From Liquorilactobacillus nagelii DSM 13675 (GTDB lineage: Bacteria > Bacillota > Bacilli > Lactobacillales > Lactobacillaceae): 64,000 nucleotides of DNA. This document shows, piece after piece, positions 1 to 64,000 of the stretch. The position numbers and the translations under genes are program-made. A model generated the notes under the pieces. That model was not told where the DNA came from. It saw only the letters and a list, made by a program, of their open reading frames with translations, and did not search any database. The DNA lies in contig NZ_CP049304.1 in NCBI RefSeq assembly GCF_019444005.1, positions 1,984,001-2,048,000 of the forward strand, read 5' to 3'. Every line of letters begins with the position of its first letter. Position 1 is the first letter of the stretch.

Positions 1-731
1 GTAATCGTTGACTGTCCATCTGAGTTTAATAATTCAGGAACTAACGAACTAGCATTAACTTTATTAATTAAATAGCTATAACTAGGTAAAGTTATAGCCT
101 GCTTATATGCAAGCTGATATTGTGAATTTTCCAATTCATACTCAACTGGTAGCTGTTGAATATTTTTATTCTTTAGTTGCTGTTTGATCTTATTCCAAAT
201 TAATTGTTTAAAAGTTATTTGGAACACGTTCTTATCCGAATCATTTAGTAAGTAGATTACACCTTTACTATTTAAAGGAATCAGAATTCGATTATATTTT
301 AGATTTTGATATTTAGTAATTTTTTGCTTAAATGCCTGATTAAACAATCGAATTGTCACTGGTGAACCGTAATTCAAAACAATTGCATTGTTTTGCTTTA
401 AAAAAGATTGATAGTCAGTTAAATTTTTATGCCGAGATATCTGTTGCACTTTTTGTTTAGTAATTTGTTGCCGAAAACTCTGCACTAAATCTACATGGCT
501 GCTAACTAACTGATATAAATTATTTGATTCGCTTAGAACCACTTGGGTTGGTAAAAAAACATCACCAATTTCCTTGTGATCGTTATTTTGTAAAGTATCT
601 CCTGTAGCTGTCGTTGCTTTTGAATTATGCTGAAAAGTTGCCGGGTTAAGCCAAATAATTGCCGTCAATAAAATACTAATGATAACCGTAATTATTAGTC
701 CGCTATGCAGCAAAAAATTCCTAAGCTTCAT
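1..731 (-). CDS. yycH: YycH/WalH, regulator of WalK (3' part outside window)
   Basis: This frame opens with ATG at 731 and runs off the left edge, giving 243 codons. It starts with MKLRNFLLHSGL, then one hydrophobic segment at about residues 8-28, then a long extracytoplasmic part containing FLPTQVVL. That single-pass architecture and its position directly after walK fit YycH, which in Bacillus acts with YycI at the membrane on the WalK sensor kinase. The start overlaps the walK stop by 11 bp, so the two are probably translationally coupled in a walR-walK-yycH operon. YycI and WalJ would lie beyond the edge. Assignment rests on position plus topology and a partial sequence, because the family is poorly conserved. 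Confidence 0.85.
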   Translation of the reverse strand, partial: MKLRNFLLHSGLIITVIISILLTAIIWLNPATFQHNSKATTATGDTLQNNDHKEIGDVFLPTQVVLSESNNLYQLVSSHVDLVQSFRQQITKQKVQQISRHKNLTDYQSFLKQNNAIVLNYGSPVTIRLFNQAFKQKITKYQNLKYNRILIPLNSKGVIYLLNDSDKNVFQITFKQLIWNKIKQQLKNKNIQQLPVEYELENSQYQLAYKQAITLPSYSYLINKVNASSLVPELLNSDGQSTI

Positions 732-2580
732 CCCACAGATCCTCCTCATATTCTTGATATGGCAACGAAATGTAGAATGTCGATCCTTTATTCTCAATGC
801 TATCGACCCAAATTCTACCGCCGTGCATTTCAATAACCTCTTTAGAAATTGCTAAGCCTAATCCAGTTCCACCCTGAGCTCGAGAACGAGCCTTATCAAC
901 GCGGAAGAAACGATCAAAGATATGTCCAATGTCTTTTTTAGGAATTCCCAATCCTTGATCTGAAATACTCAAAATCACGTGACTGTGAGTTTCCAATAAA
1001 CGACAAGTAATAACGCCACCATCAGGGGAATATTTAATCGCATTATTCATGATATTATCAATTACCTGGATAAATTTATCCGTATCAATCTCAACCCAAA
1101 GTTCTCGTCGTGTAAAGTCTCGTTTAATACTGTAATGTTTATTTTTCTTACTATCTTCAGGTTCATTTTTCAACATCATGTCAAAACGATCTAAGATATA
1201 ATTATACAATTCGTTTAAATTGACTAACTCCAGCTCTAATTTAGCTGTGCCAGAATCCATTCGTGATAAGCTTAAAAGATCATTAACCATGCGAATCATT
1301 CGATCTGTTTCGTCTTGAGTAACTTTCAAAAAACCAGGGGCAACTTTTTCATCTCTCCAAGCCCCGTCATTTAGCGCTTCAATATAGCTGCGCATACTTG
1401 TTAAAGGGGTGCGCAATTCATGTGAGACATTAGAAACAAACTCTCTTCGTTCTCGATCAATTCGCTGTTGCTCAGTTACATCATGTAAAACACAGACTAA
1501 CCCACTAATAAAACCAGATTCTCGTTGAATTAAGGAAAAGTAAGCATTCAAAATTTGGTCATGATTTTCATCTGATAAATCAATAATAATTTGATCTTGA
1601 TTTTCCAATAAATCTCGCAAAGTGTAGTGCCCGCGAATATTTAAAATATCTAGAATGGATTGTCCTTCCGCAATATTAGCCGCAATATCTAAATCCGCCG
1701 ATGCAGTTTCATTCATAATGATAACGTTTCCACGCCGATCGGTTGCAATAACGCCATCAGACATATGTGATAAAACACTGTCTAATCGTCGTCTTTCAGC
1801 TTCGGATGCTTCTTGAGCTTCCTCAACTCGAACAGATAAATTATTAACTGCCTGAGCTAACTGCCCCAACTCATCTCGACCATAGATTCTGACTTGACCA
1901 GAATAATCTCCACGAGCAATTCGCGCTGTTTGTTTTTTCATATCATCAATCGGTTTGGTAATTGCACTTGAAATTAAAATCGCTAAAAACAGCCCTAAAC
2001 CAGTTGCAATTAGTGAGGCTGTGGCAAAGATAGCTGTCACCTTGTTGAGAGAATCATAGACTGGCTCTAAACTCGCTCGTAAATAAACCGCACCGACCAA
2101 GGTATTGTTGTTCCCTCCTGCACTGAATAGCGGAGTAATAGAAACATAATACCGTTTATTATCGGAACGATCATATGTCAACTTTGTGTAGGTTTTGGCA
2201 TTATACAAAACTTGTTTGATGTCAGCATCTGTCGTCTTTTGACCAACTAAATTTTGATTATTAACGTCGCTGTCACCACGAACGCTTCCCTTAGTGTCAA
2301 CTACCTGAACCTCGGTAATATTTGAATTGTTAATATCTTCTAACAAATCGCGGATTCGATCATTAGCTTGAGTTACTGAAGATTTAGTCAAGTTATCAAT
2401 CAGTGAGTTATCTACATAACTGGATAATTCAATTTGCTGTTTAAAAGTTTTTAAATCATCTCTTTTTAACTGTTGCAAAAAATAAGCCCCGACAATTTGA
2501 AAAGTAATTAATAACAAAAGTGCAAAAACCAAGGCTATTTTAAAATGAATCGATTGAAAAAAATGTAATTTTTTATTCAT
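721..2580 (-). CDS. walK: Cell-wall sensor histidine kinase WalK (VicK)
   Basis: Sensor kinase of the essential WalRK cell-wall homeostasis system. Domains in order over 619 residues: TM1 at about 14-34, an extracellular sensor loop to about 180, TM2 about 182-204, HAMP about 205-256, a PAS domain about 262-370, a HisKA domain with the phospho-acceptor His at 387 (motif SHELRTPL), and a HATPase domain with an N box (NNAIKYSPDGG), G1 (DQGLGIP) and G2 (GTGLGLAI). Having both the extracellular loop and the cytoplasmic PAS matches Bacillus/Lactobacillus WalK rather than the shorter streptococcal form. It follows walR by about 30 bp and overlaps yycH, so it is one operon read leftwards. Confidence 0.97.
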   Translation of the reverse strand: MNKKLHFFQSIHFKIALVFALLLLITFQIVGAYFLQQLKRDDLKTFKQQIELSSYVDNSLIDNLTKSSVTQANDRIRDLLEDINNSNITEVQVVDTKGSVRGDSDVNNQNLVGQKTTDADIKQVLYNAKTYTKLTYDRSDNKRYYVSITPLFSAGGNNNTLVGAVYLRASLEPVYDSLNKVTAIFATASLIATGLGLFLAILISSAITKPIDDMKKQTARIARGDYSGQVRIYGRDELGQLAQAVNNLSVRVEEAQEASEAERRRLDSVLSHMSDGVIATDRRGNVIIMNETASADLDIAANIAEGQSILDILNIRGHYTLRDLLENQDQIIIDLSDENHDQILNAYFSLIQRESGFISGLVCVLHDVTEQQRIDRERREFVSNVSHELRTPLTSMRSYIEALNDGAWRDEKVAPGFLKVTQDETDRMIRMVNDLLSLSRMDSGTAKLELELVNLNELYNYILDRFDMMLKNEPEDSKKNKHYSIKRDFTRRELWVEIDTDKFIQVIDNIMNNAIKYSPDGGVITCRLLETHSHVILSISDQGLGIPKKDIGHIFDRFFRVDKARSRAQGGTGLGLAISKEVIEMHGGRIWVDSIENKGSTFYISLPYQEYEEDLWDEA

Positions 2581-2612
2581 GAAAACTCCATAATGATTAA
2601 TTCAAAAAAGAA

Positions 2613-3329
2613 TTATTCCGCTTCTGGATTACGCAGATAATATCCGACTCCCCGCCGTGTAACCAACCAAACTGGTCGACTTGGGTTGTCCTCAATTTTT
2701 TCTCTTAATCGTCGAACAGTGACATCAACTGTCCGAACATCACCAAAATAATCATAACCCCAGACTGTTTGAAGCAAGTGCTCACGAGTCATGACCTGTC
2801 CAATGTGTTTAGCTAAATAATAAAGCAGTTCAAACTCTCGATGAGTTAGCTCAATTTTCTGATCACGTTTTGAAACCATATATGCTTCAGGATGAATAAT
2901 CAAATCACCTATGGCAATATCACTATTCTTATTTTCTTCCTCTTCTTGCTTTGCATTTGCTGCAACTGTTGATTGTCTCCGAAGGTTAGCTTTAACTCGA
3001 GCAACTAATTCACGGTTAGAAAATGGTTTAGTAACGTAATCATCAGCTCCCAACTCTAGGCCCAAAACTTTATCAATTTCAGCATCTTTAGCTGTTACCA
3101 TAATAATCGGCATGTCGTATTTTTTTCTAACTTCCCGTGCTACTTCTAAGCCATCAATTTTAGGTAACATGATATCTAACAAAATCAAATCCGGCTTTAC
3201 TTCCTCAACTTGATCCAATGCTTCTTGACCATCATACGCTGTATAAACATCAAATCCTTCTTTGGTCAAATTAAATTTGACAATATCTGAAATTGGTTTT
3301 TCATCATCAACTACTAGAACTTTTTTCAA
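2613..3329 (-). CDS. walR: Response regulator WalR (VicR/YycF)
   Basis: OmpR/PhoB-type DNA-binding response regulator, partner of the adjacent WalK. The receiver domain covers about residues 1-118, with acidic residues D8 and D9, phospho-acceptor D52 (LLDIMLP) and K102 within the TKPF motif region. A linker rich in Glu/Asn (about 120-137) precedes the winged-helix domain ending in [14 protein letters not shown]. At 238 residues it has the usual family length. The start codon is TTG at 3329, preceded by a purine-rich AAGGGAG ribosome binding site. A sigma-A type promoter is visible upstream (3452-3479). WalR targets in other Firmicutes are autolysin and cell-wall genes. Confidence 0.97.
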
Positions 3330-3451
3330 CTGTCCAAACTCCCTTCTTTTTTTTACAAGGGGAAACCATTATTTTTTTAATCAGCCACTTTATAAACAAC
3401 AGTAATCGCTACCGCAACTTTAAGCCGTTGGCAATAAAGTTCGCCTTCTAT

Positions 3452-3479
3452 ATTATAACCTATCTCTAAATCAAAGCAA
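3452..3479 (-). promoter_or_regulatory. Promoter of the walRK-yycH operon
   Basis: On the minus strand there is TTGCTT (3479-3474), a 16-base spacer and TATAAT (3457-3452), about 120 bp before the walR TTG start. The -10 is a perfect consensus; the -35 is four of six. It faces away from the pdxK promoter. Confidence 0.6.
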
Positions 3480-3506
3480 AACCACGCTTTTTTTCTGTTA
3501 ACTGCA

Positions 3507-3515
3507 TGCTATAAT
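3507..3515 (+). promoter_or_regulatory. Extended -10 promoter of pdxK
   Basis: TGCTATAAT is an extended -10 (TGN plus perfect TATAAT) 37 bp before the chosen TTG start. No good -35 is visible, which is common for extended -10 promoters. Confidence 0.5.
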
Positions 3516-3551
3516 GGCTTCTAAATACTTAAATGTCAGGTGGGGATCCTT

Positions 3552-4406
3552 TTGCTTCAAAAATTATTAATTATACAAGATTTTTCTTGTGCTGGACAAG
3601 TTTCATTAAGCAGTGCCTTACCTATATTAGGTGCCGCTGGTTTTCAGCCAGCTGTTTTACCAACCGCTCTGCTATCTACCCATACTGGAGGCTGGGGAAA
3701 GAACTCCTTTTATGATCTAAGTACTGAGTTAACTAAAATCATTACCCACTGGTCAACAATTCCTCTTAGTTTTTCTAATGTGTACCTAGGCTATTTAGGT
3801 GAGTCTGCTCTTTCTGTAATACTAGATCAACTTAATAAAGTTTTGAGTTCCAACCATCCTTTTATCTTGCTTGATCCTGTAATGGGTGATCACGGTAAAC
3901 TTTATTCGGGCTTTAGTAAAAAATATCCGCTAATGCTAAGTCACCTAGCAAAAAAAGCCTCCTTGCTTACTCCTAACCTAACTGAAGCTGAACTACTATT
4001 AAATCGTAAACTAAGTTCTGGTACTGTTGAAATTAATTATGCTCGACAACTAGTTGTTGAGCTTCAAAGAAAATTTCCTGATGCAGCAATTTTACTTACA
4101 GGTGTTAGTCTTGCCCAACAAAAAGTTGCCGTATTCGGTAGTGAAAATATTTCCCGGGAAATTTGGCAACTATCAACCCCCCGATTGCCTGGAAATTATT
4201 TTGGAACCGGAGATCTTTTTGCTAGTGCCTTAACAGCTGCTATTCTCAACAATATTCCCCTAAAAAGAGCTGCTGAAATTGCTATGGAATTTATTAATAT
4301 TAATTTAAAGCAGCGCTGCGCTGCTTCACAGCAAATTGATCTAAGAATTGGACTTGATTATTCTGCCGGTTTGCCATTATTATTAAAACAATTAAAAAAA
4401 ATTTAA
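3552..4406 (+). CDS. pdxK: Pyridoxal/pyridoxamine kinase
   Basis: Ribokinase-fold kinase that phosphorylates B6 vitamers in the pyridoxal-phosphate salvage pathway. The N-terminus (LLIIQDFSCAGQVSLSSALP) and the LSTHTGGWG segment are typical of PdxK/PdxY enzymes. LDPVMGD and the C-terminal GTGD (in GNYFGTGDLF) supply the anion hole and catalytic Asp. I place the start at TTG 3552 because AGGTGGGG at 3538-3545 sits 6 bp upstream and the protein then begins right at the conserved strand; a GTG at 3540 would overlap that ribosome binding site. It is 13 bp from a vitamin-type ECF S component and probably co-transcribed with it. A Noc-type palindrome lies inside the gene at 4148-4163. Confidence 0.88.
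   Translation: MLQKLLIIQDFSCAGQVSLSSALPILGAAGFQPAVLPTALLSTHTGGWGKNSFYDLSTELTKIITHWSTIPLSFSNVYLGYLGESALSVILDQLNKVLSSNHPFILLDPVMGDHGKLYSGFSKKYPLMLSHLAKKASLLTPNLTEAELLLNRKLSSGTVEINYARQLVVELQRKFPDAAILLTGVSLAQQKVAVFGSENISREIWQLSTPRLPGNYFGTGDLFASALTAAILNNIPLKRAAEIAMEFININLKQRCAASQQIDLRIGLDYSAGLPLLLKQLKKI
4148..4163. promoter_or_regulatory. Noc-binding-site-like palindrome (NBS 1)
   Basis: TATTTCCCGGGAAATT contains a perfect copy of the Bacillus Noc site ATTTCCCGGGAAAT (4149-4162). It lies inside the pdxK coding sequence. Three further copies occur in the window. Confidence 0.65.
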
Positions 4407-4419
4407 GGGAGGACTTTCA

Positions 4420-4974
4420 ATGCGAGAAAAACCTAACTCATTAAAAAGTATTATTTTTACTGGACTATTTGCAGCAATCATTTATCTTGGCATTTTCATT
4501 CTTAGAATTCCAATTCCTGCTATGGTTGGACGACCGTTTATCCACTTTGGAAATACCTTAGCTGCTTTGGCAGTTTTATTTCTTGGTTTTCGCAACGGAA
4601 CACTTGCGGGTATTATCGGTCTTGGAGGCTTTGATATTTTAAATGGATACGCCGCAACTTCTTGGTTAACAATGCTAGAAGTTATCATCGTTGCAAGCAT
4701 TATCGAATTGCTCTTTCGGTTCTTTAAATATCAAGACAAACAAAAACAAATTGCTATTATTGCACTTGCTGCTGGAATAACCAAAATTTTCACTTCTTAT
4801 TGCACTTCGATTATTGAGGCTTTAATGATTGGAACAAACTTCAAGACAGCAATTGTTGCTTCGTTTTTAAGCCTACCTGCAACTGTCATCAATTCTATTT
4901 CAACGGCTATTTGTGTTCCAATTCTCTACTTTTTAATAAAAAGGATCTTGCTTACTAGTCATTTTATTGATTAG
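4420..4974 (+). CDS. ECF transporter S component, probably for vitamin B6
   Basis: An integral membrane protein of 184 residues with about six hydrophobic helices (roughly 12-30, 43-60, 62-82, 84-102, 113-133 and 150-172). The compact size and the GRPFIHFGNTLAALAVLFLG segment, shared by small vitamin S components such as HmpT and predicted PdxU-type proteins, identify an energy-coupling-factor substrate subunit. It would work with the shared EcfA/EcfA'/EcfT module, which is not in this window. Substrate is inferred only from context: it follows a pyridoxal kinase by 13 bp with a strong AAGGGAGGA ribosome binding site. A thiamin-precursor S component is the main alternative. Confidence 0.7.
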   Translation: MREKPNSLKSIIFTGLFAAIIYLGIFILRIPIPAMVGRPFIHFGNTLAALAVLFLGFRNGTLAGIIGLGGFDILNGYAATSWLTMLEVIIVASIIELLFRFFKYQDKQKQIAIIALAAGITKIFTSYCTSIIEALMIGTNFKTAIVASFLSLPATVINSISTAICVPILYFLIKRILLTSHFID

Positions 4975-5019
4975 GCTGTTATCTTTTTTCAAAATTTTAC
5001 AATTTTTTTCGATTTGCTA

Positions 5020-5049
5020 TTGATAAACCCGATTCATTTATGATATTAT
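5020..5049 (+). promoter_or_regulatory. Promoter of tRNA-Lys
   Basis: TTGATA (5020-5025), an 18-base spacer and TATTAT (5044-5049) preceded by TG make an extended -10 sigma-A promoter 23 bp before the tRNA. Confidence 0.65.
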
Positions 5050-5071
5050 ACTTCTTGTTGATAAACGAATT

Positions 5072-5144
5072 GGGTGGCTAGCTCAGCTGGCAGAGCAACG
5101 GACTCTTAATCCGTGGGTCCAGGGTTCGATCCCCTGGCCACCCA
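5072..5144 (+). tRNA. tRNA-Lys (anticodon CTT)
   Basis: A 73-nt cloverleaf. The acceptor arm GGGTGGC pairs with GCCACCC, the anticodon stem ACGGA/TCCGT closes the loop CTCTTAA with anticodon CTT, and the T arm has GGTTCGATCC. The CCA end is not encoded. A promoter lies just before it and a terminator just after, so it is a single-gene transcript. Confidence 0.97.
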
Positions 5145-5157
5145 TCAGATAGTACGT

Positions 5158-5205
5158 AACCAGTAATCATTAGGTATCAAGAATACCGTGGTTGCTGGTT
5201 TTTTT
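5158..5205 (+). terminator. Terminator after tRNA-Lys
   Basis: The arms AACCAGTAATCAT and GTGGTTGCTGGTT form an imperfect hairpin followed by a T run (5201-5205). Confidence 0.6.
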
Positions 5206-5209
5206 GTAC

Positions 5210-5609
5210 TTTAAAATAGATTTATATTACATATAATATCATTAACATTCAAAAAAGTTAGTCAAAAAACAACTTGCGTGGGGCAGTGGCTGTTACGCAG
5301 TTTTTTAGTGCAAGTTCAACGATAGCAGCCTAAATCAGCCCTCTTTCGTCCCATTAAACCGGTGTAATTTTAACAATTATGTAAACTGATTATCGATGTC
5401 TGTATAGTTTATATGCTTCACAACCTATTTCCTCTCTCAAAATTCCACTTTCATCAGCTAAGGAAGAACTATACCTGCTATTTGTATCATATTTAGTTTG
5501 TTTAACATTAATTAAATTTGAATTTTCCACTGGTTCAAGTCACTTTATTTCACAAAAATTATTTTTAAGCATACTCTAAGATTACATTTAATATTTAGGA
5601 GGCATTTAC
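5210..5609. other. Gene-less stretch before aldo/keto reductase
   Basis: I see no convincing ORF here. The only structure is a weak terminator-like hairpin at 5275-5306 (TGCGT...ACGCA followed by six T) nested in an outer repeat AACTTGC...GCAAGTT. The remainder is AT-rich and probably holds the promoter of the next gene. Confidence 0.4.
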
Positions 5610-6449
5610 ATGAGTATACCAACTATTGAACTTAATGATGGACATTTGTTGCCTGCTATTGGTTTAGGAACTTACCAAATTCGTGGTGGAAAAGGAATTG
5701 ATCAAGTTCTTTCAGCTATTAACGACGGCTATCGCTTACTTGACACCTCAACAAACTATGATAGTGAAGGAATTGTCGGTGAAGCTATTCGTCGTTCTGG
5801 AATCCCGCGATCAAATTTTTTTGTTACTACTAAGCTTCCTGGAAAGTATCATCATTTTGATGATACTTTAATGAGTATTCAAGAATCTCTCTGTCGTATG
5901 GGCCTCAAGTATTTTGACCTTTATCTAATCCATTGGCCTCTGCCAAAACGTGGGCTTTATCTTGAAGCATGGAAAGCAATGATTATTGCACAAAAGATGG
6001 GATTAATTCGCTCAATTGGTGTCTCAAACTTTGAACCAGATCATTTGGATCATTTGATTAATGAAACAGGCGTTACACCAGCTGTTAATCAAATCGAAGT
6101 TCACCCTTATTGGGTACAAGAACGAATGCTGCAAGCAAACAAGGATCGTAAAATTATTACTGAAGCGTGGAGTCCTTTAGGTCGTGGCAGTCAGTCCATG
6201 AAAGAAAAGGTCATAACTGATTTAGCTGAAAAATATCAAAAATCGCCTGCGCAAATTATCCTTCGTTGGCATCAACTACGAGGAATCGTACCAATTCCTA
6301 AATCTAGTAGTTTAAATCATCAACGCCAAAACCTTGATATTTTCGATTTTCAGTTAACTAATAATGAGATCAAGGACATCAATAGTTTAAGCCAAGTTAA
6401 TGGACGAATCGACAATCAAGACCCCAATGAGTATGAGGAGTTTGAATAA
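5610..6449 (+). CDS. Aldo/keto reductase
   Basis: NAD(P)H-dependent reductase of aldehydes and ketones, TIM-barrel fold. The catalytic tetrad can be placed at D45, Y50, K75 and H108 (motifs LLDTSTNYDSEG, TTKLPG, LIHWPLP). The cofactor loop near the C-terminus reads VPIPKSSS. At 279 residues it has the normal size for the family of 2,5-diketo-gluconate/methylglyoxal-type reductases. The start ATG follows AGGAGG by 7 bp. It is flanked by tRNA genes and not in an evident operon. The substrate cannot be told from sequence. A second, only distantly similar family member lies at 29234-30088. Confidence 0.9.
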   Translation: MSIPTIELNDGHLLPAIGLGTYQIRGGKGIDQVLSAINDGYRLLDTSTNYDSEGIVGEAIRRSGIPRSNFFVTTKLPGKYHHFDDTLMSIQESLCRMGLKYFDLYLIHWPLPKRGLYLEAWKAMIIAQKMGLIRSIGVSNFEPDHLDHLINETGVTPAVNQIEVHPYWVQERMLQANKDRKIITEAWSPLGRGSQSMKEKVITDLAEKYQKSPAQIILRWHQLRGIVPIPKSSSLNHQRQNLDIFDFQLTNNEIKDINSLSQVNGRIDNQDPNEYEEFE

Positions 6450-6514
6450 CTCTAAATTTAGTTGCCCATTAAATATATCCTTACTACTGAACTTTTTTAT
6501 TAAATTTCAAGAAA

Positions 6515-6547
6515 AGTGTTTACAAAACACTAAGTATATGATTTAAT
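6515..6547 (+). promoter_or_regulatory. Promoter of tRNA-Asn with inverted repeat over the -35
   Basis: TTTACA (6519-6524), 17 bases and TTTAAT (6542-6547) form the promoter. The -35 lies in a perfect inverted repeat AGTGTTT-ACA-AAACACT (6515-6531), which may be fortuitous. Confidence 0.5.
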
Positions 6548-6568
6548 TATATACGTTGATAATTTAAT

Positions 6569-6640
6569 TGCTCAGTAGTTCAGTGGTAGAATAATTGACT
6601 GTTAATCAAGAGGTCGCAGGTTCGAACCCTGCCTGAGCAG
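6569..6640 (+). tRNA. tRNA-Asn (anticodon GTT)
   Basis: A 72-nt cloverleaf with acceptor TGCTCAG/CTGAGCA, anticodon stem TTGA/TCAA around the loop CTGTTAA (anticodon GTT) and T arm GGTTCGAACC. The discriminator base is G and CCA is not encoded. It has its own promoter and terminator. Confidence 0.96.
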
Positions 6641-6646
6641 CTAGCT

Positions 6647-6677
6647 AAAGCATGGTAAAAATTACCATGCTTTTTTT
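6647..6677 (+). terminator. Terminator after tRNA-Asn
   Basis: Perfect hairpin AAAGCATGGTAA / TTACCATGCTTT with a 3-nt loop and a T run. Confidence 0.85.
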
Positions 6678-6724
6678 AATATCTCAATTATTTCCACATT
6701 GTTTGTAATAATTTAAGCTTTAGA

Positions 6725-6740
6725 TGTTTCACATGAAACA
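6725..6740. promoter_or_regulatory. parS: parS-like site 1 (ParB/Spo0J binding)
   Basis: TGTTTCACATGAAACA matches the Firmicutes parS consensus TGTTTCACGTGAAACA at 15 of 16 positions; only the central G is A. It is intergenic, about 19 kb left of oriC. An identical copy is at 30864 and a 15/16-identical one at 8684. Confidence 0.8.
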
Positions 6741-6788
6741 CAAAGCAATACTACAAAGACTTTTAATAACAGCACAGCTTATTAGCAA

Positions 6789-6834
6789 AACAATGCAGAT
6801 CCGTTAAACTAAAACTTAACGGATCTGCATTGTT
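6789..6834 (-). terminator. Terminator of the nhaC-type gene
   Basis: A 19-bp perfect stem (AACAATGCAGATCCGTTAA and its complement) with an 8-nt loop. It lies about 60 bp past the stop codon of the minus-strand transporter gene. The T run on that strand is short (TTTT), so part of its strength would come from the stem. Confidence 0.65.
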
Positions 6835-6891
6835 CATTTATAAAATTTCTTTGGTTTTAAAGTGAAAAATTTAATATCATTCTAGCTACAA

Positions 6892-8298
6892 TTAAGCTTG
6901 TGTCTTAATTGCTTTTTCCAGATCTCGTTTTTTATCTACCGTTAATAGCCCCCAACCTGTGATTTCACTAATTATTGAAAACACTGGACATAATAAACTA
7001 AAGAAAACGAACGGTAAATAATTAATAGTTGTCACACCCAAAGTATTTGTCAGAAACACTCCTCCGACACCCCAAGGAACTAAGTAGTTAATAACAGTCC
7101 CCCCCTCTTCTAAAACTCGACCTAGAGCATCATTGGACAATCCTCCCTGATTATACGCAACTTTAAAAGCTCTTCCAGGTAAAATAATTGATAAAAACTG
7201 CTCACCAACAAAAATGTTTATTCCTAAACATGCTGCTAACCCAGCAACAATTAATTTAAGTTGATTATCTAAATGCTTGCTTAACGGATTCATTAAGGCA
7301 GTGATTAAACCGAATTTTACCAATAATCCTCCCAGTGAAAGAGTCAAGACAATTAATGCAACTGTCGGCATCATGCTAACAATCCCACCTCTTGATAATA
7401 AAAGATTGACTGATTTACTTGTCGTTTTGGCTACATATCCATCAGTAATGATGTTTGCCAATTTTGCTAGGCCAAGTTGCGGTTGTTGAACTAAAATTAT
7501 TACGCTGGTAACAAAAATATTCAACAGCATTGTTGGAATTGCAGGCATTTTAAATCCTGCACAAACAAAGACTAAGACAATTGGTAATAAAACCCAAATT
7601 GCCAAATCAAAATTAGTCTGCAAAATATGGACTGTTTGATTAATTTTAGTTAAGCTTGCCTGTGAATCATCATGTCCAATCAAAATAAACAATAGTAAAC
7701 TAATAAAGCCGGCCGGTCCCATTGTCCATAAAAGATCTTTAATATGCTGAAACAAATCAGTATCTACTACCGCTGCAGCCAAGTTATTTGTTTCTGATAG
7801 CGGTGAAAGTTTATCACCAAAAATTGCGCCCGCAATTATGGCACCGGCAACCATCGCAGGATTAAGATTCATCGTGATTCCCATGCCCATAAAAGCAATT
7901 CCTACTGTTGAAGCTACTGTAAAAGCACTTCCAACTGCACTTCCAACCAACGTACAAACAATAAAAACTGATGGTAAAAACCAGCGAACACTAATTAATT
8001 TAAAGCCGATAACCATCAATGTCGGAATCGTTCCTGCTGCGATCCAAGTACTAATCATTGCTCCAATCAAGATAAAAATAAAGATTGGAACAATTCCTTT
8101 TTCGATTCCATCTCTTATACCTTCATTGACATTTAACCAATCAAAGCCACGAATTCGTGACCATAAAATCACAAAGCTCATTGCTAACATTACTGGCACC
8201 TGTGGTGATAATCCGAAACCAATAACCCCTACTCCCATAATAACCAGCACAATTGCTAAAATTACAGCTGCTTCAAGTCCTTTAATTTTAATTTTCAT
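6892..8298 (-). CDS. NhaC-family Na+/H+ antiporter-type transporter, probable tyrosine transporter
   Basis: A 468-residue polytopic membrane protein with about 11-12 hydrophobic helices. It has the NhaC/ArcD-like segments GSAVGSAFTVASTVGIAFMG and GAIFGDKLSPLSETNN. The family contains Na+/H+ antiporters, but members controlled by tyrosine T-boxes (YheL type) have been proposed as tyrosine transporters. The gene is preceded by a T-box leader (8399-8630) whose specifier reads best as TAC (Tyr). Expression would then rise when tRNA-Tyr is uncharged, so I infer tyrosine uptake or exchange rather than pH homeostasis. It ends at a long hairpin at 6789-6834 and stands alone. Confidence 0.8.
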   Translation of the reverse strand: MKIKIKGLEAAVILAIVLVIMGVGVIGFGLSPQVPVMLAMSFVILWSRIRGFDWLNVNEGIRDGIEKGIVPIFIFILIGAMISTWIAAGTIPTLMVIGFKLISVRWFLPSVFIVCTLVGSAVGSAFTVASTVGIAFMGMGITMNLNPAMVAGAIIAGAIFGDKLSPLSETNNLAAAVVDTDLFQHIKDLLWTMGPAGFISLLLFILIGHDDSQASLTKINQTVHILQTNFDLAIWVLLPIVLVFVCAGFKMPAIPTMLLNIFVTSVIILVQQPQLGLAKLANIITDGYVAKTTSKSVNLLLSRGGIVSMMPTVALIVLTLSLGGLLVKFGLITALMNPLSKHLDNQLKLIVAGLAACLGINIFVGEQFLSIILPGRAFKVAYNQGGLSNDALGRVLEEGGTVINYLVPWGVGGVFLTNTLGVTTINYLPFVFFSLLCPVFSIISEITGWGLLTVDKKRDLEKAIKTQA

Positions 8299-8398
8299 TT
8301 TCTTCTTCCTCTCAATTAAAAATTTAATAGTCTAGCTAATCAATCATAAATATCGTGGAAGTCCGCCAACCTTTATCATAAAAAAACTCCTTTAGTAA

Positions 8399-8630
8399 CA
8401 AAAAAGTCCCGATTGCTTTAAAGCAATCGGGACGATTTTCCGTGGTACCACCCAAAATTAAAACTATTTATCAGTTTTCTCTCTTATGACAATTAACGAT
8501 GTCAACCGTTATTCAAACTCAACTGTGGTATTTCATCATTTTGCCCTGATTGGTTCGCAGCAACCACCAACTTTCTGACACCCAAACAAAACAACTACTA
8601 ATACAATTTTCAACGCTTAATTATTAAATT
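8399..8630 (-). promoter_or_regulatory. T-box riboswitch, probably tyrosine-specific, upstream of nhaC-type gene
   Basis: The minus strand carries the T-box core GGGTGGTACCACGG (around 8440-8455), followed by a strong terminator hairpin GTCCCGATTGCTTTAAAGC with its complement and T run (8401-8433). Upstream are the Stem I AGTA element and the TTGAG landmark after the specifier loop. The specifier-loop 3' side reads TGAAATACC; aligning GAA with known T-boxes gives TAC (Tyr), while a reading one base later gives ACC (Thr). Confidence 0.88.
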
Positions 8631-8636
8631 AACATT

Positions 8637-8665
8637 AGATTAGCATTTTATAATTAAACTGTCAA
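8637..8665 (-). promoter_or_regulatory. Promoter of the nhaC T-box transcript
   Basis: On the minus strand, TTGACA (8665-8660), 17 bases and TAATCT (8642-8637). It lies between the parS-like site and the T-box leader. Confidence 0.6.
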
Positions 8666-8683
8666 CTAATTATAATAAGCTGA

Positions 8684-8699
8684 GGTTTCACATGAAACA
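8684..8699. promoter_or_regulatory. parS: parS-like site 2 (ParB/Spo0J binding)
   Basis: GGTTTCACATGAAACA differs from the other two window copies only in the first base. It is about 17 kb left of oriC and just upstream of the nhaC promoter. Confidence 0.72.
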
Positions 8700-8782
8700 T
8701 TCTATCTTTTTTATTACTTGCACAACTACTCAAAAAGTATCAGAATGTAAGTAATTTATTATTTTAAAAGGAGTGTATTGTT

Positions 8783-9274
8783 CTGTCAGTCACAATAACA
8801 TGTCAAGATACTTTAGCAATTACCGAACATCGTATTATAAATAGTGATTTAAATGAACACGGCACCGTTTACGGTGGACGTTTATTAGAGTTACTCGATG
8901 GTACTTCCTCAATATCAGCTGCCCATTTTGCTCGCCATTTAACTGTTACAGCTGCTGTTGATCAATTCAATTTTATTGCTCCCCTAAAATTACATGACTC
9001 ATTCAAAATAATTTCTTATGTTAGTGGTGCAGGTAAGCGTTCAATTGAAGTTTTTGCAAAAATTATTGGAAGCCAAGATACTTTTGGTGAAAAATTTCTA
9101 TCGGCAACAGCTTTTCTAACTTTTGTTACTCCCAAATTAGTCACTCTTCCAACTCTTGTTTCAATCAATGAAGAAGAACAAGTAATTTGTAAAAATTATC
9201 AACAGCGTCATTCATTACGTCAACAACAGTTAGCAGCAAATAAAGAATTTTATTCTGTGATAAATTTAGATTAA
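8783..9274 (+). CDS. Acyl-CoA thioesterase (hotdog fold, YkhA type), apparent CTG start
   Basis: A 163-codon open frame encodes a YkhA/YciA-like thioesterase with ITEHRIINSDLNEHGTVYGGRLLELLDGT. The N-G-GG segment and the following Asp are the family's active-site region, and VDQFNFIAPLKLHD matches the second hotdog strand pair. The frame has no ATG, GTG or TTG near its 5' end and no internal Met to start from. The best start is CTG at 8783, 9 bp after the strong ribosome binding site AAAAGGAG (8766-8773); it gives the usual N-terminal length. ATT 8777 is too close to that site. A single-base sequencing error near the start is the alternative. Such enzymes hydrolyse acyl-CoAs in the cytoplasm. 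Confidence 0.8.
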   Translation: MSVTITCQDTLAITEHRIINSDLNEHGTVYGGRLLELLDGTSSISAAHFARHLTVTAAVDQFNFIAPLKLHDSFKIISYVSGAGKRSIEVFAKIIGSQDTFGEKFLSATAFLTFVTPKLVTLPTLVSINEEEQVICKNYQQRHSLRQQQLAANKEFYSVINLD

Positions 9275-9278
9275 TTTA

Positions 9279-9392
9279 TCAATTTTGCTTTTCAAGAAAT
9301 TTAATCAAAAAAGCGACGGCTTCTTCATATGAGCAAGATTTTTGTTTCATAACCAGCTCCACTGCTTGTTTAGTTGTTTTCGAAAAAGCCAT
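9279..9392 (-). CDS. Small 37-residue protein of unknown function
   Basis: The short frame begins with ATG at 9392, preceded by AAAGGAGAG with about 7-nt spacing, one of the better ribosome binding sites in the region. The peptide starts MAFSKTTKQAVELVMKQ and ends EEAVAFLIKFLEKQN. It is amphipathic and Lys/Glu-rich with one Cys, and should form two short helices with no membrane segment or signal peptide. It converges on the thioesterase gene with 4 bp between stop codons. I do not recognise a family. Confidence 0.5.
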   Translation of the reverse strand: MAFSKTTKQAVELVMKQKSCSYEEAVAFLIKFLEKQN

Positions 9393-9576
9393 AAAAATCT
9401 CTCCTTTAGTTTATCTGAGAATTAACTCACTCTAAATGTTATTTTATACCGTGCCCTTTAAAAAAACGAGCTTTATTTATTGCTAAATTATTTTAAAATC
9501 AATAAAAGGTTGCTAGTTGTGGCCATTTTAGCAATTAAAACTTTTTTATTACAATTTCATTTGGTGTTTAGCTCAA

Positions 9577-9619
9577 AAAATAGGAGTAAAAAGGATTATT
9601 TCCTTCTTACTCCTATTTC
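9577..9619 (-). terminator. Terminator of purA
   Basis: AAATAGGAGTAA and TTACTCCTATTT pair around an inner AAGGA/TCCTT, with T-rich flanks on both strands. It is just downstream of the purA stop. Confidence 0.8.
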
Positions 9620-9631
9620 TATGCCTTGCAG

Positions 9632-10924
9632 TTAGATTTTAGCCCAAATATTATCTAAAACATTCGTTTGATTACGATCTGGACCAACGGAGAATGTTGA
9701 AATTTTAACTCCAACTAATTCTTGAATACGATGAATATAGTTGCGAGCATTTTGTGGTAAGTCCTCTAATTTTTTACAGTGTGTAATATCCTCTTTCCAA
9801 CCTGGTAAAGTTTCATAAATTGGTTTACACTGGCTTAATTGTTTCAAACTAGCTGGATAATGATAAATCCGTTTCCCATTTAAATCATAAGCTGTACAAA
9901 TTTTGATTTCATCTAGTCCTGTTAAAACATCAACACAATTTAGACAAAGATTGGTTAGTCCTGAAACTCTCTTCGAATGACGTAAAACAACACTATCAAA
10001 CCAACCAATACGACGTGGTCGATGTGTAACTGTTCCATATTCATGACCAGCTTCTCGAATAAAGTCCCCAGTAGCATTTTCTAATTCGGTTGGAAATGGT
10101 CCATCACCAACCCTTGAAGTATAAGCTTTGCAAGCACCAACAACTTTATCAATTTTTGAAGGGCCTACTCCACTACCGATAGTTACACCTCCAGCCACAG
10201 GATTTGATGAAGTTACAAAGGGATAAGTCCCCTGATCAATATCTAACATTACTCCCTGTGCACCCTCAAAAAGAACTCGTTTTCCACTATCTAAAGCATC
10301 GTTTAAAACAACAGACGTATCAGTTACGTACTTTTTAAATTGCTGACCATATTCAAAATATGGTTCAAAAATATCATCAAAATTTAGCGGCTCATGGTCG
10401 TAAAATTTAATTAATTCTTGGTTTTTTTCCGCTAAATTCCGCTGCAACTTTTCTTCAAAAACTTCTTTGTCCAACAAATCCGCTACTCGAATTCCAATTC
10501 TCGCCGCTTTATCCATGTACGCTGGACCAATACCTTTGTTAGTCGTCCCAATTTTGTTTTCTTTTTTTGCTTTTTCTTGTAAACCATCAAATAAAATATG
10601 GTAAGGTAAGATAACGTGCGCCCGATCAGAGATTCTTAAATTATCAGTTGATACACCACGTTTGTTAAGATAACTTAACTCTTCAACTAGTGATTTAGGA
10701 TTAAGGACAACCCCATTACCAATTACACTAATTTTGTCACTGTAGAAGATTCCAGATGGAATTAACCTCAATTTGAAAGTTTCTCCATTAAAAACAATCG
10801 TATGACCAGCATTATCTCCACCTTGGTAACGAGCAATTACTTCAGCATTTCGACTTAAAAAATCAGTTATTTTACCTTTTCCTTCATCGCCCCATTGACT
10901 ACCAACAACTACTACTGATGACAT
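9632..10924 (-). CDS. purA: Adenylosuccinate synthase
   Basis: Condenses IMP with aspartate using GTP, the first committed step from IMP to AMP. The 430-residue protein carries the N-terminal GTP loop [11 protein letters not shown] with the catalytic Asp (D13), the GGDNAGHTI motif with catalytic His (H41), NKGIGPAY, and the C-terminal [13 protein letters not shown]. Length is normal. It lies downstream of dnaB on the same strand, separated by a hairpin at 11050-11090, so it has its own promoter. I could not confirm a clear PurR box in the 170-bp upstream region. Confidence 0.97.
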
Positions 10925-11049
10925 TTAGCTTCACCTCATTGTTTTTTTTAATACAAATTATTAATCAACCTCGATAATTGTAACAATGAAGCCCTATTAT
11001 TTCAAGTAAATTCCGAAGATTAATTCTTATATTTTAATGTCAAGCAAAA

Positions 11050-11090
11050 AATAGCGAACTATAGTTAGAATCTAACTATAATTCACTATT
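11050..11090 (-). terminator. Terminator of dnaB
   Basis: AATAG-C-GAACTATAGTTAGA pairs with TCTAACTATAATTC-A-CTATT immediately after the dnaB stop. The T run after the stem on the minus strand is good. Confidence 0.75.
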
Positions 11091-11095
11091 TCATC

Positions 11096-12478
11096 TTATT
11101 GTTGATTAGGCACATAAGCAATTGAGGAAAATTTATTATATGATTTTACAAATAGCAACTTGACTGTGCCACGGGGACCAGAACGATTTTTTTCAATAAT
11201 TACCTCTACTTCCCCAACATCTTGCGTTTCTTCATCTTGTTGCTGTTGATTATCATCATCATCAGAACGCTCATAATAATCATCACGATACAAGAATGCC
11301 ACAATATCCGCATCTTGTTCAATTGATCCAGATTCACGAATATCCGATAAAACCGGCCGCTTGTCTTGTCGCTGCTCAACACCACGTGACAACTGTGATA
11401 ATGCAATTACTGGGACTGAGAGTTCCTTAGCTAGTTTTTTTAACTGACGTGAAATTTCTGAAACTTCTTGTTGTCGGTTTTCTTTATTACTTCCCTCAAT
11501 AAGTTGTAAATAATCAACAACAATTAAGCCCAGATTTCCATTTTCTTTAGCCAACCGCCGACTTTTGGCACGGATTTCTGACATTTTAATTCCGGGAGTA
11601 TCATCAATAAAAATTGCTGTCTGTGATAATGATCCCATTGCAACAATTAAATTATTCCATTCCTCATCATTTAATTGACCTGTTCGCAAATGATTAGCAT
11701 TTACACTGCCTTCTGCACACAACATACGATTAACCAATGATTCCGCACTCATTTCAAGTGAGAAAATAGCAACAGCTTTATCCGTTTTTGTACCAACATT
11801 CTGTGCAATGTTTAAAGCAAACGCAGTCTTCCCGACAGCTGGCCGAGCAGCTAAAATAATTAAATTATCGGGTTGCAATCCAGCTGTCATTTTATCTAAG
11901 TCCTGATAACCCGTTGGTAACCCGGTTATCTCCTCTTTTTTTTGATATAATCGATTTACTTCTTCAATTGCACTATTTAAAACATCCCTTATTGGACGAA
12001 AACCATTACTGCTCCGCTGCTCTGAAACCTCCATAATTTGTCTTTCAGCATTATCTAAAAGACTGGTCACGTCATCATCTTGATCATATGCCTGAGAAAC
12101 AATATTAGTTGCAGTCGTTATTAAATGCCGCATTAATGATTTTTCTTGGACTATTTTGGCATAATAGCCAACATTGGCCGCTGTCGGCACAGCATCAGCT
12201 AATTCTGCAATATAACTAACACCACCAACATCCTCTAATTGATTTTGTTCGGTTAGCCGATTGTTAACCGTAACAACATCAATAACTTCATCTTGGTCAT
12301 TTAGATCGACCATTGTCTGAAAAATTACTTGATGTGCACGGCGATAAAAATCAGCTGGCTGAACATATTCCATCGCATCAACTAAGGCAGCTGTATTTAA
12401 AAAAACAGACCCTAAAACAGCCTGTTCCGCTTCAATGTTTTGCGGCGGTAATCGATCTGTCAACAGATTTTTAGCCAT
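11096..12478 (-). CDS. dnaB: Replicative DNA helicase DnaB (DnaC in Bacillus)
   Basis: Hexameric 5'-3' helicase at the replication fork. Of 460 residues, about 10-110 form the N-terminal collar domain (PPQNIEAEQAVLG). A linker helix near 150 is followed by the RecA-like ATPase with Walker A at about 211-218 (ARPAVGKT), Walker B (LIVVDYLQL) and the arginine-finger region near the C-terminus (SGPRGT). It follows rplI by 34 bp in the gdpP-rplI-dnaB order common in Firmicutes. No intein or inserted sequence is present. A Gln/Asp-rich segment precedes the final strand. Confidence 0.97.
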   Translation of the reverse strand: MAKNLLTDRLPPQNIEAEQAVLGSVFLNTAALVDAMEYVQPADFYRRAHQVIFQTMVDLNDQDEVIDVVTVNNRLTEQNQLEDVGGVSYIAELADAVPTAANVGYYAKIVQEKSLMRHLITTATNIVSQAYDQDDDVTSLLDNAERQIMEVSEQRSSNGFRPIRDVLNSAIEEVNRLYQKKEEITGLPTGYQDLDKMTAGLQPDNLIILAARPAVGKTAFALNIAQNVGTKTDKAVAIFSLEMSAESLVNRMLCAEGSVNANHLRTGQLNDEEWNNLIVAMGSLSQTAIFIDDTPGIKMSEIRAKSRRLAKENGNLGLIVVDYLQLIEGSNKENRQQEVSEISRQLKKLAKELSVPVIALSQLSRGVEQRQDKRPVLSDIRESGSIEQDADIVAFLYRDDYYERSDDDDNQQQQDEETQDVGEVEVIIEKNRSGPRGTVKLLFVKSYNKFSSIAYVPNQQ

Positions 12479-12512
12479 TCATTTTCACCTTTCTATCCAC
12501 TACAACTAAATA

Positions 12513-12962
12513 TTATTTTTCAGCAATATGCACTCTAATTTTAGCTGTAACTTTTGGATGCAACTTAGTTGGAATATTAACATACCCCAAAGATCGAATC
12601 GGTTGATTCATTTCCATTTTCCGTTTATCAATTTTAAGACCATACTGTTTTTCTAAAGCTTGCACTACCTGTTTACTGGTAATTGATCCAAACAATCGAC
12701 CATCTGTTCCAGCTTTAGCCTGTAATTCAACAATCATTTTTCCTGACTCTAACTTTTCTTTTAATTTTTCTGATTCAGCTAATAAAGCAGCGTCTTTCTT
12801 TTCTTCTGCCTTCTTTTGTCCCTTTAATTGACTCATTGCTTGTGCGGTTGCTGGCTTAACTTTATGATCTTTAATCAAAAAGTTGGCAAAGCCATCTGGT
12901 AAATTTTTGATTTCCCCACGCAAACCTTTTCCTCTAACATCTTGTAAAAAAATAACTTTCAT
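12513..12962 (-). CDS. rplI: 50S ribosomal protein L9
   Basis: A 149-residue L9 with the N-terminal rRNA-binding domain ([19 protein letters not shown]), a long connecting helix at about 45-77 rich in Lys/Glu, and a C-terminal domain ending [13 protein letters not shown]. It binds 23S rRNA near the L1 stalk and helps maintain reading frame. It is 19 bp downstream of gdpP and 34 bp upstream of dnaB, consistent with one transcript. Confidence 0.96.
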
Positions 12963-12981
12963 TTTTATCCTCCTTTTAGTA

Positions 12982-15009
12982 TTACAAATCCTTATTCTGT
13001 TGCAAAATTTCTACTAATTTCTGCTGAACTTGTTTAACTGTTGTATCATCCATTTGTGTCGCTGCATTTGATAAGTGACCACCGCCACCCATCTCTTCCA
13101 TTACAACTTGTACATTTTTGGTTCCGTTGCTGCGAGCCGAAATACCAACTTTGCCATCCTGACGCTTAGTTATCACAAATGAAGCTTCAACTCCGCTAAC
13201 ATTTAATAATTCATCAGCTGCTTGGGCGGCTGTTACTGGATCATAATTTCGATCAGCTTCCCCAGTCGACAGAGCTAATTCAGAACCAATAAACTCAACT
13301 CGATCAATTAGATGGTTACGCTGCATAAAACTATCAACATTTTCTTTCATGAAGTGATGTGTCATCGTCAAATCAGCCCCTACCGAACGAAGATAGCTAG
13401 CAGCATCAAATGTCCTCGTTCCGGTCCTGAGTGAAAATGACTTGGTATCAATAATAATCCCAGTCAGCATAGCCGTCGCCTCAATTTTATTAATTGGATC
13501 GCTATCCCGTGACTGATACTCAAACATCTCCGTAATTAATTCACAGGTTGAAGATGCATATGGCTCAATATAAACTAGTACTGGATTCTCAGGAAACTCT
13601 TCTCCTCGTCGATGATGATCTATGACCATTACACGGTTGGAAAGTTTCTGATATAGTTCTGGGCTAACTGAAATTGATGGTTTCGAGTGATCAACCATTA
13701 GAAGCAGACTGTGTGAAGTAGCTTTTTCCAATGCCTCTTCAGAAGTGATAATCCTTCCTTTGATTTCGGGATACTGAGCTAATTCATCCATTAATCGCAC
13801 AACATCTGAATGCAATGCTGTTTGGTCTAAAACTATCCAACATTCTTTTTGATTCATCTTGGCAATTCGTCTAATTCCCAAACAAGCACCAATGGAGTCC
13901 ATGTCTGGTCTTTTATGCCCCATAACAAAAACTTGATCAGCTTGGTGAACTAACTCTTGAAGTGCTTGAGCAATCATTCTAGCTCGCACTCGTGTCCGCT
14001 TTTCCATTGGATTAGTTTTGCCGCCATAAAATCTAGCTTGTCCGTCTGGAGTTTTAACAACTACCTGATCTCCTCCACGACCTAAAGCTAAGTCTAAATT
14101 ACTTTGAGCTGTCTGAGCAAGTAAAGACAAATCATCATCACCATATGCAAGACCGATACTTAACGTTAGAGGAAAATTTTGCTTAGAAGTACGTTCACGA
14201 ATCAAATCTAAAATTTTAAATTTTTCTGTTTCCAGTTGCTGTAAAACTTTAGTATACGCAATAACAAGAAAATGATCGTTATCTATTCGTTTTAAAAACA
14301 TCTCATATTTACGAGACCAATTAGTCAATTCATTCGTAACGTAATTATTTAAATTGGAAATTGTTTTATCAGTCATTGATTGGGTAATTTCATCATAATT
14401 GTCTAAAAAAATCTGACCTAAAACAACATCAGTTTCTAAATCATGTTGTTTGATTCTTGAATACTCAGAGATATCCATTAAATAAACAGCATGAATCTCT
14501 TTTTGGATTAACAACTGAAAACTTTTATCGCCCCAAACTACTTCTACTGGATGTTTTTTATCAAAATTTTTCTCGATTAATTTTGCTAGTTGATCGTCAA
14601 TTGTTTGCAGATTCTTTCCTAGAACTTCCTGCTTGCCAAAATATTTTTGTAAATACGGATTAATCCACTCGACTTCATTTTGAGCATTAAAAAATAAAAT
14701 TCCAATTGGCATTTTAATCAATGCCTCTTGTTCACCTCGTTTAATTCGATAAGATAAGTCCGAAATATATTCATTCGTATCCTCAGTAATTTCTTTGAGC
14801 GTCAGAAATGCTGCACCGATAGTTAAGCAAACCAAAATTAATAGAACAAATCCCAAAATAAAGTTAAGTAAGAACGCCATTATTTCACAGACAATTGCCA
14901 ATCCTAACAAAAAAGCTGCAATTAGTCTTAACTGACTATTTTTCATAAAACTGGGTAAATGCCAGAAGTTTTTCGAAAAGACTTTTTTCATGACTTTTTT
15001 TCCCCACAT
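12982..15009 (-). CDS. gdpP: Cyclic-di-AMP phosphodiesterase GdpP (YybT)
   Basis: A membrane-anchored enzyme that hydrolyses c-di-AMP to pApA, setting potassium/osmotic and cell-wall homeostasis. Domains: TM helices at about 26-44 and 47-70, a degenerate PAS-like domain about 95-180, a modified GGDEF domain about 190-315, then DHH and DHHA1. Catalytic metal ligands are H365, D369 and D371 ([10 protein letters not shown]), D440 and D464-H465-H466 (VIDHHRRG). The GGG motif near the C-terminus ([13 protein letters not shown]) belongs to DHHA1. I used the first in-frame ATG (15009); ATG at 14991, preceded by GGGGA, is equally possible. It heads the gdpP-rplI-dnaB group. Confidence 0.95.
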
Positions 15010-15101
15010 TCATTTCTTCTTAGCAATTAATTATCCTTGCCACAAATTTATTAAACCATTTGAATTCAATTTTATCACAAACAACTAAACTTTACTAAAG
15101 C

Positions 15102-15149
15102 AAAAACGCTGATCAATACCGATAAAAATCGGTATTGATCAGCGTTTTT
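15102..15149 (-). terminator. Terminator of the rpsF-ssb-rpsR operon
   Basis: A perfect stem of about 22 bp (AAAAACGCTGATCAATACCG and complement) with a 4-nt loop and T run, 9 bp after the rpsR stop. Confidence 0.92.
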
Positions 15150-15158
15150 GACCAACTA

Positions 15159-15395
15159 TTAATCTTCTGTAACAAATGGTAAAAGACCCATAATTCTTGC
15201 CCGTTTAATTGCAATTGTTAAACGACGCTGGTTTTTAGCACTTGTGCCAGTTACTCGACGAGGAAGAATTTTTCCTCTTTCAGAAACAAATCGTTTTAAT
15301 AAATCGGTATCTTTGTAATCAATGTATTCAATATGATTAGCCGCAATAAAATCGACTTTACGACGACGGCGACCGCCTCTACGCTGTTGTACCAT
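15159..15395 (-). CDS. rpsR: 30S ribosomal protein S18
   Basis: A 78-residue basic protein beginning [16 protein letters not shown], with the S18 core [32 protein letters not shown] (read as adjacent segments). It binds S6 and 16S rRNA in the platform. There is a strong AAAGGAGG ribosome binding site. It is the last gene of rpsF-ssb-rpsR and ends at a long terminator. There are no zinc-binding Cys residues, so it is the C-minus form. Confidence 0.97.
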
Positions 15396-15413
15396 TTCAC
15401 AAACCTCCTTTGT

Positions 15414-15953
15414 TTAAAATGGTAAATCATCATCTGAAATATCAATCTGTTGTCCACCATCAGCAAAAGGATCTACGTTTTTTGTTGAATTATTGTTGCT
15501 ACCCTGACTATTATTTGTCGCAGAAGCACCACTACCAGCTGGACCAGCAAAATTATTGCTTGGCTGATTGACATTCGATTGGGTACTAGAAACTTGATCA
15601 TTAGGATGCTGTTGTCGATATTGCTCAGATTGCGATTTCGATTCTAACAAAGAGAAGCTGTCAACAACGATTTCTGTAACATATACTCTAACTCCTTGCT
15701 GATTCTCATAAGATCTAGTCTGAATTCTACCATCTACTCCCACTAGTGAACCTTTATGAGTGAAATTAGCAAAATTTTCAGCTGCTTTTCTCCAAATTAC
15801 ACAATTAATGAAATCCGCTTCGCGATCTCCTTGTTGATTAGTAAATTGACGATTAACAGCAAGTGTAAAACTAGCAACCGCGACTCCACTTGATGTATAT
15901 CTTAATTCTGGATCACGCGTTAAACGACCAACTAACACCGCTCGATTGATCAA
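15414..15953 (-). CDS. ssb: Single-stranded DNA-binding protein
   Basis: A 179-residue SSB: OB fold at about 1-105 ([47 protein letters not shown]), then a low-complexity Gln/Asn/Ser linker and the acidic protein-interaction tail DISDDDLPF. It coats ssDNA and recruits repair and replication partners. The start codon is TTG at 15953, preceded by AAGGGGG. It lies between rpsF and rpsR, the standard Firmicutes operon, and such copies are usually the essential SSB. Confidence 0.97.
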
Positions 15954-15985
15954 AGTTCAGTTCCCCCTTCGGAATTTAAATATTA

Positions 15986-16273
15986 TTAAGCTTCACGTTT
16001 AACAATCATATGACGCAAAATGCCATCACTGAACTTAGCCAGACGGTCAAATTCATCAATTCCGCGAGCATCTTCAGCTTTAACATTTACGATATGGTAA
16101 ATACCTTCAGTAAAGCCACCGATTTCATATGCGAAACGACGTTTAGACCAGTCTTTTGAATCAATTACTTCAGTCCCATTATCTTTCAAAACGTTATCAA
16201 AACGTTCAACTAAAGCTGCTTTAGCAGCTTCATCCAAAGCCGGGCTGATAATATAAGTAATTTCATATTTCAT
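15986..16273 (-). CDS. rpsF: 30S ribosomal protein S6
   Basis: A 95-residue S6 ([37 protein letters not shown]) that pairs with S18 on the small-subunit platform. It has a strong AAGGAGG ribosome binding site. It is the first gene of the three-gene operon; a promoter is visible at 16368-16396. The leader contains a perfect hairpin GTTCTTAA-AC-TTAAGAAC at 16302-16319, which could take part in S6:S18 autoregulation, though I cannot see the characteristic bulge. Confidence 0.97.
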
Positions 16274-16367
16274 GACTGTTTACACCTCCTTATGGACTTA
16301 TGGTTCTTAAACTTAAGAACAAGGAAAGTAATCCAAACTATTTCTAGTTAGATACTAACAAGCTTAA

Positions 16368-16396
16368 AGTTTAACATTATTTGATTCAGATTGCAA
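16368..16396 (-). promoter_or_regulatory. Promoter of rpsF-ssb-rpsR
   Basis: On the minus strand, TTGCAA (16396-16391), 17 bases and TAAACT (16373-16368) with a TG one base before the -10. Confidence 0.55.
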
Positions 16397-16454
16397 GACT
16401 CAGTTCATGATTTTATTCAGCTAATATTAAATACGCTAAATAAATCTGTTTTTT

Positions 16455-18950
16455 TTATTCTTCTGTTGTCGAAGCACTTTCATCAACTTCGTTTTCATCA
16501 TCAATTTCTTCTACAGCAACTTTAGCCATCGTTGCTACACTTGTTTCATCAGCAACTTTAATTAAGTGCACTCCTAAAGTTGCGCGTCCAGTTGTCGAGA
16601 CACTTTGAATGTTAAATCTGATCATAACGCCCTTGTCAGTAATTAACATAATATCTTCATCACCTTGAACTGTTGTTAAGCCAATTAATGGGCCATTTTT
16701 AGCTGTAACATTGGCTGTCTTGATACCTTTTCCCCCACGTCCTTTAATTGGATACTCTGCAGCTGAAGTCTGTTTACCATAACCTTTTTCGCTTACAATA
16801 AAGACTTTACTATCAGCACTCAGAATTGCTGCTCCAACAACATAATCATTCTCTCGCAGACGAATACCGCGAACCCCGCTAGCTGTCCTTCCCATTGGTC
16901 GAACATTTTCCTCAGAAAAGCTGACCGCATAGCCTTGGTGCGTTCCAATAATCAAATTACGCTGATCATTGGTAATTAAAACACTGATTAGCTCATCATC
17001 ATCTTTTAAAGTAATTGCCTTGAGACCATTCTTTCGGATATTGCTGAATTCATCAACAACTGTTCTTTTTACTGTTCCCTGTTTTGTCGTAAAAAACAAA
17101 TAGCTTTGATGTTGAGCATGACTTTGTTTTATTTCCCGGGAAACATTAATAATCGTCTGCACTTTTTCTTTGGCATCAATTCCTAATAGATTAATCACTG
17201 GAATTCCTTTAGCCATCCGACTATACTCGGGAATTTCATATCCTTTCATTCGATAAACCTTACCTAAATTCGTAAAGAATAACAATTCATCATGAGTGGA
17301 TGTGCTAATTAAATGCTCAATAAAATCATCGGCATGAACCCCCATGCCCTGAATTCCACGGCCGCCACGATGCTGTGTTTTAAACTCACTGGTTGCTAGT
17401 CGTTTAATATAGCCATTATGGGTTAACACTACCATCACATTTTCTTCTTCAATCAGGTCTTCATCTTCAATGCTGAGAACTTCCCCAACCATTAATTCTG
17501 TCCGCCGTTGATCCCCAAACTTCGATTGAATTTCAAGCAGCTCTTCATAAATAATTTGATCAATTCGCTCATTATGCGCTAGAATGTCTTGATAATCAGC
17601 AATAGCTTCCAATAATTTCTGATACTCATCCTCAATTTTTTCACGTTCAAGTCCAGTCAAACGAACCAAACGCATATCTAAAATTGCTTGTGCCTGTTTA
17701 TCCGATAATGCATAATTATCAATTAATTTATTTTTAGCAATCTCTCCACTTTGTGAATGGCGAATAATATTAATGATTTCATCAATATGATCTAATGCTA
17801 TCCGTAATCCTTCTAAAATATGAGCACGAGCCTGTGCTTTTTTTAAATCAAACTCAGTCCGCCGGCGAATAACTTCTTCTTGGTGTTTGAGATAATAAAC
17901 TAAAATTTGTTTTAAGGTCAGAATTCTTGGAGTACCATTAACAATTGCCAACATATTAAAATTGAACGTTGTTTGCATTAATGTTAATTTGTACAAATTG
18001 TTTAATACTACAGATGCACTCATATCTCGACGCACATCAATTGTAATCCGCATTCCTTCACGATCTGATTCATCATGGATATCAGTAATCCCGTCAATTT
18101 TCTTTTCACGGGCTAAATCAGCTATTCTTGTAATCAATTTTGCTTTATTTACCATGTAAGGAAGCTCGTTAACAATAATTTGTTCACGGCCATTCTTTTG
18201 AGTTTCAATTTCAACCTTCGCTCTCAAAATAACGGTACCCTTGCCAGTTTCATAAGCTTTTCTAATTCCTGATTTTCCCATAACAATTCCGCCTGTAGGA
18301 AAATCTGGTCCCTTAATTGCTTCCATCAAATCAGCAGTAGTTGCTTCTGGATTTTTCATTAAAATATGCAAGCCAGAAATAACCTCTGTTAAATTATGTG
18401 GTGGAATATTGGTCGTCATTCCAACAGCAATCCCAGTTGCCCCATTGACTAATAGATTTGGAAAACGAGCCGGTAACACAACAGGTTCTCTTTCCGAGCC
18501 ATCATAGTTAGGAATAAAATCAATTGTGTTTTTATTGATATCCCGCAACATTTCCATCGCAATTTTGCTCATTCGGGCTTCCGTATAACGCATTGCTGCA
18601 GCCCCATCTCCGTCAACTGAGCCAAAATTTCCGTGCCCATCAACTAACATATAGCGATAGCTGAAATCTTGTGCCATCCGAACCATCGATTCATAAATTG
18701 CAGAATCTCCATGAGGATGAAATTTCCCCATAACATCCCCCACAATTCTGGCAGACTTTTTATATGGCTTGTCAGGCGTAACACCTAATTCGTTCATTCC
18801 ATAAAGAATTCGACGATGAACGGGTTTTAACCCGTCTCTAACATCTGGCAATGCTCGTGCAACAATGACACTCATTGCATAATCCAAGAAAGATTTACGC
18901 ATAATTCCAGACAAATCTGCCTGTTTAATACGATCTGGTAAATCTACCAA
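16455..18950 (-). CDS. gyrA: DNA gyrase subunit A
   Basis: Catalytic subunit of gyrase, 831 residues. The winged-helix/tower region holds the active-site Tyr in [11 protein letters not shown]. The quinolone-resistance region reads [17 protein letters not shown], with the susceptible-type Ser and Glu. The C-terminal beta-pinwheel has the GyrA box-type repeat GRGGKGIK. The C-terminus ends in an acidic tail ([18 protein letters not shown]) as in other lactobacilli. The start is TTG at 18950, preceded by GGGAGG at 8-nt spacing. It follows gyrB by 56 bp. One Noc-type site lies inside the gene (17130) and another in the gyrB-gyrA gap. Confidence 0.98.
17130..17145. promoter_or_regulatory. Noc-binding-site-like palindrome (NBS 2)
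   Basis: TATTTCCCGGGAAACA matches the 14-bp Noc core at 13 positions. It lies inside gyrA. Confidence 0.55.
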
Positions 18951-18990
18951 GTTTTTGACCTCCCCATTTTTAAACCCTCGGTTAATTTAA

Positions 18991-19006
18991 TATTTCCCAG
19001 GAAATA
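18991..19006. promoter_or_regulatory. Noc-binding-site-like palindrome (NBS 3)
   Basis: TATTTCCCAGGAAATA lies in the gyrB-gyrA gap, ending next to the gyrB stop. Only the central base departs from the perfect palindrome. Confidence 0.6.
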
Positions 19007-22100
<3,094 letters not shown>

Positions 22101-22101
<1 letters not shown>

Positions 22102-22331
22102 TAGCTACTCTCTTCGCTTGAACTCAAACGCCAAGTTCCAATATTCGGAAGATCTATCTGATCACCAGAATATAATTTTCTTCCTCTTCTGTTCTCATGC
22201 TCATTGTTAACTAACACATCATTTTCCTGTAAAAACCATTTTGCTTGTCCGCCGGAACTGATTACATCAATATGTTTTAAAAACTGGCCTAAAGTCATAT
22301 ATGGAGTTTTTAATTTTATAAGCTGTTTCAT
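22101..22331 (-). CDS. yaaA: S4-domain RNA-binding protein YaaA (RlbA)
   Basis: A 76-residue S4-like protein (TLGQFLKHIDVISSGGQAKWFL, NRRGRKLYSGDQI) found between dnaN and recF in most Firmicutes; thought to bind RNA or ribosomes. I place the start at ATG 22331, about 8 bp from AAAGGTGGG; a GTG three codons upstream would touch that ribosome binding site. The stop overlaps recF by one base. Confidence 0.9.
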
Positions 22332-22545
22332 CTGCTTCACCCACCTTTGAAAACATCTAGAATAATTATAACCTTTTTAGCAGTTAATGACAATTTGAAT
22401 CGCTATTTTGGGCGTTTTAAGCAATTTTATTGCAAGACAATATCCTTTAATCTGCAATAGCTAAAATTGCTCAGAATGTAAGTATATGGCCTGTAAAAAA
22501 ATGAATTACTTTTTAAAGTACTGTCCGAAGATAATTAATAATTAC

Positions 22546-22587
22546 AAAAGAAGCCATAACAATAATAATTTTGTTATGGCTTCTTTT
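22546..22587 (-). terminator. Terminator of dnaN
   Basis: A perfect 17-bp stem (AAAAGAAGCCATAACAA and complement) with a 7-nt loop and T tail, 18 bp after the dnaN stop. It separates dnaA-dnaN from yaaA-recF-gyrBA. Confidence 0.9.
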
Positions 22588-22604
22588 GCCTAGCCTAAAT
22601 GCTA

Positions 22605-23741
22605 TTAAAAGGTTCTAACTGGTGTAATCAATTGAATAAAATCATTTTTATTTTCACTAGGAATTAAAATAAACGGACGTAATGGTTGAGTAAAATCAAT
22701 TTTAACTGTTGACTGTCCAAAAGATCGTAATGCATCTTTCATATAATCAGGATTAAAAGAAATTTCTAGTTCTTTTCCTGTTAACTTTTGAAATTTTAAT
22801 TTTTCCTCGACATTTCCAATTTCTGGTGTATTCCCGAAAATCTGAGCCGTCTGTTGTTCAGGAGCTAATGTTAATTTAACAATATTGTAATTACCTTCAT
22901 GTGATAACAATGATGCACGTTCAATTGCAGCTAAAAACTCCACTGCGTTAACTTCTAATTCTGTTTCTGAATTTTGAGGAATTAATTGAGTGGTATCAGG
23001 ATAGTTTCCTTCTAATAAACGAGAATAAAAAACCGTTTGGGCAAAAGAACATAAAATTTGATTTTCAGAAATTCTTAACTCTATTTCAGTTGTGCTATCT
23101 GGGAGCATTTTAGCTAATTCAATTAATGAACGACTTGGAACAATAATATCGTAGCTCGCTGTTTGATTTTCTAATGGGATCTTTCGTTGACTAAGTCGAT
23201 GACTATCAGTTGCAACAGCTGTTAGTTGCTGATTTTCAATTACTAAGTGAACTCCTGTTAAAATAGGTCGACTTTCTTGATCAGAAGCAGCAATTGTTGT
23301 TTGATTAATAACTTTTTTGAATAAATCAGCAGGTAACGTTAATTGTTGTGAACTTTCTACTTCAGGTAAATGCGGGTATTCAACTGCATCTAGTCCATTA
23401 ACAGTAAACGAAGCAGGCCCAGATAGAATTGTTGTTTGCAAATTTTCATTAACTTCTATAGAAAAATTATCTGTCGGTAGTTTTTTGACAATTTCGCTAA
23501 AAAATCTAGCTGGTAAAACAACTGAGCCAGGTTGCAAAATTTCTAATTGTGCATTTTCATTAGTTGTTGAAATAACTGTTTGAATTGAAATATCTGCATC
23601 ACTACCAGTTAATGTAAGTTTATCTGCTGTTAATTCCAGTTTTAACCCCGTTAAAATAGGAATTGTTGTTTTTGTAGAGATAGCTCTTTGGACATTATTT
23701 AGTTGCTGTAAAAAAGCTGATCTTTTAATAGCAAATTTCAT
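22605..23741 (-). CDS. dnaN: DNA polymerase III sliding clamp (beta subunit)
   Basis: A 378-residue three-domain beta clamp (MKFAIKRSAFLQQLNNVQRAIS, PILTGLKLELT, ATDSHRLSQRKIPL, FILIPSENKN...TPVRTF). It encircles DNA and tethers the polymerase. Length and C-terminus are normal. It lies 163 bp downstream of dnaA; that gap contains DnaA boxes and the probable unwinding element, so transcription from dnaA runs through the origin. Confidence 0.98.
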   Translation of the reverse strand: MKFAIKRSAFLQQLNNVQRAISTKTTIPILTGLKLELTADKLTLTGSDADISIQTVISTTNENAQLEILQPGSVVLPARFFSEIVKKLPTDNFSIEVNENLQTTILSGPASFTVNGLDAVEYPHLPEVESSQQLTLPADLFKKVINQTTIAASDQESRPILTGVHLVIENQQLTAVATDSHRLSQRKIPLENQTASYDIIVPSRSLIELAKMLPDSTTEIELRISENQILCSFAQTVFYSRLLEGNYPDTTQLIPQNSETELEVNAVEFLAAIERASLLSHEGNYNIVKLTLAPEQQTAQIFGNTPEIGNVEEKLKFQKLTGKELEISFNPDYMKDALRSFGQSTVKIDFTQPLRPFILIPSENKNDFIQLITPVRTF

Positions 23742-23904
23742 AGAAAATCCTCCTAAAATAATATTAATTAATAATAGAATTTATAGTAATAGTAGTAGGG
23801 CCTGTTAATCTTGTGGATAACATTTATTTGATCGGCTTTAGAGGTTATCCACCTGTTGATAACTTGTTGATAACCTGTCATACTTATCCACAGTAATCCA
23901 CAAG
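23742..23904. other. oriC: oriC part 2: DnaA boxes, GC clamp, DnaA-trios and unwinding element between dnaA and dnaN
   Basis: Six DnaA-box-like 9-mers: 23812-23820 (reverse TTATCCACA), 23845-23853 (TTATCCACC), 23854-23862 and 23865-23873 (TGTTGATAA type), 23884-23892 (perfect TTATCCACA) and 23894-23902 (TAATCCACA). Left of the first box come GGGCC and a run TAGTAATAGTAGTAG (23784-23798). Read 3' to 5', this gives GAT-GAT-GAT-AAT-GAT, the DnaA-trio pattern. An AT-only stretch (23755-23783) follows. This order of box, GC-rich clamp, trios and AT-rich DNA is that of the Bacillus unwinding site. Confidence 0.85.
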
Positions 23905-25260
23905 TCATTTTTTCAAATCGGCTTTTAAATCTGCCACCGCTCTTTGTAATTCAGTATCTGCTGGCAGGGAATCTGAAATTTTTTCATGAGCATGAATAAC
24001 GGTCGTATGATCTTTCCCACCAAATTCTTGTCCAATTTTAGGCAAAGAAGCATCTGTTAGTTCCCGAGCTAAATACATCGCAATTTGTCGTGGAATAACT
24101 ATATTTTTAACACGCTTTTTTCCTTTTAAATCACTTAAAGAAATATGAAAATATTTAGCAACTCGATCTTGAATTACTGAAATAGAGATTTCATTTGACT
24201 TGCCATTTAGTTTCAAGTTTTTCAAGGCATCGGCGGCCAAACTAGTTGTAATTGGCAAATGTGTCAATGATGCATAGGCTTGAACTCGGACTAGAGCGCC
24301 TTCTAATTCACGAATATTGGAATCAATTTGTCCGGCAATATAGCTTAATGTGTCATCAGGAATCGCTAGTTGGTCTGCATCAGCTTTATTTCTCAAAATT
24401 GCAATTCGAGTTTCTAAATCAGGTGGTGTAATATCAACTGATAGTCCCCATTTAAACCGTGAAACTAGCCTTTTTTGCAGTTTAGGGATTTCATTTGGCA
24501 GTCGATCAGACGAGAGGACAATTTGTTTTTTGTCATCATAAAGTGCGTTAAACGTATGAAAGAACTCTTCTTGGGTGCCTTCTTTGTCTGCAAAAAATTG
24601 AATATCATCAACTAGCAATAGATCAACACTGCGATACTCTTGTCGAAATTCCTCTTGTCGTTTTGTTTGGATTGAGTTGATGAAATCGTTGGCAAAAGCC
24701 TCACTTGTGACATATTTAACCTTGGCTTGCGGATTATTGGCTAACATTTGATGACCGATTGCATGCATTAGATGCGTTTTTCCCAATCCAACTCCTCCAA
24801 AGAAGAACAATGGATTGTAAAGTGCACCAGGTTCTTCGGCTACGACTAACGCAGCGGCATGTGCCATTTGGTTTCCTTTCCCGATAACAAAAGTTTCAAA
24901 TGTATACTTATCATTTAATTTTGTTTCCCGCATAAAAGTCGGCTTTGCCTGTTCTTGTCGGTAAGCTGTTTCCTTGCGGTTGATAGGTTTGTTATTTTGG
25001 AGTGGGTTTGGTTCAGTTGGCAACTTTACTATAACCTTTATTTCTTGTTTAATACTGGATTTTATCATTGTTATTACTTGTGCGCTTAAATTCGCTGTCC
25101 AGTAATCTTTATGTAAAGCAGTTGGTACCTCAATCACGAGGGTGTTTTTTTCAAAGGCAATTGGTTTTGCGGCCTTTAACCACGTATTAAAACTAATTGA
25201 TGATAATTTTAATTTAAATTCATCGCAAATATACTGCCATAATGTTTCTAGGTCAGGCAC
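23905..25260 (-). CDS. dnaA: Chromosomal replication initiator DnaA
   Basis: A 451-residue initiator. Domain I is about 1-80 ([14 protein letters not shown]...TWLKAAKPI); a short variable domain II follows. The AAA+ domain III is about 115-335 with Walker A (GGVGLGKTH) and Walker B (LLLVDDIQF). Domain IV has the DNA-binding signature [16 protein letters not shown]. The start codon is GTG at 25260, preceded by AAAGGGGGG. The gene is flanked on both sides by DnaA boxes and is probably autoregulated by them. Confidence 0.98.
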
Positions 25261-25690
25261 TTGTTTTCCCCCCTTTATTCAGTAAGTGATCACTTATCCA
25301 TTCTAGCATGATACTTTTTAGTTTTCCACAACTGTGAATAAAAGAATCCAAAGAATTCACTTGCTGTTCAAAATGTTTTCCACAGTAAGTGCAAAATTAA
25401 AAATTACAGAATAATTTTGAGTTATCCACACCAGAACGGTTAGTTACTGTGACTGGTTTAATGGTGTTTTTAAGAGTTATTAACAGCAGTGAAATCGATT
25501 GTGGATAACTTGTTAACAGCATGTGTCTTTGTGTAAAAAGCCTGATTTTGTTTGTGGAAAAAATTCTGCTAAAACAAATAATCCACAGACTAACTAATAG
25601 AAAATTGTCTAGCTGTGGATAACTTTGAGAGAACGAATGAAAAAATATCTTTAAAGTCGCAGAAAATTATGCTATTATGAAAAAGTATTG
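25261..25690. other. oriC: oriC part 1: DnaA-box cluster upstream of dnaA
   Basis: About ten DnaA-box-like 9-mers occur between dnaA and rpmH: 25294 (TTATCCATT), 25322 and 25376 (TTTTCCACA), 25333 (TGTGAATAA), 25432 (perfect TTATCCACA), 25500 (perfect, reverse), 25553 (reverse, TGTGGAAAA), 25579 (TAATCCACA) and 25614 (perfect, reverse). No ORF is present. Together with the dnaA-dnaN gap this makes a bipartite origin of Bacillus type. Confidence 0.88.
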
Positions 25691-25696
25691 TGTGAC

Positions 25697-25725
25697 TTGA
25701 CAATTGATTTTTTCTTTACTAAAAT
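25697..25725 (+). promoter_or_regulatory. Promoter of rpmH-rnpA-yidC
   Basis: A perfect -35 TTGACA (25697-25702), a 17-base spacer and TAAAAT (25720-25725) lie 56 bp before rpmH. Confidence 0.8.
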
Positions 25726-25780
25726 GATGGTTATTATTGTTAAGTATATTTTATAAGAAGTTAAGGAGGTGGAATTCTTT

Positions 25781-25915
25781 ATGAAGAGAACATACCAGCC
25801 CAAGAAGCGTCATCGTCAAAGAGTACATGGATTCCGTAAACGTATGAGTACAAGTAACGGTCGTAATGTTTTAGCACGTCGACGCCGTAAAGGCAGAAAA
25901 GTATTGTCTGCATAG
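25781..25915 (+). CDS. rpmH: 50S ribosomal protein L34
   Basis: The 44-codon frame encodes a very basic peptide ([18 protein letters not shown]...KGRKVLSA), the complete L34. It follows AAGGAGG by 9 bp and a consensus promoter. It is the first gene to the right of oriC, the universal position, and is separated from rnpA by a hairpin (25915-25938). Confidence 0.97.
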
Positions 25916-25940
25916 ACCACTGACCGTCAGTGGTCTTTTA
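25915..25940 (+). terminator. Terminator/attenuator between rpmH and rnpA
   Basis: GACCACTGA and TCAGTGGTC pair around a 3-nt loop and are followed by TTTTATTTTA. Partial termination here would give more L34 than RnpA mRNA. Confidence 0.75.
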
Positions 25941-25974
25941 TTTTAGGCGCTAAACCGGTATTTGGAGATGAATT

Positions 25975-26334
25975 ATGCGAAAATCATACCGTGTTAAAAG
26001 AGAAGCTGAGTTTCAGAAAGTTTTTAAACAAGGTAAATCATACGCTAATCGTCAATTCGTGCTTTACGTCCTTGAAAAACCAGGTCAATTGCACTTTCGA
26101 GTGGGAATCTCAGTTGGAAAAAAGATTGGGAATGCTGTTGCCCGAAATTGGGTTAAGCGGCGAATCCGCCAAAGTCTGACAGAATTGAAACCTGAACTGA
26201 AACAAGATTGTGACTTTATTGTGATTGCTCGACCAGCGGTATCTGGTCTTCCAATGAAAGTTGTTAAAAAAAATCTAGTGCATGTATTGCATTTAGCTCA
26301 GTTAATGGTATGTCAAAGCAGTCACGTAGAGTGA
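25975..26334 (+). CDS. rnpA: Ribonuclease P protein component
   Basis: A 119-residue RnpA with the RNR motif region ([16 protein letters not shown]) and the conserved [16 protein letters not shown] strand. It binds the RNase P RNA and aids tRNA 5'-leader removal. GGAGATGAATT precedes the ATG. Its stop is 16 bp before yidC, so rpmH-rnpA-yidC is one operon. Confidence 0.96.
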
Positions 26335-26350
26335 GTGAGGGCACAGGCTT

Positions 26351-27184
26351 ATGAAGAAAATTAAACGTTTCTTACTGTTCCTAAGTTCTGTATCATTAAT
26401 ATTTGTGTTGTCTGGGTGTGGCCGTTCAGCTGTTACAGCACATAGTACAGGATTTTGGGAACATTATATTGTCTGGAATTTTATTCGGGCAATTGAATTT
26501 TTGAGTCATCTGTTTGGTAATAATTATGGGTGGGGGATTGTTTTCTTTACAATAGCTATTCGAGTTATTTTGTTACCTCTGATTTTTTATCAAACAAAGA
26601 GCATGAGAAAAATGACCGAACTGCAGCCACAATTAAAAGCTTTGCAGTCAAAGTATTCAGCTAAAGATCTTGAGACACAAAATAAATTACGGCAAGAACA
26701 ACAAAAGTTATATGCGGAAGCTGGAGCTAATCCGGTTGCGGGGTGTTTACCTCTAGTTGTCCAGATGCCAATTTTATTTGCTTTATGGCAAGCTATTTAT
26801 CGGTCACCGGTTTTAAAAACGGGATCATTTTTTTGGATGCATCTGGGTGACAAAGATCCATATTTTATTTTGCCAATTTTAGCGGCAATTTTCACCTATG
26901 CGACATCTAAGTTAAGTATGATGTCCCAACCAGAGCAAAATGGAATGGGAACGATTATGACTTTAGGGATGCCTGTTGTTATTTTATTTAGTGCGATTAA
27001 CTTACCGTCAGCTTTGTCACTCTACTGGGTGATTGCGAATGCTTTTTCTGTTGGGCAGACACTGCTGTTCAATAACCCGTTTAAAATTAACCAAGAGCGA
27101 GAAGAAAAACAACAGGTTGAGAAGCAAAGAGAAAGGGCTTTGAAAAAAGCGAAGCGGCGAGCAATTAAAAGTAAGAAAAAATAA
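26351..27184 (+). CDS. yidC: Membrane protein insertase YidC (lipoprotein type)
   Basis: A 277-residue Oxa1/YidC insertase. A lipoprotein signal peptide ends in LSGC with the lipidated Cys at 23. The five-TM core follows (NNYGWGIVFFTIAIRVILLPL, ANPVAGCLPLVVQMPILFALW, and a C-terminal pair around 165-235). The hydrophilic-groove Arg is in the first core helix (AIRVILL). The C-terminal tail is strongly basic (KKAKRRAIKSKKK), as in ribosome-binding YidC2 types. It inserts membrane proteins with or without SecYEG. The usual next gene, jag/khpB, is absent. Confidence 0.95.
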   Translation: MKKIKRFLLFLSSVSLIFVLSGCGRSAVTAHSTGFWEHYIVWNFIRAIEFLSHLFGNNYGWGIVFFTIAIRVILLPLIFYQTKSMRKMTELQPQLKALQSKYSAKDLETQNKLRQEQQKLYAEAGANPVAGCLPLVVQMPILFALWQAIYRSPVLKTGSFFWMHLGDKDPYFILPILAAIFTYATSKLSMMSQPEQNGMGTIMTLGMPVVILFSAINLPSALSLYWVIANAFSVGQTLLFNNPFKINQEREEKQQVEKQRERALKKAKRRAIKSKKK

Positions 27185-27185
27185 A

Positions 27186-27216
27186 AAAAACTGATAAAAT
27201 CAGTTTTTTTTTTTTA
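27186..27216. terminator. Bidirectional terminator between yidC and pepO
   Basis: AAAACTGAT-AAA-ATCAGTTTT flanked by A and T runs. It can serve both convergent genes. Confidence 0.85.
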
Positions 27217-27226
27217 GTTGAGGTCA

Positions 27227-29131
27227 CTACCAAATATTAACTCTTTTATCTGGTGCTAAGTACATTGGATCAGTTGAGTTAATGTCAAATGCTTGGTAAA
27301 AGTCAATTAAATTTTTAGGTTGAATATTTGCTCGTAATTCATTAGGTGCATGAACATCAATATTTAATAGTAACTTTTGCCGTTCAATTGAAGATTTTAC
27401 ACACCATACTCGTGCCCAATTAATAAAGAATGCTTTCAAATCAACATCAGCTTCATTCTTTGCTGCTTCAAGAGCACAGCTTAAGCCACCAGCGTCAGCA
27501 ATATTTTCAGAAACAACTAATTTACCATTAACTTTCCCAGCAGGGGTAGTTAGACCATCAAATTCCGTAATCATTTTTTGAGATAGTTTCTCAAAGTGAG
27601 CTAAATCATCTTTTGTCCACCAATTATGCAGATTGCCTAATTCATCAAAATGAGCACCGTTATTATCGAATGCATGAGAAATTTCATGAGCGATTACAGC
27701 ACCAATTCCACCATAATTTTCACTCGCAGTTTGTTTTAAGCTATAAAATGGCGCCTGCAAAATAGCTGCGGGAAAAACAATGATATTGTAAGAAGGATTG
27801 TAGTAGGCGTTAACTGTATGGGCACTCATTTCCCAACGTTTTCGATTAACTGGCTGATTCCATTTACTATAATGATCAAGGTTAGCAATTTTTTCAAAGT
27901 GCAAGACATTGTCAACAAGAGATGATCCAGCCACTTTGAATTTTTCGTATAGTGGGTCTAATCTATCAGGATAACCCACTTGGATTCCTAATTTGTCTAG
28001 TTTTAAAATAGCTTGTTTACGGGTAGCGGTGCTTAACCAAGTGTTATTTTCTAACCGTTTTTTATAAACAATAACCATCTTTTTAACCATATTGGTAACA
28101 TCAGCTTTAGCTTTGGCACCAAAGTATTTATGTGCATAGTATAAGCCGACAACCTGATCAAATTGACCAGTTGCTAAATAAAAAGCACTTTTTTGTTGAC
28201 TCATTGCTTCTTTGCTTCCAGAAATAGCTCGCGAATATTTTCCGCCAATGACGCGTAATTTATCAGATAATAACCCTGTAGCACCTAAAACCGTTTTTGC
28301 AAACAACCAGCTACGCATTATTTCAAAATTCTTATCATTTACAATTTTATTTAATGCTGCGTAATATTTAGGCTCACTAACAATTACTTGGTCTGGTAAA
28401 GTCCCAAGTAATTCCTTAAGATAATGCTCTAATGAAAATTCAGTACTGGTTGCGGTAAACTCAGTTAACTGGTATTTATTATAAGCTTTAACATAGTCGG
28501 CTAATTCTGTGCTGTCTTTAACATGAGGGACTAATAACTGGTCGAAAGCCAAGGTATCATCGATGATTTTTTGTATGAAATCTGTTTGGTACCCAGCTAT
28601 AGTTAAAATTTCATTTAACATTGAGCTATAAATTTTTAACAAAGCATCAGCAGATGAATTTTTTTGAGAATAATAGGTCTTGTCAGGTAAGATTAAGTTG
28701 GGAACGCCAGCCCAGAGGGCGTATCGAGAAGTGTTTTTCATATCTGGTTCAACAAATACGGGTACGGGGCTAGGGTATCCCAAAATGGTCAAGTTGCTTA
28801 GCTGCTTAGCCCAAGACTGTAAATCTTTGAATTCTAAAATTTTTTCTGCATATTTGCGAATTGGTTCAAAGCCGGCAAGATCACGTTGCTTAAAATCTGC
28901 AGCTAGATGATAGAATTTTAAAAACTCGATCATCGTTGGCTCTTTTGATTGAACTGATTGGGGATTTGCAAAATCAGCCATTAAAGTTTTTTCGATTTTA
29001 TCAGCTAAATCTGCAAAACCACCGGTCAAAGGTTTATCAGCTGGAATTTTGGCCGTTTTTAACCATTCACCATTGACTGCTTGATAGAGATCTTTTTTTA
29101 TTAGAGCACTGTTTATTTTTTTTGAACTCAT
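27227..29131 (-). CDS. pepO: M13-family neutral endopeptidase PepO
   Basis: A zinc metallopeptidase of the neprilysin family, 634 residues. It has the zinc motif HEISH at 482-486 and the third ligand in ENIADAGG (542-546). NAYYNPSYNIIVFPAAILQAPF is the substrate-binding NAYY segment. No signal peptide is present, in line with cytoplasmic lactobacillal PepO, which cleaves casein-derived oligopeptides. It has an AAGGAAAAGAGG ribosome binding site and ends at the bidirectional hairpin shared with yidC. Confidence 0.95.
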   Translation of the reverse strand: MSSKKINSALIKKDLYQAVNGEWLKTAKIPADKPLTGGFADLADKIEKTLMADFANPQSVQSKEPTMIEFLKFYHLAADFKQRDLAGFEPIRKYAEKILEFKDLQSWAKQLSNLTILGYPSPVPVFVEPDMKNTSRYALWAGVPNLILPDKTYYSQKNSSADALLKIYSSMLNEILTIAGYQTDFIQKIIDDTLAFDQLLVPHVKDSTELADYVKAYNKYQLTEFTATSTEFSLEHYLKELLGTLPDQVIVSEPKYYAALNKIVNDKNFEIMRSWLFAKTVLGATGLLSDKLRVIGGKYSRAISGSKEAMSQQKSAFYLATGQFDQVVGLYYAHKYFGAKAKADVTNMVKKMVIVYKKRLENNTWLSTATRKQAILKLDKLGIQVGYPDRLDPLYEKFKVAGSSLVDNVLHFEKIANLDHYSKWNQPVNRKRWEMSAHTVNAYYNPSYNIIVFPAAILQAPFYSLKQTASENYGGIGAVIAHEISHAFDNNGAHFDELGNLHNWWTKDDLAHFEKLSQKMITEFDGLTTPAGKVNGKLVVSENIADAGGLSCALEAAKNEADVDLKAFFINWARVWCVKSSIERQKLLLNIDVHAPNELRANIQPKNLIDFYQAFDINSTDPMYLAPDKRVNIW

Positions 29132-29200
29132 TAGTGTACCTCTTTTCCTTTATTTATGCATAATTGTAATTCAAAAGGGAGTCAGTTGGAAGCTGAATAG

Positions 29201-29236
29201 AAAAAAATAAAGCAGTAAAACTGCTTTGTTTTTTTA
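29201..29236. terminator. Terminator between aldo/keto reductase and pepO
   Basis: AAAGCAGT-AAA-ACTGCTTT (29209-29227) with A/T runs on both sides. On the minus strand it ends the reductase transcript before pepO. Confidence 0.8.
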
Positions 29237-30088
29237 GAAATCGACTGTGTCAGGATTAGGAGCATAACCAACAATTCCATCTAATTTATCAATTTCTTGC
29301 ATATCCGCAGTGGACAGTGTGAAATCGAATAATTGTGTATTTTCTTCAATCCGATTTTCATGGATTGATTTAGGTAAAGGCAAAAATTTGTGCTGTAATG
29401 ACCAGCGAAGGCAAACTTGTGCCACCGACCGTTGGTTTTTAGCGGCAATTTTTTTCAAAGTTGAATTACTAAAAATCTTTCCTGTTCCTAAGGGGCTATA
29501 AGCTTCGATTAATATATCATTATGTCGACAATAATCAATTGTTTCATGATCAACATCTCCAGGGCAAATCCTGATTTGATTAACCATTGGTTGGATTTTT
29601 TGACTATTTGACAAAACTTTAAAGTGTCGTGTTCGAAAGTTTGAAACACCAATTGATTTAATTTTTCCTGATTGGTAAGCATCTTCTAATGCTCGCCAAG
29701 TTTCTTGCAGATTCTTTTCCCAATCTTTAGTACGAGCAGGTTTCGGATTTGGCCAGTGAATTAAAAAAAGATCAAGATAATCTACTTGTAAGTCTTTGAG
29801 TGATTGTTCAATTGCGGCAGTGGCTGCTTGATAACTGTGAGCATGATTATTCAATTTGCTGGTTAAAAATATTCTTTGGCGTGCAATGCCGCTTTCTTTA
29901 ATGGCAGCACCAACACTTTGTTCATTCCCATACATTTCAGCTGTGTCAATATGTCGATAGCCGGAAGTTAGAGCTGATTTAACTGCGATTTTTGCAACAT
30001 CACCTGCCGGAGTTTGCCAGGTACCGAACCCAATAATTGGAATTCTTACCTTGTTAGTTAACTTGTAAGTATCAATTAAGCTCTCCAT
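29234..30088 (-). CDS. Aldo/keto reductase
   Basis: A 284-residue NAD(P)H-dependent reductase of the prostaglandin-F/2,5-diketogluconate type. The catalytic tetrad is D48, Y53, K79 and H111 (YRHIDTAEMYGNE, TSKLNN, LIHWPNP); the cofactor-binding LPLPKSIHENR is near the C-terminus. It has an AGAGAGG ribosome binding site. It is divergent from an OhrR-like regulator, with 309 bp between starts, so redox-linked control is possible but unproven. It is only distantly similar to the reductase at 5610. Confidence 0.9.
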   Translation of the reverse strand: MESLIDTYKLTNKVRIPIIGFGTWQTPAGDVAKIAVKSALTSGYRHIDTAEMYGNEQSVGAAIKESGIARQRIFLTSKLNNHAHSYQAATAAIEQSLKDLQVDYLDLFLIHWPNPKPARTKDWEKNLQETWRALEDAYQSGKIKSIGVSNFRTRHFKVLSNSQKIQPMVNQIRICPGDVDHETIDYCRHNDILIEAYSPLGTGKIFSNSTLKKIAAKNQRSVAQVCLRWSLQHKFLPLPKSIHENRIEENTQLFDFTLSTADMQEIDKLDGIVGYAPNPDTVDF

Positions 30089-30397
30089 TAAAAAACCTCT
30101 CTCTTTGAAGAATTTGAATCCTATGAATTTATTCTACTACAAATTGAATTGAAAAAAATGACTAACGCAATTTACGAGAATACTCGTCCGGCTATTCTGG
30201 TTTTCAATGATATAATAGAACCAAGTAATTATCAAAAACAAAAAAATAAGCTAAAGCTAGTAAAGTCCGTTAAAAAGCTGTAACATTTATAATTATTAGT
30301 CTGTTGGTTAATGTGCACTGCTGCACTAAACACTTGTTATCTTTTTAACATGGAAGTCTAGAAAACTATTAATTCAAAAGGAAAGTGGGAATTGACA
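30089..30397. other. Divergent intergenic region between aldo/keto reductase and ohrR-like gene
   Basis: An extended -10 (TG-A-TATAAT, 30208-30216) points to the regulator. A TACAAATTGAATTG element (30138-30151) vaguely resembles the Bacillus OhrR box but its symmetry is poor. No ORF is present. Confidence 0.4.
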
Positions 30398-30859
30398 ATG
30401 GGGCTGGATCACAAACCAAATAAACTTGACGATGAATTGTGTTTTGCAATTTATACTACTCAAAAAATTTACAATAAATTTTACGTAGAATCTTTGAAAG
30501 AATATGGCCTAACATATCCACAATATATTACTTTGCTGTCTCTTTGGGAAAATAATGAACCAATGATGATTAAGGAATTAGGAAAGAAGCTTAATTTAGA
30601 TAATGGTACTTTAACACCATTATTACGAAGAATGGAAAAAGAAGGCTGGGTTGATCGAAAACGTTCTAAAGAGGACGCTCGGAAAGTTTACATTTGTCTA
30701 AGTCGAAAAGCACGAATAAAAAAATGTGAAATTAAACAAAAAATGACATCTTGTTTTTCTTTAGTTGATATGACGGCTGATGAATATCGAAAAGATGTAA
30801 ATCTGATTAAGTCAATTGGACAAAAAATTTCAGAAAGCACTGAAGTCGAAGGTAACTAG
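30398..30859 (+). CDS. MarR-family regulator, OhrR-like organic-peroxide sensor
   Basis: Winged-helix repressor of 153 residues. The N-terminus DDELCFAIYTTQKIYNKFY and GLTYPQYITLLSLWE are diagnostic of OhrR. With ATG 30398 as start, the reactive Cys falls at position 15, as in Bacillus OhrR, where oxidation of C15 releases DNA. The recognition helix and wing read LDNGTLTPLLRRMEKEGWVDRKRSKEDARKV. A TTG at 30392 is an alternative start. Other Cys residues (about 105, 111, 120) might allow a two-Cys mechanism. No ohr gene is adjacent; the neighbours are an aldo/keto reductase and a TetR regulator. Confidence 0.85.
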   Translation: MGLDHKPNKLDDELCFAIYTTQKIYNKFYVESLKEYGLTYPQYITLLSLWENNEPMMIKELGKKLNLDNGTLTPLLRRMEKEGWVDRKRSKEDARKVYICLSRKARIKKCEIKQKMTSCFSLVDMTADEYRKDVNLIKSIGQKISESTEVEGN

Positions 30860-30863
30860 TTAG

Positions 30864-30879
30864 TGTTTCACATGAAACA
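30864..30879. promoter_or_regulatory. parS: parS-like site 3 (ParB/Spo0J binding)
   Basis: TGTTTCACATGAAACA, identical to the site at 6725, lies just after the ohrR-like stop and about 5 kb right of oriC. A partial half-site (GATGTGAAAC) follows at 30885. Confidence 0.8.
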
Positions 30880-30946
30880 TCTTCTGATGTGAAACTGATA
30901 TTATGTTAGATGAACTATGAGTAAAGTACAAGTAGGGGAGAGAATA

Positions 30947-31546
30947 TTGACTGGCAAGAAAAATAATTGTCGTTCAGTTTGTACTCAACAACTAATTAGA
31001 CAAACTTTTTTAGAACTGTTAAAGGATGAAGAAAAAGTAGAGTTAATCAAAGTTACTGATATTTGTCGAATTGCTCAAATAACTCGGGGTACATTTTATC
31101 GTTACTATCAGAGCGTTCCTGATTTGTTGGATAAATTACGAACTGAGTTGTTTCAACAGACAATGAAATTAGTTAAAGAGCGTTTTGAAAAAGGAGAAAG
31201 AAATCTCTTACCAGCTATTTTCGAGGTTATGAAGAGAAATGATACGAATTTAGTTCAGGCAACGATGAATCATGAATATGGACAATCTTTCCTAGAAGAT
31301 GTTTTTAAAAGTTATCGGGAAGCAATTCGTCCAACTTTAAAAGAGAAAACTCCAAATTTAACGGATAATCAGTTTGATTATTATTATTCATATGTTTCCA
31401 ATGGAGTTATTGGTGTGATATTGACATGGATTAGCAAAGGCATGTACCAAGACACAGATGTGTTAGAAAGTGTTGTGGTTGACATGATTCTTCGAAGTGA
31501 AGAACAATTAAGCCGAGAAGTGAAAAAATTAGCAGCGGATAATTAA
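30947..31546 (+). CDS. TetR-family transcriptional regulator
   Basis: A 199-residue regulator with an N-terminal HTH (ITRGTFYRYYQSVPDLLDKL is the recognition helix plus helix 4). The C-terminal half (about 75-190) is a ligand/dimer domain typical of the DhaS-like/TetR_C group. I prefer TTG 30947, preceded by GGGGAG, because the HTH then begins at the usual distance; ATG 30917 adds ten residues. Its target is unknown. It is followed by the long hairpin at 31558-31644. Confidence 0.8.
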   Translation: MTGKKNNCRSVCTQQLIRQTFLELLKDEEKVELIKVTDICRIAQITRGTFYRYYQSVPDLLDKLRTELFQQTMKLVKERFEKGERNLLPAIFEVMKRNDTNLVQATMNHEYGQSFLEDVFKSYREAIRPTLKEKTPNLTDNQFDYYYSYVSNGVIGVILTWISKGMYQDTDVLESVVVDMILRSEEQLSREVKKLAADN

Positions 31547-31557
31547 CATTTAGCGTG

Positions 31558-31644
31558 AAAAAATTCAGAAGACAACTACAAATAAGGTAGGCTGATTTTA
31601 AGTTGGTCTATCTTATTTGTAGTTATAGCGTCGTTTGAATTTTT
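31558..31644. repeat. Long imperfect inverted repeat (87 bp)
   Basis: The outer arms AAAAATTCAGAAGAC/GTCGTTTGAATTTTT (12 of 15 pairs) and inner arms AACTACAAATAAG/CTTATTTGTAGTT (perfect) enclose an 18-25 nt loop. It could be a large terminator for the TetR gene or a miniature element remnant. There is no T run directly after it. Confidence 0.6.
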
Positions 31645-32010
31645 ATGGATCTTAAGAAAATAGTAATTGCAAAAGTTGCAACTGGTCCTTTTAAAGTTAT
31701 TGTTTTCCGGAAAGAATTGATTGACGTGCAGTAAGAAAACTATGACCGAAAGTTACTGTCTTTATTGAAAAGTAGGGTAAGAGGTAGGCTGATTTTTCGA
31801 TATTGAAATTTCAAATGAGCTCGGTATGAGGTTGGGGACAATTAATTGAAAGCTAGGATGAACCAGTTAAGGTGTTTTTGTTAATGAATATTAAAAAGAC
31901 CAGGCAAAATTTTTGAACTGGTCTTTTATATTCTATGAGATGTTTCTTTAGATAGTCTGTAGTAATTTACAAAATTTAAGTGCTGTCAAATAAGGTAAAA
32001 ATTACTTGAA
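31645..32010. other. Gene-less stretch downstream of tetR
   Basis: No ORF is supportable. A 15-bp sequence AGGTAGGCTGATTTT in the hairpin loop (31585-31599) recurs at 31782-31796. A bidirectional terminator sits at 31893-31927. Confidence 0.5.
31893..31927. terminator. Terminator of the arsR-type gene
   Basis: AAAAAGACCAG and CTGGTCTTTT pair, with T runs on both strands. It lies about 85 bp after the minus-strand ArsR stop. Confidence 0.7.
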
Positions 32011-32331
32011 TTAATCATTACTCTTTTCTCGGACGTGTTCGCGAACTTGTTCAAAAATTGTAAAAATATGTCGATCTGAGAGTTGATAATTTATTTTTTG
32101 ACCATCGCGAATTCCACGAACTAGTCCAGTTTGTCGTAATAGTTTTAGTTGATGTGAAATAGCTGATTGCGAAATGCCAACAATCTCTGCTATTTCATTA
32201 ACAGGAAGACTTTTTTCTGCAAGCAAAAACAGAATTTTATATCGCGTTTGATCACCGAATGCTTTAAAAAGCTGAACACTTTTTTCCAATTCTGGCAATG
32301 ATGGCAGTTGGATGTCTGTGGATTTAGTCAT
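32011..32331 (-). CDS. ArsR/SmtB-family regulator with zinc-type alpha-5 site
   Basis: A 106-residue winged-helix repressor (FKAFGDQTRYKILFLL, EIAEIVGISQSAISHQLKLLRQTGLV, DGQKINYQLSD). The last helix reads DRHIFTIFEQVREHVRE, that is D-x-H-x10-H-x2-E. This is the alpha-5 zinc site of SmtB/CzrA type. There are no Cys residues, so an arsenic or cadmium thiolate site is excluded. The start is ATG 32331, 6 bp after AAGGGTG. No metal transporter is adjacent, so its target lies elsewhere. Confidence 0.85.
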   Translation of the reverse strand: MTKSTDIQLPSLPELEKSVQLFKAFGDQTRYKILFLLAEKSLPVNEIAEIVGISQSAISHQLKLLRQTGLVRGIRDGQKINYQLSDRHIFTIFEQVREHVREKSND

Positions 32332-32340
32332 GAGGTTCAC

Positions 32341-33105
32341 CCTTCACTGAATAAAAATAAAAACAAATTAATTGTCTAATTGTCATTATACTACCGAATT
32401 AAAAAAATATGAAACTTGAGTTTATGTCCAACAACCAGCCCTTGCTCCATTGATAAAAAATTGTTAAAACAAACAATCATAAAATATAAATTGACTTGGA
32501 GTTTGATTTGGATAACTTGTATTTGCGGTTAATTAAAATTGAGGCAGAAATCTCCTAATGTTTAATTAGGTAGCTGAATAACGAAAGTTATCAGAAACAA
32601 CGTGAGCTTGTTACAACTATTCAACTCTATGTCGCCAATCGTCTTACATTTTGTTTCGATAACAATTAGCAAGAACTGCGATTTGGTTGTTGTTGAAGAA
32701 TTAAGAATCTACTGTGAAATCAAGCGCTAGCCATGAGTGTTTTTGATATTGGTTAGCAGATATTTTTGAGTATGCTTACCTATAAAATTGAACTTTACGA
32801 AAAAATTATTACGGTTGACCTTAGAAGCACATTACCCAGATATGTCATAATTGTAGTTTTGTCACGGGTACTGGAACAACAACCACTCCTGACTTTAGTT
32901 GGAAATGATGGGCTTAACGTTGGATAACAAACTTTTGTAAGGCGAATTGTTTAATTTCCAAAGAATTGATAGGGGGAGCTTGTTATTTTCTGAATGGCCC
33001 TCTAAAATTAAAAGAACATTAGACCATTTTAAAATTATTATTATTTAAATGTTCGGAATAACAGGTTTGTGTGACTTGTGTGAGTGATAAAGTGGAGGAA
33101 TAATA
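32341..33105. other. 765-bp gene-less stretch upstream of gltB
   Basis: All frames are broken by stops and I recognise no protein fragment. The last 100 bp contain an inverted repeat GAACATT...AATGTTC (33014-33054) around AT-rich DNA, probably part of the gltB promoter/operator. The rest may be decayed sequence or a long control region. Confidence 0.4.
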
Positions 33106-36100
33106 ATGAAAACGGAAAATCAGACAATGTATAGTCCGTCTTTTGAACATGATGCTTGTGGGATGGGATTCATTACGCAAGTTGATGGCAAGGTGAGTCA
33201 TGAACTTGTTGAACGGGCTTTGGTGATGTTGCAGCGGATGAATCATCGTGGCGGAACTGGTGCTGAACCTGATACCGGGGATGGTGCTGGAATTTTGCTA
33301 TCGTTACCCGATAAATTTTTTCGAGAGTATGCGCAAAAAACTAACTTTTTATTGCCATCTGAGGGGGACTACGCTGTCGGAATGTTCTTTTTACCACAGA
33401 GTAAAAATGAAAAGCAAGCGATGCTGCAATCAGTCGCAGCAGATATTAGTAGCGCTGGGTTGCATGTCTTAGCGATTAGAGATGTTCCATATGTCTATGA
33501 GAGCTGTGGCCCGACAGCCCAACAAGCAATGCCTGGCTTTGCCCAAGTTATTATTCGTAAGCCAGATGATGTTGCTGCTGGTCGTCCGTTTGAGGATTTG
33601 CTATATCAATTGCGACGTAGATTGGAAGGAACTTTTTCTGCTGAAGAATTTGCAATTGTTAGTCTTTCAAGCCGAACTCTTTGTTACAAAGGTATGTTGC
33701 ATGCGTATCAAGTCGGAGAATTTTATCCCGATTTGCATCAACCATCGATGCAAGCATCAATTGCTTTAATTCATTCCCGGTTTTCAACAAATACTTTTCC
33801 TAGTTGGGAACGGGCGCAGCCATTTAGATTTTTAGCACATAATGGTGAAATTAATACTTTAAAACGAACAGAAAATTGGATGGCTAGCCATAACATTGAA
33901 ATTTATAATGAAGATGATTCTGATTCAGCAAAACTTGAAAACTGTATGGAATATCTTTATCGTCATGGTCGCAGTATCCCGCAAATTTTACTGATGATGT
34001 TGCCAGAAGCTTGGGGTGAAGGTACTCACTTAAGTAATCAACAACGGGCATTTGATGAATATAATGCTAGTTTCATTGCTCCATGGGATGGACCAGCTGC
34101 TTTATGTTTTACGGATGGAGTTCAAGTCGGAGCTGTCTTGGATCGAAATGGTTTACGTCCATCGCGTTACCAGTTAGTTAAAGGTAACTTTTTAATTGTA
34201 GCTTCTGAATCAGGTGTTTATGATGTAGTGCCAGCAGATATCCTTGATAAAGGAATTCTAGGCCCAGCGGATATGATTTTAGTAGATACCCAAGAAGGAT
34301 GTTTCTATCGGACAGCTGAAATTAAAAAACATTTTGCTAGTCAACATCCCTATCATGAATGGTTAAAAAGTCAACAATTAACTTTAGCTGATTTGCCAGC
34401 TGCTGATGTAGACGAGAATCTATCAGATAGTGCTTTGCAGACTCTTTGGCGTCGCCATGGATATACCGAAGACGTTATTCAGGATGCCTTGATTCCAATG
34501 GCTAAGAATGGTGAGGAACCTGTAATCTCAATGGGTTATGATTCACCACTCTCGGTTCTCAGTCAAAAACCGCAGTCTCTATTTACTTACTTTAAACAAC
34601 AGTTTGCGCAGGTAACCAATCCACCAATTGATGCCATTCGGGAGAAACTGGTTATCGGAAAAGAAATGTTTTTGGGTGCTGATGGTGATATTACAGCTGA
34701 TGTTGAAAAAAATGCCAAAAAAATCAAGCTAGAATCACCGTTATTGAATTCAGCAGCTTATGAAAAACTTCGACATTTAAATGGTAAGTTTGGCTTTAAA
34801 GCTGCTGAAATATCCCTATGTTATGAACATGTGACTCGAACAAATCGTCTAGAACAGGCTTTAGATGACATGTTTAAAGCTGCTGAAAGTCAGCTTGATC
34901 AAGGAGCAAACTTGATTATTTTGACTGATCGTGGGGCAACCCAGGACAAATTAATTATTCCCGTGTTACTAGCCGTGGCAGGTCTCAATAATTATCTAGT
35001 CAGGAAAAGTAAACGGGAACTAGCCTCAATTATTGTTGATACCGGAGAAGCCTGTGAAATTCATCATTTTGCGACATTGTTAGGATATGGTGCTTCAGCA
35101 ATTCATCCTTATGGTGCATATGCAACATTAAATGCATATGGATTAAATGATAAGTTAGAGAATTATCGTCAAGCAGCAGAAAAAGGCATTATTAAAATCA
35201 TGAGTCGAATGGGAATTTCAACTATTATCGGCTACCAAGGGGCACAATTATTTGAAGCAGTTGGATTATCACAAGCGGTAGTTGATGAATATTTCACAGG
35301 GACGGAAAGCCGAATTGGTGGATTAACCCTAGATCAGATTGAAGCCGAATATTTAACGCGCTATCAACGAGCATTTGGGATGAAAGCTGTTGAGCAACTA
35401 CCATCCGGTGGTAGCTTTAAATATCGGCGTGATGGTGAACATCATCTTTACAATCCATTAACAATGTATAAATTTCAACAAGCGGTTCGAAGTGGTGATT
35501 ATCAATTATATCAAGAGTATGTTCAAGAAATGCGACAAGAAGAGGCACAGTCACCGACAACATTACGGTCTCTATGGAAAATTAAGAAGACTCGCTCAGC
35601 CGTACCATTAAGTGAGGTTGAACCAGTTAATCAAATTGTTAAACGATTTAAATCAGGTGCGATGAGTTTTGGATCGTTGTCACAAGAAGCCCATGAGTGT
35701 ATTGCACAGGCTATGAATGAATTAGGTGCGAAGAGCAATAGTGGCGAAGGTGGTGAAAATCGTCGTCGGTTTAAACTTCAAGCAGATGGTCGCAATTTGA
35801 ATAGTAAAATAAAACAAGTTGCTTCGGCTAGATTTGGTGTTAATACAGAATATTTAATGAGTGCTGAAGAATTACAGATTAAGATGGCTCAGGGGGCTAA
35901 ACCAGGCGAAGGTGGTCAACTGCCAGGAAATAAAAACTTTCCATGGGTAGCGGAGATCCGTGGCTCAGTACCAGGTGTTCGTTTAATTTCACCGCCACCG
36001 CACCATGACATTTATTCAATTGAAGATTTAAAACAATTAATTCATGATTTGAAACAAGTTAATCCGTTTGCCAAAGTTACAGTTAAACTAGTTTCAAGTA

Positions 36101-37575
36101 CAGGCGTTGGTACAATTGCAACTGGAGTCGTTAAATCAGGCGCCGACAAAGTTGTAATTAGTGGTTATGATGGTGGCACCGGGGCTGCTCCGCGAAATTC
36201 GGTTCGTGATGCTGGATTGCCATGGGAAATGGGATTAGCTGAAGCTCATCAAACTTTGGCTTTAAATAATTTGCGTCAGCGAACGACTTTAGAAACTGAT
36301 GGGAAATTGATGACTGGACGCGATATTGCAATTGCAATTATGCTGGGAGCTGAAGAATTTAGCTTTGCTTCACTAGTCTTGGTAGCGATTGGCTGCATAA
36401 TGATGCGAGTTTGCAGCAAAAATACGTGTCCAACCGGAATTGCAACCCAAAATCCAGGATTACGGAAATTTTTTGTTGGAAAACCAGAGCATGTCAAAAA
36501 CTGCATGCGCTTTTTGGCGGAGGATTTACGAGAAGAAATGGCTAAATTAGGCTATCGTACAATTGATGAACTAGTTGGACATACCGAAAACCTAGTTCCA
36601 CGGTTTATCGCTAAGGGGAAAGCTAAATCACTTGATTTCTCAAGAATTCTAGGAACTTCAATTGGAATCCAACGAAAAACAACTGATCCTTTTGCTCCAG
36701 ATGACCAATGGCCAGAGTTGAATGCTTTTGCACAAACGGCAATTGGTGGTCAACAGCCAATTGTTATTAAAAGCTTGATTAATAATCGAATGCGGACAGT
36801 TGGAGCTCGAATGAGTGGCTGGATTGCTCAAAGATTTGGCAATACAGGTTTGCCAGCCGGGCGTTTAAAGTATCAATATACTGGGGTAGCTGGTCAAAGT
36901 TTTGGAGCTTTTGCAACTCAAGGTTTGGAATTAGAATTGATTGGTGAAGCTAATGATTATGTTGGCAAAGGGCTCAGCGGTGGTCGATTAATAGTTCGAG
37001 CACCAGAAGACGCGAAACGCTTGTATAGTAAGGCGCCTATTGTAGGTAATGTCGCTTGTTTTGGAGCAACTGCTGGTGAAGCTTATTTTAACGGTCGAGC
37101 AGGAGAACGTTTCTGTGTTCGTAATTCAGGAGCTAAGGTAGTAGTTGAGGGTATCGGTGACCATGGCTGCGAATACATGACGAATGGAATTGCGGTAATT
37201 TTAGGTTCAACTGGACGTAATTTTGGAGCGGGGATGTCTGGTGGAGTGGCTTATGTTTACGATCCAGCGGATAATTTTTCTCAACATTGTAATTTTGAAA
37301 TGATTGAGTTATTTAAATTAGAACGACCAGCAGATGAACAGCAGCTATTGAGCCTGGTTAAACAGCATTACCAATATACAGGTTCCGAAAAAGCTAAGTA
37401 TCTGCTGAACAATTGGCAAATGGAACGGCAGCATTTTGTTAAAGTATATCCAAAAGAATATCGCCAAATTAATGAAATTATGGCACATTATGCTGATCAG
37501 AATTTATCAGTTGCACAATTACAGCAAAAAGCATTTGATGTTGTTGTTGGTGCGCAACCAACACTCATGAAGTAA
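33106..37575 (+). CDS. gltB: Glutamate synthase (NADPH) large subunit
   Basis: Transfers the amide of glutamine to 2-oxoglutarate. In the 1489-residue protein a short propeptide precedes the nucleophile Cys (HDACGMGF, C18) of the class II amidotransferase domain. The central domain follows. The FMN/synthase domain has GAMSFGSLSQEAHE and VISGYDGGTGAAP; the 3Fe-4S Cys triad is CIMMRVCSKNTCPTG. The beta-helix C-terminal domain (from about 1230) has GGRLIVRAPED and GYV-type repeats. It is 14 bp before gltD. The ribosome binding site is GTGGAGGAAT. GOGAT is uncommon in amino-acid-auxotrophic lactobacilli. Confidence 0.97.
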   Translation: MKTENQTMYSPSFEHDACGMGFITQVDGKVSHELVERALVMLQRMNHRGGTGAEPDTGDGAGILLSLPDKFFREYAQKTNFLLPSEGDYAVGMFFLPQSKNEKQAMLQSVAADISSAGLHVLAIRDVPYVYESCGPTAQQAMPGFAQVIIRKPDDVAAGRPFEDLLYQLRRRLEGTFSAEEFAIVSLSSRTLCYKGMLHAYQVGEFYPDLHQPSMQASIALIHSRFSTNTFPSWERAQPFRFLAHNGEINTLKRTENWMASHNIEIYNEDDSDSAKLENCMEYLYRHGRSIPQILLMMLPEAWGEGTHLSNQQRAFDEYNASFIAPWDGPAALCFTDGVQVGAVLDRNGLRPSRYQLVKGNFLIVASESGVYDVVPADILDKGILGPADMILVDTQEGCFYRTAEIKKHFASQHPYHEWLKSQQLTLADLPAADVDENLSDSALQTLWRRHGYTEDVIQDALIPMAKNGEEPVISMGYDSPLSVLSQKPQSLFTYFKQQFAQVTNPPIDAIREKLVIGKEMFLGADGDITADVEKNAKKIKLESPLLNSAAYEKLRHLNGKFGFKAAEISLCYEHVTRTNRLEQALDDMFKAAESQLDQGANLIILTDRGATQDKLIIPVLLAVAGLNNYLVRKSKRELASIIVDTGEACEIHHFATLLGYGASAIHPYGAYATLNAYGLNDKLENYRQAAEKGIIKIMSRMGISTIIGYQGAQLFEAVGLSQAVVDEYFTGTESRIGGLTLDQIEAEYLTRYQRAFGMKAVEQLPSGGSFKYRRDGEHHLYNPLTMYKFQQAVRSGDYQLYQEYVQEMRQEEAQSPTTLRSLWKIKKTRSAVPLSEVEPVNQIVKRFKSGAMSFGSLSQEAHECIAQAMNELGAKSNSGEGGENRRRFKLQADGRNLNSKIKQVASARFGVNTEYLMSAEELQIKMAQGAKPGEGGQLPGNKNFPWVAEIRGSVPGVRLISPPPHHDIYSIEDLKQLIHDLKQVNPFAKVTVKLVSSTGVGTIATGVVKSGADKVVISGYDGGTGAAPRNSVRDAGLPWEMGLAEAHQTLALNNLRQRTTLETDGKLMTGRDIAIAIMLGAEEFSFASLVLVAIGCIMMRVCSKNTCPTGIATQNPGLRKFFVGKPEHVKNCMRFLAEDLREEMAKLGYRTIDELVGHTENLVPRFIAKGKAKSLDFSRILGTSIGIQRKTTDPFAPDDQWPELNAFAQTAIGGQQPIVIKSLINNRMRTVGARMSGWIAQRFGNTGLPAGRLKYQYTGVAGQSFGAFATQGLELELIGEANDYVGKGLSGGRLIVRAPEDAKRLYSKAPIVGNVACFGATAGEAYFNGRAGERFCVRNSGAKVVVEGIGDHGCEYMTNGIAVILGSTGRNFGAGMSGGVAYVYDPADNFSQHCNFEMIELFKLERPADEQQLLSLVKQHYQYTGSEKAKYLLNNWQMERQHFVKVYPKEYRQINEIMAHYADQNLSVAQLQQKAFDVVVGAQPTLMK

Positions 37576-37589
37576 AGGAGGAAATTACC

Positions 37590-39014
37590 ATGGCTGATCC
37601 ATTTGGATTTATGAAGTATCCCCGAAAAACTAATCCTTATCGTGAGGTGAAGGAACGCATCAAAGATTTTGCAGAGATGCAGCTGCCTTTGAGTGATGAA
37701 GAACGGCGCAAACAAGCGGCACGATGTATGAATTGTGGGGTTCCCCATTGTCATGCTGGTTTTTTCTATGCTGGTGGTCGAGCTGTTAGTGGCTGTCCTA
37801 ATGACAATCTGATTCCTGAATGGAATGACTTGATTTATCGCCAAGAAGATAAACGAGCTTTTGAACGATTGACTAAAACGAATCCTTTACCAGAGTTCAC
37901 CGGACGAGTCTGCCCAGCTCCTTGTGAAGTAGCTTGTAATGAAGCGCTCAACGGGAAAGGAATCACGATTAAAGATAATGAACGATTTATTATTGAACAG
38001 GGATTTAAGTTTGATTGGGTGATTGATAGCGGAATGCCACAGCATCGAAATGGAATTAAAGTTGCGATTGTTGGCAGCGGTCCAGCTGGTTTATCTGCTG
38101 CTTGGCAATTAAACAAGTTTGGTTTTGATGTAACGGTTTATGAACGCGATGACCGCCCAGGTGGGTTAACTATGTATGGCATTCCAAATATGAAATTGCC
38201 CAAAGAAATCGTTGCTCGGCGAATTACGACCATGGAAGCAGTTGGAATTAAATTTGTGGTTAATACAGAAGTCGGTGTTGATATCACTGCAAAAGAACTT
38301 AAAGATCAATATCAGAGGGTTATTTTAACCGTTGGAGCCCGAGCAGCACGTGATTTAGCGGTGCCTGGTCGTAATCTGAAGGGAATAATGCAAGCTGTCG
38401 ACTTTTTAACCCAAGCAACTAAAGAGGTTTTGCAAGATGGAATTAAGGCCAATCGGTTGTTAGCTGGGAAAAAAGTAGTTGTAATTGGTGGCGGTGATAC
38501 CGGTAACGATTGTATTGCAACTGCTGTTCGCCAAGGAGCTGCAGAAATTCAACAGTTAGAGATAACTCGACAACCACCTAAAGAACGGCTTGCTAGCAAT
38601 CCTTGGCCGCAGTGGCCGATGGTTGCCAAAACGGGTTACGGACAACAAGAAGCTCAAGAAGTATTGGGTCAGCCATTAACTGCTTATGAAACAACAGCCA
38701 TTAGTTTTAGTGGCAAAAATGGTCAAGTAACTAAAATGACGACTAGCAAAGCACGGTTATTTAAGCCGGTTGTAGGCACAGAACATGATCAGCCGGTTGA
38801 CTTAGTATTATTAGCAATGGGTTTTACCGGTCCACAGCAAACGGTTTTAGATGCATTTGGAGTTACAAAGATTAACAATGATTATTCAACGAATGAAGAA
38901 AGTGTCTTTGTGGCTGGTGATGCTCGGCGTGGCCCAAGTCTAGTTATTTGGGGAATCTATGAGGGAAGAATGGCTGCTGAGCAAGTAGCTCGTTCATGTG
39001 AAGTTCGCTTATAA
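37590..39014 (+). CDS. gltD: Glutamate synthase small subunit
   Basis: NADPH-oxidising partner of GltB, 474 residues. The N-terminal ferredoxin-like domain carries the Cys sets CMNCGVPHC...GCPNDN and CPAPCEVACN for two 4Fe-4S clusters. FAD-binding GSGPAGLSAA starts near residue 153 and NADPH-binding GGGDTGNDC near 296. The C-terminal FVAGDARRGPSLVIWGI belongs to the FAD domain. An AAGGAGG ribosome binding site in the 14-bp gap couples it to gltB. A terminator follows at 39042. Confidence 0.97.
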   Translation: MADPFGFMKYPRKTNPYREVKERIKDFAEMQLPLSDEERRKQAARCMNCGVPHCHAGFFYAGGRAVSGCPNDNLIPEWNDLIYRQEDKRAFERLTKTNPLPEFTGRVCPAPCEVACNEALNGKGITIKDNERFIIEQGFKFDWVIDSGMPQHRNGIKVAIVGSGPAGLSAAWQLNKFGFDVTVYERDDRPGGLTMYGIPNMKLPKEIVARRITTMEAVGIKFVVNTEVGVDITAKELKDQYQRVILTVGARAARDLAVPGRNLKGIMQAVDFLTQATKEVLQDGIKANRLLAGKKVVVIGGGDTGNDCIATAVRQGAAEIQQLEITRQPPKERLASNPWPQWPMVAKTGYGQQEAQEVLGQPLTAYETTAISFSGKNGQVTKMTTSKARLFKPVVGTEHDQPVDLVLLAMGFTGPQQTVLDAFGVTKINNDYSTNEESVFVAGDARRGPSLVIWGIYEGRMAAEQVARSCEVRL

Positions 39015-39041
39015 TCTTTTCTTGAAAAATCTTTAAGAAGC

Positions 39042-39076
39042 GGTACTGTGCGTTTTTGTGCAGTACCGTTTTTTTG
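39042..39076 (+). terminator. Terminator of gltBD
   Basis: CGGTACTG and CAGTACCG pair and are followed by seven T. Confidence 0.85.
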
Positions 39077-39504
39077 AGGTGAACTATATGGCTATTTATT
39101 TAACCAAGCTGAGCCCAATATGAAGCGAATTTTAAAAAGTCAATTGGACATATTTGTAGGGGATTTGTAACTTCTAAGCAAAAACAGTTGAGGAATTATT
39201 AGTAGCATTGCAAAGCAACATACATCGTAAGCTATTAGAAGACGGCTTGATAAGTTACAAGAGTGAAGTAATGCTATGTCCGTGCTCTTTAAATGAATTT
39301 AGAAATATCTAAAGCGATGAGCTATTATGGAATAAAATTATTGGCGGAAGAAACCAAAAAATGCAAGAATTGATGTATTTGGCTAACATTAGATGTAAAT
39401 AATCAATATAGCTTCTTGAAAGTAGCTAGAATTCTTAACAATGTTCGGGTTCTTTGAAAAGCCTATTCTTTTTTTGTAGAGGTCTCGAAATTTTAGCTGC
39501 TAGT
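39077..39504. other. Gene-less stretch between gltD and lysR-type gene
   Basis: Only short frames interrupted by stops occur on both strands. I recognise no motif. It may be degraded coding sequence. Confidence 0.35.
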
Positions 39505-40392
39505 TTATTGCAGCTGCTGTTTAAGTTCTGTAAACCATTTAAAATATTGTTGCGCAAAATAATTTTCTTTGGCATAAATAAAATATAGATCATGGGCAAT
39601 TGTCCCGCGTTCAAGCGGTAGTTGTTTAATTGTCCCAGCTGCTAACTCTTTTTTGATTAATAAGCGATAGAGAAAACTAATTCCTGATCCGGCACAGACC
39701 AATTGGCGAATTAAGGTTGGTTCAGAAATGGTAATTAACTGCTTAAAGTCATTTAAACTGATGTTTTCTTTTTGTGCCAAAGCAGTTAACAAGGTTCGTG
39801 ATCCAGATCCGGGTTCGCGAATTAGCAGCGGGTAGGCCGCTAAATCGTTCCAACTAACAATTTTCTTTCTTGCTAAGGGATGAGTCGGGCTGCAAATGGG
39901 AATGAATTCTTCTTGGCTGAGGATATGATATGAAAATTTAGCTTTATTAAAATTACCTTCAATAATGCCAAAGTCCATTTTTCCAAGTTCGATTTGTTGT
40001 AAAATGTGCTGTGTATTTTCAGCTAAACAACTAATTTTTTGCAAATCATTTTTTAGTTGCAACAATTCAATCAACTGACTACCAAAAACTTCACCTAATG
40101 AACGAGTGATTCCGAATTGAATCTCGTGTTTTTGGTGATCATCTTGTAAAATCTCCATTAACTGTGTTGTTTGCGAACGCATTCGGGTAAGAAAAACTGC
40201 TAATTTTTCGCCAGCAGGTGTAAGTTTCAGATAAGGACGCTGATAATCAACTAATTTGATTTCTAATTGATTTTCAAGCCGTTGAATTTGTTGGGTGACA
40301 GCTGGTTGAGAAATGAAAAGCTTAGCCGCTGTTTTAGTATAAGAAAGGGTTTCGCTTAAAATTAAAAAAGTTTGATATTCAGCAGTTATCAT
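39505..40392 (-). CDS. LysR-family regulator (CysB/YeiE-like), divergent from yeiH
   Basis: A 295-residue LysR protein: N-terminal HTH at about 1-60 (YTKTAAKLFISQPAVTQQIQRLENQLEIKLVDYQ) and an effector-binding domain from about 88 (IQFGITRSLGEVFG, REPGSGSRTLL). The GSGSRT segment is typical of CysB/CysL/YeiE-type anion-binding pockets. It is divergent from yeiH with a 103-bp intergenic region that holds a 19-bp inverted repeat, the expected arrangement for autoregulation plus yeiH activation. Confidence 0.88.
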   Translation of the reverse strand: MITAEYQTFLILSETLSYTKTAAKLFISQPAVTQQIQRLENQLEIKLVDYQRPYLKLTPAGEKLAVFLTRMRSQTTQLMEILQDDHQKHEIQFGITRSLGEVFGSQLIELLQLKNDLQKISCLAENTQHILQQIELGKMDFGIIEGNFNKAKFSYHILSQEEFIPICSPTHPLARKKIVSWNDLAAYPLLIREPGSGSRTLLTALAQKENISLNDFKQLITISEPTLIRQLVCAGSGISFLYRLLIKKELAAGTIKQLPLERGTIAHDLYFIYAKENYFAQQYFKWFTELKQQLQ

Positions 40393-40432
40393 CGCAAGCT
40401 CCCATAAGTATTCATTATATTACTATAATAAA

Positions 40433-40451
40433 TCATAATTTTATTTTATGA
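40433..40451. promoter_or_regulatory. Candidate LysR operator between lysR and yeiH
   Basis: TCATAATTTTATTTTATGA is a perfect 6-bp inverted repeat with a 7-bp spacer and contains the T-N11-A pattern of LysR boxes. It lies 45 bp before the yeiH start. Confidence 0.5.
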
Positions 40452-40495
40452 ATGATAGTTAGTATTATTAAAACATTACTTGGGAGGGAATACTA

Positions 40496-41530
40496 GTGAA
40501 GTTTTCAACAGTTTTAAAAACAAAGAGTTTTTGGTTAGCAACTGCGATGACACTGATTTGTGCTGTAATTGGTAGTTTGTTAGCACAATTGCCATATTTT
40601 TCATTATTTGGAGCTTTAATTATTGCTTTGATTTTAGGGATGATATTTCAAACAGCAGGAACTTTAAAGAGTCAGGCTGGAATTGGAATTGGCTTTATTT
40701 CAAATAAGTTTTTGCGTTTAGGAATTATTTTATTAGGATTTAAGCTAAATTTAATTCAATTGGCACAAGCGGGAATTAAAACGATTCTGTTGGCGGTGGT
40801 CGTGGTTAGTGGAACGATTTGTTTGACTTATTTTATAGAAAGAAAATTTGGAGTCGAACCAGAATTAGCTATTCTGGCAGCCAGTGGAACTGGAATTTGT
40901 GGGGCAGCAGCAGTAATGGGGATTTCTCCGCAGATAAAAGTGCCGGCAAAACAAGCTGAACGTCAACGGGAGAATGAAGTTTTAGCCGTGGCAATTGTGG
41001 CAATTATGGGAACAATTTTTACTTTTATCGATCTGGGCTTAAAACCTTTGTTAGGGTTAAATGCCACTCAGTTTGGAGTTTTTGTCGGCGGATCATTGCA
41101 TGAAATAGCTCATGCCGTTGCTGCTGGCAGTGCTGCTGGTTCAATCGGTTTAGACAATGCAATTATTACTAAGTTATCTCGTGTTTTAATGTTGGCACCG
41201 GCAGCGTTAGCCATTGGTTTCTGGTATCAAAAACACAGTCAAAAGACGCAACCAGTTAGTGATAAAAAAGCTAAATTACCGATTCCTTGGTTTATGGGTG
41301 GCTTTATTTTAGCAAGTGTTTTAGGAACTTTTTTGCCATTTAGTACAGCAGCTTTAACAGCCTTGGTTAAAGTAGCTTATATTTTTTTGGGGATGGCAAT
41401 GGCAGCCTTAGGTATGAGTGTTAATTTTAGAGTTATTTTAAAAAGAGGGTTGCCGGCATTTGCTGCAGCTTTCATTTCATCAGTAATTTTGGCAATTGGA
41501 GTTTTAATTGCCAGCAAAATTTGGTTTTAA
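40496..41530 (+). CDS. yeiH: YeiH family (UPF0324) putative sulfate/organosulfonate exporter
   Basis: A 344-residue membrane protein with about ten hydrophobic helices. The family signatures LGFKLNLIQLAQAGI, GTGICGAAAVMG and GGSLHEIAHAVAAG are present. The start is GTG at 40496, 7 bp after GGGAGGG. The family is linked by context to sulfur-compound transport in other bacteria; direct evidence of substrate is thin. It pairs with the divergent LysR gene and ends at the hairpin shared with uppP. Confidence 0.88.
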   Translation: MKFSTVLKTKSFWLATAMTLICAVIGSLLAQLPYFSLFGALIIALILGMIFQTAGTLKSQAGIGIGFISNKFLRLGIILLGFKLNLIQLAQAGIKTILLAVVVVSGTICLTYFIERKFGVEPELAILAASGTGICGAAAVMGISPQIKVPAKQAERQRENEVLAVAIVAIMGTIFTFIDLGLKPLLGLNATQFGVFVGGSLHEIAHAVAAGSAAGSIGLDNAIITKLSRVLMLAPAALAIGFWYQKHSQKTQPVSDKKAKLPIPWFMGGFILASVLGTFLPFSTAALTALVKVAYIFLGMAMAALGMSVNFRVILKRGLPAFAAAFISSVILAIGVLIASKIWF

Positions 41531-41533
41531 AAA

Positions 41534-41564
41534 AAGGCTCAGCAAGATTTTCTTGCTGAGCCTT
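41534..41564. terminator. Bidirectional terminator between yeiH and uppP
   Basis: GGCTCAGCAAGA-TTT-TCTTGCTGAGCC is a perfect 12-bp stem flanked by A/T runs. Confidence 0.9.
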
Positions 41565-41569
41565 AATAA

Positions 41570-42397
41570 TTAATGGACTAACATAAAGTAACCAATTACA
41601 ACAATTCCTAAAATAATTCGGTACCAACCAAAGGCTTTAAAGTCATTTTTCTTAATATAATTCAATAAGAAGCGGATTGACAGATAGGCAACGACAAAGG
41701 AAACGACGACGCCAACTAATAATACAATTCCTGGTAAGCCGGCTAAACTTCCACCGTGCATGAAATATTTCAACAGTTTCAAAAACGAAGCACCAAACAT
41801 GGTTGGGATTGCTAAGAAGAACGAAAACTCAGTTGCAACATATCTTGAGGTTCCAATGGTAATGGCTCCTAAAATAGTAGAACCTGAACGTGAAGTACCC
41901 GGAACTAGTGATAGTACCTGACAAATCCCAATTGCAATTGCAGTTGAATAAGGCAAAGTGTCTAAATCTGCATAACGTGGAGTTGTATCCTTGTTGTGAT
42001 TCTCAATAATGATAAACAAGATACCATAGATAATTAAGGCAGCAGAAACAACTTGCCAGTTCATTAAATGCTCATCCATCCAGTCATTTAGCGGTAAGCC
42101 AACAACTACTGATGGAATGACAGCGATAATGACTTTTTTCCAAAGTGTCCAGGTGTTTTTCTTCTCTAATCGGCTTTTCTTAGGTGACCAAGGATTTAAC
42201 TTATGGAAGTAGATAATGACAACTGCCATAATTGCCCCTAATTGGATAACAACATTGAACATATCGATAAATTGTTTTGATTGTTGTAGCTTAATGAATT
42301 CATCAACTAAAACTAAATGTCCAGTTGAACTAATTGGTAAGAATTCAGTAATACCTTCAACAATTCCTAAAATAATTGCTTTGATAATATCAAACAT
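41570..42397 (-). CDS. uppP: Undecaprenyl-diphosphatase UppP (BacA)
   Basis: Recycles undecaprenyl diphosphate to the monophosphate carrier for cell-wall synthesis. The 275-residue multi-pass protein has both catalytic motifs: [20 protein letters not shown] near the N-terminus and [14 protein letters not shown] near 170. Overproduction gives bacitracin tolerance in other bacteria. It is a stand-alone gene with an AAGGAGAG ribosome binding site. Confidence 0.96.
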
Positions 42398-42517
42398 GAA
42401 AACTCTCCTTATTCAAAAATCAGATTTACTGATTAATCATACAGCAAATAGGAGGTTTAAACAATTTTATTAAATAAAACCTCTGATTTCTAAGTATTAT
42501 TTGAGCTGTTTTTTAGA

Positions 42518-42573
42518 AAAAATAAGCTGTTTTTGGAGAAGCAATCGATCTTCAGCAAAAGCAGCTTATTTTA
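42518..42573 (-). terminator. Terminator of the hydratase gene
   Basis: AAAATAAGCTG and CAGCTTATTTT form the outer stem, continued by a nearly complementary inner part and an 8-nt loop. It is 13 bp after the hydratase stop. Confidence 0.8.
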
Positions 42574-42585
42574 TTGAGTTTTTAT

Positions 42586-43401
42586 TTAATCGGTAACTTT
42601 AAAATCAACATTGCCTAGACCATGATCAAAACGTGCCGACCAGTTACCAACTGTTAGTTTAGGAGGTAAGACAAAGGTTCCAGAAGAAACCATTTGGCCA
42701 GCGGAGAAAGTCTTTCCCTGCTCAGCTAATTTTGTGACTAGCCAGTGCAATGATTTCAAGGGATTACCTAAGACCTCTGAAGATAAACCTTCAGTTACTT
42801 TTTTTTCATCGTGGAACAATTCGCATTTAACATTAGTTGCTGCTGCTACATCATTGAAGACCTTGTTTGTGTCAAATTCTTTCCCATGTAGAACTAAGCC
42901 GCCAACTGCTGCATCGGACATGACCATGTATTTTGAAAGCTTTGGAAACCAATCAGCAAAACGAGAATCAGGAACTTCCATGCCAGCTGCGACAGTTGTT
43001 TTCTTCATTAAATCACTTAGGGAATCAGTTGGTTTTAAATCTTCTTTAGCCCGAAATTCAAGTTCAACTTCGACTAACGGTTCCATCAGTGTCTTAAGGC
43101 TGCGGGTAACTGGGGCTGCCAGAAAATGGCTTTTTACCTGGGCACCATAGAGTGGAGAATCAGAATCAAACATTTTTTGTGTCTGTTCACTAGTCAAAGA
43201 AACTTTATAGCCACCAACAGCTTCATTTTTCAAAGCAGTTAGCCTTGCTTGAACTTGATAAGCAGAGGCATCGTCGGTGACGGTTGATTGCCAGTCTTTT
43301 TCGGTTAATGGTTGTTGAGTTGTATAAGCTTGATAAAGAGCCTGAGCAAATTTTTCTTCATTGGCAGTTAATTTAGTTGTTGTTGTTTGTGTTTTAGTCA
43401 T
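42586..43401 (-). CDS. 2-keto-4-pentenoate hydratase-like protein (MhpD/FAH superfamily)
   Basis: A 271-residue protein related to MhpD/HpcG hydratases. Recognisable parts are the acidic metal-binding strand MEPLVEVELEFRAKED, the segment VAAGMEVPDSRF and GNPLKSLHWLVTKLAEQGKTFSAGQMVSSG near the C-terminus. Classical members act in aromatic meta-cleavage pathways, which lactobacilli lack, so the real substrate is unknown. It has a CGGAGG ribosome binding site. It is preceded by a small ORF and a T-box leader, so its expression is tied to an uncharged tRNA. That suggests a link to amino-acid metabolism. Confidence 0.82.
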   Translation of the reverse strand: MTKTQTTTTKLTANEEKFAQALYQAYTTQQPLTEKDWQSTVTDDASAYQVQARLTALKNEAVGGYKVSLTSEQTQKMFDSDSPLYGAQVKSHFLAAPVTRSLKTLMEPLVEVELEFRAKEDLKPTDSLSDLMKKTTVAAGMEVPDSRFADWFPKLSKYMVMSDAAVGGLVLHGKEFDTNKVFNDVAAATNVKCELFHDEKKVTEGLSSEVLGNPLKSLHWLVTKLAEQGKTFSAGQMVSSGTFVLPPKLTVGNWSARFDHGLGNVDFKVTD

Positions 43402-43423
43402 AATAAATTCCTCCGTTTGATTT

Positions 43424-43540
43424 TTAAGTTAGCAGTCTCCTGCCCACACGTGGGAGAACTGCAGTTGTTAGTAATGAATAGAGCTGTTTAATCTGAATCT
43501 GACCATCATCGTTATTTTGAATCTGACTGGAATCATGCAT
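43424..43540 (-). CDS. Possible 38-residue leader peptide between T-box and hydratase
   Basis: ATG at 43540 follows the strong ribosome binding site GAGGTGGGGG and opens a 38-codon frame (MHDSSQIQNNDDGQIQIKQ, ending PRVGRRLLT). It lies after the T-box terminator and 22 bp before the hydratase start, so it would be translated from the same antiterminated mRNA. It is polar at the N-terminus with a short hydrophobic stretch (LYSLLTTAVL) and a basic end. I recognise no family. A 22-codon frame from ATG 43536 overlaps it. Confidence 0.42.
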   Translation of the reverse strand: MHDSSQIQNNDDGQIQIKQLYSLLTTAVLPRVGRRLLT

Positions 43541-43589
43541 GATCCCCCACCTCACTTTTGAAACGGATTTTAAATTCTAACAAAAAACG

Positions 43590-43870
43590 CCCTTTAACAA
43601 CATCTGTTGTTAAAGGGCGTTTTCAGCGCGGTACCACCTTTAATTAAACTAACTTCTCATGAAATTAGCTCCATCTTAACTAGTCAACTATCATTATTAT
43701 CAATTGCCTACCCCGGTAATGTGGGGAAACAGTTAAGCTTAAAAATTCAGCTTACGGCTCAAAGGTGATATTCATCAAATACATCCTGACTGCTTTGCAC
43801 TAACCAGCAGCTCCCTGACATTCAATATTGATTACTGTCCTTGTCATTGCTTTTAATTAGAATTTAATTA
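43590..43870 (-). promoter_or_regulatory. T-box riboswitch upstream of the hydratase gene, probably isoleucine-specific
   Basis: The minus strand carries the T-box AAAGGTGGTACCGCG (43626-43640), followed by the terminator stem AACGCCCTTTAACAACA and its complement with a T run. Upstream are Stem I with AGTA, GGGAGCTGC and TTTGAG after the specifier loop. The specifier-loop 3' side reads GAATATCACC; aligned with known T-boxes this gives ATC (Ile). TAT (Tyr) is the alternative frame. Confidence 0.9.
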
Positions 43871-43882
43871 TTTAATGAGTGT

Positions 43883-43911
43883 ATCTTAATCTATTTATTA
43901 TTGTTTGTCAA
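43883..43911 (-). promoter_or_regulatory. Promoter of the hydratase T-box transcript
   Basis: On the minus strand, TTGACA (43911-43906), 17 bases and TAAGAT (43888-43883), directly before the T-box. Confidence 0.75.
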
Positions 43912-44010
43912 TAATAAAATAAAAATTTTTCAATAGCGAATCAATTGCCCGAATGCGATTTTTCAGCTATCTTGAAATAAAAGGAAAGTTTTAAGGAAGA
44001 AGGGTGTAGC

Positions 44011-44859
44011 ATGAAAAAACAATTATTGGTATTAACTACACTTTTAGTACTTGGGGGATGTAGTTTTAGTAGAAATAAAACTGCTAAAAGTAGTTTGTCA
44101 GTTTCAAGTAGTACGAGTGAAGTTAAACATCATTCAACCGGTAGTGATTCATCACATACAAGCTATTCAAATTCAACCACCAGTCAGAGAGCAACGACTA
44201 GTTCTAGTTCTTCAGTAACGAATCAAGCAACAAATGTTTCACGGGTAACATTAATGAATCAGCAGCTCATGAGAAGTTTAGGACAAGTTCCTTTGCCTCA
44301 AACTGATGGTTTAGAAAATGGTAGCAATCGGCTAAATGTGTATTATCAAGGCGATTCTAATAATTTTACGATTAATTACAGTGTTGGATCACGGGCCAAA
44401 AAATTTAATGATGCAACTCTTAAGCAAGAAAACCCTTATGCAGTTTACACGAAAAAGACATATGAATCTGAAACAACAGCAAGACAGCAAATTGGCTATC
44501 GTTCAGCAACCGAGTTTAAAGGATTGCCCACGGTTGATTTGGGAGATGAGTTAACGGGAACAATTGATGCTGGGGCCGGACAACAATATTTAAGTTGGTA
44601 CGAAGGAAATTGGTTTTTGACAGTTCATGCAACAACAGTTAATCAAGGGGACCCCCAGTCTTTAGCTAAAGAAGTAGTTTCTTTTTTAGCTAAAAACAGC
44701 TTACCAGCACCTGAAAATTATGGTCGAGTAAGTTTTCAAACCGCGATTGTTGAACGTCAACGTGAGCAGTTGATTATTTGGCAAAAGGGTAATGCTGTTT
44801 ATCAATTGCAAACACATACGCCGCAAACTGCGTTGAAAATGGCAGTTAGCATAAAATAA
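44011..44859 (+). CDS. Ser/Thr-rich lipoprotein of unknown function
   Basis: A 282-residue protein with a lipoprotein signal peptide ending LGGC (lipidated Cys 17), a Ser/Thr-rich linker of about 60 residues, and a globular domain (about 80-282) exposed at the cell surface. The globular part contains a MNQQLMRSLGQVPLPQTDGLENGSNRLNVYYQGD stretch (in adjacent pieces) and a repeated hydrophobic-strand pattern. I do not recognise a catalytic motif. It has an AAGGAAGAAGG ribosome binding site. It precedes ahpC but has no overlap, and ahpC has its own promoter. Confidence 0.75.
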   Translation: MKKQLLVLTTLLVLGGCSFSRNKTAKSSLSVSSSTSEVKHHSTGSDSSHTSYSNSTTSQRATTSSSSSVTNQATNVSRVTLMNQQLMRSLGQVPLPQTDGLENGSNRLNVYYQGDSNNFTINYSVGSRAKKFNDATLKQENPYAVYTKKTYESETTARQQIGYRSATEFKGLPTVDLGDELTGTIDAGAGQQYLSWYEGNWFLTVHATTVNQGDPQSLAKEVVSFLAKNSLPAPENYGRVSFQTAIVERQREQLIIWQKGNAVYQLQTHTPQTALKMAVSIK

Positions 44860-44885
44860 AGTTTTCATTAAATTTACATTAGCCA

Positions 44886-44914
44886 TTTACATTGTGCACA
44901 ATTGATTCTATAAT
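44886..44914 (+). promoter_or_regulatory. Promoter of ahpCF with palindromic operator in the spacer
   Basis: TTTACA (44886-44891), 17 bases and perfect TATAAT (44909-44914), 52 bp before ahpC. The spacer holds the perfect 12-bp palindrome ATTGTGCACAAT (44891-44902), ideally placed for repression. Confidence 0.75.
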
Positions 44915-44966
44915 AGGAGTTGGAATTAGAAAAATTCTAAATTACTATTAAAGGAAGGGTGCTCTT

Positions 44967-45530
44967 ATGAACTTTATCAATCAAAAGTTAACCGACTTTA
45001 AGGTTAATGCTTATCAACAAGGTGAAACACATCCTGTAACTTTACAAGATGTTTTAGGTAAATGGTCGGTTTTCTTCTTTTACCCAGCAGACTTTTCATT
45101 TGTTTGTCCAACTGAATTAGGTGATCTGCAAGATCATTATGCTGAATTTAAACAAGCAAATGCGGAAGTTTATTCAGTTTCGGAAGACACTGAATTTGTT
45201 CACAAAGCGTGGGCTGAAGCAACTGATACGATTGGCAAGGTTCAGTACCCAATGTTAGCTGATCCAGCAGGAAAGTTGGCCCGGTTCTTTGGCGTTTTGG
45301 ATGAAGAAGCTGGTCAAGCGTTTCGTGGTGTGTTTATCGTTGATCCAGAGGGACAAATTAAATCTTATACGATCAATGATATGGGGATTGGTCGAGATGC
45401 CGGTGAAATTTTACGAACTTTACAAGCAGCTCAATTTGTCGAAAAGCATGGCGATAAAGTTTGTCCTGCTCATTGGCATCCAGGTGACGACACAATTACT
45501 CCAAGCTTAGATTTGGTTGGCAAAATTTAA
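44967..45530 (+). CDS. ahpC: Alkyl hydroperoxide reductase AhpC (2-Cys peroxiredoxin)
   Basis: A 187-residue typical 2-Cys peroxiredoxin. The peroxidatic Cys is C47 (DFSFVCPTE) and the resolving Cys C166 (HGDKVCPAHW). Reduces H2O2 and organic peroxides and is recycled by the flavoprotein encoded 9 bp downstream. It has an AAGGAAGGG ribosome binding site. A strong promoter with a palindrome suggests repression in unstressed cells. Confidence 0.97.
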   Translation: MNFINQKLTDFKVNAYQQGETHPVTLQDVLGKWSVFFFYPADFSFVCPTELGDLQDHYAEFKQANAEVYSVSEDTEFVHKAWAEATDTIGKVQYPMLADPAGKLARFFGVLDEEAGQAFRGVFIVDPEGQIKSYTINDMGIGRDAGEILRTLQAAQFVEKHGDKVCPAHWHPGDDTITPSLDLVGKI

Positions 45531-45539
45531 GAGGACCCG

Positions 45540-47201
45540 ATGATGGCAGATAAAAAAATTTACGATACTGTGATTATTGGTGCTGGGCCAGCTGGATTAA
45601 GCGCAGCAATTTATGCGGGTCGAGCAACGATGGACACCTTAGTGATTGAAGCGAATCAAGTGGGCGGTCAAGTAACGACTACTTCGGTAGTTTGGAACTA
45701 TCCAGCAGTCGAAAAGATTGATGGCACGGCCCTCATGAATCAGATGCAGCAGCAAGCTGCCAATTTTGGTGTGCAAATTGTCCATGATCAAATTACTGAT
45801 TATGAATTAGAAGGTGATTTGAAAGTTTTGCATGGTAGGCAGGATTATTATGCACGCAGTGTGATTATTGCCGCTGGTGCCAAACCGCGTGAACTTAACT
45901 TTCCTGGAGAGCAACAATTTCGTGGACATGGGATAGCATTTTGTTCAACTTGTGATGGTGAATTATTTACTGGCCTGCAAGTTTTTGTAATTGGCGGCGG
46001 GTATGCTGCTGCTGAAGAGGCCGATTATCTAACACGTTATGCTAAACATGTAACGGTGATTTCACGTGAAGCAGAATTTACTTGTGCCCCCCTAACTGCG
46101 GCCCGTGCTTTAAATAATCCCAAGGTAGATGTCAAGTTTAATACGGAGATTGTTCGAGTTACTGGGAAAGATTATTTGGAAACAGCTGTTTTTAAAAATA
46201 ATCAAACTGGAAAAGAGTTTTCTTACCAACCTGATTCAAGTGAGCAGACATTTGGTGTTTTTATTTATATCGGTACCCAGCCGGCAACAGCTAAGTTGAC
46301 TAAAATATTAAACCATGATGAACATGGTTATTTAAAAGCTGATGCTACTTTGGCAACTAACTTGCCGGGTGTCTTTGCTGCTGGTGATATTGTTGTTAAA
46401 CCACTACGGCAAATTGTTACTGCAGCTAGTGATGGAGCAGTTGCCGCAACTAGTGCAGAGCATTATGTAACAGCGCTTAAACAACGGCTACAGATTCCGA
46501 TTGAAAGGAAGCAAAAATCAGCAACTAAACCAGTGGGACAAACAACCAAATTGGCGGAAAAATCAACCGTAATGGTTCATCAAGGATCTTGGTTTGATGC
46601 TAAGTTGCAGCAGCAATTAAAATCAATTTTTGAAAGATTAACTCAAAAGGTTACTTTGCAGGTCTTGAGTGATAACGGTCAGAAGAGTCAAGAATTGCAA
46701 AGTTTCGTTAAAGAGTTCTGTGATTTAGATCGGCACTTGGACTATCAAGTTCGAGCTGCTGATGGTGGAGAAGACTTTTTGCCTTTGTTGGAACTATTAA
46801 ATCAGCAACAAAATCTGACTGGTATTCGTTTTGCAGGTATTCCAACTGGCCATGAACTGAATTCATTGGTGTTGGCAGTTTATAATTTAGCTGGGCCCGG
46901 GCAAGAATTAGCTCCGGAACTTATTGAACGGATCAAGGCTTTGCCTGTGACAAAGATAAAAATCGGGGTAGCTTTAACTTGTCATTTTTGTCCTGATGTA
47001 GTATCAACTTGTCAGCATATGGCAGCTATTAATCCAAATGTTTCGGCAGAAATGCTTGATTTACAGCTTTTCCCTGAACTTCGGCAAGCAAAACACATTA
47101 TGAGTGTTCCAGCAACCATGATTAACGATCGGCCAGTAATTTTTGGCAGTCAAACTGCTGAACAGTTAGTAGCTGCTTGTGAATCAGCGACGGTTAAGTA
47201 A
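45540..47201 (+). CDS. ahpF: AhpF-type peroxiredoxin reductase with permuted domain order
   Basis: A 553-residue flavoprotein. The thioredoxin-reductase module comes first (about 1-315: FAD motif GAGPAGLSAA, redox pair C135/C138 in FCSTCDGE, NAD(P)H motif GGGYAAAEE, PGVFAAGDI). A linker of about 25 residues follows. Then comes the tandem thioredoxin-fold module normally found at the AhpF N-terminus (about 338-553: RFAGIPTGHELNSLVLAVYNL, redox pair C481/C484 in TCHFCPDVV, MSVPATMIND). The gene is 9 bp behind ahpC and surely supplies its electrons. Classical AhpF has the two modules in the opposite order. Confidence 0.93.
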   Translation: MMADKKIYDTVIIGAGPAGLSAAIYAGRATMDTLVIEANQVGGQVTTTSVVWNYPAVEKIDGTALMNQMQQQAANFGVQIVHDQITDYELEGDLKVLHGRQDYYARSVIIAAGAKPRELNFPGEQQFRGHGIAFCSTCDGELFTGLQVFVIGGGYAAAEEADYLTRYAKHVTVISREAEFTCAPLTAARALNNPKVDVKFNTEIVRVTGKDYLETAVFKNNQTGKEFSYQPDSSEQTFGVFIYIGTQPATAKLTKILNHDEHGYLKADATLATNLPGVFAAGDIVVKPLRQIVTAASDGAVAATSAEHYVTALKQRLQIPIERKQKSATKPVGQTTKLAEKSTVMVHQGSWFDAKLQQQLKSIFERLTQKVTLQVLSDNGQKSQELQSFVKEFCDLDRHLDYQVRAADGGEDFLPLLELLNQQQNLTGIRFAGIPTGHELNSLVLAVYNLAGPGQELAPELIERIKALPVTKIKIGVALTCHFCPDVVSTCQHMAAINPNVSAEMLDLQLFPELRQAKHIMSVPATMINDRPVIFGSQTAEQLVAACESATVK

Positions 47202-47211
47202 TTAGTATTTT

Positions 47212-47259
47212 AAAAAAGCGATTTGATACTGAAGTTTGGCAGTATCAAATCGCTTTTTT
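47212..47259 (+). terminator. Terminator of ahpCF
   Basis: A perfect 14-bp stem GCGATTTGATACTG with its complement, an 8-nt loop and six T. It also faces the convergent immunity gene. Confidence 0.9.
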
Positions 47260-47264
47260 GCTGA

Positions 47265-47624
47265 TTAGTCACGTTGGGAAACGTGTTCGAAAATGCTGTA
47301 AAATTGTGATTTATCAGTATATCCACCTAAATAATTACCATTTATACCAGCTTTTTGGCCCAGAACTTCTAATTCAATAATTATTTTTTCTTCAGCTGGT
47401 GGGAAGTGAAGTTTTCCCTTTAAGGCGGTACTGCGGAGATAATTAATGAAGTGGTTAATTAAGACAGCGGGGTCTTTTGTCTGATCTAATTTAGTATAGA
47501 CTTGCAGTAAAACATCGATAATGTCTAATAATTCAGCTGGCCGATCTGTTTTCTTATCTAATTGCTGCAACAGTTTTTTTGTGAGCTCTTTAGCTCTTTG
47601 GCGGTCGTTGATGGAATCTTTCAA
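47265..47624 (-). CDS. Bacteriocin immunity protein (EntA immunity family), orphan
   Basis: A 119-residue helical protein. The C-terminal half (LINHFINYLRSTALKGKLHFPPAEEKIII and KAGINGNYLGGYTDKSQFYSIF, in overlapping pieces) is typical of immunity proteins for class IIa pediocin-like bacteriocins. Members form an antiparallel four-helix bundle in the cytosol and protect the man-PTS receptor. The start is TTG at 47624, 9 bp after AAGGAG. No bacteriocin, leader-peptidase ABC transporter or inducing peptide is nearby, so it may act against bacteriocins of other strains. Confidence 0.82.
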   Translation of the reverse strand: MKDSINDRQRAKELTKKLLQQLDKKTDRPAELLDIIDVLLQVYTKLDQTKDPAVLINHFINYLRSTALKGKLHFPPAEEKIIIELEVLGQKAGINGNYLGGYTDKSQFYSIFEHVSQRD

Positions 47625-47681
47625 GTGAATCAGCTCCTTGGGTTAAATTACTTATCATTAATTTTACTCTTAAAAAATAAT

Positions 47682-47720
47682 AAAAACCAGTTTTAGCAGT
47701 AATTGCTTAAACTGGTTTTT
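47682..47720 (-). terminator. Terminator-like hairpin
   Basis: AAAACCAGTTTTAGCA and TTGCTTAAACTGGTTTT form an imperfect stem with A/T runs, between the MFS remnant and the immunity gene. A second hairpin (AGCATACCCC/GGAGTATGCT) is at 47728-47750. Confidence 0.6.
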
Positions 47721-47753
47721 ATTATAAGCATACCCCTTAGGAGTATGCTGAAA

Positions 47754-47945
47754 CTATTTTGTGAAATCAACATCTTTAGTTTCGATGATTGTTAGTAAAG
47801 CAATGAAGCAGGCAATAGCCATGGTTCCTAGATAGAGTCCAACTGACTTAATTCCCCAATTATCGGCTAACCAAGTTGCGATTGTCGGTGCAACTTTAGC
47901 GATGAAGTATTTTGCTCCAGCAGCAGCAATTCCTTCGACCATTTT
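47754..47945 (-). pseudogene. C-terminal remnant of an MFS (metabolite:H+ symporter type) transporter
   Basis: About 60 residues remain: KVAPTIATWLADNWGIKSVGLYLG, then a hydrophobic helix and the end ETKDVDFTK. In full-length MHS/ProP-like transporters this is the last helix pair and C-terminus. The ATG offered at 47960 sits in unrelated sequence and no upstream part of the transporter is seen in any frame. The gene has lost most of its length. A hairpin typical of gene ends still follows it. Confidence 0.7.
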
Positions 47946-47960
47946 CAGTATATGGCACAA

Positions 47961-48306
47961 TATTTCCGGTTCAGTTTTATCTTCGTATTGGCGAAATAAA
48001 ACTGAGTTGGCAGTTCCAAGTCAAGTTAAAGTTTCCCAATCAGCAGCAAGTTCAGATAACTAACTTCTGATTAAATAGAAAAAATTAAAAAGTTTCCATG
48101 AATTTTCAGTTAACAATTAGTGTGATTGAAAATTTGTGAAAACTTTTTTATTTGAAGATAATATTTTACAATGTTAACATTTTATATGTTGTTTGTGGAA
48201 AATGTATTCTAAGGGGTTAATTAGATTGGAACCTGTGTCCATTATTAAGAATAAGTAACTAAAGAGATTTTAATTTTAAACAAAAGAGGAGATTACTACT
48301 TAAACT
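47961..48306. other. Gene-less stretch before the amino-acid permease
   Basis: Contains a long imperfect hairpin followed by a T run (48086-48149, arms AAAAAGTTTCCATGAATTTTC and its near complement). It could be a terminator or a leader attenuator for the permease. No ORF is supportable. Confidence 0.4.
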
Positions 48307-49950
48307 ATGAATTCTACTAGCAACAAAATCAGTTTATTTAATGCAGTAATGTTGGGACTCGGCACAATTATCGGATCGGGTTGGTTATTTGGTTCATGGG
48401 AAGCAGCACGAGTTGCTGGGCCAGCGGCAATTATTTCCTGGGTTATAGGGGCAGTTATTATTGCTATTATTTCCTATAATTATATTGAATTAGGAACAAT
48501 GTTGCCAGAAAATGGCGGAATGAGCAAATATGCCCAATACACTCATGGATCATTAGTTGGTTTTATTGCGGCATGGGCGAACTGGATTGCTTTAATAACA
48601 ATTATCCCAATTGAAGCTGTTGCTGCAGTTCAATATATGAGCAGTTGGCCGTGGAAGTGGGCAAACTTTACCAATGGCTTGATGCAACACAACCAAATTA
48701 CGACTAGTGGTTTACTGGTGGTCTTTGTGTTTATTATTATTTTTACATTATTTAATTTTTGGTCAGTTAGTTTATTAACGCGTTTTACCAGTTTTATTTC
48801 GATTTTTAAAATTGGGATTCCTTTGCTAACAATTATTATGTTGTTATTTAGTAGTTTTCACCTTGAAAATTTAGGTAGCAATTTACATGCATTTATGCCA
48901 TATGGTTCAGCACCGATTTTTAAGGCAACGACAACCGCGGGGATAATTTTTTCTTTTAATGCTTTTCAAACAATTATTAATATTGGTAGTGATTTAGAAA
49001 ATCCTAAGGTGAATATTAAACGAGCAATTAATCTTTCCCTCTTAATCAGCGGGATTATCTATATTTTGCTACAAATAACTTTTATTACGGCAATTTCACC
49101 TAAACTAATTGCTAGGGTTGGTTGGAGTGGAATTAACTTTAATTCACCATTTGCTGACTTAGCAATTTTATTAGGAATTTATTGGCTTTCGGTGCTGTTG
49201 TACATGGATGCCTTTATCTCACCTTTTGGCACAGGGGTTTCAACAGTTGCCTCAACTAGTCGAGTTTTAGCAGCAATGGTTGATAATGAACACTTGCCCA
49301 AATTCTTAGGAAAAATTAATCAACGTTACCAGATACCTAGAAATGCTATGATAGCTAATGCTGTTTTAAGTATTTTAATGGTAACTTTCTTTCGTTCTTG
49401 GGACACATTAGCGACAGTAATCTCAACTTCAATGTTAATTGCACTGCTGACCGGACCAGTAACGCTAATTGCTTTTCGAAAAATGGCTCCCGAATTTGCT
49501 CGACCAATTAAAAATTCACGGGTCAATTTGACAACATCACTATCATTTATATTAGCTTCGCTGGCAATTTATTGGGCGATGTGGCCAACAACCCTTGAGG
49601 TTACTTTAGTCATTCTTTTAGGATTGCCATTGTATTTTTACTATGAGTGGAAGAATGATTGGAAACGGACCAAACGCCAATTTGACGGTAGTTGGTGGAT
49701 GATCTTTTATTTATTGGCGTTGTCAGGAATGTCTTTTATTGGTAGTAAGGAATTTAATGGAATTAATTTAATTCCATATCCGTTTGATTTGTTAGCGGTT
49801 ATTGCACTGGCTCTCGGGTTTTATTACTGGGGAACTAACAGCAATTTGTTTACTAAATATTTCAAATATGCTAAAAAATTGAATTATACTAAAGTGATGT
49901 CACCGAAAAGGCGTAAACTACTTTTGCGAAAAGCCAACCGCAGAAAATAA
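48307..49950 (+). CDS. APC-family amino acid permease
   Basis: A 547-residue transporter with 12-14 hydrophobic helices. The APC signature of helix 1 (GLGTIIGSGWLFGSWEAARVAGPAA) and helix 6 (TTAGIIFSFNAFQTIINIGSDLENPK) are clear. The C-terminus is basic (KKLNYTKVMSPKRRKLLLRKANRRK in two pieces). Amino-acid/H+ symport or exchange at the plasma membrane is expected; the substrate cannot be told. A good AGAGGAGA ribosome binding site precedes it. It stands alone. Confidence 0.88.
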   Translation: MNSTSNKISLFNAVMLGLGTIIGSGWLFGSWEAARVAGPAAIISWVIGAVIIAIISYNYIELGTMLPENGGMSKYAQYTHGSLVGFIAAWANWIALITIIPIEAVAAVQYMSSWPWKWANFTNGLMQHNQITTSGLLVVFVFIIIFTLFNFWSVSLLTRFTSFISIFKIGIPLLTIIMLLFSSFHLENLGSNLHAFMPYGSAPIFKATTTAGIIFSFNAFQTIINIGSDLENPKVNIKRAINLSLLISGIIYILLQITFITAISPKLIARVGWSGINFNSPFADLAILLGIYWLSVLLYMDAFISPFGTGVSTVASTSRVLAAMVDNEHLPKFLGKINQRYQIPRNAMIANAVLSILMVTFFRSWDTLATVISTSMLIALLTGPVTLIAFRKMAPEFARPIKNSRVNLTTSLSFILASLAIYWAMWPTTLEVTLVILLGLPLYFYYEWKNDWKRTKRQFDGSWWMIFYLLALSGMSFIGSKEFNGINLIPYPFDLLAVIALALGFYYWGTNSNLFTKYFKYAKKLNYTKVMSPKRRKLLLRKANRRK

Positions 49951-49965
49951 TTATTGGCAGTCTAA

Positions 49966-50003
49966 ATAGTAGTCCCTAGTTGAACACGACTGGGGACTAC
50001 TAT
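49966..50003. terminator. Hairpin between permease and hrtA
   Basis: AATAGTAGTCCC-TAGT pairs with ACTG-GGGACTACTATT. It lacks a long T run but lies between convergent genes, overlapping the end of hrtA. Confidence 0.55.
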
Positions 50004-50695
50004 TAGTGATTGATAACTGTCGGTAATAGTTGACCATCTTTAATTTCGTTGATTTGATCAGCAAATCTTTTTAGCCGCAAGTCATGAGTAACAATGATCA
50101 CGGCTTTTTGTTCAGTATGAGCTAAATCAGCAAATAATTGTCCGACTTGTTCAACTCGCTGACTATCAAGAGCAGCTGTCGGCTCATCAGCCAAAATAAT
50201 TGGTGGATTGGGGTAAAGCGCACGTGCAATTGCTACACGTTGATTTTGCCCACCTGAGAGTTCGGCTGGATATTTATCGATTAATTCAGCAATTCCTAGT
50301 TCATCCAATAAGCTAGCTAATTCAGTTGGGGAAAGATTATTAGTAGGTTTGATTCGGTCAACTAAAGCGAATTGATCGCTAACTTTGAGGTAAGGTAGGA
50401 GATTGTATGCTTGTAAGACAAAGCCAATTTGATTTAAGCGCAATGAATCACGCTGTTTAGCAGATAATTCTGTTAATACTTGTCCAGCCAACTTGACTTG
50501 TCCGCTGGAAGGTGACTGCAGGCCACCGGCGATTGTTAAAAAGGTGCTTTTCCCAGATCCAGATGGACCTAGGATCAAATTTAACTGACCTGCCGCTGCT
50601 GCAAAATTTAGATCATGCAAGACATGAACTTTACTTAGACCATTACCAAAACTTTTATTAATTTGCTGCATTTCAAGCAATTTTTTTGTAGTCAT
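50003..50695 (-). CDS. hrtA: ABC transporter ATP-binding protein, HrtA-like haem exporter ATPase
   Basis: A 230-residue MacB-type ATPase with Walker A (GPSGSGKST), Q-loop, signature LSGGQNQR and Walker B (IILADEPTAALDS). It is 3 bp downstream of an FtsX-type permease. The hrt assignment comes from the operon: a TetR regulator, permease and ATPase in the order hrtR-hrtB-hrtA known from Lactococcus, with matching operators. It would power export of toxic haem from the membrane. Confidence 0.85.
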   Translation of the reverse strand: MTTKKLLEMQQINKSFGNGLSKVHVLHDLNFAAAAGQLNLILGPSGSGKSTFLTIAGGLQSPSSGQVKLAGQVLTELSAKQRDSLRLNQIGFVLQAYNLLPYLKVSDQFALVDRIKPTNNLSPTELASLLDELGIAELIDKYPAELSGGQNQRVAIARALYPNPPIILADEPTAALDSQRVEQVGQLFADLAHTEQKAVIIVTHDLRLKRFADQINEIKDGQLLPTVINH

Positions 50696-50698
50696 TAC

Positions 50699-51760
50699 TT
50701 AACCTCCAATTGCAGAAACTGGATCAATTTTAGCAATTGTCCAAACTGGTATCAATGCCCCCACTAAAGCTGTGACAATCAGACCACCAGCAATACTAGT
50801 TAACAGCGGCAGGTTAAAAGTCATAGGAGTTCCAGCGGGAATAGCAACTGCCGTAACTCCAGTTAATCCCGCTGCAATGATTATTCCGATTAAGACTAAT
50901 AAGAGTGCTTGAGTAAGCGTCGCTCGAATTAAGAATCGGGCTGGGATACCTTGGGCTCGCAAAACGGCATAGTTTTGAATTTTTTGAATTGTCAAAATAT
51001 ATAAGAAAACAGCAATTACAATTAAAGAAATTATCATCAGAAAAGCGATCATAAAGGTAAAAGTTATATTTTGAGCGGAGTAGCCAGGCAATTTGTTAAT
51101 GAATTTTTGAATACTATATGTTTTTAAACCGTTTGAATGAGATTGGTAATTAGCTTGCTGAGAAACGACAGCACTGGCCTTGAATGATTTGTTCAGATTT
51201 TTGAGTTGTTGCCAGGCTGCTAATTGCCCATAAATGACTGGAGCGACACTTAACTTGGCATTCTCAGTAAAACCAACGATTTGATAGTCAGTTTTGTTAG
51301 AGTTTAATTTTAAATGATCACCTAATTTATAGCCGGCAGTTTTAAATGCTTGATCGACAACTAATTGTTGCGAGTTCTTTACCCAATGTCCGCTGGTTAA
51401 TTTAACTTGTTTAGCAATAAATTGATTCGATTCTAACCCAATGAATTGAGCAGATTCTTTGGCTAAGCCGCTTTTTTTGGCAACTACTGGAGCTTGACCG
51501 ATATAGGCCTCTTTTTTAGTTAGATGGAGTTGTTGGCTGTTTTTTTTAGTAATTAATGATTGAGTTAAGTTAATATTGGCATTATTATTCAGAACTATTT
51601 GTTTAACATTCCATGACTTAATAGCAGCTGTGTTCTGTTGTGCCAGACCTTGAGCTAAGCCAGTTAAAACGAAGACTAGATAACTAATTAGCATAATCAT
51701 TCCGATAATTAAGCTATAGCGTAATTTTTCATACTTAATTTCTTTCAATGATAAAAACAT
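50699..51760 (-). CDS. hrtB: ABC transporter permease, HrtB-like haem exporter
   Basis: A 353-residue MacB/FtsX-type permease: TM1 at about 15-35, an extracytoplasmic domain of about 190 residues, then three helices at about 232-258, 280-305 and 322-345. The N-terminus MFLSLKEIKYEKLRYSLIIG is very like lactococcal HrtB. It lies between tetR/hrtR and hrtA in a compact operon. In the family it takes haem from the membrane and extrudes it. Confidence 0.85.
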   Translation of the reverse strand: MFLSLKEIKYEKLRYSLIIGMIMLISYLVFVLTGLAQGLAQQNTAAIKSWNVKQIVLNNNANINLTQSLITKKNSQQLHLTKKEAYIGQAPVVAKKSGLAKESAQFIGLESNQFIAKQVKLTSGHWVKNSQQLVVDQAFKTAGYKLGDHLKLNSNKTDYQIVGFTENAKLSVAPVIYGQLAAWQQLKNLNKSFKASAVVSQQANYQSHSNGLKTYSIQKFINKLPGYSAQNITFTFMIAFLMIISLIVIAVFLYILTIQKIQNYAVLRAQGIPARFLIRATLTQALLLVLIGIIIAAGLTGVTAVAIPAGTPMTFNLPLLTSIAGGLIVTALVGALIPVWTIAKIDPVSAIGG

Positions 51761-51784
51761 TTAATCAACTCTTTTCTAAACCAG

Positions 51785-52309
51785 CTAATCCTGATCGACT
51801 AATGAGGTTAAAGCGATTGCCAAACGATCTAAAAAAGTTTGGCGTTTAGCAGGCTGAAGTAAAATATCACGAATGGTTGCGTGAGACAAAGTCATAGCTG
51901 ACCAATGGCGGGCATCTAGAGTTAAAGCTGGTGCTGGTTTAGCTTGGGGCAAAATGACTTCGTTATATAGGATGTGTAACTTGATTAAGTTGTAATAACG
52001 GCTATTAACGATTTTTCCGGTAAAATCACTGGCAGTTTGCAGATAAATTTCCGGTTGATAATTGCTGGTTAAACTGGCGGTGGGCAGTGGTTGATGAATA
52101 GCTGTCATTGCTTGATGATACAAGTATTGATAAGCATCGGGTAAGTCTTTAAAGTAGGTGTAAAAGGAACCACGGGAGATATCAGCACTTTTAACGATTC
52201 GGGCAACCTGTGCTTGATTAAGTGGGTAACTCGAAAATTCTTTTAATAGGGCCGAGTTGATTCGCTGCAATTTAGTATCAGTTACCTTAGATAGATTCGC
52301 GAGCACCAT
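51785..52309 (-). CDS. hrtR: TetR-family regulator, HrtR-like haem sensor
   Basis: A 174-residue TetR protein. The HTH is at about 12-58 (QAQVARIVKSADISRGSFYTYFKDL). The C-terminal ligand domain contains several His residues (for example LIKLHILYNE and DARHWSAMTLSHATI); HrtR of Lactococcus senses haem through two His. It is the first gene of its operon, with AAAGGAGG before the ATG. Two near-identical TTGACAC-N-GTGTCAA palindromes overlap and follow its own promoter, so haem-relieved autorepression is likely. Confidence 0.83.
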   Translation of the reverse strand: MVLANLSKVTDTKLQRINSALLKEFSSYPLNQAQVARIVKSADISRGSFYTYFKDLPDAYQYLYHQAMTAIHQPLPTASLTSNYQPEIYLQTASDFTGKIVNSRYYNLIKLHILYNEVILPQAKPAPALTLDARHWSAMTLSHATIRDILLQPAKRQTFLDRLAIALTSLVDQD

Positions 52310-52327
52310 TAATAAATTCCTCCTTTA

Positions 52328-52380
52328 TTGACACCGTGTCAATTTTTATTTAGTCTAGCATTTCATTGACACTGTGTCAA
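52328..52380 (-). promoter_or_regulatory. hrtRBA promoter with two HrtR-type operators
   Basis: TTGACACCGTGTCAA (52328-52342) and TTGACACTGTGTCAA (52366-52380) are perfect 7-bp palindromes around one base, 38 bp apart centre to centre. They share TGACAC-N-GTGTCA with the lactococcal HrtR site as I recall it. The upstream operator contains the -35 TTGACA, followed after 17 bases by TAGACT (52357-52352). The second operator is just downstream of the -10. Confidence 0.85.
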
Positions 52381-52441
52381 CGAATGATGTTTAGTTAATC
52401 CAAAAGAAAAAGCATTGGTTTAATAATTATAACTAACTAGT

Positions 52442-52480
52442 GAAGAAGGTCAGCTAATAAAAAATTAGCTGACCTTCTTT
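52442..52480 (-). terminator. Terminator of the aldehyde dehydrogenase gene
   Basis: GAAGAAGGTCAGCTAAT and its near-perfect complement pair around a 5-nt loop, about 70 bp after the stop. Confidence 0.7.
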
Positions 52481-52547
52481 GAGGATTAAAATATTTAAAT
52501 TTTATGTTCTGTCGTGTTTACAAAAAACAAAGTAATTATAAAATCAT

Positions 52548-53914
52548 TTAACCAAGAATAGTTTTAATATTAGCAAATTCTCGTATACCGAGATCGCTAA
52601 GTTCCCGGCCGTAGCCAGAATGTTTTACACCACCGAAAGGCAATTCAGGAATTGAAGATAGTGGTTGATTAATAGCTACTTGACCAGTTTCAATTTTTGC
52701 TGCTAAAGCTCGAGCAGCTGGTAAATTTTCAGAATAAATAGCTCCACCTAGACCGTAATTTGAGTGGTTAGCAATTCTCAAAATGTCAGCTTCATCAGTA
52801 ACGCGATAAAGCTGGGCAACTGGTCCAAATAGTTCTTGGTCGTACATCGGATTATCAAATTTCATTCCACTAATAATTAAGGGATTGAAAAAAGCTCCCG
52901 GACCACTGACAGGTGTTGGATCCCCCATAAAACTTTTGCACCACCAGCTAATACATCCTTAACTTGTTGCTGTAAAGTTTTTTGAGCTGATTTTGAGGAT
53001 AGTGGAGCCAGCGTTGTATTTTCATCCAAGGGATTTCCAGGTTGGTATTTGGCAAACTCTTGTTTAAGTTCTGCTAAAAAATCATCATAAATTCCAGATT
53101 GGACTAAGTAGCGTTTGGCAGCAGTACAAACTTGTCCTGAATTATTTAATCTACCTTTTGCAGCACCGACAACCGCTTTATTTAAGTCAGCATCATCTAA
53201 AATAACACAAACATCTGTTCCACCAAGTTCCATAGTTGATTTTTTAATGTTTTTACCAGCGGCAGCTGCAATTTTGGCGCCAGCTTTTTCTGATCCGGTC
53301 AAGGCAACCCCTTGCACACGAGCATCACTAATCATAGTAGTAACTTGATCATAAGAAGCAAAAAGATTTTTAAAAGCACCTGTTGGAATTTCAGCTGTTT
53401 GACAAGCTTCTTCAAAGGCGTGAGCACACTCGGGAACGATGCTAGCATGTTTTAAAATTACGGGGTTACCCAAAATAAAGTTAGGCGCAAAAACCCGCAT
53501 TACTTGGGTATAGGGAAAATTCCAAGGTTCGACGGCGACAATCGCACCAATTGAACTGAATTCTAGATGTGCCGGTTGTTTTGCACTTGCGGAGTAATCT
53601 TGATTAGCTAAAGCCGCCGCTCCATGATCAACATAGTATTGAGCAAAAGCCGCTGTTTTTTTAACTTCTGCTTGGGCGTCATTAATTAATTTTCCCATAT
53701 TTGTAGTAATGAAGCGTGCATAATAATCACAATTTTTTGTGAACTCTGCAGCCAAAGCAGCAAGTTGTTTAGCTCGTTGTTCAAAAGACTGTTTTTTGGC
53801 ATTTTGATAAAAATTTTCAGCAGCTGTTAAAGCTTCTTCAACTTCAGTATCGGTACTTGGAGCAAATTCTTTAATTAATTTTCCGTTATAAGGGTTAACT
53901 GCGCGATAAGCCAT
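52548..53914 (-). pseudogene. Frameshifted NAD(P)-dependent aldehyde dehydrogenase (succinate-semialdehyde type)
   Basis: Two overlapping frames together make one dehydrogenase of about 455 residues. The first (53914 to about 52930) has the Rossmann part, the catalytic Glu in MELGGTDVCVIL and the nucleophile in NSGQVCTAAKR. The second (to 52548) supplies FNPLIISGMKFDNPMYDQELFGP, LGGAIYSENL and ELPFGGVKHSGYGREL. The break is at a run of five G near 52925; one more G would join the frames as KVLWGDPTPVSG. It may be a real mutation, a slippery tract or a sequencing error. Intact, it would oxidise succinate semialdehyde or similar. Confidence 0.85.
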
Positions 53915-54243
53915 AAAATCTCCTCCTGTGGTTTTTCACCTAGAAAGTCTGCTGTTTTACTATCCTAAAGATACAATTTTATTATAAGAAGTTATAAGTG
54001 GAAAAGGAACTAATATGTTTCTAGGTTAATTCAGCCCTAAAACCAAAGCTGAATAAGATTGTAAATCAAGTAGAGCTGGCAGTTGGATCCGATGATAGAT
54101 ATTAAGCAGCGTTTTAAAGAAAAGTTGTAATAATTTCAGGTAGTTCAGCATAAGCTAGCGTAAAATGAAAATTTTTGATATCAAGTAATTATTACTGGTT
54201 CAAGTGTTCTTAGTATCTACTTTGGGGGATGGTAACTTGATAA
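53915..54243. other. Gene-less stretch between aldehyde dehydrogenase and XRE genes
   Basis: No ORF. An inverted repeat ATTCAGC...GCTGAAT (about 54024-54048) is the only structure I see. Confidence 0.35.
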
Positions 54244-54831
54244 TTAGTGCAGATACTTATAGAGAAACATGAAAGGTATCGCTACGATCACTGTGATCAC
54301 CAAGATAATCACTCCAATACCAATGGCAAGCCCCCATTGGTGTAATTGATCACGCACCCAATTACGATGTCTTCTAATTTTCTCAATGTCTTTGTTATCC
54401 TCATAGGCAATGATTTCCTTGTAGGTGCGGACGTCTACCTTGTGTTTGAGATATTCTAAATGAATTGCTGGAATAAATCCAAGAACAAAAGGAGTTATAA
54501 CCATAATGTAGAACCAAGGACTAGGCAACCATAGTGATGGTCCAATAGTAACTATTCCAATTATCCAACATGCAATCATCAGTTTAGCATCTCGATTGGA
54601 TTCTTTTGTGAAGACTTTCTTTTTCATATTTGGTACATCTCCTTTGACTAATTGGTCTAAGGAGGTATCGAATAGCACACTCAGCAAAAGAAGATTCTCG
54701 ATATCTGGGTAGTGTCGATCATTTTCCCAGTTAGAAACTGTCTGACGAGAAACATATAATTTATTAGCCAGCTGGTCTTGGGGCATGTTCAGACGCTCTC
54801 GTTGCTTTTGAATTTGTTTGCCAATTTTCAT
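54244..54831 (-). CDS. XRE-family regulator with membrane anchor
   Basis: A 195-residue protein. The N-terminal Cro/CI HTH covers about 1-60 (IGKQIQKQRERLNMPQDQLANKLYVSRQTVSNWENDRHYP in pieces). Then come a linker, a hydrophobic pair at about 83-120 and a final helix at about 168-192. The design, HTH plus C-terminal TM helices, is that of small membrane-tethered regulators in lactobacilli whose role is mostly unknown. It has an AAGGAGGT ribosome binding site. Confidence 0.82.
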   Translation of the reverse strand: MKIGKQIQKQRERLNMPQDQLANKLYVSRQTVSNWENDRHYPDIENLLLLSVLFDTSLDQLVKGDVPNMKKKVFTKESNRDAKLMIACWIIGIVTIGPSLWLPSPWFYIMVITPFVLGFIPAIHLEYLKHKVDVRTYKEIIAYEDNKDIEKIRRHRNWVRDQLHQWGLAIGIGVIILVITVIVAIPFMFLYKYLH

Positions 54832-55473
54832 TTTTTACCTCCTTCTCAATAGTCACAGGAACATTGAGATTTCTCTATCAAACAGTTTTGTCGGTGGCGC
54901 TAAAACCTTTTTACCTTTCTTTTAGGAGTGAGTTTGCAGCAGTTGTTGCAGGTTTGGTGATTTCACATAGTATTGGTGTTCGAAGACCTGACTAATCACG
55001 ATTTGATAATGTATGTAAAGTTCCTGTGATTTAGTCTTGCGCTTCCGATTTAGCAAGTAAGAAGATGCAAATCTCTATCAACTAGTGGAACTGTATCATC
55101 GCTACGATAGTTTGTAAAGCTGACTGGTGTGGAAAAGTAACCATGAACTGTGATTGAAGCACGAAAAAGATAGCAGCTTATTAAGAGGACTGTTTGTTTA
55201 AGCTAGGCCAATTTTGGGACAACTTGTTACTGTAACATTTTTGATATTAAGCAATATCAGTAGTTTAATTGTTTAGCAAATTTATTTCCCAGGAAATAAG
55301 GGCTTTTAAGTGATAGAAAATAAAGATTACTGATAGTTCATATCATTGCTGTCTCTTTAAGGGGGTTTTCGTTTTTAAATTAATACAACGATTGATTTTT
55401 TTGACAATAAGTTCATCTGAGTGTACTTTTTAACCAGTGAGTTTAGAATAAGAGGAAAGTGAGGTGTTATAAA
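54832..55473. other. Gene-less stretch containing a Noc-type site
   Basis: No supportable ORF. A short frame around 54930-54990 reads like a protein tail (VAGLVISHSIGVRRPD) but nothing extends it. The Noc-like palindrome at 55283-55298 is the one clear element. Confidence 0.4.
55283..55298. promoter_or_regulatory. Noc-binding-site-like palindrome (NBS 4)
   Basis: TATTTCCCAGGAAATA, identical over all 16 bases to NBS 3 at 18991. Intergenic, about 30 kb right of oriC. Confidence 0.6.
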
Positions 55474-55818
55474 ATGTGGATTTGGCTACACTTAATAACG
55501 TGGATTGTATTAGCAGGAGTAATTTTAACTGCAATAGTTCAAAAGAAAACAACTAGATTAGGGGTGACGATTGCCCGAATTTGTTATGTAGTAGCAATTA
55601 TCAGTGGCATCATGCTGACGGGGTATGCTTGGCAGCATTCACCAGTTTTGACAGTTTTTAAAATTTTATTGGCAATCGGCGCAATTGGGTTTTGTGAGAT
55701 CTTTTTCAGCCAAACAGACCATTTTTCAGCTACTAAACGATGGTTATTATTAGCGGTTATTTTTGCAGTTGGAGTTGTGGGCTTGTTTTTGGCAGGAGGC
55801 TATCCTTTTGTGAGATAG
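55474..55818 (+). CDS. YisL-family (DUF1516/UPF0344) membrane protein
   Basis: A 114-residue protein with four hydrophobic helices (about 1-22, 34-50, 58-76, 90-110) and the opening MWIWLHLITWIVL typical of the YisL family. Function is unknown. The chosen start is ATG 55474, 7 bp after GAGGTG; a GTG at 55459 lies inside the ribosome binding site region. It is alone upstream of cydA. Confidence 0.8.
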   Translation: MWIWLHLITWIVLAGVILTAIVQKKTTRLGVTIARICYVVAIISGIMLTGYAWQHSPVLTVFKILLAIGAIGFCEIFFSQTDHFSATKRWLLLAVIFAVGVVGLFLAGGYPFVR

Positions 55819-56162
55819 CTAAGAAACGGATTTGTTTTTAATGAAAAATTAATTTTTTATTTGTGAATAAAAATTCAATTTTTGAGATTTTAAAACGGGC
55901 TTGGTAAAGAAAAGAGTGATGGCTCTTTAAAATTAAAGCTTTGGTGGAAACGCCATCTTCGGCTAGTAGTCGCTTTTCTTTAAGAATATTCAAAACAGCT
56001 TTTAGCTAACAAAAATTATATTTTTCACAAGGTTTATGCAGGAATTTGGTTGGAATTTTCAATTGAATGGAGTATATTTGAAGTGTTAAGTAGAAATTTT
56101 TTAAATTTTGCGAAAGTTATCACTTTTGCAATTAAGTAATTATAAAAAAGGAGGAGATCTGA
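55819..56162. other. Upstream region of cydABCD
   Basis: 344 bp without a gene. It holds an inverted repeat TTGCGAAAG-N6-CTTTTGCAA (56108-56131) 31 bp before cydA, a possible regulator site. A half TTCACAA (56026-56032) recalls Rex sites but its partner is missing. Confidence 0.4.
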
Positions 56163-57584
56163 ATGAGTATCGTTTCATTGGCGCGCTTTCAATTTGCAAT
56201 GACAACGGTTTTCCACTTTTTCTTTGTACCATTTTCAATTGGAACCGCACTTGCTGTTGCAATTATGGAAACGACTTATGTTGTTACTAAGAAAAAAGAG
56301 TATCTCCGAATGACAAAATTTTGGGGAAATATTTTCCTACTTAGTTTTGCAGTCGGAGTGGTTACTGGCATTATTCAAGAATTTCAGTTCGGAATGAACT
56401 GGTCGGATTATTCAAGATTTATGGGGGATATTTTTGGAGCACCATTAGCAATTGAGGCGTTGTTGGCTTTCTTTATGGAGTCGACTTTCCTTGGCTTGTG
56501 GATGTTTACTTGGGATCGTCTCAGCCCTAAAGTCCATGTAGTGTTTATCTGGCTGGTGACTTTTGCCTCAATGATTTCAGCTTTGTGGATTTTAACAGCT
56601 AATAGCTTCATGCAGCATCCAACAGGCTATGCAATTAAAAATGGTCATGCTGTTATGACTAGTTTTTCGGCACTTTTAAAAAATCCGCAAGTTTGGTTTG
56701 AATTTGGTCATGTAATTGCTGGAACAGTGGTTACTGGTGGGATTATTATTGCTGGCTTGTCAGCTTTTCGATTACTTCATCAAAAGGCGAAAGAAACAGC
56801 TTTTTATAAAAAGTCACTACGACTAGGACTACTGTTGAGTTTGATTGGTGCAGTATTAGTGATTTTTGCTGGTGATCAGCAAATGAAGTATTTGATTAAT
56901 GAGCAACCAATGAAATTTGCGGCAACTGAGGGAGTATATAACACAACTAAAAATCATGCGGCGTGGTCGGTAATTGACTGGTCTAATGAAAAAGAACACA
57001 AAAATGATTTTAGTTTGGACATTCCTGATATGCTAAGTATTTTAGCATATGGCCGGCCTTCTGGTGCGGTTCAAGGAATGAATGAAGTTAATAAACAGTT
57101 AGAAAAGAAGTACGGAAAGAATAATAACTATTACCCACCCGTTAATGCATTATTCTGGAGTTTTCGAATTATGGCTGGCTTTGGCGGCTTGATGTTGTTA
57201 GTTTCAGCTTTAGGTCTCTTCTTCACTCGCAAAAAGAAGCAGATTTTGTATGAGAAGAAGTGGATGTTGTGGGTTTTAGGATTGTGTACTTTTACACCAT
57301 TTTTGGCTAATACGGCTGGTTGGTTAGTAACTGAACTTGGTCGTTATCCGTGGACGGTTTATGGCTTGTTTACCATAAAACAAAGTGTCTCACCAAATGT
57401 TTCAGTTGGTTCACTTCTAACAACTAATATTGTCTATTTCTTATTATTTGCATTCATTGCAGCAACGATGATTTCTTTGGTTCGTTTAGAGTTGAAAAAA
57501 GGACCATTTTATGAAGATGAGATTGCTGCTGACGATCACAAGGCCGACCAAGTCGATCCATTTGATAAGGAGGCGTTTGAATAA
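56163..57584 (+). CDS. cydA: Cytochrome bd ubiquinol/menaquinol oxidase subunit I
   Basis: A 473-residue multi-pass subunit of the bd-type terminal oxidase. Haem ligands are H18 (TTVFHFFFVPF) and H183 (FEFGHVIAGT), with the conserved Glu residues in EALLAFFMES; a Met in the C-terminal half serves haem b558. The quinol loop is short, as in Firmicutes. Oxidises quinol and reduces O2 to water at the membrane. The AAGGAGGAG ribosome binding site is strong. It overlaps cydB by one base. Confidence 0.97.
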   Translation: MSIVSLARFQFAMTTVFHFFFVPFSIGTALAVAIMETTYVVTKKKEYLRMTKFWGNIFLLSFAVGVVTGIIQEFQFGMNWSDYSRFMGDIFGAPLAIEALLAFFMESTFLGLWMFTWDRLSPKVHVVFIWLVTFASMISALWILTANSFMQHPTGYAIKNGHAVMTSFSALLKNPQVWFEFGHVIAGTVVTGGIIIAGLSAFRLLHQKAKETAFYKKSLRLGLLLSLIGAVLVIFAGDQQMKYLINEQPMKFAATEGVYNTTKNHAAWSVIDWSNEKEHKNDFSLDIPDMLSILAYGRPSGAVQGMNEVNKQLEKKYGKNNNYYPPVNALFWSFRIMAGFGGLMLLVSALGLFFTRKKKQILYEKKWMLWVLGLCTFTPFLANTAGWLVTELGRYPWTVYGLFTIKQSVSPNVSVGSLLTTNIVYFLLFAFIAATMISLVRLELKKGPFYEDEIAADDHKADQVDPFDKEAFE

Positions 57585-58603
57585 TGAGCCCATTACAATT
57601 TATTTGGTTTTTATTAATTGGTGTTTTGTTCGCAGGATTCTTCTTTTTGGAAGGGTTTGATTATGGCGTTGGAATGGCCACAAAAACTTTGGCACGCAAT
57701 GAGCAGGAAAAGAATCAGTTAATTGCAACGATTGGACCTGTTTGGGATGGTAATGAAGTTTGGTTGATTACTGCCGGAGGAGCAATGTTTGCTTCTTTCC
57801 CATTTTGGTATTCTGCTCTTTTCAGTGGTTACTATCTAATTTTATTTCTTATTTTGGTTGGTTTAATTATTCGCGGGGTTTCCTTTGAATTCCGAGCTAA
57901 ATCTCCAACCAGCAAACAAGGTGTTTGGGGAGCAACGCTAGTTCTTGGGAGTTTCTTGGTTCCATTTTTCTTTGGTGTGATGTTTATCAGTATGATTCAG
58001 GGAATGCCATTGGATGCTAAGGGTAACATGACGGCAACGTTCTTTAATTACATTAATTTATTTTCAATTGTTGGGGGAGTTGCGGTTGTTTTAATGAGTT
58101 ATCTGCACGGTTTGAATTATATTGCATTGAAGACAACTGGTCCCGTTCGTGAACGAGCTAAAATGCAGGCAAGCAAGCTTTATTGGGTTTTATATGCTGG
58201 CCTAGTAGTGTTTGCAGTTTTGCTTTATTTACAAACAGATTTCTTTAAACTGCATTTTACAGCCACACTGGCCTGGGTCGTACTGATTGTTTTGTTGACA
58301 GTTGCGGCTCATGCAGCAGTTATGAAGGGCAAAGAACTACCAGCTTTCTTAGCTAGTGGTTTGACTTTTGTAGCTTTAGTTGGATTATTATTCAATGGAT
58401 TGTTTCCACGAGTAATGATTAGTTCAATTAGTTCTAAATATGATTTGTTAATTTCAACTGCATCATCAAGTCCATATACACTAAAAGTTATGACAATTGT
58501 AGTTTGTGTATTTTTACCATTTGTGTTGGCGTATATCGGTTGGACCTACTATATTTTCCATAAACGGATCAGTCATCGGCCAGAATCACAAACTGGGTAT
58601 TAA
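57584..58603 (+). CDS. cydB: Cytochrome bd oxidase subunit II
   Basis: A 339-residue membrane subunit with eight or nine helices. LEGFDYGVGMATKTLARNEQEKNQLIATIGPVWDGNEVWLITAGGAMFA (in pieces) is the family's most conserved stretch. The ATG overlaps the cydA stop (TAATG), so stoichiometric production is expected. cydC starts 3 bp after its stop. Confidence 0.97.
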   Translation: MSPLQFIWFLLIGVLFAGFFFLEGFDYGVGMATKTLARNEQEKNQLIATIGPVWDGNEVWLITAGGAMFASFPFWYSALFSGYYLILFLILVGLIIRGVSFEFRAKSPTSKQGVWGATLVLGSFLVPFFFGVMFISMIQGMPLDAKGNMTATFFNYINLFSIVGGVAVVLMSYLHGLNYIALKTTGPVRERAKMQASKLYWVLYAGLVVFAVLLYLQTDFFKLHFTATLAWVVLIVLLTVAAHAAVMKGKELPAFLASGLTFVALVGLLFNGLFPRVMISSISSKYDLLISTASSSPYTLKVMTIVVCVFLPFVLAYIGWTYYIFHKRISHRPESQTGY

Positions 58604-58605
58604 GT

Positions 58606-60324
58606 ATGATTGATAAAAAATTAATGTCTTTTCCTGGAATTCGCCGAGTTTTAGCGTTGTTGTTAGGATTGGCACTATTGCAAGCCGCTTCGATTCTGGG
58701 GCAGGCTTGTTTTTTAGCCAAAGCAATTACTAATTTGTGGGAAGGAAAGTCTTTAACCGAACAATGGAACTGGATCTTAGCTTTTGTTGCTTGCTATTTG
58801 TTGCGTCATATATGTTTGTTATTGCGTACGCGTATACTAGACAATTATGCTCAGCAACAAGCACAACGGTTGCGGCAAGATTTACTAACTAAGGTTTTTG
58901 AGCAAGGACCGCAAATTATTCAAGATCAAGGTACCGGTAACGTGACAACAATGGCTTTAGAGGGAATTGATCAAGTTGAAAATTATCTGCAATTAATTTT
59001 GGCAAAAGTTGCGACTATGACGATTGTTCCTTGGGTGTTATTAGCGGCAGTTTGGTTGCTTGATTGGAAATCAGGGGCTTTCTTATTGGCGATTTATCCA
59101 TTGATAATTATTTTTATGATTGTTTTGGGTTATGCAGCCCAAGCTAAAGCAGACCATCAATATCATACGTATCAATTATTATCAAATCATTTTGTTGATT
59201 CCTTGCGGGGAATTGATACTTTACGTTATCTAGGGCTTAGTCGGCGTTATGCTCGGAGTATTTTTAAAACGAGTGAACGTTTCCGCAAAGCGACAATGAG
59301 CACTTTGCGAATTGCAATCTTGTCAACTTTTGCTTTGGATTTCTTTACTACACTTTCGATTGCAGTAGTCGCTGTAATTTTGGGTATTAGGTTAATTAAT
59401 GGGGCAATTTTGTTATTTCCGGCTTTGACCATTTTGATTTTAAGTCCAGAGTACTTTTTACCTATCCGTGATTTTTCTAATGATTATCATGCTACTTTAG
59501 ATGGTAAAAATGCTTTGACAGCAATCGAGGAAATTTTAGCAAATAAAAAAAATGAGATTAAAATGATTGAATTGCCAACTTGGCGAACAGATAGTCATTT
59601 GACAATTCAACAACTTGATTTTACCTACGCTAAGCAAACATCACCGACTTTAAAACAGCTTGATTTAGCAGTCACAGGTTTCCAGAAGATTGGAATTATT
59701 GGACTCAGCGGTTCTGGAAAGTCAACTTTAATTAACCTATTGGGAGGGTTTTTAAATCCTGATCGAGCACAGATTCAGATAGCTGGAAAAACGATTTCGT
59801 CATTTGAGCAACCAACCTGGCAGCGGCAATTGATTTATATTCCGCAAAATCCTTACATTTTTCGGGCAACATTACGGGAAAATATTGCTTTTTACCGTCC
59901 GAGTGCTTCAATCGCAGCAATTAAAGAAGCGGTTAAAGTGGTCGGCTTAGAGCAGTTGGTTGCAGAATTACCCCATGGCTTGGATACCCAAATTGGGGAG
60001 GGCGCACGTGGTTTAAGCGGTGGTCAAGCGCAACGTATTGCTTTAGCCCGCGCATTTTTAGACCAACAACGAAAAATTCTGTTATTTGACGAACCAACAG
60101 CTCACTTGGATATTGAAACTGAAGTTGAATTAAAAGAGCGGATGTTGCCATTGATGGAAAATCATTTAGTATTTTTTGCGACGCATCGGCTGCATTGGAT
60201 GCAGGAAATGGATCAGATTGTTGTCTTAGATCACGGTCGGATTGCTGAGCAAGGTAGTTTAGCTCAATTGCAGCAACAGCAGGGAGCTTTTGCCAAGTTG
60301 AGTCAATCATTAAGGAGTGTCTAA
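58606..60324 (+). CDS. cydC: CydC-type ABC transporter required for cytochrome bd assembly
   Basis: A 572-residue half transporter: six-helix membrane domain (about 1-300) and ATPase domain with Walker A (GLSGSGKST), signature LSGGQAQR and Walker B (ILLFDEPTAHLD). It pairs with the next gene to form the heterodimer CydDC, implicated in haem/thiol handling during bd assembly. The C/D naming differs between Bacillus and E. coli; I follow operon order. It abuts both neighbours with no real gap. Confidence 0.93.
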   Translation: MIDKKLMSFPGIRRVLALLLGLALLQAASILGQACFLAKAITNLWEGKSLTEQWNWILAFVACYLLRHICLLLRTRILDNYAQQQAQRLRQDLLTKVFEQGPQIIQDQGTGNVTTMALEGIDQVENYLQLILAKVATMTIVPWVLLAAVWLLDWKSGAFLLAIYPLIIIFMIVLGYAAQAKADHQYHTYQLLSNHFVDSLRGIDTLRYLGLSRRYARSIFKTSERFRKATMSTLRIAILSTFALDFFTTLSIAVVAVILGIRLINGAILLFPALTILILSPEYFLPIRDFSNDYHATLDGKNALTAIEEILANKKNEIKMIELPTWRTDSHLTIQQLDFTYAKQTSPTLKQLDLAVTGFQKIGIIGLSGSGKSTLINLLGGFLNPDRAQIQIAGKTISSFEQPTWQRQLIYIPQNPYIFRATLRENIAFYRPSASIAAIKEAVKVVGLEQLVAELPHGLDTQIGEGARGLSGGQAQRIALARAFLDQQRKILLFDEPTAHLDIETEVELKERMLPLMENHLVFFATHRLHWMQEMDQIVVLDHGRIAEQGSLAQLQQQQGAFAKLSQSLRSV

Positions 60325-62079
60325 ATGCAGCTATTTAACCTTTTTAAAGAAGATAAATGGGTTCGTCCCTTTTTGAGAAAATATCGCCGGTCCCTGATTT
60401 TAGCTTTAGTTTTGGGCTTTGCAACCTTCTTTTGTGCTTCGGCTTTAATGTTTAACTCAGGGTATCTGATTAGTCGCTCGGCATCCCTACCAGAAAACAT
60501 TCTTTTGGTTTATGTACCAATCGTTTTGACTAGGGCTTTTGGGATTGGTCGCCCGGTTTTTCGTTATTTAGAACGCTTAACTAGTCATAATTGGGTTTTG
60601 CGTTTAACCTCGCGTTTACGTTTGAAGTTATATCAAACTTTGGAAAGAGATGCTGTTTTTTTCAAAAGTCGGCATCAAACCGGTGATGTCTTAGGTTTAT
60701 TATCTGATGATATTGCTCATTTACAGAATCTATATTTGCGAACAGTTTTTCCAACCGTTACAGCTTGGATGTTATATTTGTTCATTATTCTAGGCCTGGG
60801 TTGGTTCTCTTGGTGGTTTGGTTTGGTGATGCTTTTATTTTTTGGTGTCATAGTATTTGTTTTTCCGTTATGGTCACTATTGGCTAATGCAGCTCGACAG
60901 GAAAGACGTAAACAGTTACGCACACAATTGTATACTGATTTGACCGATAATATTTTAGGTGTTTCCGATTGGATTTTTAGTCAAAGAGCAGATGAGTATC
61001 TGAACACACATCGACAACACGAACAACAATTGGCCGCAGTTAAAGCCAAATTACAACAGTTCGATCGGCGGCGGGATTTTATGGTTCAAGTTGTTTTTGG
61101 TGTGATTGCTATCATGCTGTTGGTATGGAGCAGTTTTCGTTTTCCAGGTAGCCATGGAGGAGCAGCTAATTGGATTGCCGCATTTGTGCTCTCGATTTTC
61201 CCGTTGGTTGATGCATTTGCTCCACTAAGTCAAGCTGCTGAGGAAACTAATATTTATCAAGATTCGTTACTTCGATTAAATAAGCTGCCAGAAAATGAAA
61301 AGCAAATGACGGCTACGACGGTTGAACCGCCTCGGGGACCATACACTTTAAAAATTGATCAAATTAGTTATACTTATCCGCGAGCAATTAAGCCGGCTTT
61401 GAAGGAGTTAAGTTTGACTATTAAACCCGGAGAAAAGTTAGCAATTCTTGGCCGAAGTGGTTCAGGAAAAACTACTTTGGCTCATTTGCTACGTGGTGAT
61501 TTAAAACCAAGTAGCGGTCTGGTGACACTAAATGGTCAATCCACTTGGAAAATGACACAGCAAATTAGTCATTTCATCGGCGTTTTGCATCAGGCCCCGT
61601 ACCTTTTCCATACAACCTTAAGTAATAATTTACGCTTAGCTGATGAAAATGCTACTGATCAACAGTTATGGGCTGTCTTGGAGCGAGTTGGACTAAAGGA
61701 ATTGGTTAAGCAGTTGCCGCAGCAATTAGAAACCGAAGTTGATGAGGCCGGATTGCGCTTTTCTGGTGGAGAGCGCCATCGTTTGGCTTTAGCACGAATC
61801 TTACTTCAACAAGTGCCAATCGTTATTTTGGATGAGCCGACCGTCAGTTTGGATCCAATTACGGAACAGGCATTAATTGAAACTTTTAATCAACAATTAA
61901 AAGATAAAACTTTAATTTGGATTACTCATCATTTGCAAGGATTATCTTTAATGGACAAAATTATTTTCATTGAAGATGGTCAATTGCAAATGAGCGGATC
62001 ACCAACTGAGTTAGCGACTAATAATCGACACTATCAACGACTATTGGCAGTTGACCGCGGAATTTGGAAAAATGAATAA
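60325..62079 (+). CDS. cydD: CydD-type ABC transporter required for cytochrome bd assembly
   Basis: A 584-residue half transporter: membrane domain about 1-310 and ATPase with Walker A (GRSGSGKTT), signature FSGGERHR and Walker B (IVILDEPTVSLD). It begins immediately after the cydC stop; its AAGGAG ribosome binding site lies within the cydC end. With cydA, cydB and cydC it completes a four-gene operon ending near 62079. The nucleotide sites are probably asymmetric, as in other heterodimers. Confidence 0.93.
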   Translation: MQLFNLFKEDKWVRPFLRKYRRSLILALVLGFATFFCASALMFNSGYLISRSASLPENILLVYVPIVLTRAFGIGRPVFRYLERLTSHNWVLRLTSRLRLKLYQTLERDAVFFKSRHQTGDVLGLLSDDIAHLQNLYLRTVFPTVTAWMLYLFIILGLGWFSWWFGLVMLLFFGVIVFVFPLWSLLANAARQERRKQLRTQLYTDLTDNILGVSDWIFSQRADEYLNTHRQHEQQLAAVKAKLQQFDRRRDFMVQVVFGVIAIMLLVWSSFRFPGSHGGAANWIAAFVLSIFPLVDAFAPLSQAAEETNIYQDSLLRLNKLPENEKQMTATTVEPPRGPYTLKIDQISYTYPRAIKPALKELSLTIKPGEKLAILGRSGSGKTTLAHLLRGDLKPSSGLVTLNGQSTWKMTQQISHFIGVLHQAPYLFHTTLSNNLRLADENATDQQLWAVLERVGLKELVKQLPQQLETEVDEAGLRFSGGERHRLALARILLQQVPIVILDEPTVSLDPITEQALIETFNQQLKDKTLIWITHHLQGLSLMDKIIFIEDGQLQMSGSPTELATNNRHYQRLLAVDRGIWKNE

Positions 62080-62154
62080 TTTTTTCTAAGTTAAACTCTA
62101 AATATTAGAAATAAATTATTATATGATTTAAAATGTAATTAGTTAAAACAAAAA

Positions 62155-62183
62155 AACTGCCGCAATTAACTTGCTGCAGTTTG
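62155..62183. terminator. Terminator between cydD and polyprenyl synthase gene
   Basis: AAACTGC-C-GCAA and TTGC-T-GCAGTTT pair around TTAAC, with an A run before it that gives a T run on the minus strand, so it mainly serves the polyprenyl synthase gene. Confidence 0.75.
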
Positions 62184-62188
62184 ATTAG

Positions 62189-63169
62189 TCAAAATTTTCT
62201 CTTTAATAATTTTTGCGCTAGCTGAGATATTTCGCTAGTGACAGGAGAGTCAGGTAGAAGTGAAATCTTTTCAGCGGCTTTTTCAGTAAAGCTCTGGGCT
62301 AATTTTTTAGCTTGATTGACACCTTGATGTTTTCTTACTAAGTGGGCAACTTGGCGAATTTCACTTTTAGTTATGTGCTGTCTTTTATCGAGCAGGTCTT
62401 TAAATTCAGTTGGAGCTGTCTGATAGGCTAACAGGAGCGGCAATGTATAGACACCTTGGGCAACATCTTCAAGAACAGGTTTCCTTAAGACTCCAGTACT
62501 GGAAGAGTAGTCAAGAATATCATCAAAGATTTGAAAGGCCATGCCAATATTTTCGCCGATTTCACCAGCTAGTTCAATTGTTGTTGAATCACTACCGCCA
62601 AAGTAAGCTCCTTCTAAGCAAGCTAAGCGAAATAATGCGGCAGTTTTACCGCGAATGTTTTCTAAATAAGCCGTAACTGGTTGCTGTTGTTGAAAACGAG
62701 CTGCCATTTGGCTCAGCTCTCCGCGGAGCAATTGTTGCATAGCATCAGCGTTGATTTTTAGATAGTGAGTGCCATTCATCGTTTCAATTAACAATTGAAA
62801 AAAGACGGTGAATAATAAGTCACCTGCATAAACGGCCGTATCCTTACCATATTTTGCTTGAAGCGTAATTGCCCCGCGGCGTAAAGGAGAATCATCAATG
62901 ATGTCATCATGGATCAGCGTTGCTTGATGAAGAATTTCAAGGGAAGCAGCAATTTTAATTAATCTGTCACTTTTTTCTGCAGGAGTTGCCGTTAATTGAG
63001 AGAACAATAAAAAGAATCCTGGCCGTAACATTTTTCCTTGTTGACGGGCACAGTCATTTAATAAAGATTGAATAGCTGGGTTGTCAGAAATCATTAATTT
63101 CTGAATTAATGAATTAACATCATTAAGCTGCTCCGAGACTTGCGGGTAACGCTTCCATAAATCTAACAT
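62189..63169 (-). CDS. Polyprenyl diphosphate synthase, probably for the menaquinone side chain
   Basis: A 326-residue all-trans prenyltransferase. The first Asp-rich motif is HDDIIDDSPLRRG and the second FQIFDDILDYSS; GKMLRPGFF and a QGVYTLPLLLAY stretch are also typical. Chain-length control suggests a long product (HepT/IspB class). It is divergent from menA, with cydABCD next to it, so the product is most likely the quinone tail. A small subunit HepS is not seen here. Confidence 0.9.
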   Translation of the reverse strand: MLDLWKRYPQVSEQLNDVNSLIQKLMISDNPAIQSLLNDCARQQGKMLRPGFFLLFSQLTATPAEKSDRLIKIAASLEILHQATLIHDDIIDDSPLRRGAITLQAKYGKDTAVYAGDLLFTVFFQLLIETMNGTHYLKINADAMQQLLRGELSQMAARFQQQQPVTAYLENIRGKTAALFRLACLEGAYFGGSDSTTIELAGEIGENIGMAFQIFDDILDYSSSTGVLRKPVLEDVAQGVYTLPLLLAYQTAPTEFKDLLDKRQHITKSEIRQVAHLVRKHQGVNQAKKLAQSFTEKAAEKISLLPDSPVTSEISQLAQKLLKRKF

Positions 63170-63284
63170 TGGTTAAATCCCTTCCTGTACTTGCATTTGA
63201 TTTTGTGCAAGGTAATACTTCTAAGTAATATTAAACCACACTTTTCAATTAAGCGGGGAAAAATAAGAATTGGAGGAACATTGA

Positions 63285-64000
63285 ATGTCGCTGCGTGTTT
63301 TTTTAGAACTGGTTGAAATTAAGGCTAAAACAGCAAGCGTATTACCTTTTATTTTAGGAGCTTGTTATAGCTGGTATAATTACCATTCAATTCATCCAGG
63401 ATTGTTGCTACTGTTTTTTATTGCTATGTTTATTTTTAATATGTCAGTTGACATCATGGATAATTATAACGATTATCACCATGCAATTGATACTGATAAC
63501 TATCGTGAAAAAACCAATATTATTGGTCGCGAAAATTTATCGCTGCAATTAGTTTTCGGGTTGATGTGTGGAATGATTGCCTTATCTGCACTTATTGGCA
63601 TTGGAATTTCGGCTATTGTCGGTTGGCCACTGTTAGTAATGGGGTTTGTCTGTTATTTTGTTGGCATTTTTTATTCATCTGGTCCTAAACCGTTATCAAG
63701 CTTGCCATTAGGTGAACTTTTTTCTGGACCAACGATGGGCTTTATGATTACATTGATCTGTGTTTATATCAATACTTACCAAGTCTTTACGTGGAACTGG
63801 ACTAGTTTAGGTCAGGTAGTGCTAATTTCGCTACCAAATACTTTGTGGATTTCAAACTTGATGTTGGCCAACAATATTTGTGATTTAGCTGAAGATGAAA
63901 GCAATCAGAGATATACTTTAGTTCATTATTTAGGAAAAGAACGTGCACTACATTTTTTTGGTATAATGAATTTGGCAGCAATTATTGGCTTGATTGCAGC
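63285..64000 (+). CDS. menA: 1,4-dihydroxy-2-naphthoate polyprenyltransferase MenA (3' end outside window)
   Basis: The frame opens with ATG 63285, 8 bp after TGGAGGA, and runs 238 codons to the edge without a stop. It is a UbiA-type membrane prenyltransferase. The first Asp motif lies in DIMDNYNDYHHAIDTD and the second in NNICDLAEDESNQRYTLVHYLG. Multiple TM helices are visible. It attaches the polyprenyl chain to DHNA to form demethylmenaquinone. It is divergent from the polyprenyl synthase gene that would make the chain. Confidence 0.93.
   Translation, partial: MSLRVFLELVEIKAKTASVLPFILGACYSWYNYHSIHPGLLLLFFIAMFIFNMSVDIMDNYNDYHHAIDTDNYREKTNIIGRENLSLQLVFGLMCGMIALSALIGIGISAIVGWPLLVMGFVCYFVGIFYSSGPKPLSSLPLGELFSGPTMGFMITLICVYINTYQVFTWNWTSLGQVVLISLPNTLWISNLMLANNICDLAEDESNQRYTLVHYLGKERALHFFGIMNLAAIIGLIA

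Follow-up and report, generated by a model that had tools for sequence, protein, structure and literature searches.

Known Noc systems and the present locus

A relative of the Noc protein keeps cell division off the DNA in other bacteria. The Noc experiments considered here come from B. subtilis and S. aureus, in which the reported Noc-binding sites (NBS), about 70 and 41, extend over much of the chromosome: in B. subtilis they are described around most of it (PMC4331003), and in S. aureus all but one of the 41 loci are reported to lie less than 700 kb from the origin (PMC5540599). Work on B. subtilis and G. thermoleovorans describes Noc as loading at its sites, closing into a CTP clamp, spreading, contacting the membrane and blocking division (PMC4331003, PMC8429893). 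NBS specificity has been assigned to residues Q173, K179, K184 and R201 and parS specificity to R173 and G201, and two positions of the half-site have been named as separating NBS from parS (PMC7383237). Noc and its sites are a known kind of system; among the literature matches listed, titles and the openings of abstracts mention neither Noc sites in lactobacilli nor an origin-bound layout across the Lactobacillaceae or an imprint of single sites on host sequences.

The window discussed here is the whole 64-kb stretch of DNA that was analysed (G000:C1:1984001-2048000); the genome comprises 2,563,276 bases on two contigs, with a chromosome of 2.49 Mb. The RecF protein encoded in the window shares 84% identity with its counterpart in L. 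ghanensis, 72% with that of L. sicerae and 66-68% with those of the next nine loci (eight from named Liquorilactobacillus and one from Lactobacillus sp. UCMA15818), and we take the organism to be a Liquorilactobacillus near L. ghanensis. As origin reference we used dnaA (G000:C1:2007917-2009239), at which the GC skew switches sign. The features needed below are as follows.

3540..4406, plus strand: pdxK-type pyridoxal/pyridoxamine kinase gene (homologue alignment; NCBIfam PRK07105 at 227.2 bits, slightly below the cut-off of 231)
4148..4163, unstranded: candidate NBS 1, TATTTCCCGGGAAATT, within pdxK, 20 kb from dnaA
6725..6740, plus strand: parS-type TGTTTCACATGAAACA, pattern scan
8684..8699, plus strand: parS-type GGTTTCACATGAAACA, pattern scan
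16455..18950, minus strand: gyrA
17130..17145, unstranded: candidate NBS 2, TATTTCCCGGGAAACA, within gyrA, where the minus strand codes VSREI, 7 kb from dnaA
18991..19006, unstranded: candidate NBS 3, TATTTCCCAGGAAATA, between gyrB and gyrA, immediately after the stop codon of gyrB, 6 kb from dnaA
19007..20959, minus strand: gyrB
23917..25239, minus strand: dnaA, profile match
30864..30879, plus strand: parS-type TGTTTCACATGAAACA, pattern scan
55283..55298, unstranded: candidate NBS 4, TATTTCCCAGGAAATA, intergenic between ORFs 54244-54831 and 55459-55818, 31 kb from dnaA on the other arm

With the B. subtilis system this one shares the palindrome core, a QKKR-type Noc, a noc gene beside soj-parB, an F/W-rich N-terminal start and a terminus half without near-consensus sites, but it has seven such sites, six of them within 178 kb of dnaA, where B. 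subtilis has about 70, a comparison between different counting methods. It shares its core consensus and origin bias with S. aureus, from which it differs in a tighter cluster and in having a ParA gene (soj), which S. aureus is reported to lack (PMC5540599). The ParB-parS centromere is similar in its few origin-proximal sites, its paralogous protein and its zone of the chromosome; it differs in two specificity bases and four specificity residues, and the sites described here follow noc rather than parB.

Candidate sites in the window and the genome

A sequence-only reading of the window had proposed that it holds four palindromes like the Noc site of Bacillus, two of them inside pdxK and gyrA and one in the gap between gyrB and gyrA. 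All four 16-mers are where that reading put them, and their placement agrees with the gene coordinates (3540-4406 and 16455-18950). They fit the palindrome ATTTCCCGGGAAAT, A and C standing in for the G and A of parS, apart from the 17130 site, which is off in one outer base; the G and A that define parS at the two discriminating positions are not the pair found in the window palindromes. The earlier statement that they depart from parS at the positions that separate Noc from ParB specificity is correct as to A for G and C for A, with a qualification for the 17130 site, one side of which carries the parS-type outer base.

The number of sites is far above chance, as had been claimed for four in 64 kb. 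Under an order-1 Markov model built on the window, 0.0011 16-mers at one mismatch to TATTTCCCGGGAAATA are expected in it, against the four observed, and in the whole genome we found 7, 0 and 14 matches at exactly one, two and three mismatches, against expectations for 2.563 Mb of 0.045, 1.05 and 15.0. A looser scan, with two mismatches over ATTTCCCNGGAAAT, gave a weaker signal, namely nine matches where 3.18 are expected, a number reached by 2 of 100 shuffles. The signal sits in the clean class of seven near-consensus sites (C1 positions 1339268, 1830937, 1972630, 1988148, 2001130, 2002991 and 2039283, the last four being those of the window), and these are not chance. The three-mismatch matches equal the chance number; 13 of the 14 are on the chromosome, and since six of those 13 lie less than 200 kb from dnaA (p = 0.011), a few weak sites may be among them.

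Two side observations concern the parS-type sequences. The four strongest parS sites of the genome (6725, 8684 and 30864 in the window, and C1:1944542) are asymmetric, centred on CACATG rather than CACGTG, and all four have the same strand orientation. Outside the window, the site at C1:1888825, TGTTTCCCGTGAAACA, is a hybrid: one of its inner bases is of the NBS type and the other of the parS type.

Noc and ParB of the genome

The sequence-only reading depended on a Noc/ParB paralogue being present, and the genome does encode Noc, a paralogue of its ParB. A genome-wide profile search returned two ParB_N proteins at E <= 0.001, encoded in the gene order rsmG-noc-soj-parB, in which soj was assigned by its position and a ParA-type match below the cut-off of that profile. 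Noc scores 320.9 bits with NCBIfam nucleoid_noc (TIGR04285), over the cut-off of 315, while its paralogue ParB scores 241.4. The Noc residues Q151, K157, K162 and R179 correspond to Q173, K179, K184 and R201 in the numbering of Caulobacter ParB, and the ParB of this genome has R, Y, G and G at the four aligned positions. All 20 Noc proteins that we read, our own and 19 from the other 82 noc-positive genomes of the survey below, have QKKR. The nearest PDB sequences are likewise divided, with our Noc closest to the Noc structures 7nfu, 7ng0 and 7ol9 and our ParB to Spo0J (6sdk). Our Noc starts with MAFSFWKNK, and similar F/W-rich starts, judged by eye only, are found in other Noc sequences. In Lacticaseibacillus pantheris (L048; G182:C29), the Noc match comes in two overlapping pieces, through gene decay or a sequencing error.

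Distribution of sites and noc across the Lactobacillaceae

In a survey of 151 Lactobacillaceae genomes we recorded, for each, the number of TATTTCCNNGGAAATA matches with at most one mismatch and the presence of noc, a genome being called noc-positive when its best TIGR04285 E-value was below 1e-80. The 83 noc-positive genomes have a median of 6 sites, with at least three in 73 of them, compared with a median of 0 in the 68 noc-negative genomes, of which one has at least three; the reversed pattern, used as a control, shows no difference (0.64 and 0.63 matches per genome). P-values pooled over genomes ignore relatedness; on genus means, with 21 noc-positive against 21 noc-negative (40 genera in all), p = 3.3e-7. 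Two mixed genera behave in the same way: in g21 the noc-negative members have 1 and 2 sites and the noc-positive ones 3, 4 and 5, and in g33 the numbers are 0, 0 and 1 against 10 and 10. A ParB-type match is present in 67 of the 68 noc-negative genomes, and the sites follow noc, not parB.

Counted against this association are 10 of the 83 noc-positive genomes, which have two sites or fewer, and 8 of the 68 noc-negative genomes, which have two to four. G031 (g31) has a clear Noc and zero sites by the pattern, and its Noc may read a changed site. Two ParB-like matches occur in six noc-negative genomes (G019, G040, G056, G087, G114 and G138), and in G040 a full-length match at 1.3e-78 may represent a divergent Noc. 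The strict pattern skips degenerate sites, and its counts are not comparable with the ChIP counts of other species: the highest count it yields among 299 genomes from the class is 28 sites, far under the roughly 70 found by ChAP-chip in B. subtilis. We dropped the like-for-like claim that the family has fewer sites than Bacillus, given that the strict pattern undercounts relative to ChAP-chip.

Position relative to the origin and terminus

Taking the direction towards gyrA as positive, the seven near-consensus sites of our genome lie 669, 178, 36, 20, 7, 6 and -31 kb from dnaA. The terminus half has none, six of the seven lie no farther than 178 kb from dnaA and the remaining one is at 669 kb, in agreement with the depletion near the terminus that a Noc assignment had been said to call for. 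The comparison with Bacillus has to be corrected as to the layout of the sites, which here is an origin-proximal cluster mixed with parS.

The same crowding appears in a sample of 13 nearly complete genomes of one to four contigs, our own included, in which one contig per genome was used and the length of G009 is rounded. The median distance of their 80 NBS from dnaA is 6.8% of the arm; 51 of the sites are within 10%, 63 within 20% and 73 within 50%, and the last 20% of the arm has 1. Matches on other contigs, one on G000:C2 and one on G071:C4, are not part of this set. Our seven NBS and four parS were found with a slightly different pattern from those of the other genomes; with our genome excluded, the remaining 73 NBS give 46, 57 and 67 within the same limits and 1 in the last 20%. 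The 51 parS sites of the sample are also origin-proximal (41 within 10%, 49 within 20%, all 51 within 50% and 0 in the last 20%). Some of the distant NBS are expected to be background, given a rate of about 0.6 matches per genome for the reversed pattern. As a control we used G347, a member of the class outside the order, which has dnaA at the start of its 3.40-Mb first contig and 15 sites; the 10 of these that were listed lie at 3 to 79% of the arm, four of them within 20%, so that the method is able to return a spread pattern, as far as a single control goes.

Conservation of single sites

In our genome and in all 11 genus loci compared (L014-L024, with L. mali twice), the site in the gyrB-gyrA gap lies no more than 4 bases from the gyrB stop, although in L016 it has three mismatches; the remainder of the gap varies between species. 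In Ligilactobacillus it lies within 14 bases of the gyrB stop in 5 of 12 loci and is absent from the other 7, with noc present in all twelve genomes, which indicates that single sites turn over where noc is kept. The noc search took in 46 of the 80 RecF loci, and nine gaps longer than 220 bases were read in part, where weak sites could be missed.

In pdxK, NBS 1 is coded by an ISREI loop of the product. The site occupies the same place in the coding sequence in our genome and in five of five other genus genomes searched (G030, G066, G096, G122 and G146), the loci having been found via the pattern itself in whole-genome searches that gave only six to seven matches each; four other PdxK proteins of the genus are 48-53% identical to ours. 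Among the best 120 of 6014 PdxK homologues, the pentapeptide at this place is ISREI in 6, ISQEI in 6 and FSREI in 5, and the carriers include the nine named Liquorilactobacillus; in the other named genera shown among these 120, the loop is shorter or unrelated. Judged from these alignments, the pdxK site is present as an IS(R/Q)EI insert in the protein. We rejected an argument from rare codons at this site (TCC makes up 5.4% of the 931 Ser codons of 36 window genes), as the pattern that finds the loci itself contains TCC.

The gyrA site is younger. L014 and L015 have VSREI there, encoded by identical codons, L022 has a two-mismatch version, and the site was not seen in the remaining genus loci. 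The retention of the sites in pdxK and in the gyrB-gyrA gap suggests selection on single NBS.

Outside the genus, a sequence of the form (T/C/G)ATTGCCC(G/A)GGAAATA occurs at the 3′ end of recF in eight Lacticaseibacillus loci (near 11041-11047 in L044, L048, L049, L057, L067, L078 and L080, and near 8563 in L069). Eight Leuconostoc loci have parS at 11073-11079, nearly the same place.

Interpretation and alternatives

Considering that the sites exceed chance, that the genome has a noc gene with NBS-reading residues, that sites and noc are distributed together and that two sites are conserved, the palindromes are very probably binding sites of the bacterium's own Noc, which supports the interpretation of the sequence-only reading. 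Against this we count that strong sites are few and mostly at the origin; protection of the bulk of the nucleoid is not evident.

By analogy with Noc of B. subtilis and G. thermoleovorans, each NBS would be a loading place for Noc dimers, which would then form clamps with bound CTP and spread, and the N-terminal amphipathic helix, here putatively the start MAFSFWKNK, would be exposed and tether the DNA to the membrane, with the division ring kept from assembling over the Noc-bound DNA. Given the crowding of sites at the origin, protection would fall on the origin domain, in overlap with the zone of parS and ParB, and the block on division would lift when the sister origins part, not near the end of replication. 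We tentatively propose, with slightly more doubt than confidence, that Noc of the Lactobacillaceae is an origin-domain system, in which a handful of NBS interleaved with parS would form a second, membrane-tethering, centromere-like zone, single sites would be kept strongly enough to add a peptide to PdxK and to occupy the tips of terminator hairpins, and whole lineages would drop noc and the sites together. With near-consensus sites bound to the origin, and with noc and sites jointly absent from many genera, the Lactobacillaceae offer natural experiments on the number of sites needed for nucleoid occlusion and on the question of division or replication as the target of Noc.

The main alternative, unlikely in our estimate but live, is that the sites are Noc sites that serve at the origin chiefly to hold back the initiation of replication, as in S. 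aureus, division control being secondary. S. aureus Noc is reported to restrain initiation and to have minor peaks beside dnaA (PMC5540599); two of the window sites are only 6 and 7 kb away from dnaA, and 6 of the 13 genomes (G000, G008, G027, G037, G071 and G106) have one or more sites no farther than 10 kb from it. However, the interval from dnaA to ORF 25975 in the window has no match at two mismatches or fewer, and the control of initiation in S. aureus is described as not arising from site binding alone, since B. subtilis Noc, which binds nearly the same sites, is no substitute there (PMC5540599).

That the palindromes are Noc sites, whichever of these jobs is the main one, is a much better account than that they are variant parS read by ParB (Spo0J), which is highly improbable. 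They do share the origin region with parS and are intermingled with it, and the 17130 site and C1:1888825 have parS-type bases in one half, but the genome has separate parS sites, and we reject this reading on the discriminating bases, A and C, and on the co-distribution with noc, given that noc-negative genomes, nearly all with a ParB-type match, are mostly without NBS.

Least probable of all is an accidental likeness to NBS of RNA hairpins, terminators or sites of an unrelated regulator, which has in its favour the NBS-bearing hairpins downstream of yidC in four relatives and is rejected, as regards terminators and RNA hairpins at the four window sites, by folds not clearly better than shuffles (z +0.20 to -1.27, with NBS 4 at -0.22) and by a terminator search that gave no terminator-like match at NBS 4, while two of the four are in coding sequence and site counts follow noc.

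The hairpin description is true of the yidC element that holds an NBS in the four relatives. In our genome, the hairpin downstream of yidC is weaker (z -1.90) and without an NBS. In the four relatives (L016:4738, L017:4733, L018:4824 and L019:4661), the hairpin is strong (z -6.8 to -10.7) and has an NBS at its tip, the stems differing by species and the palindrome being kept.
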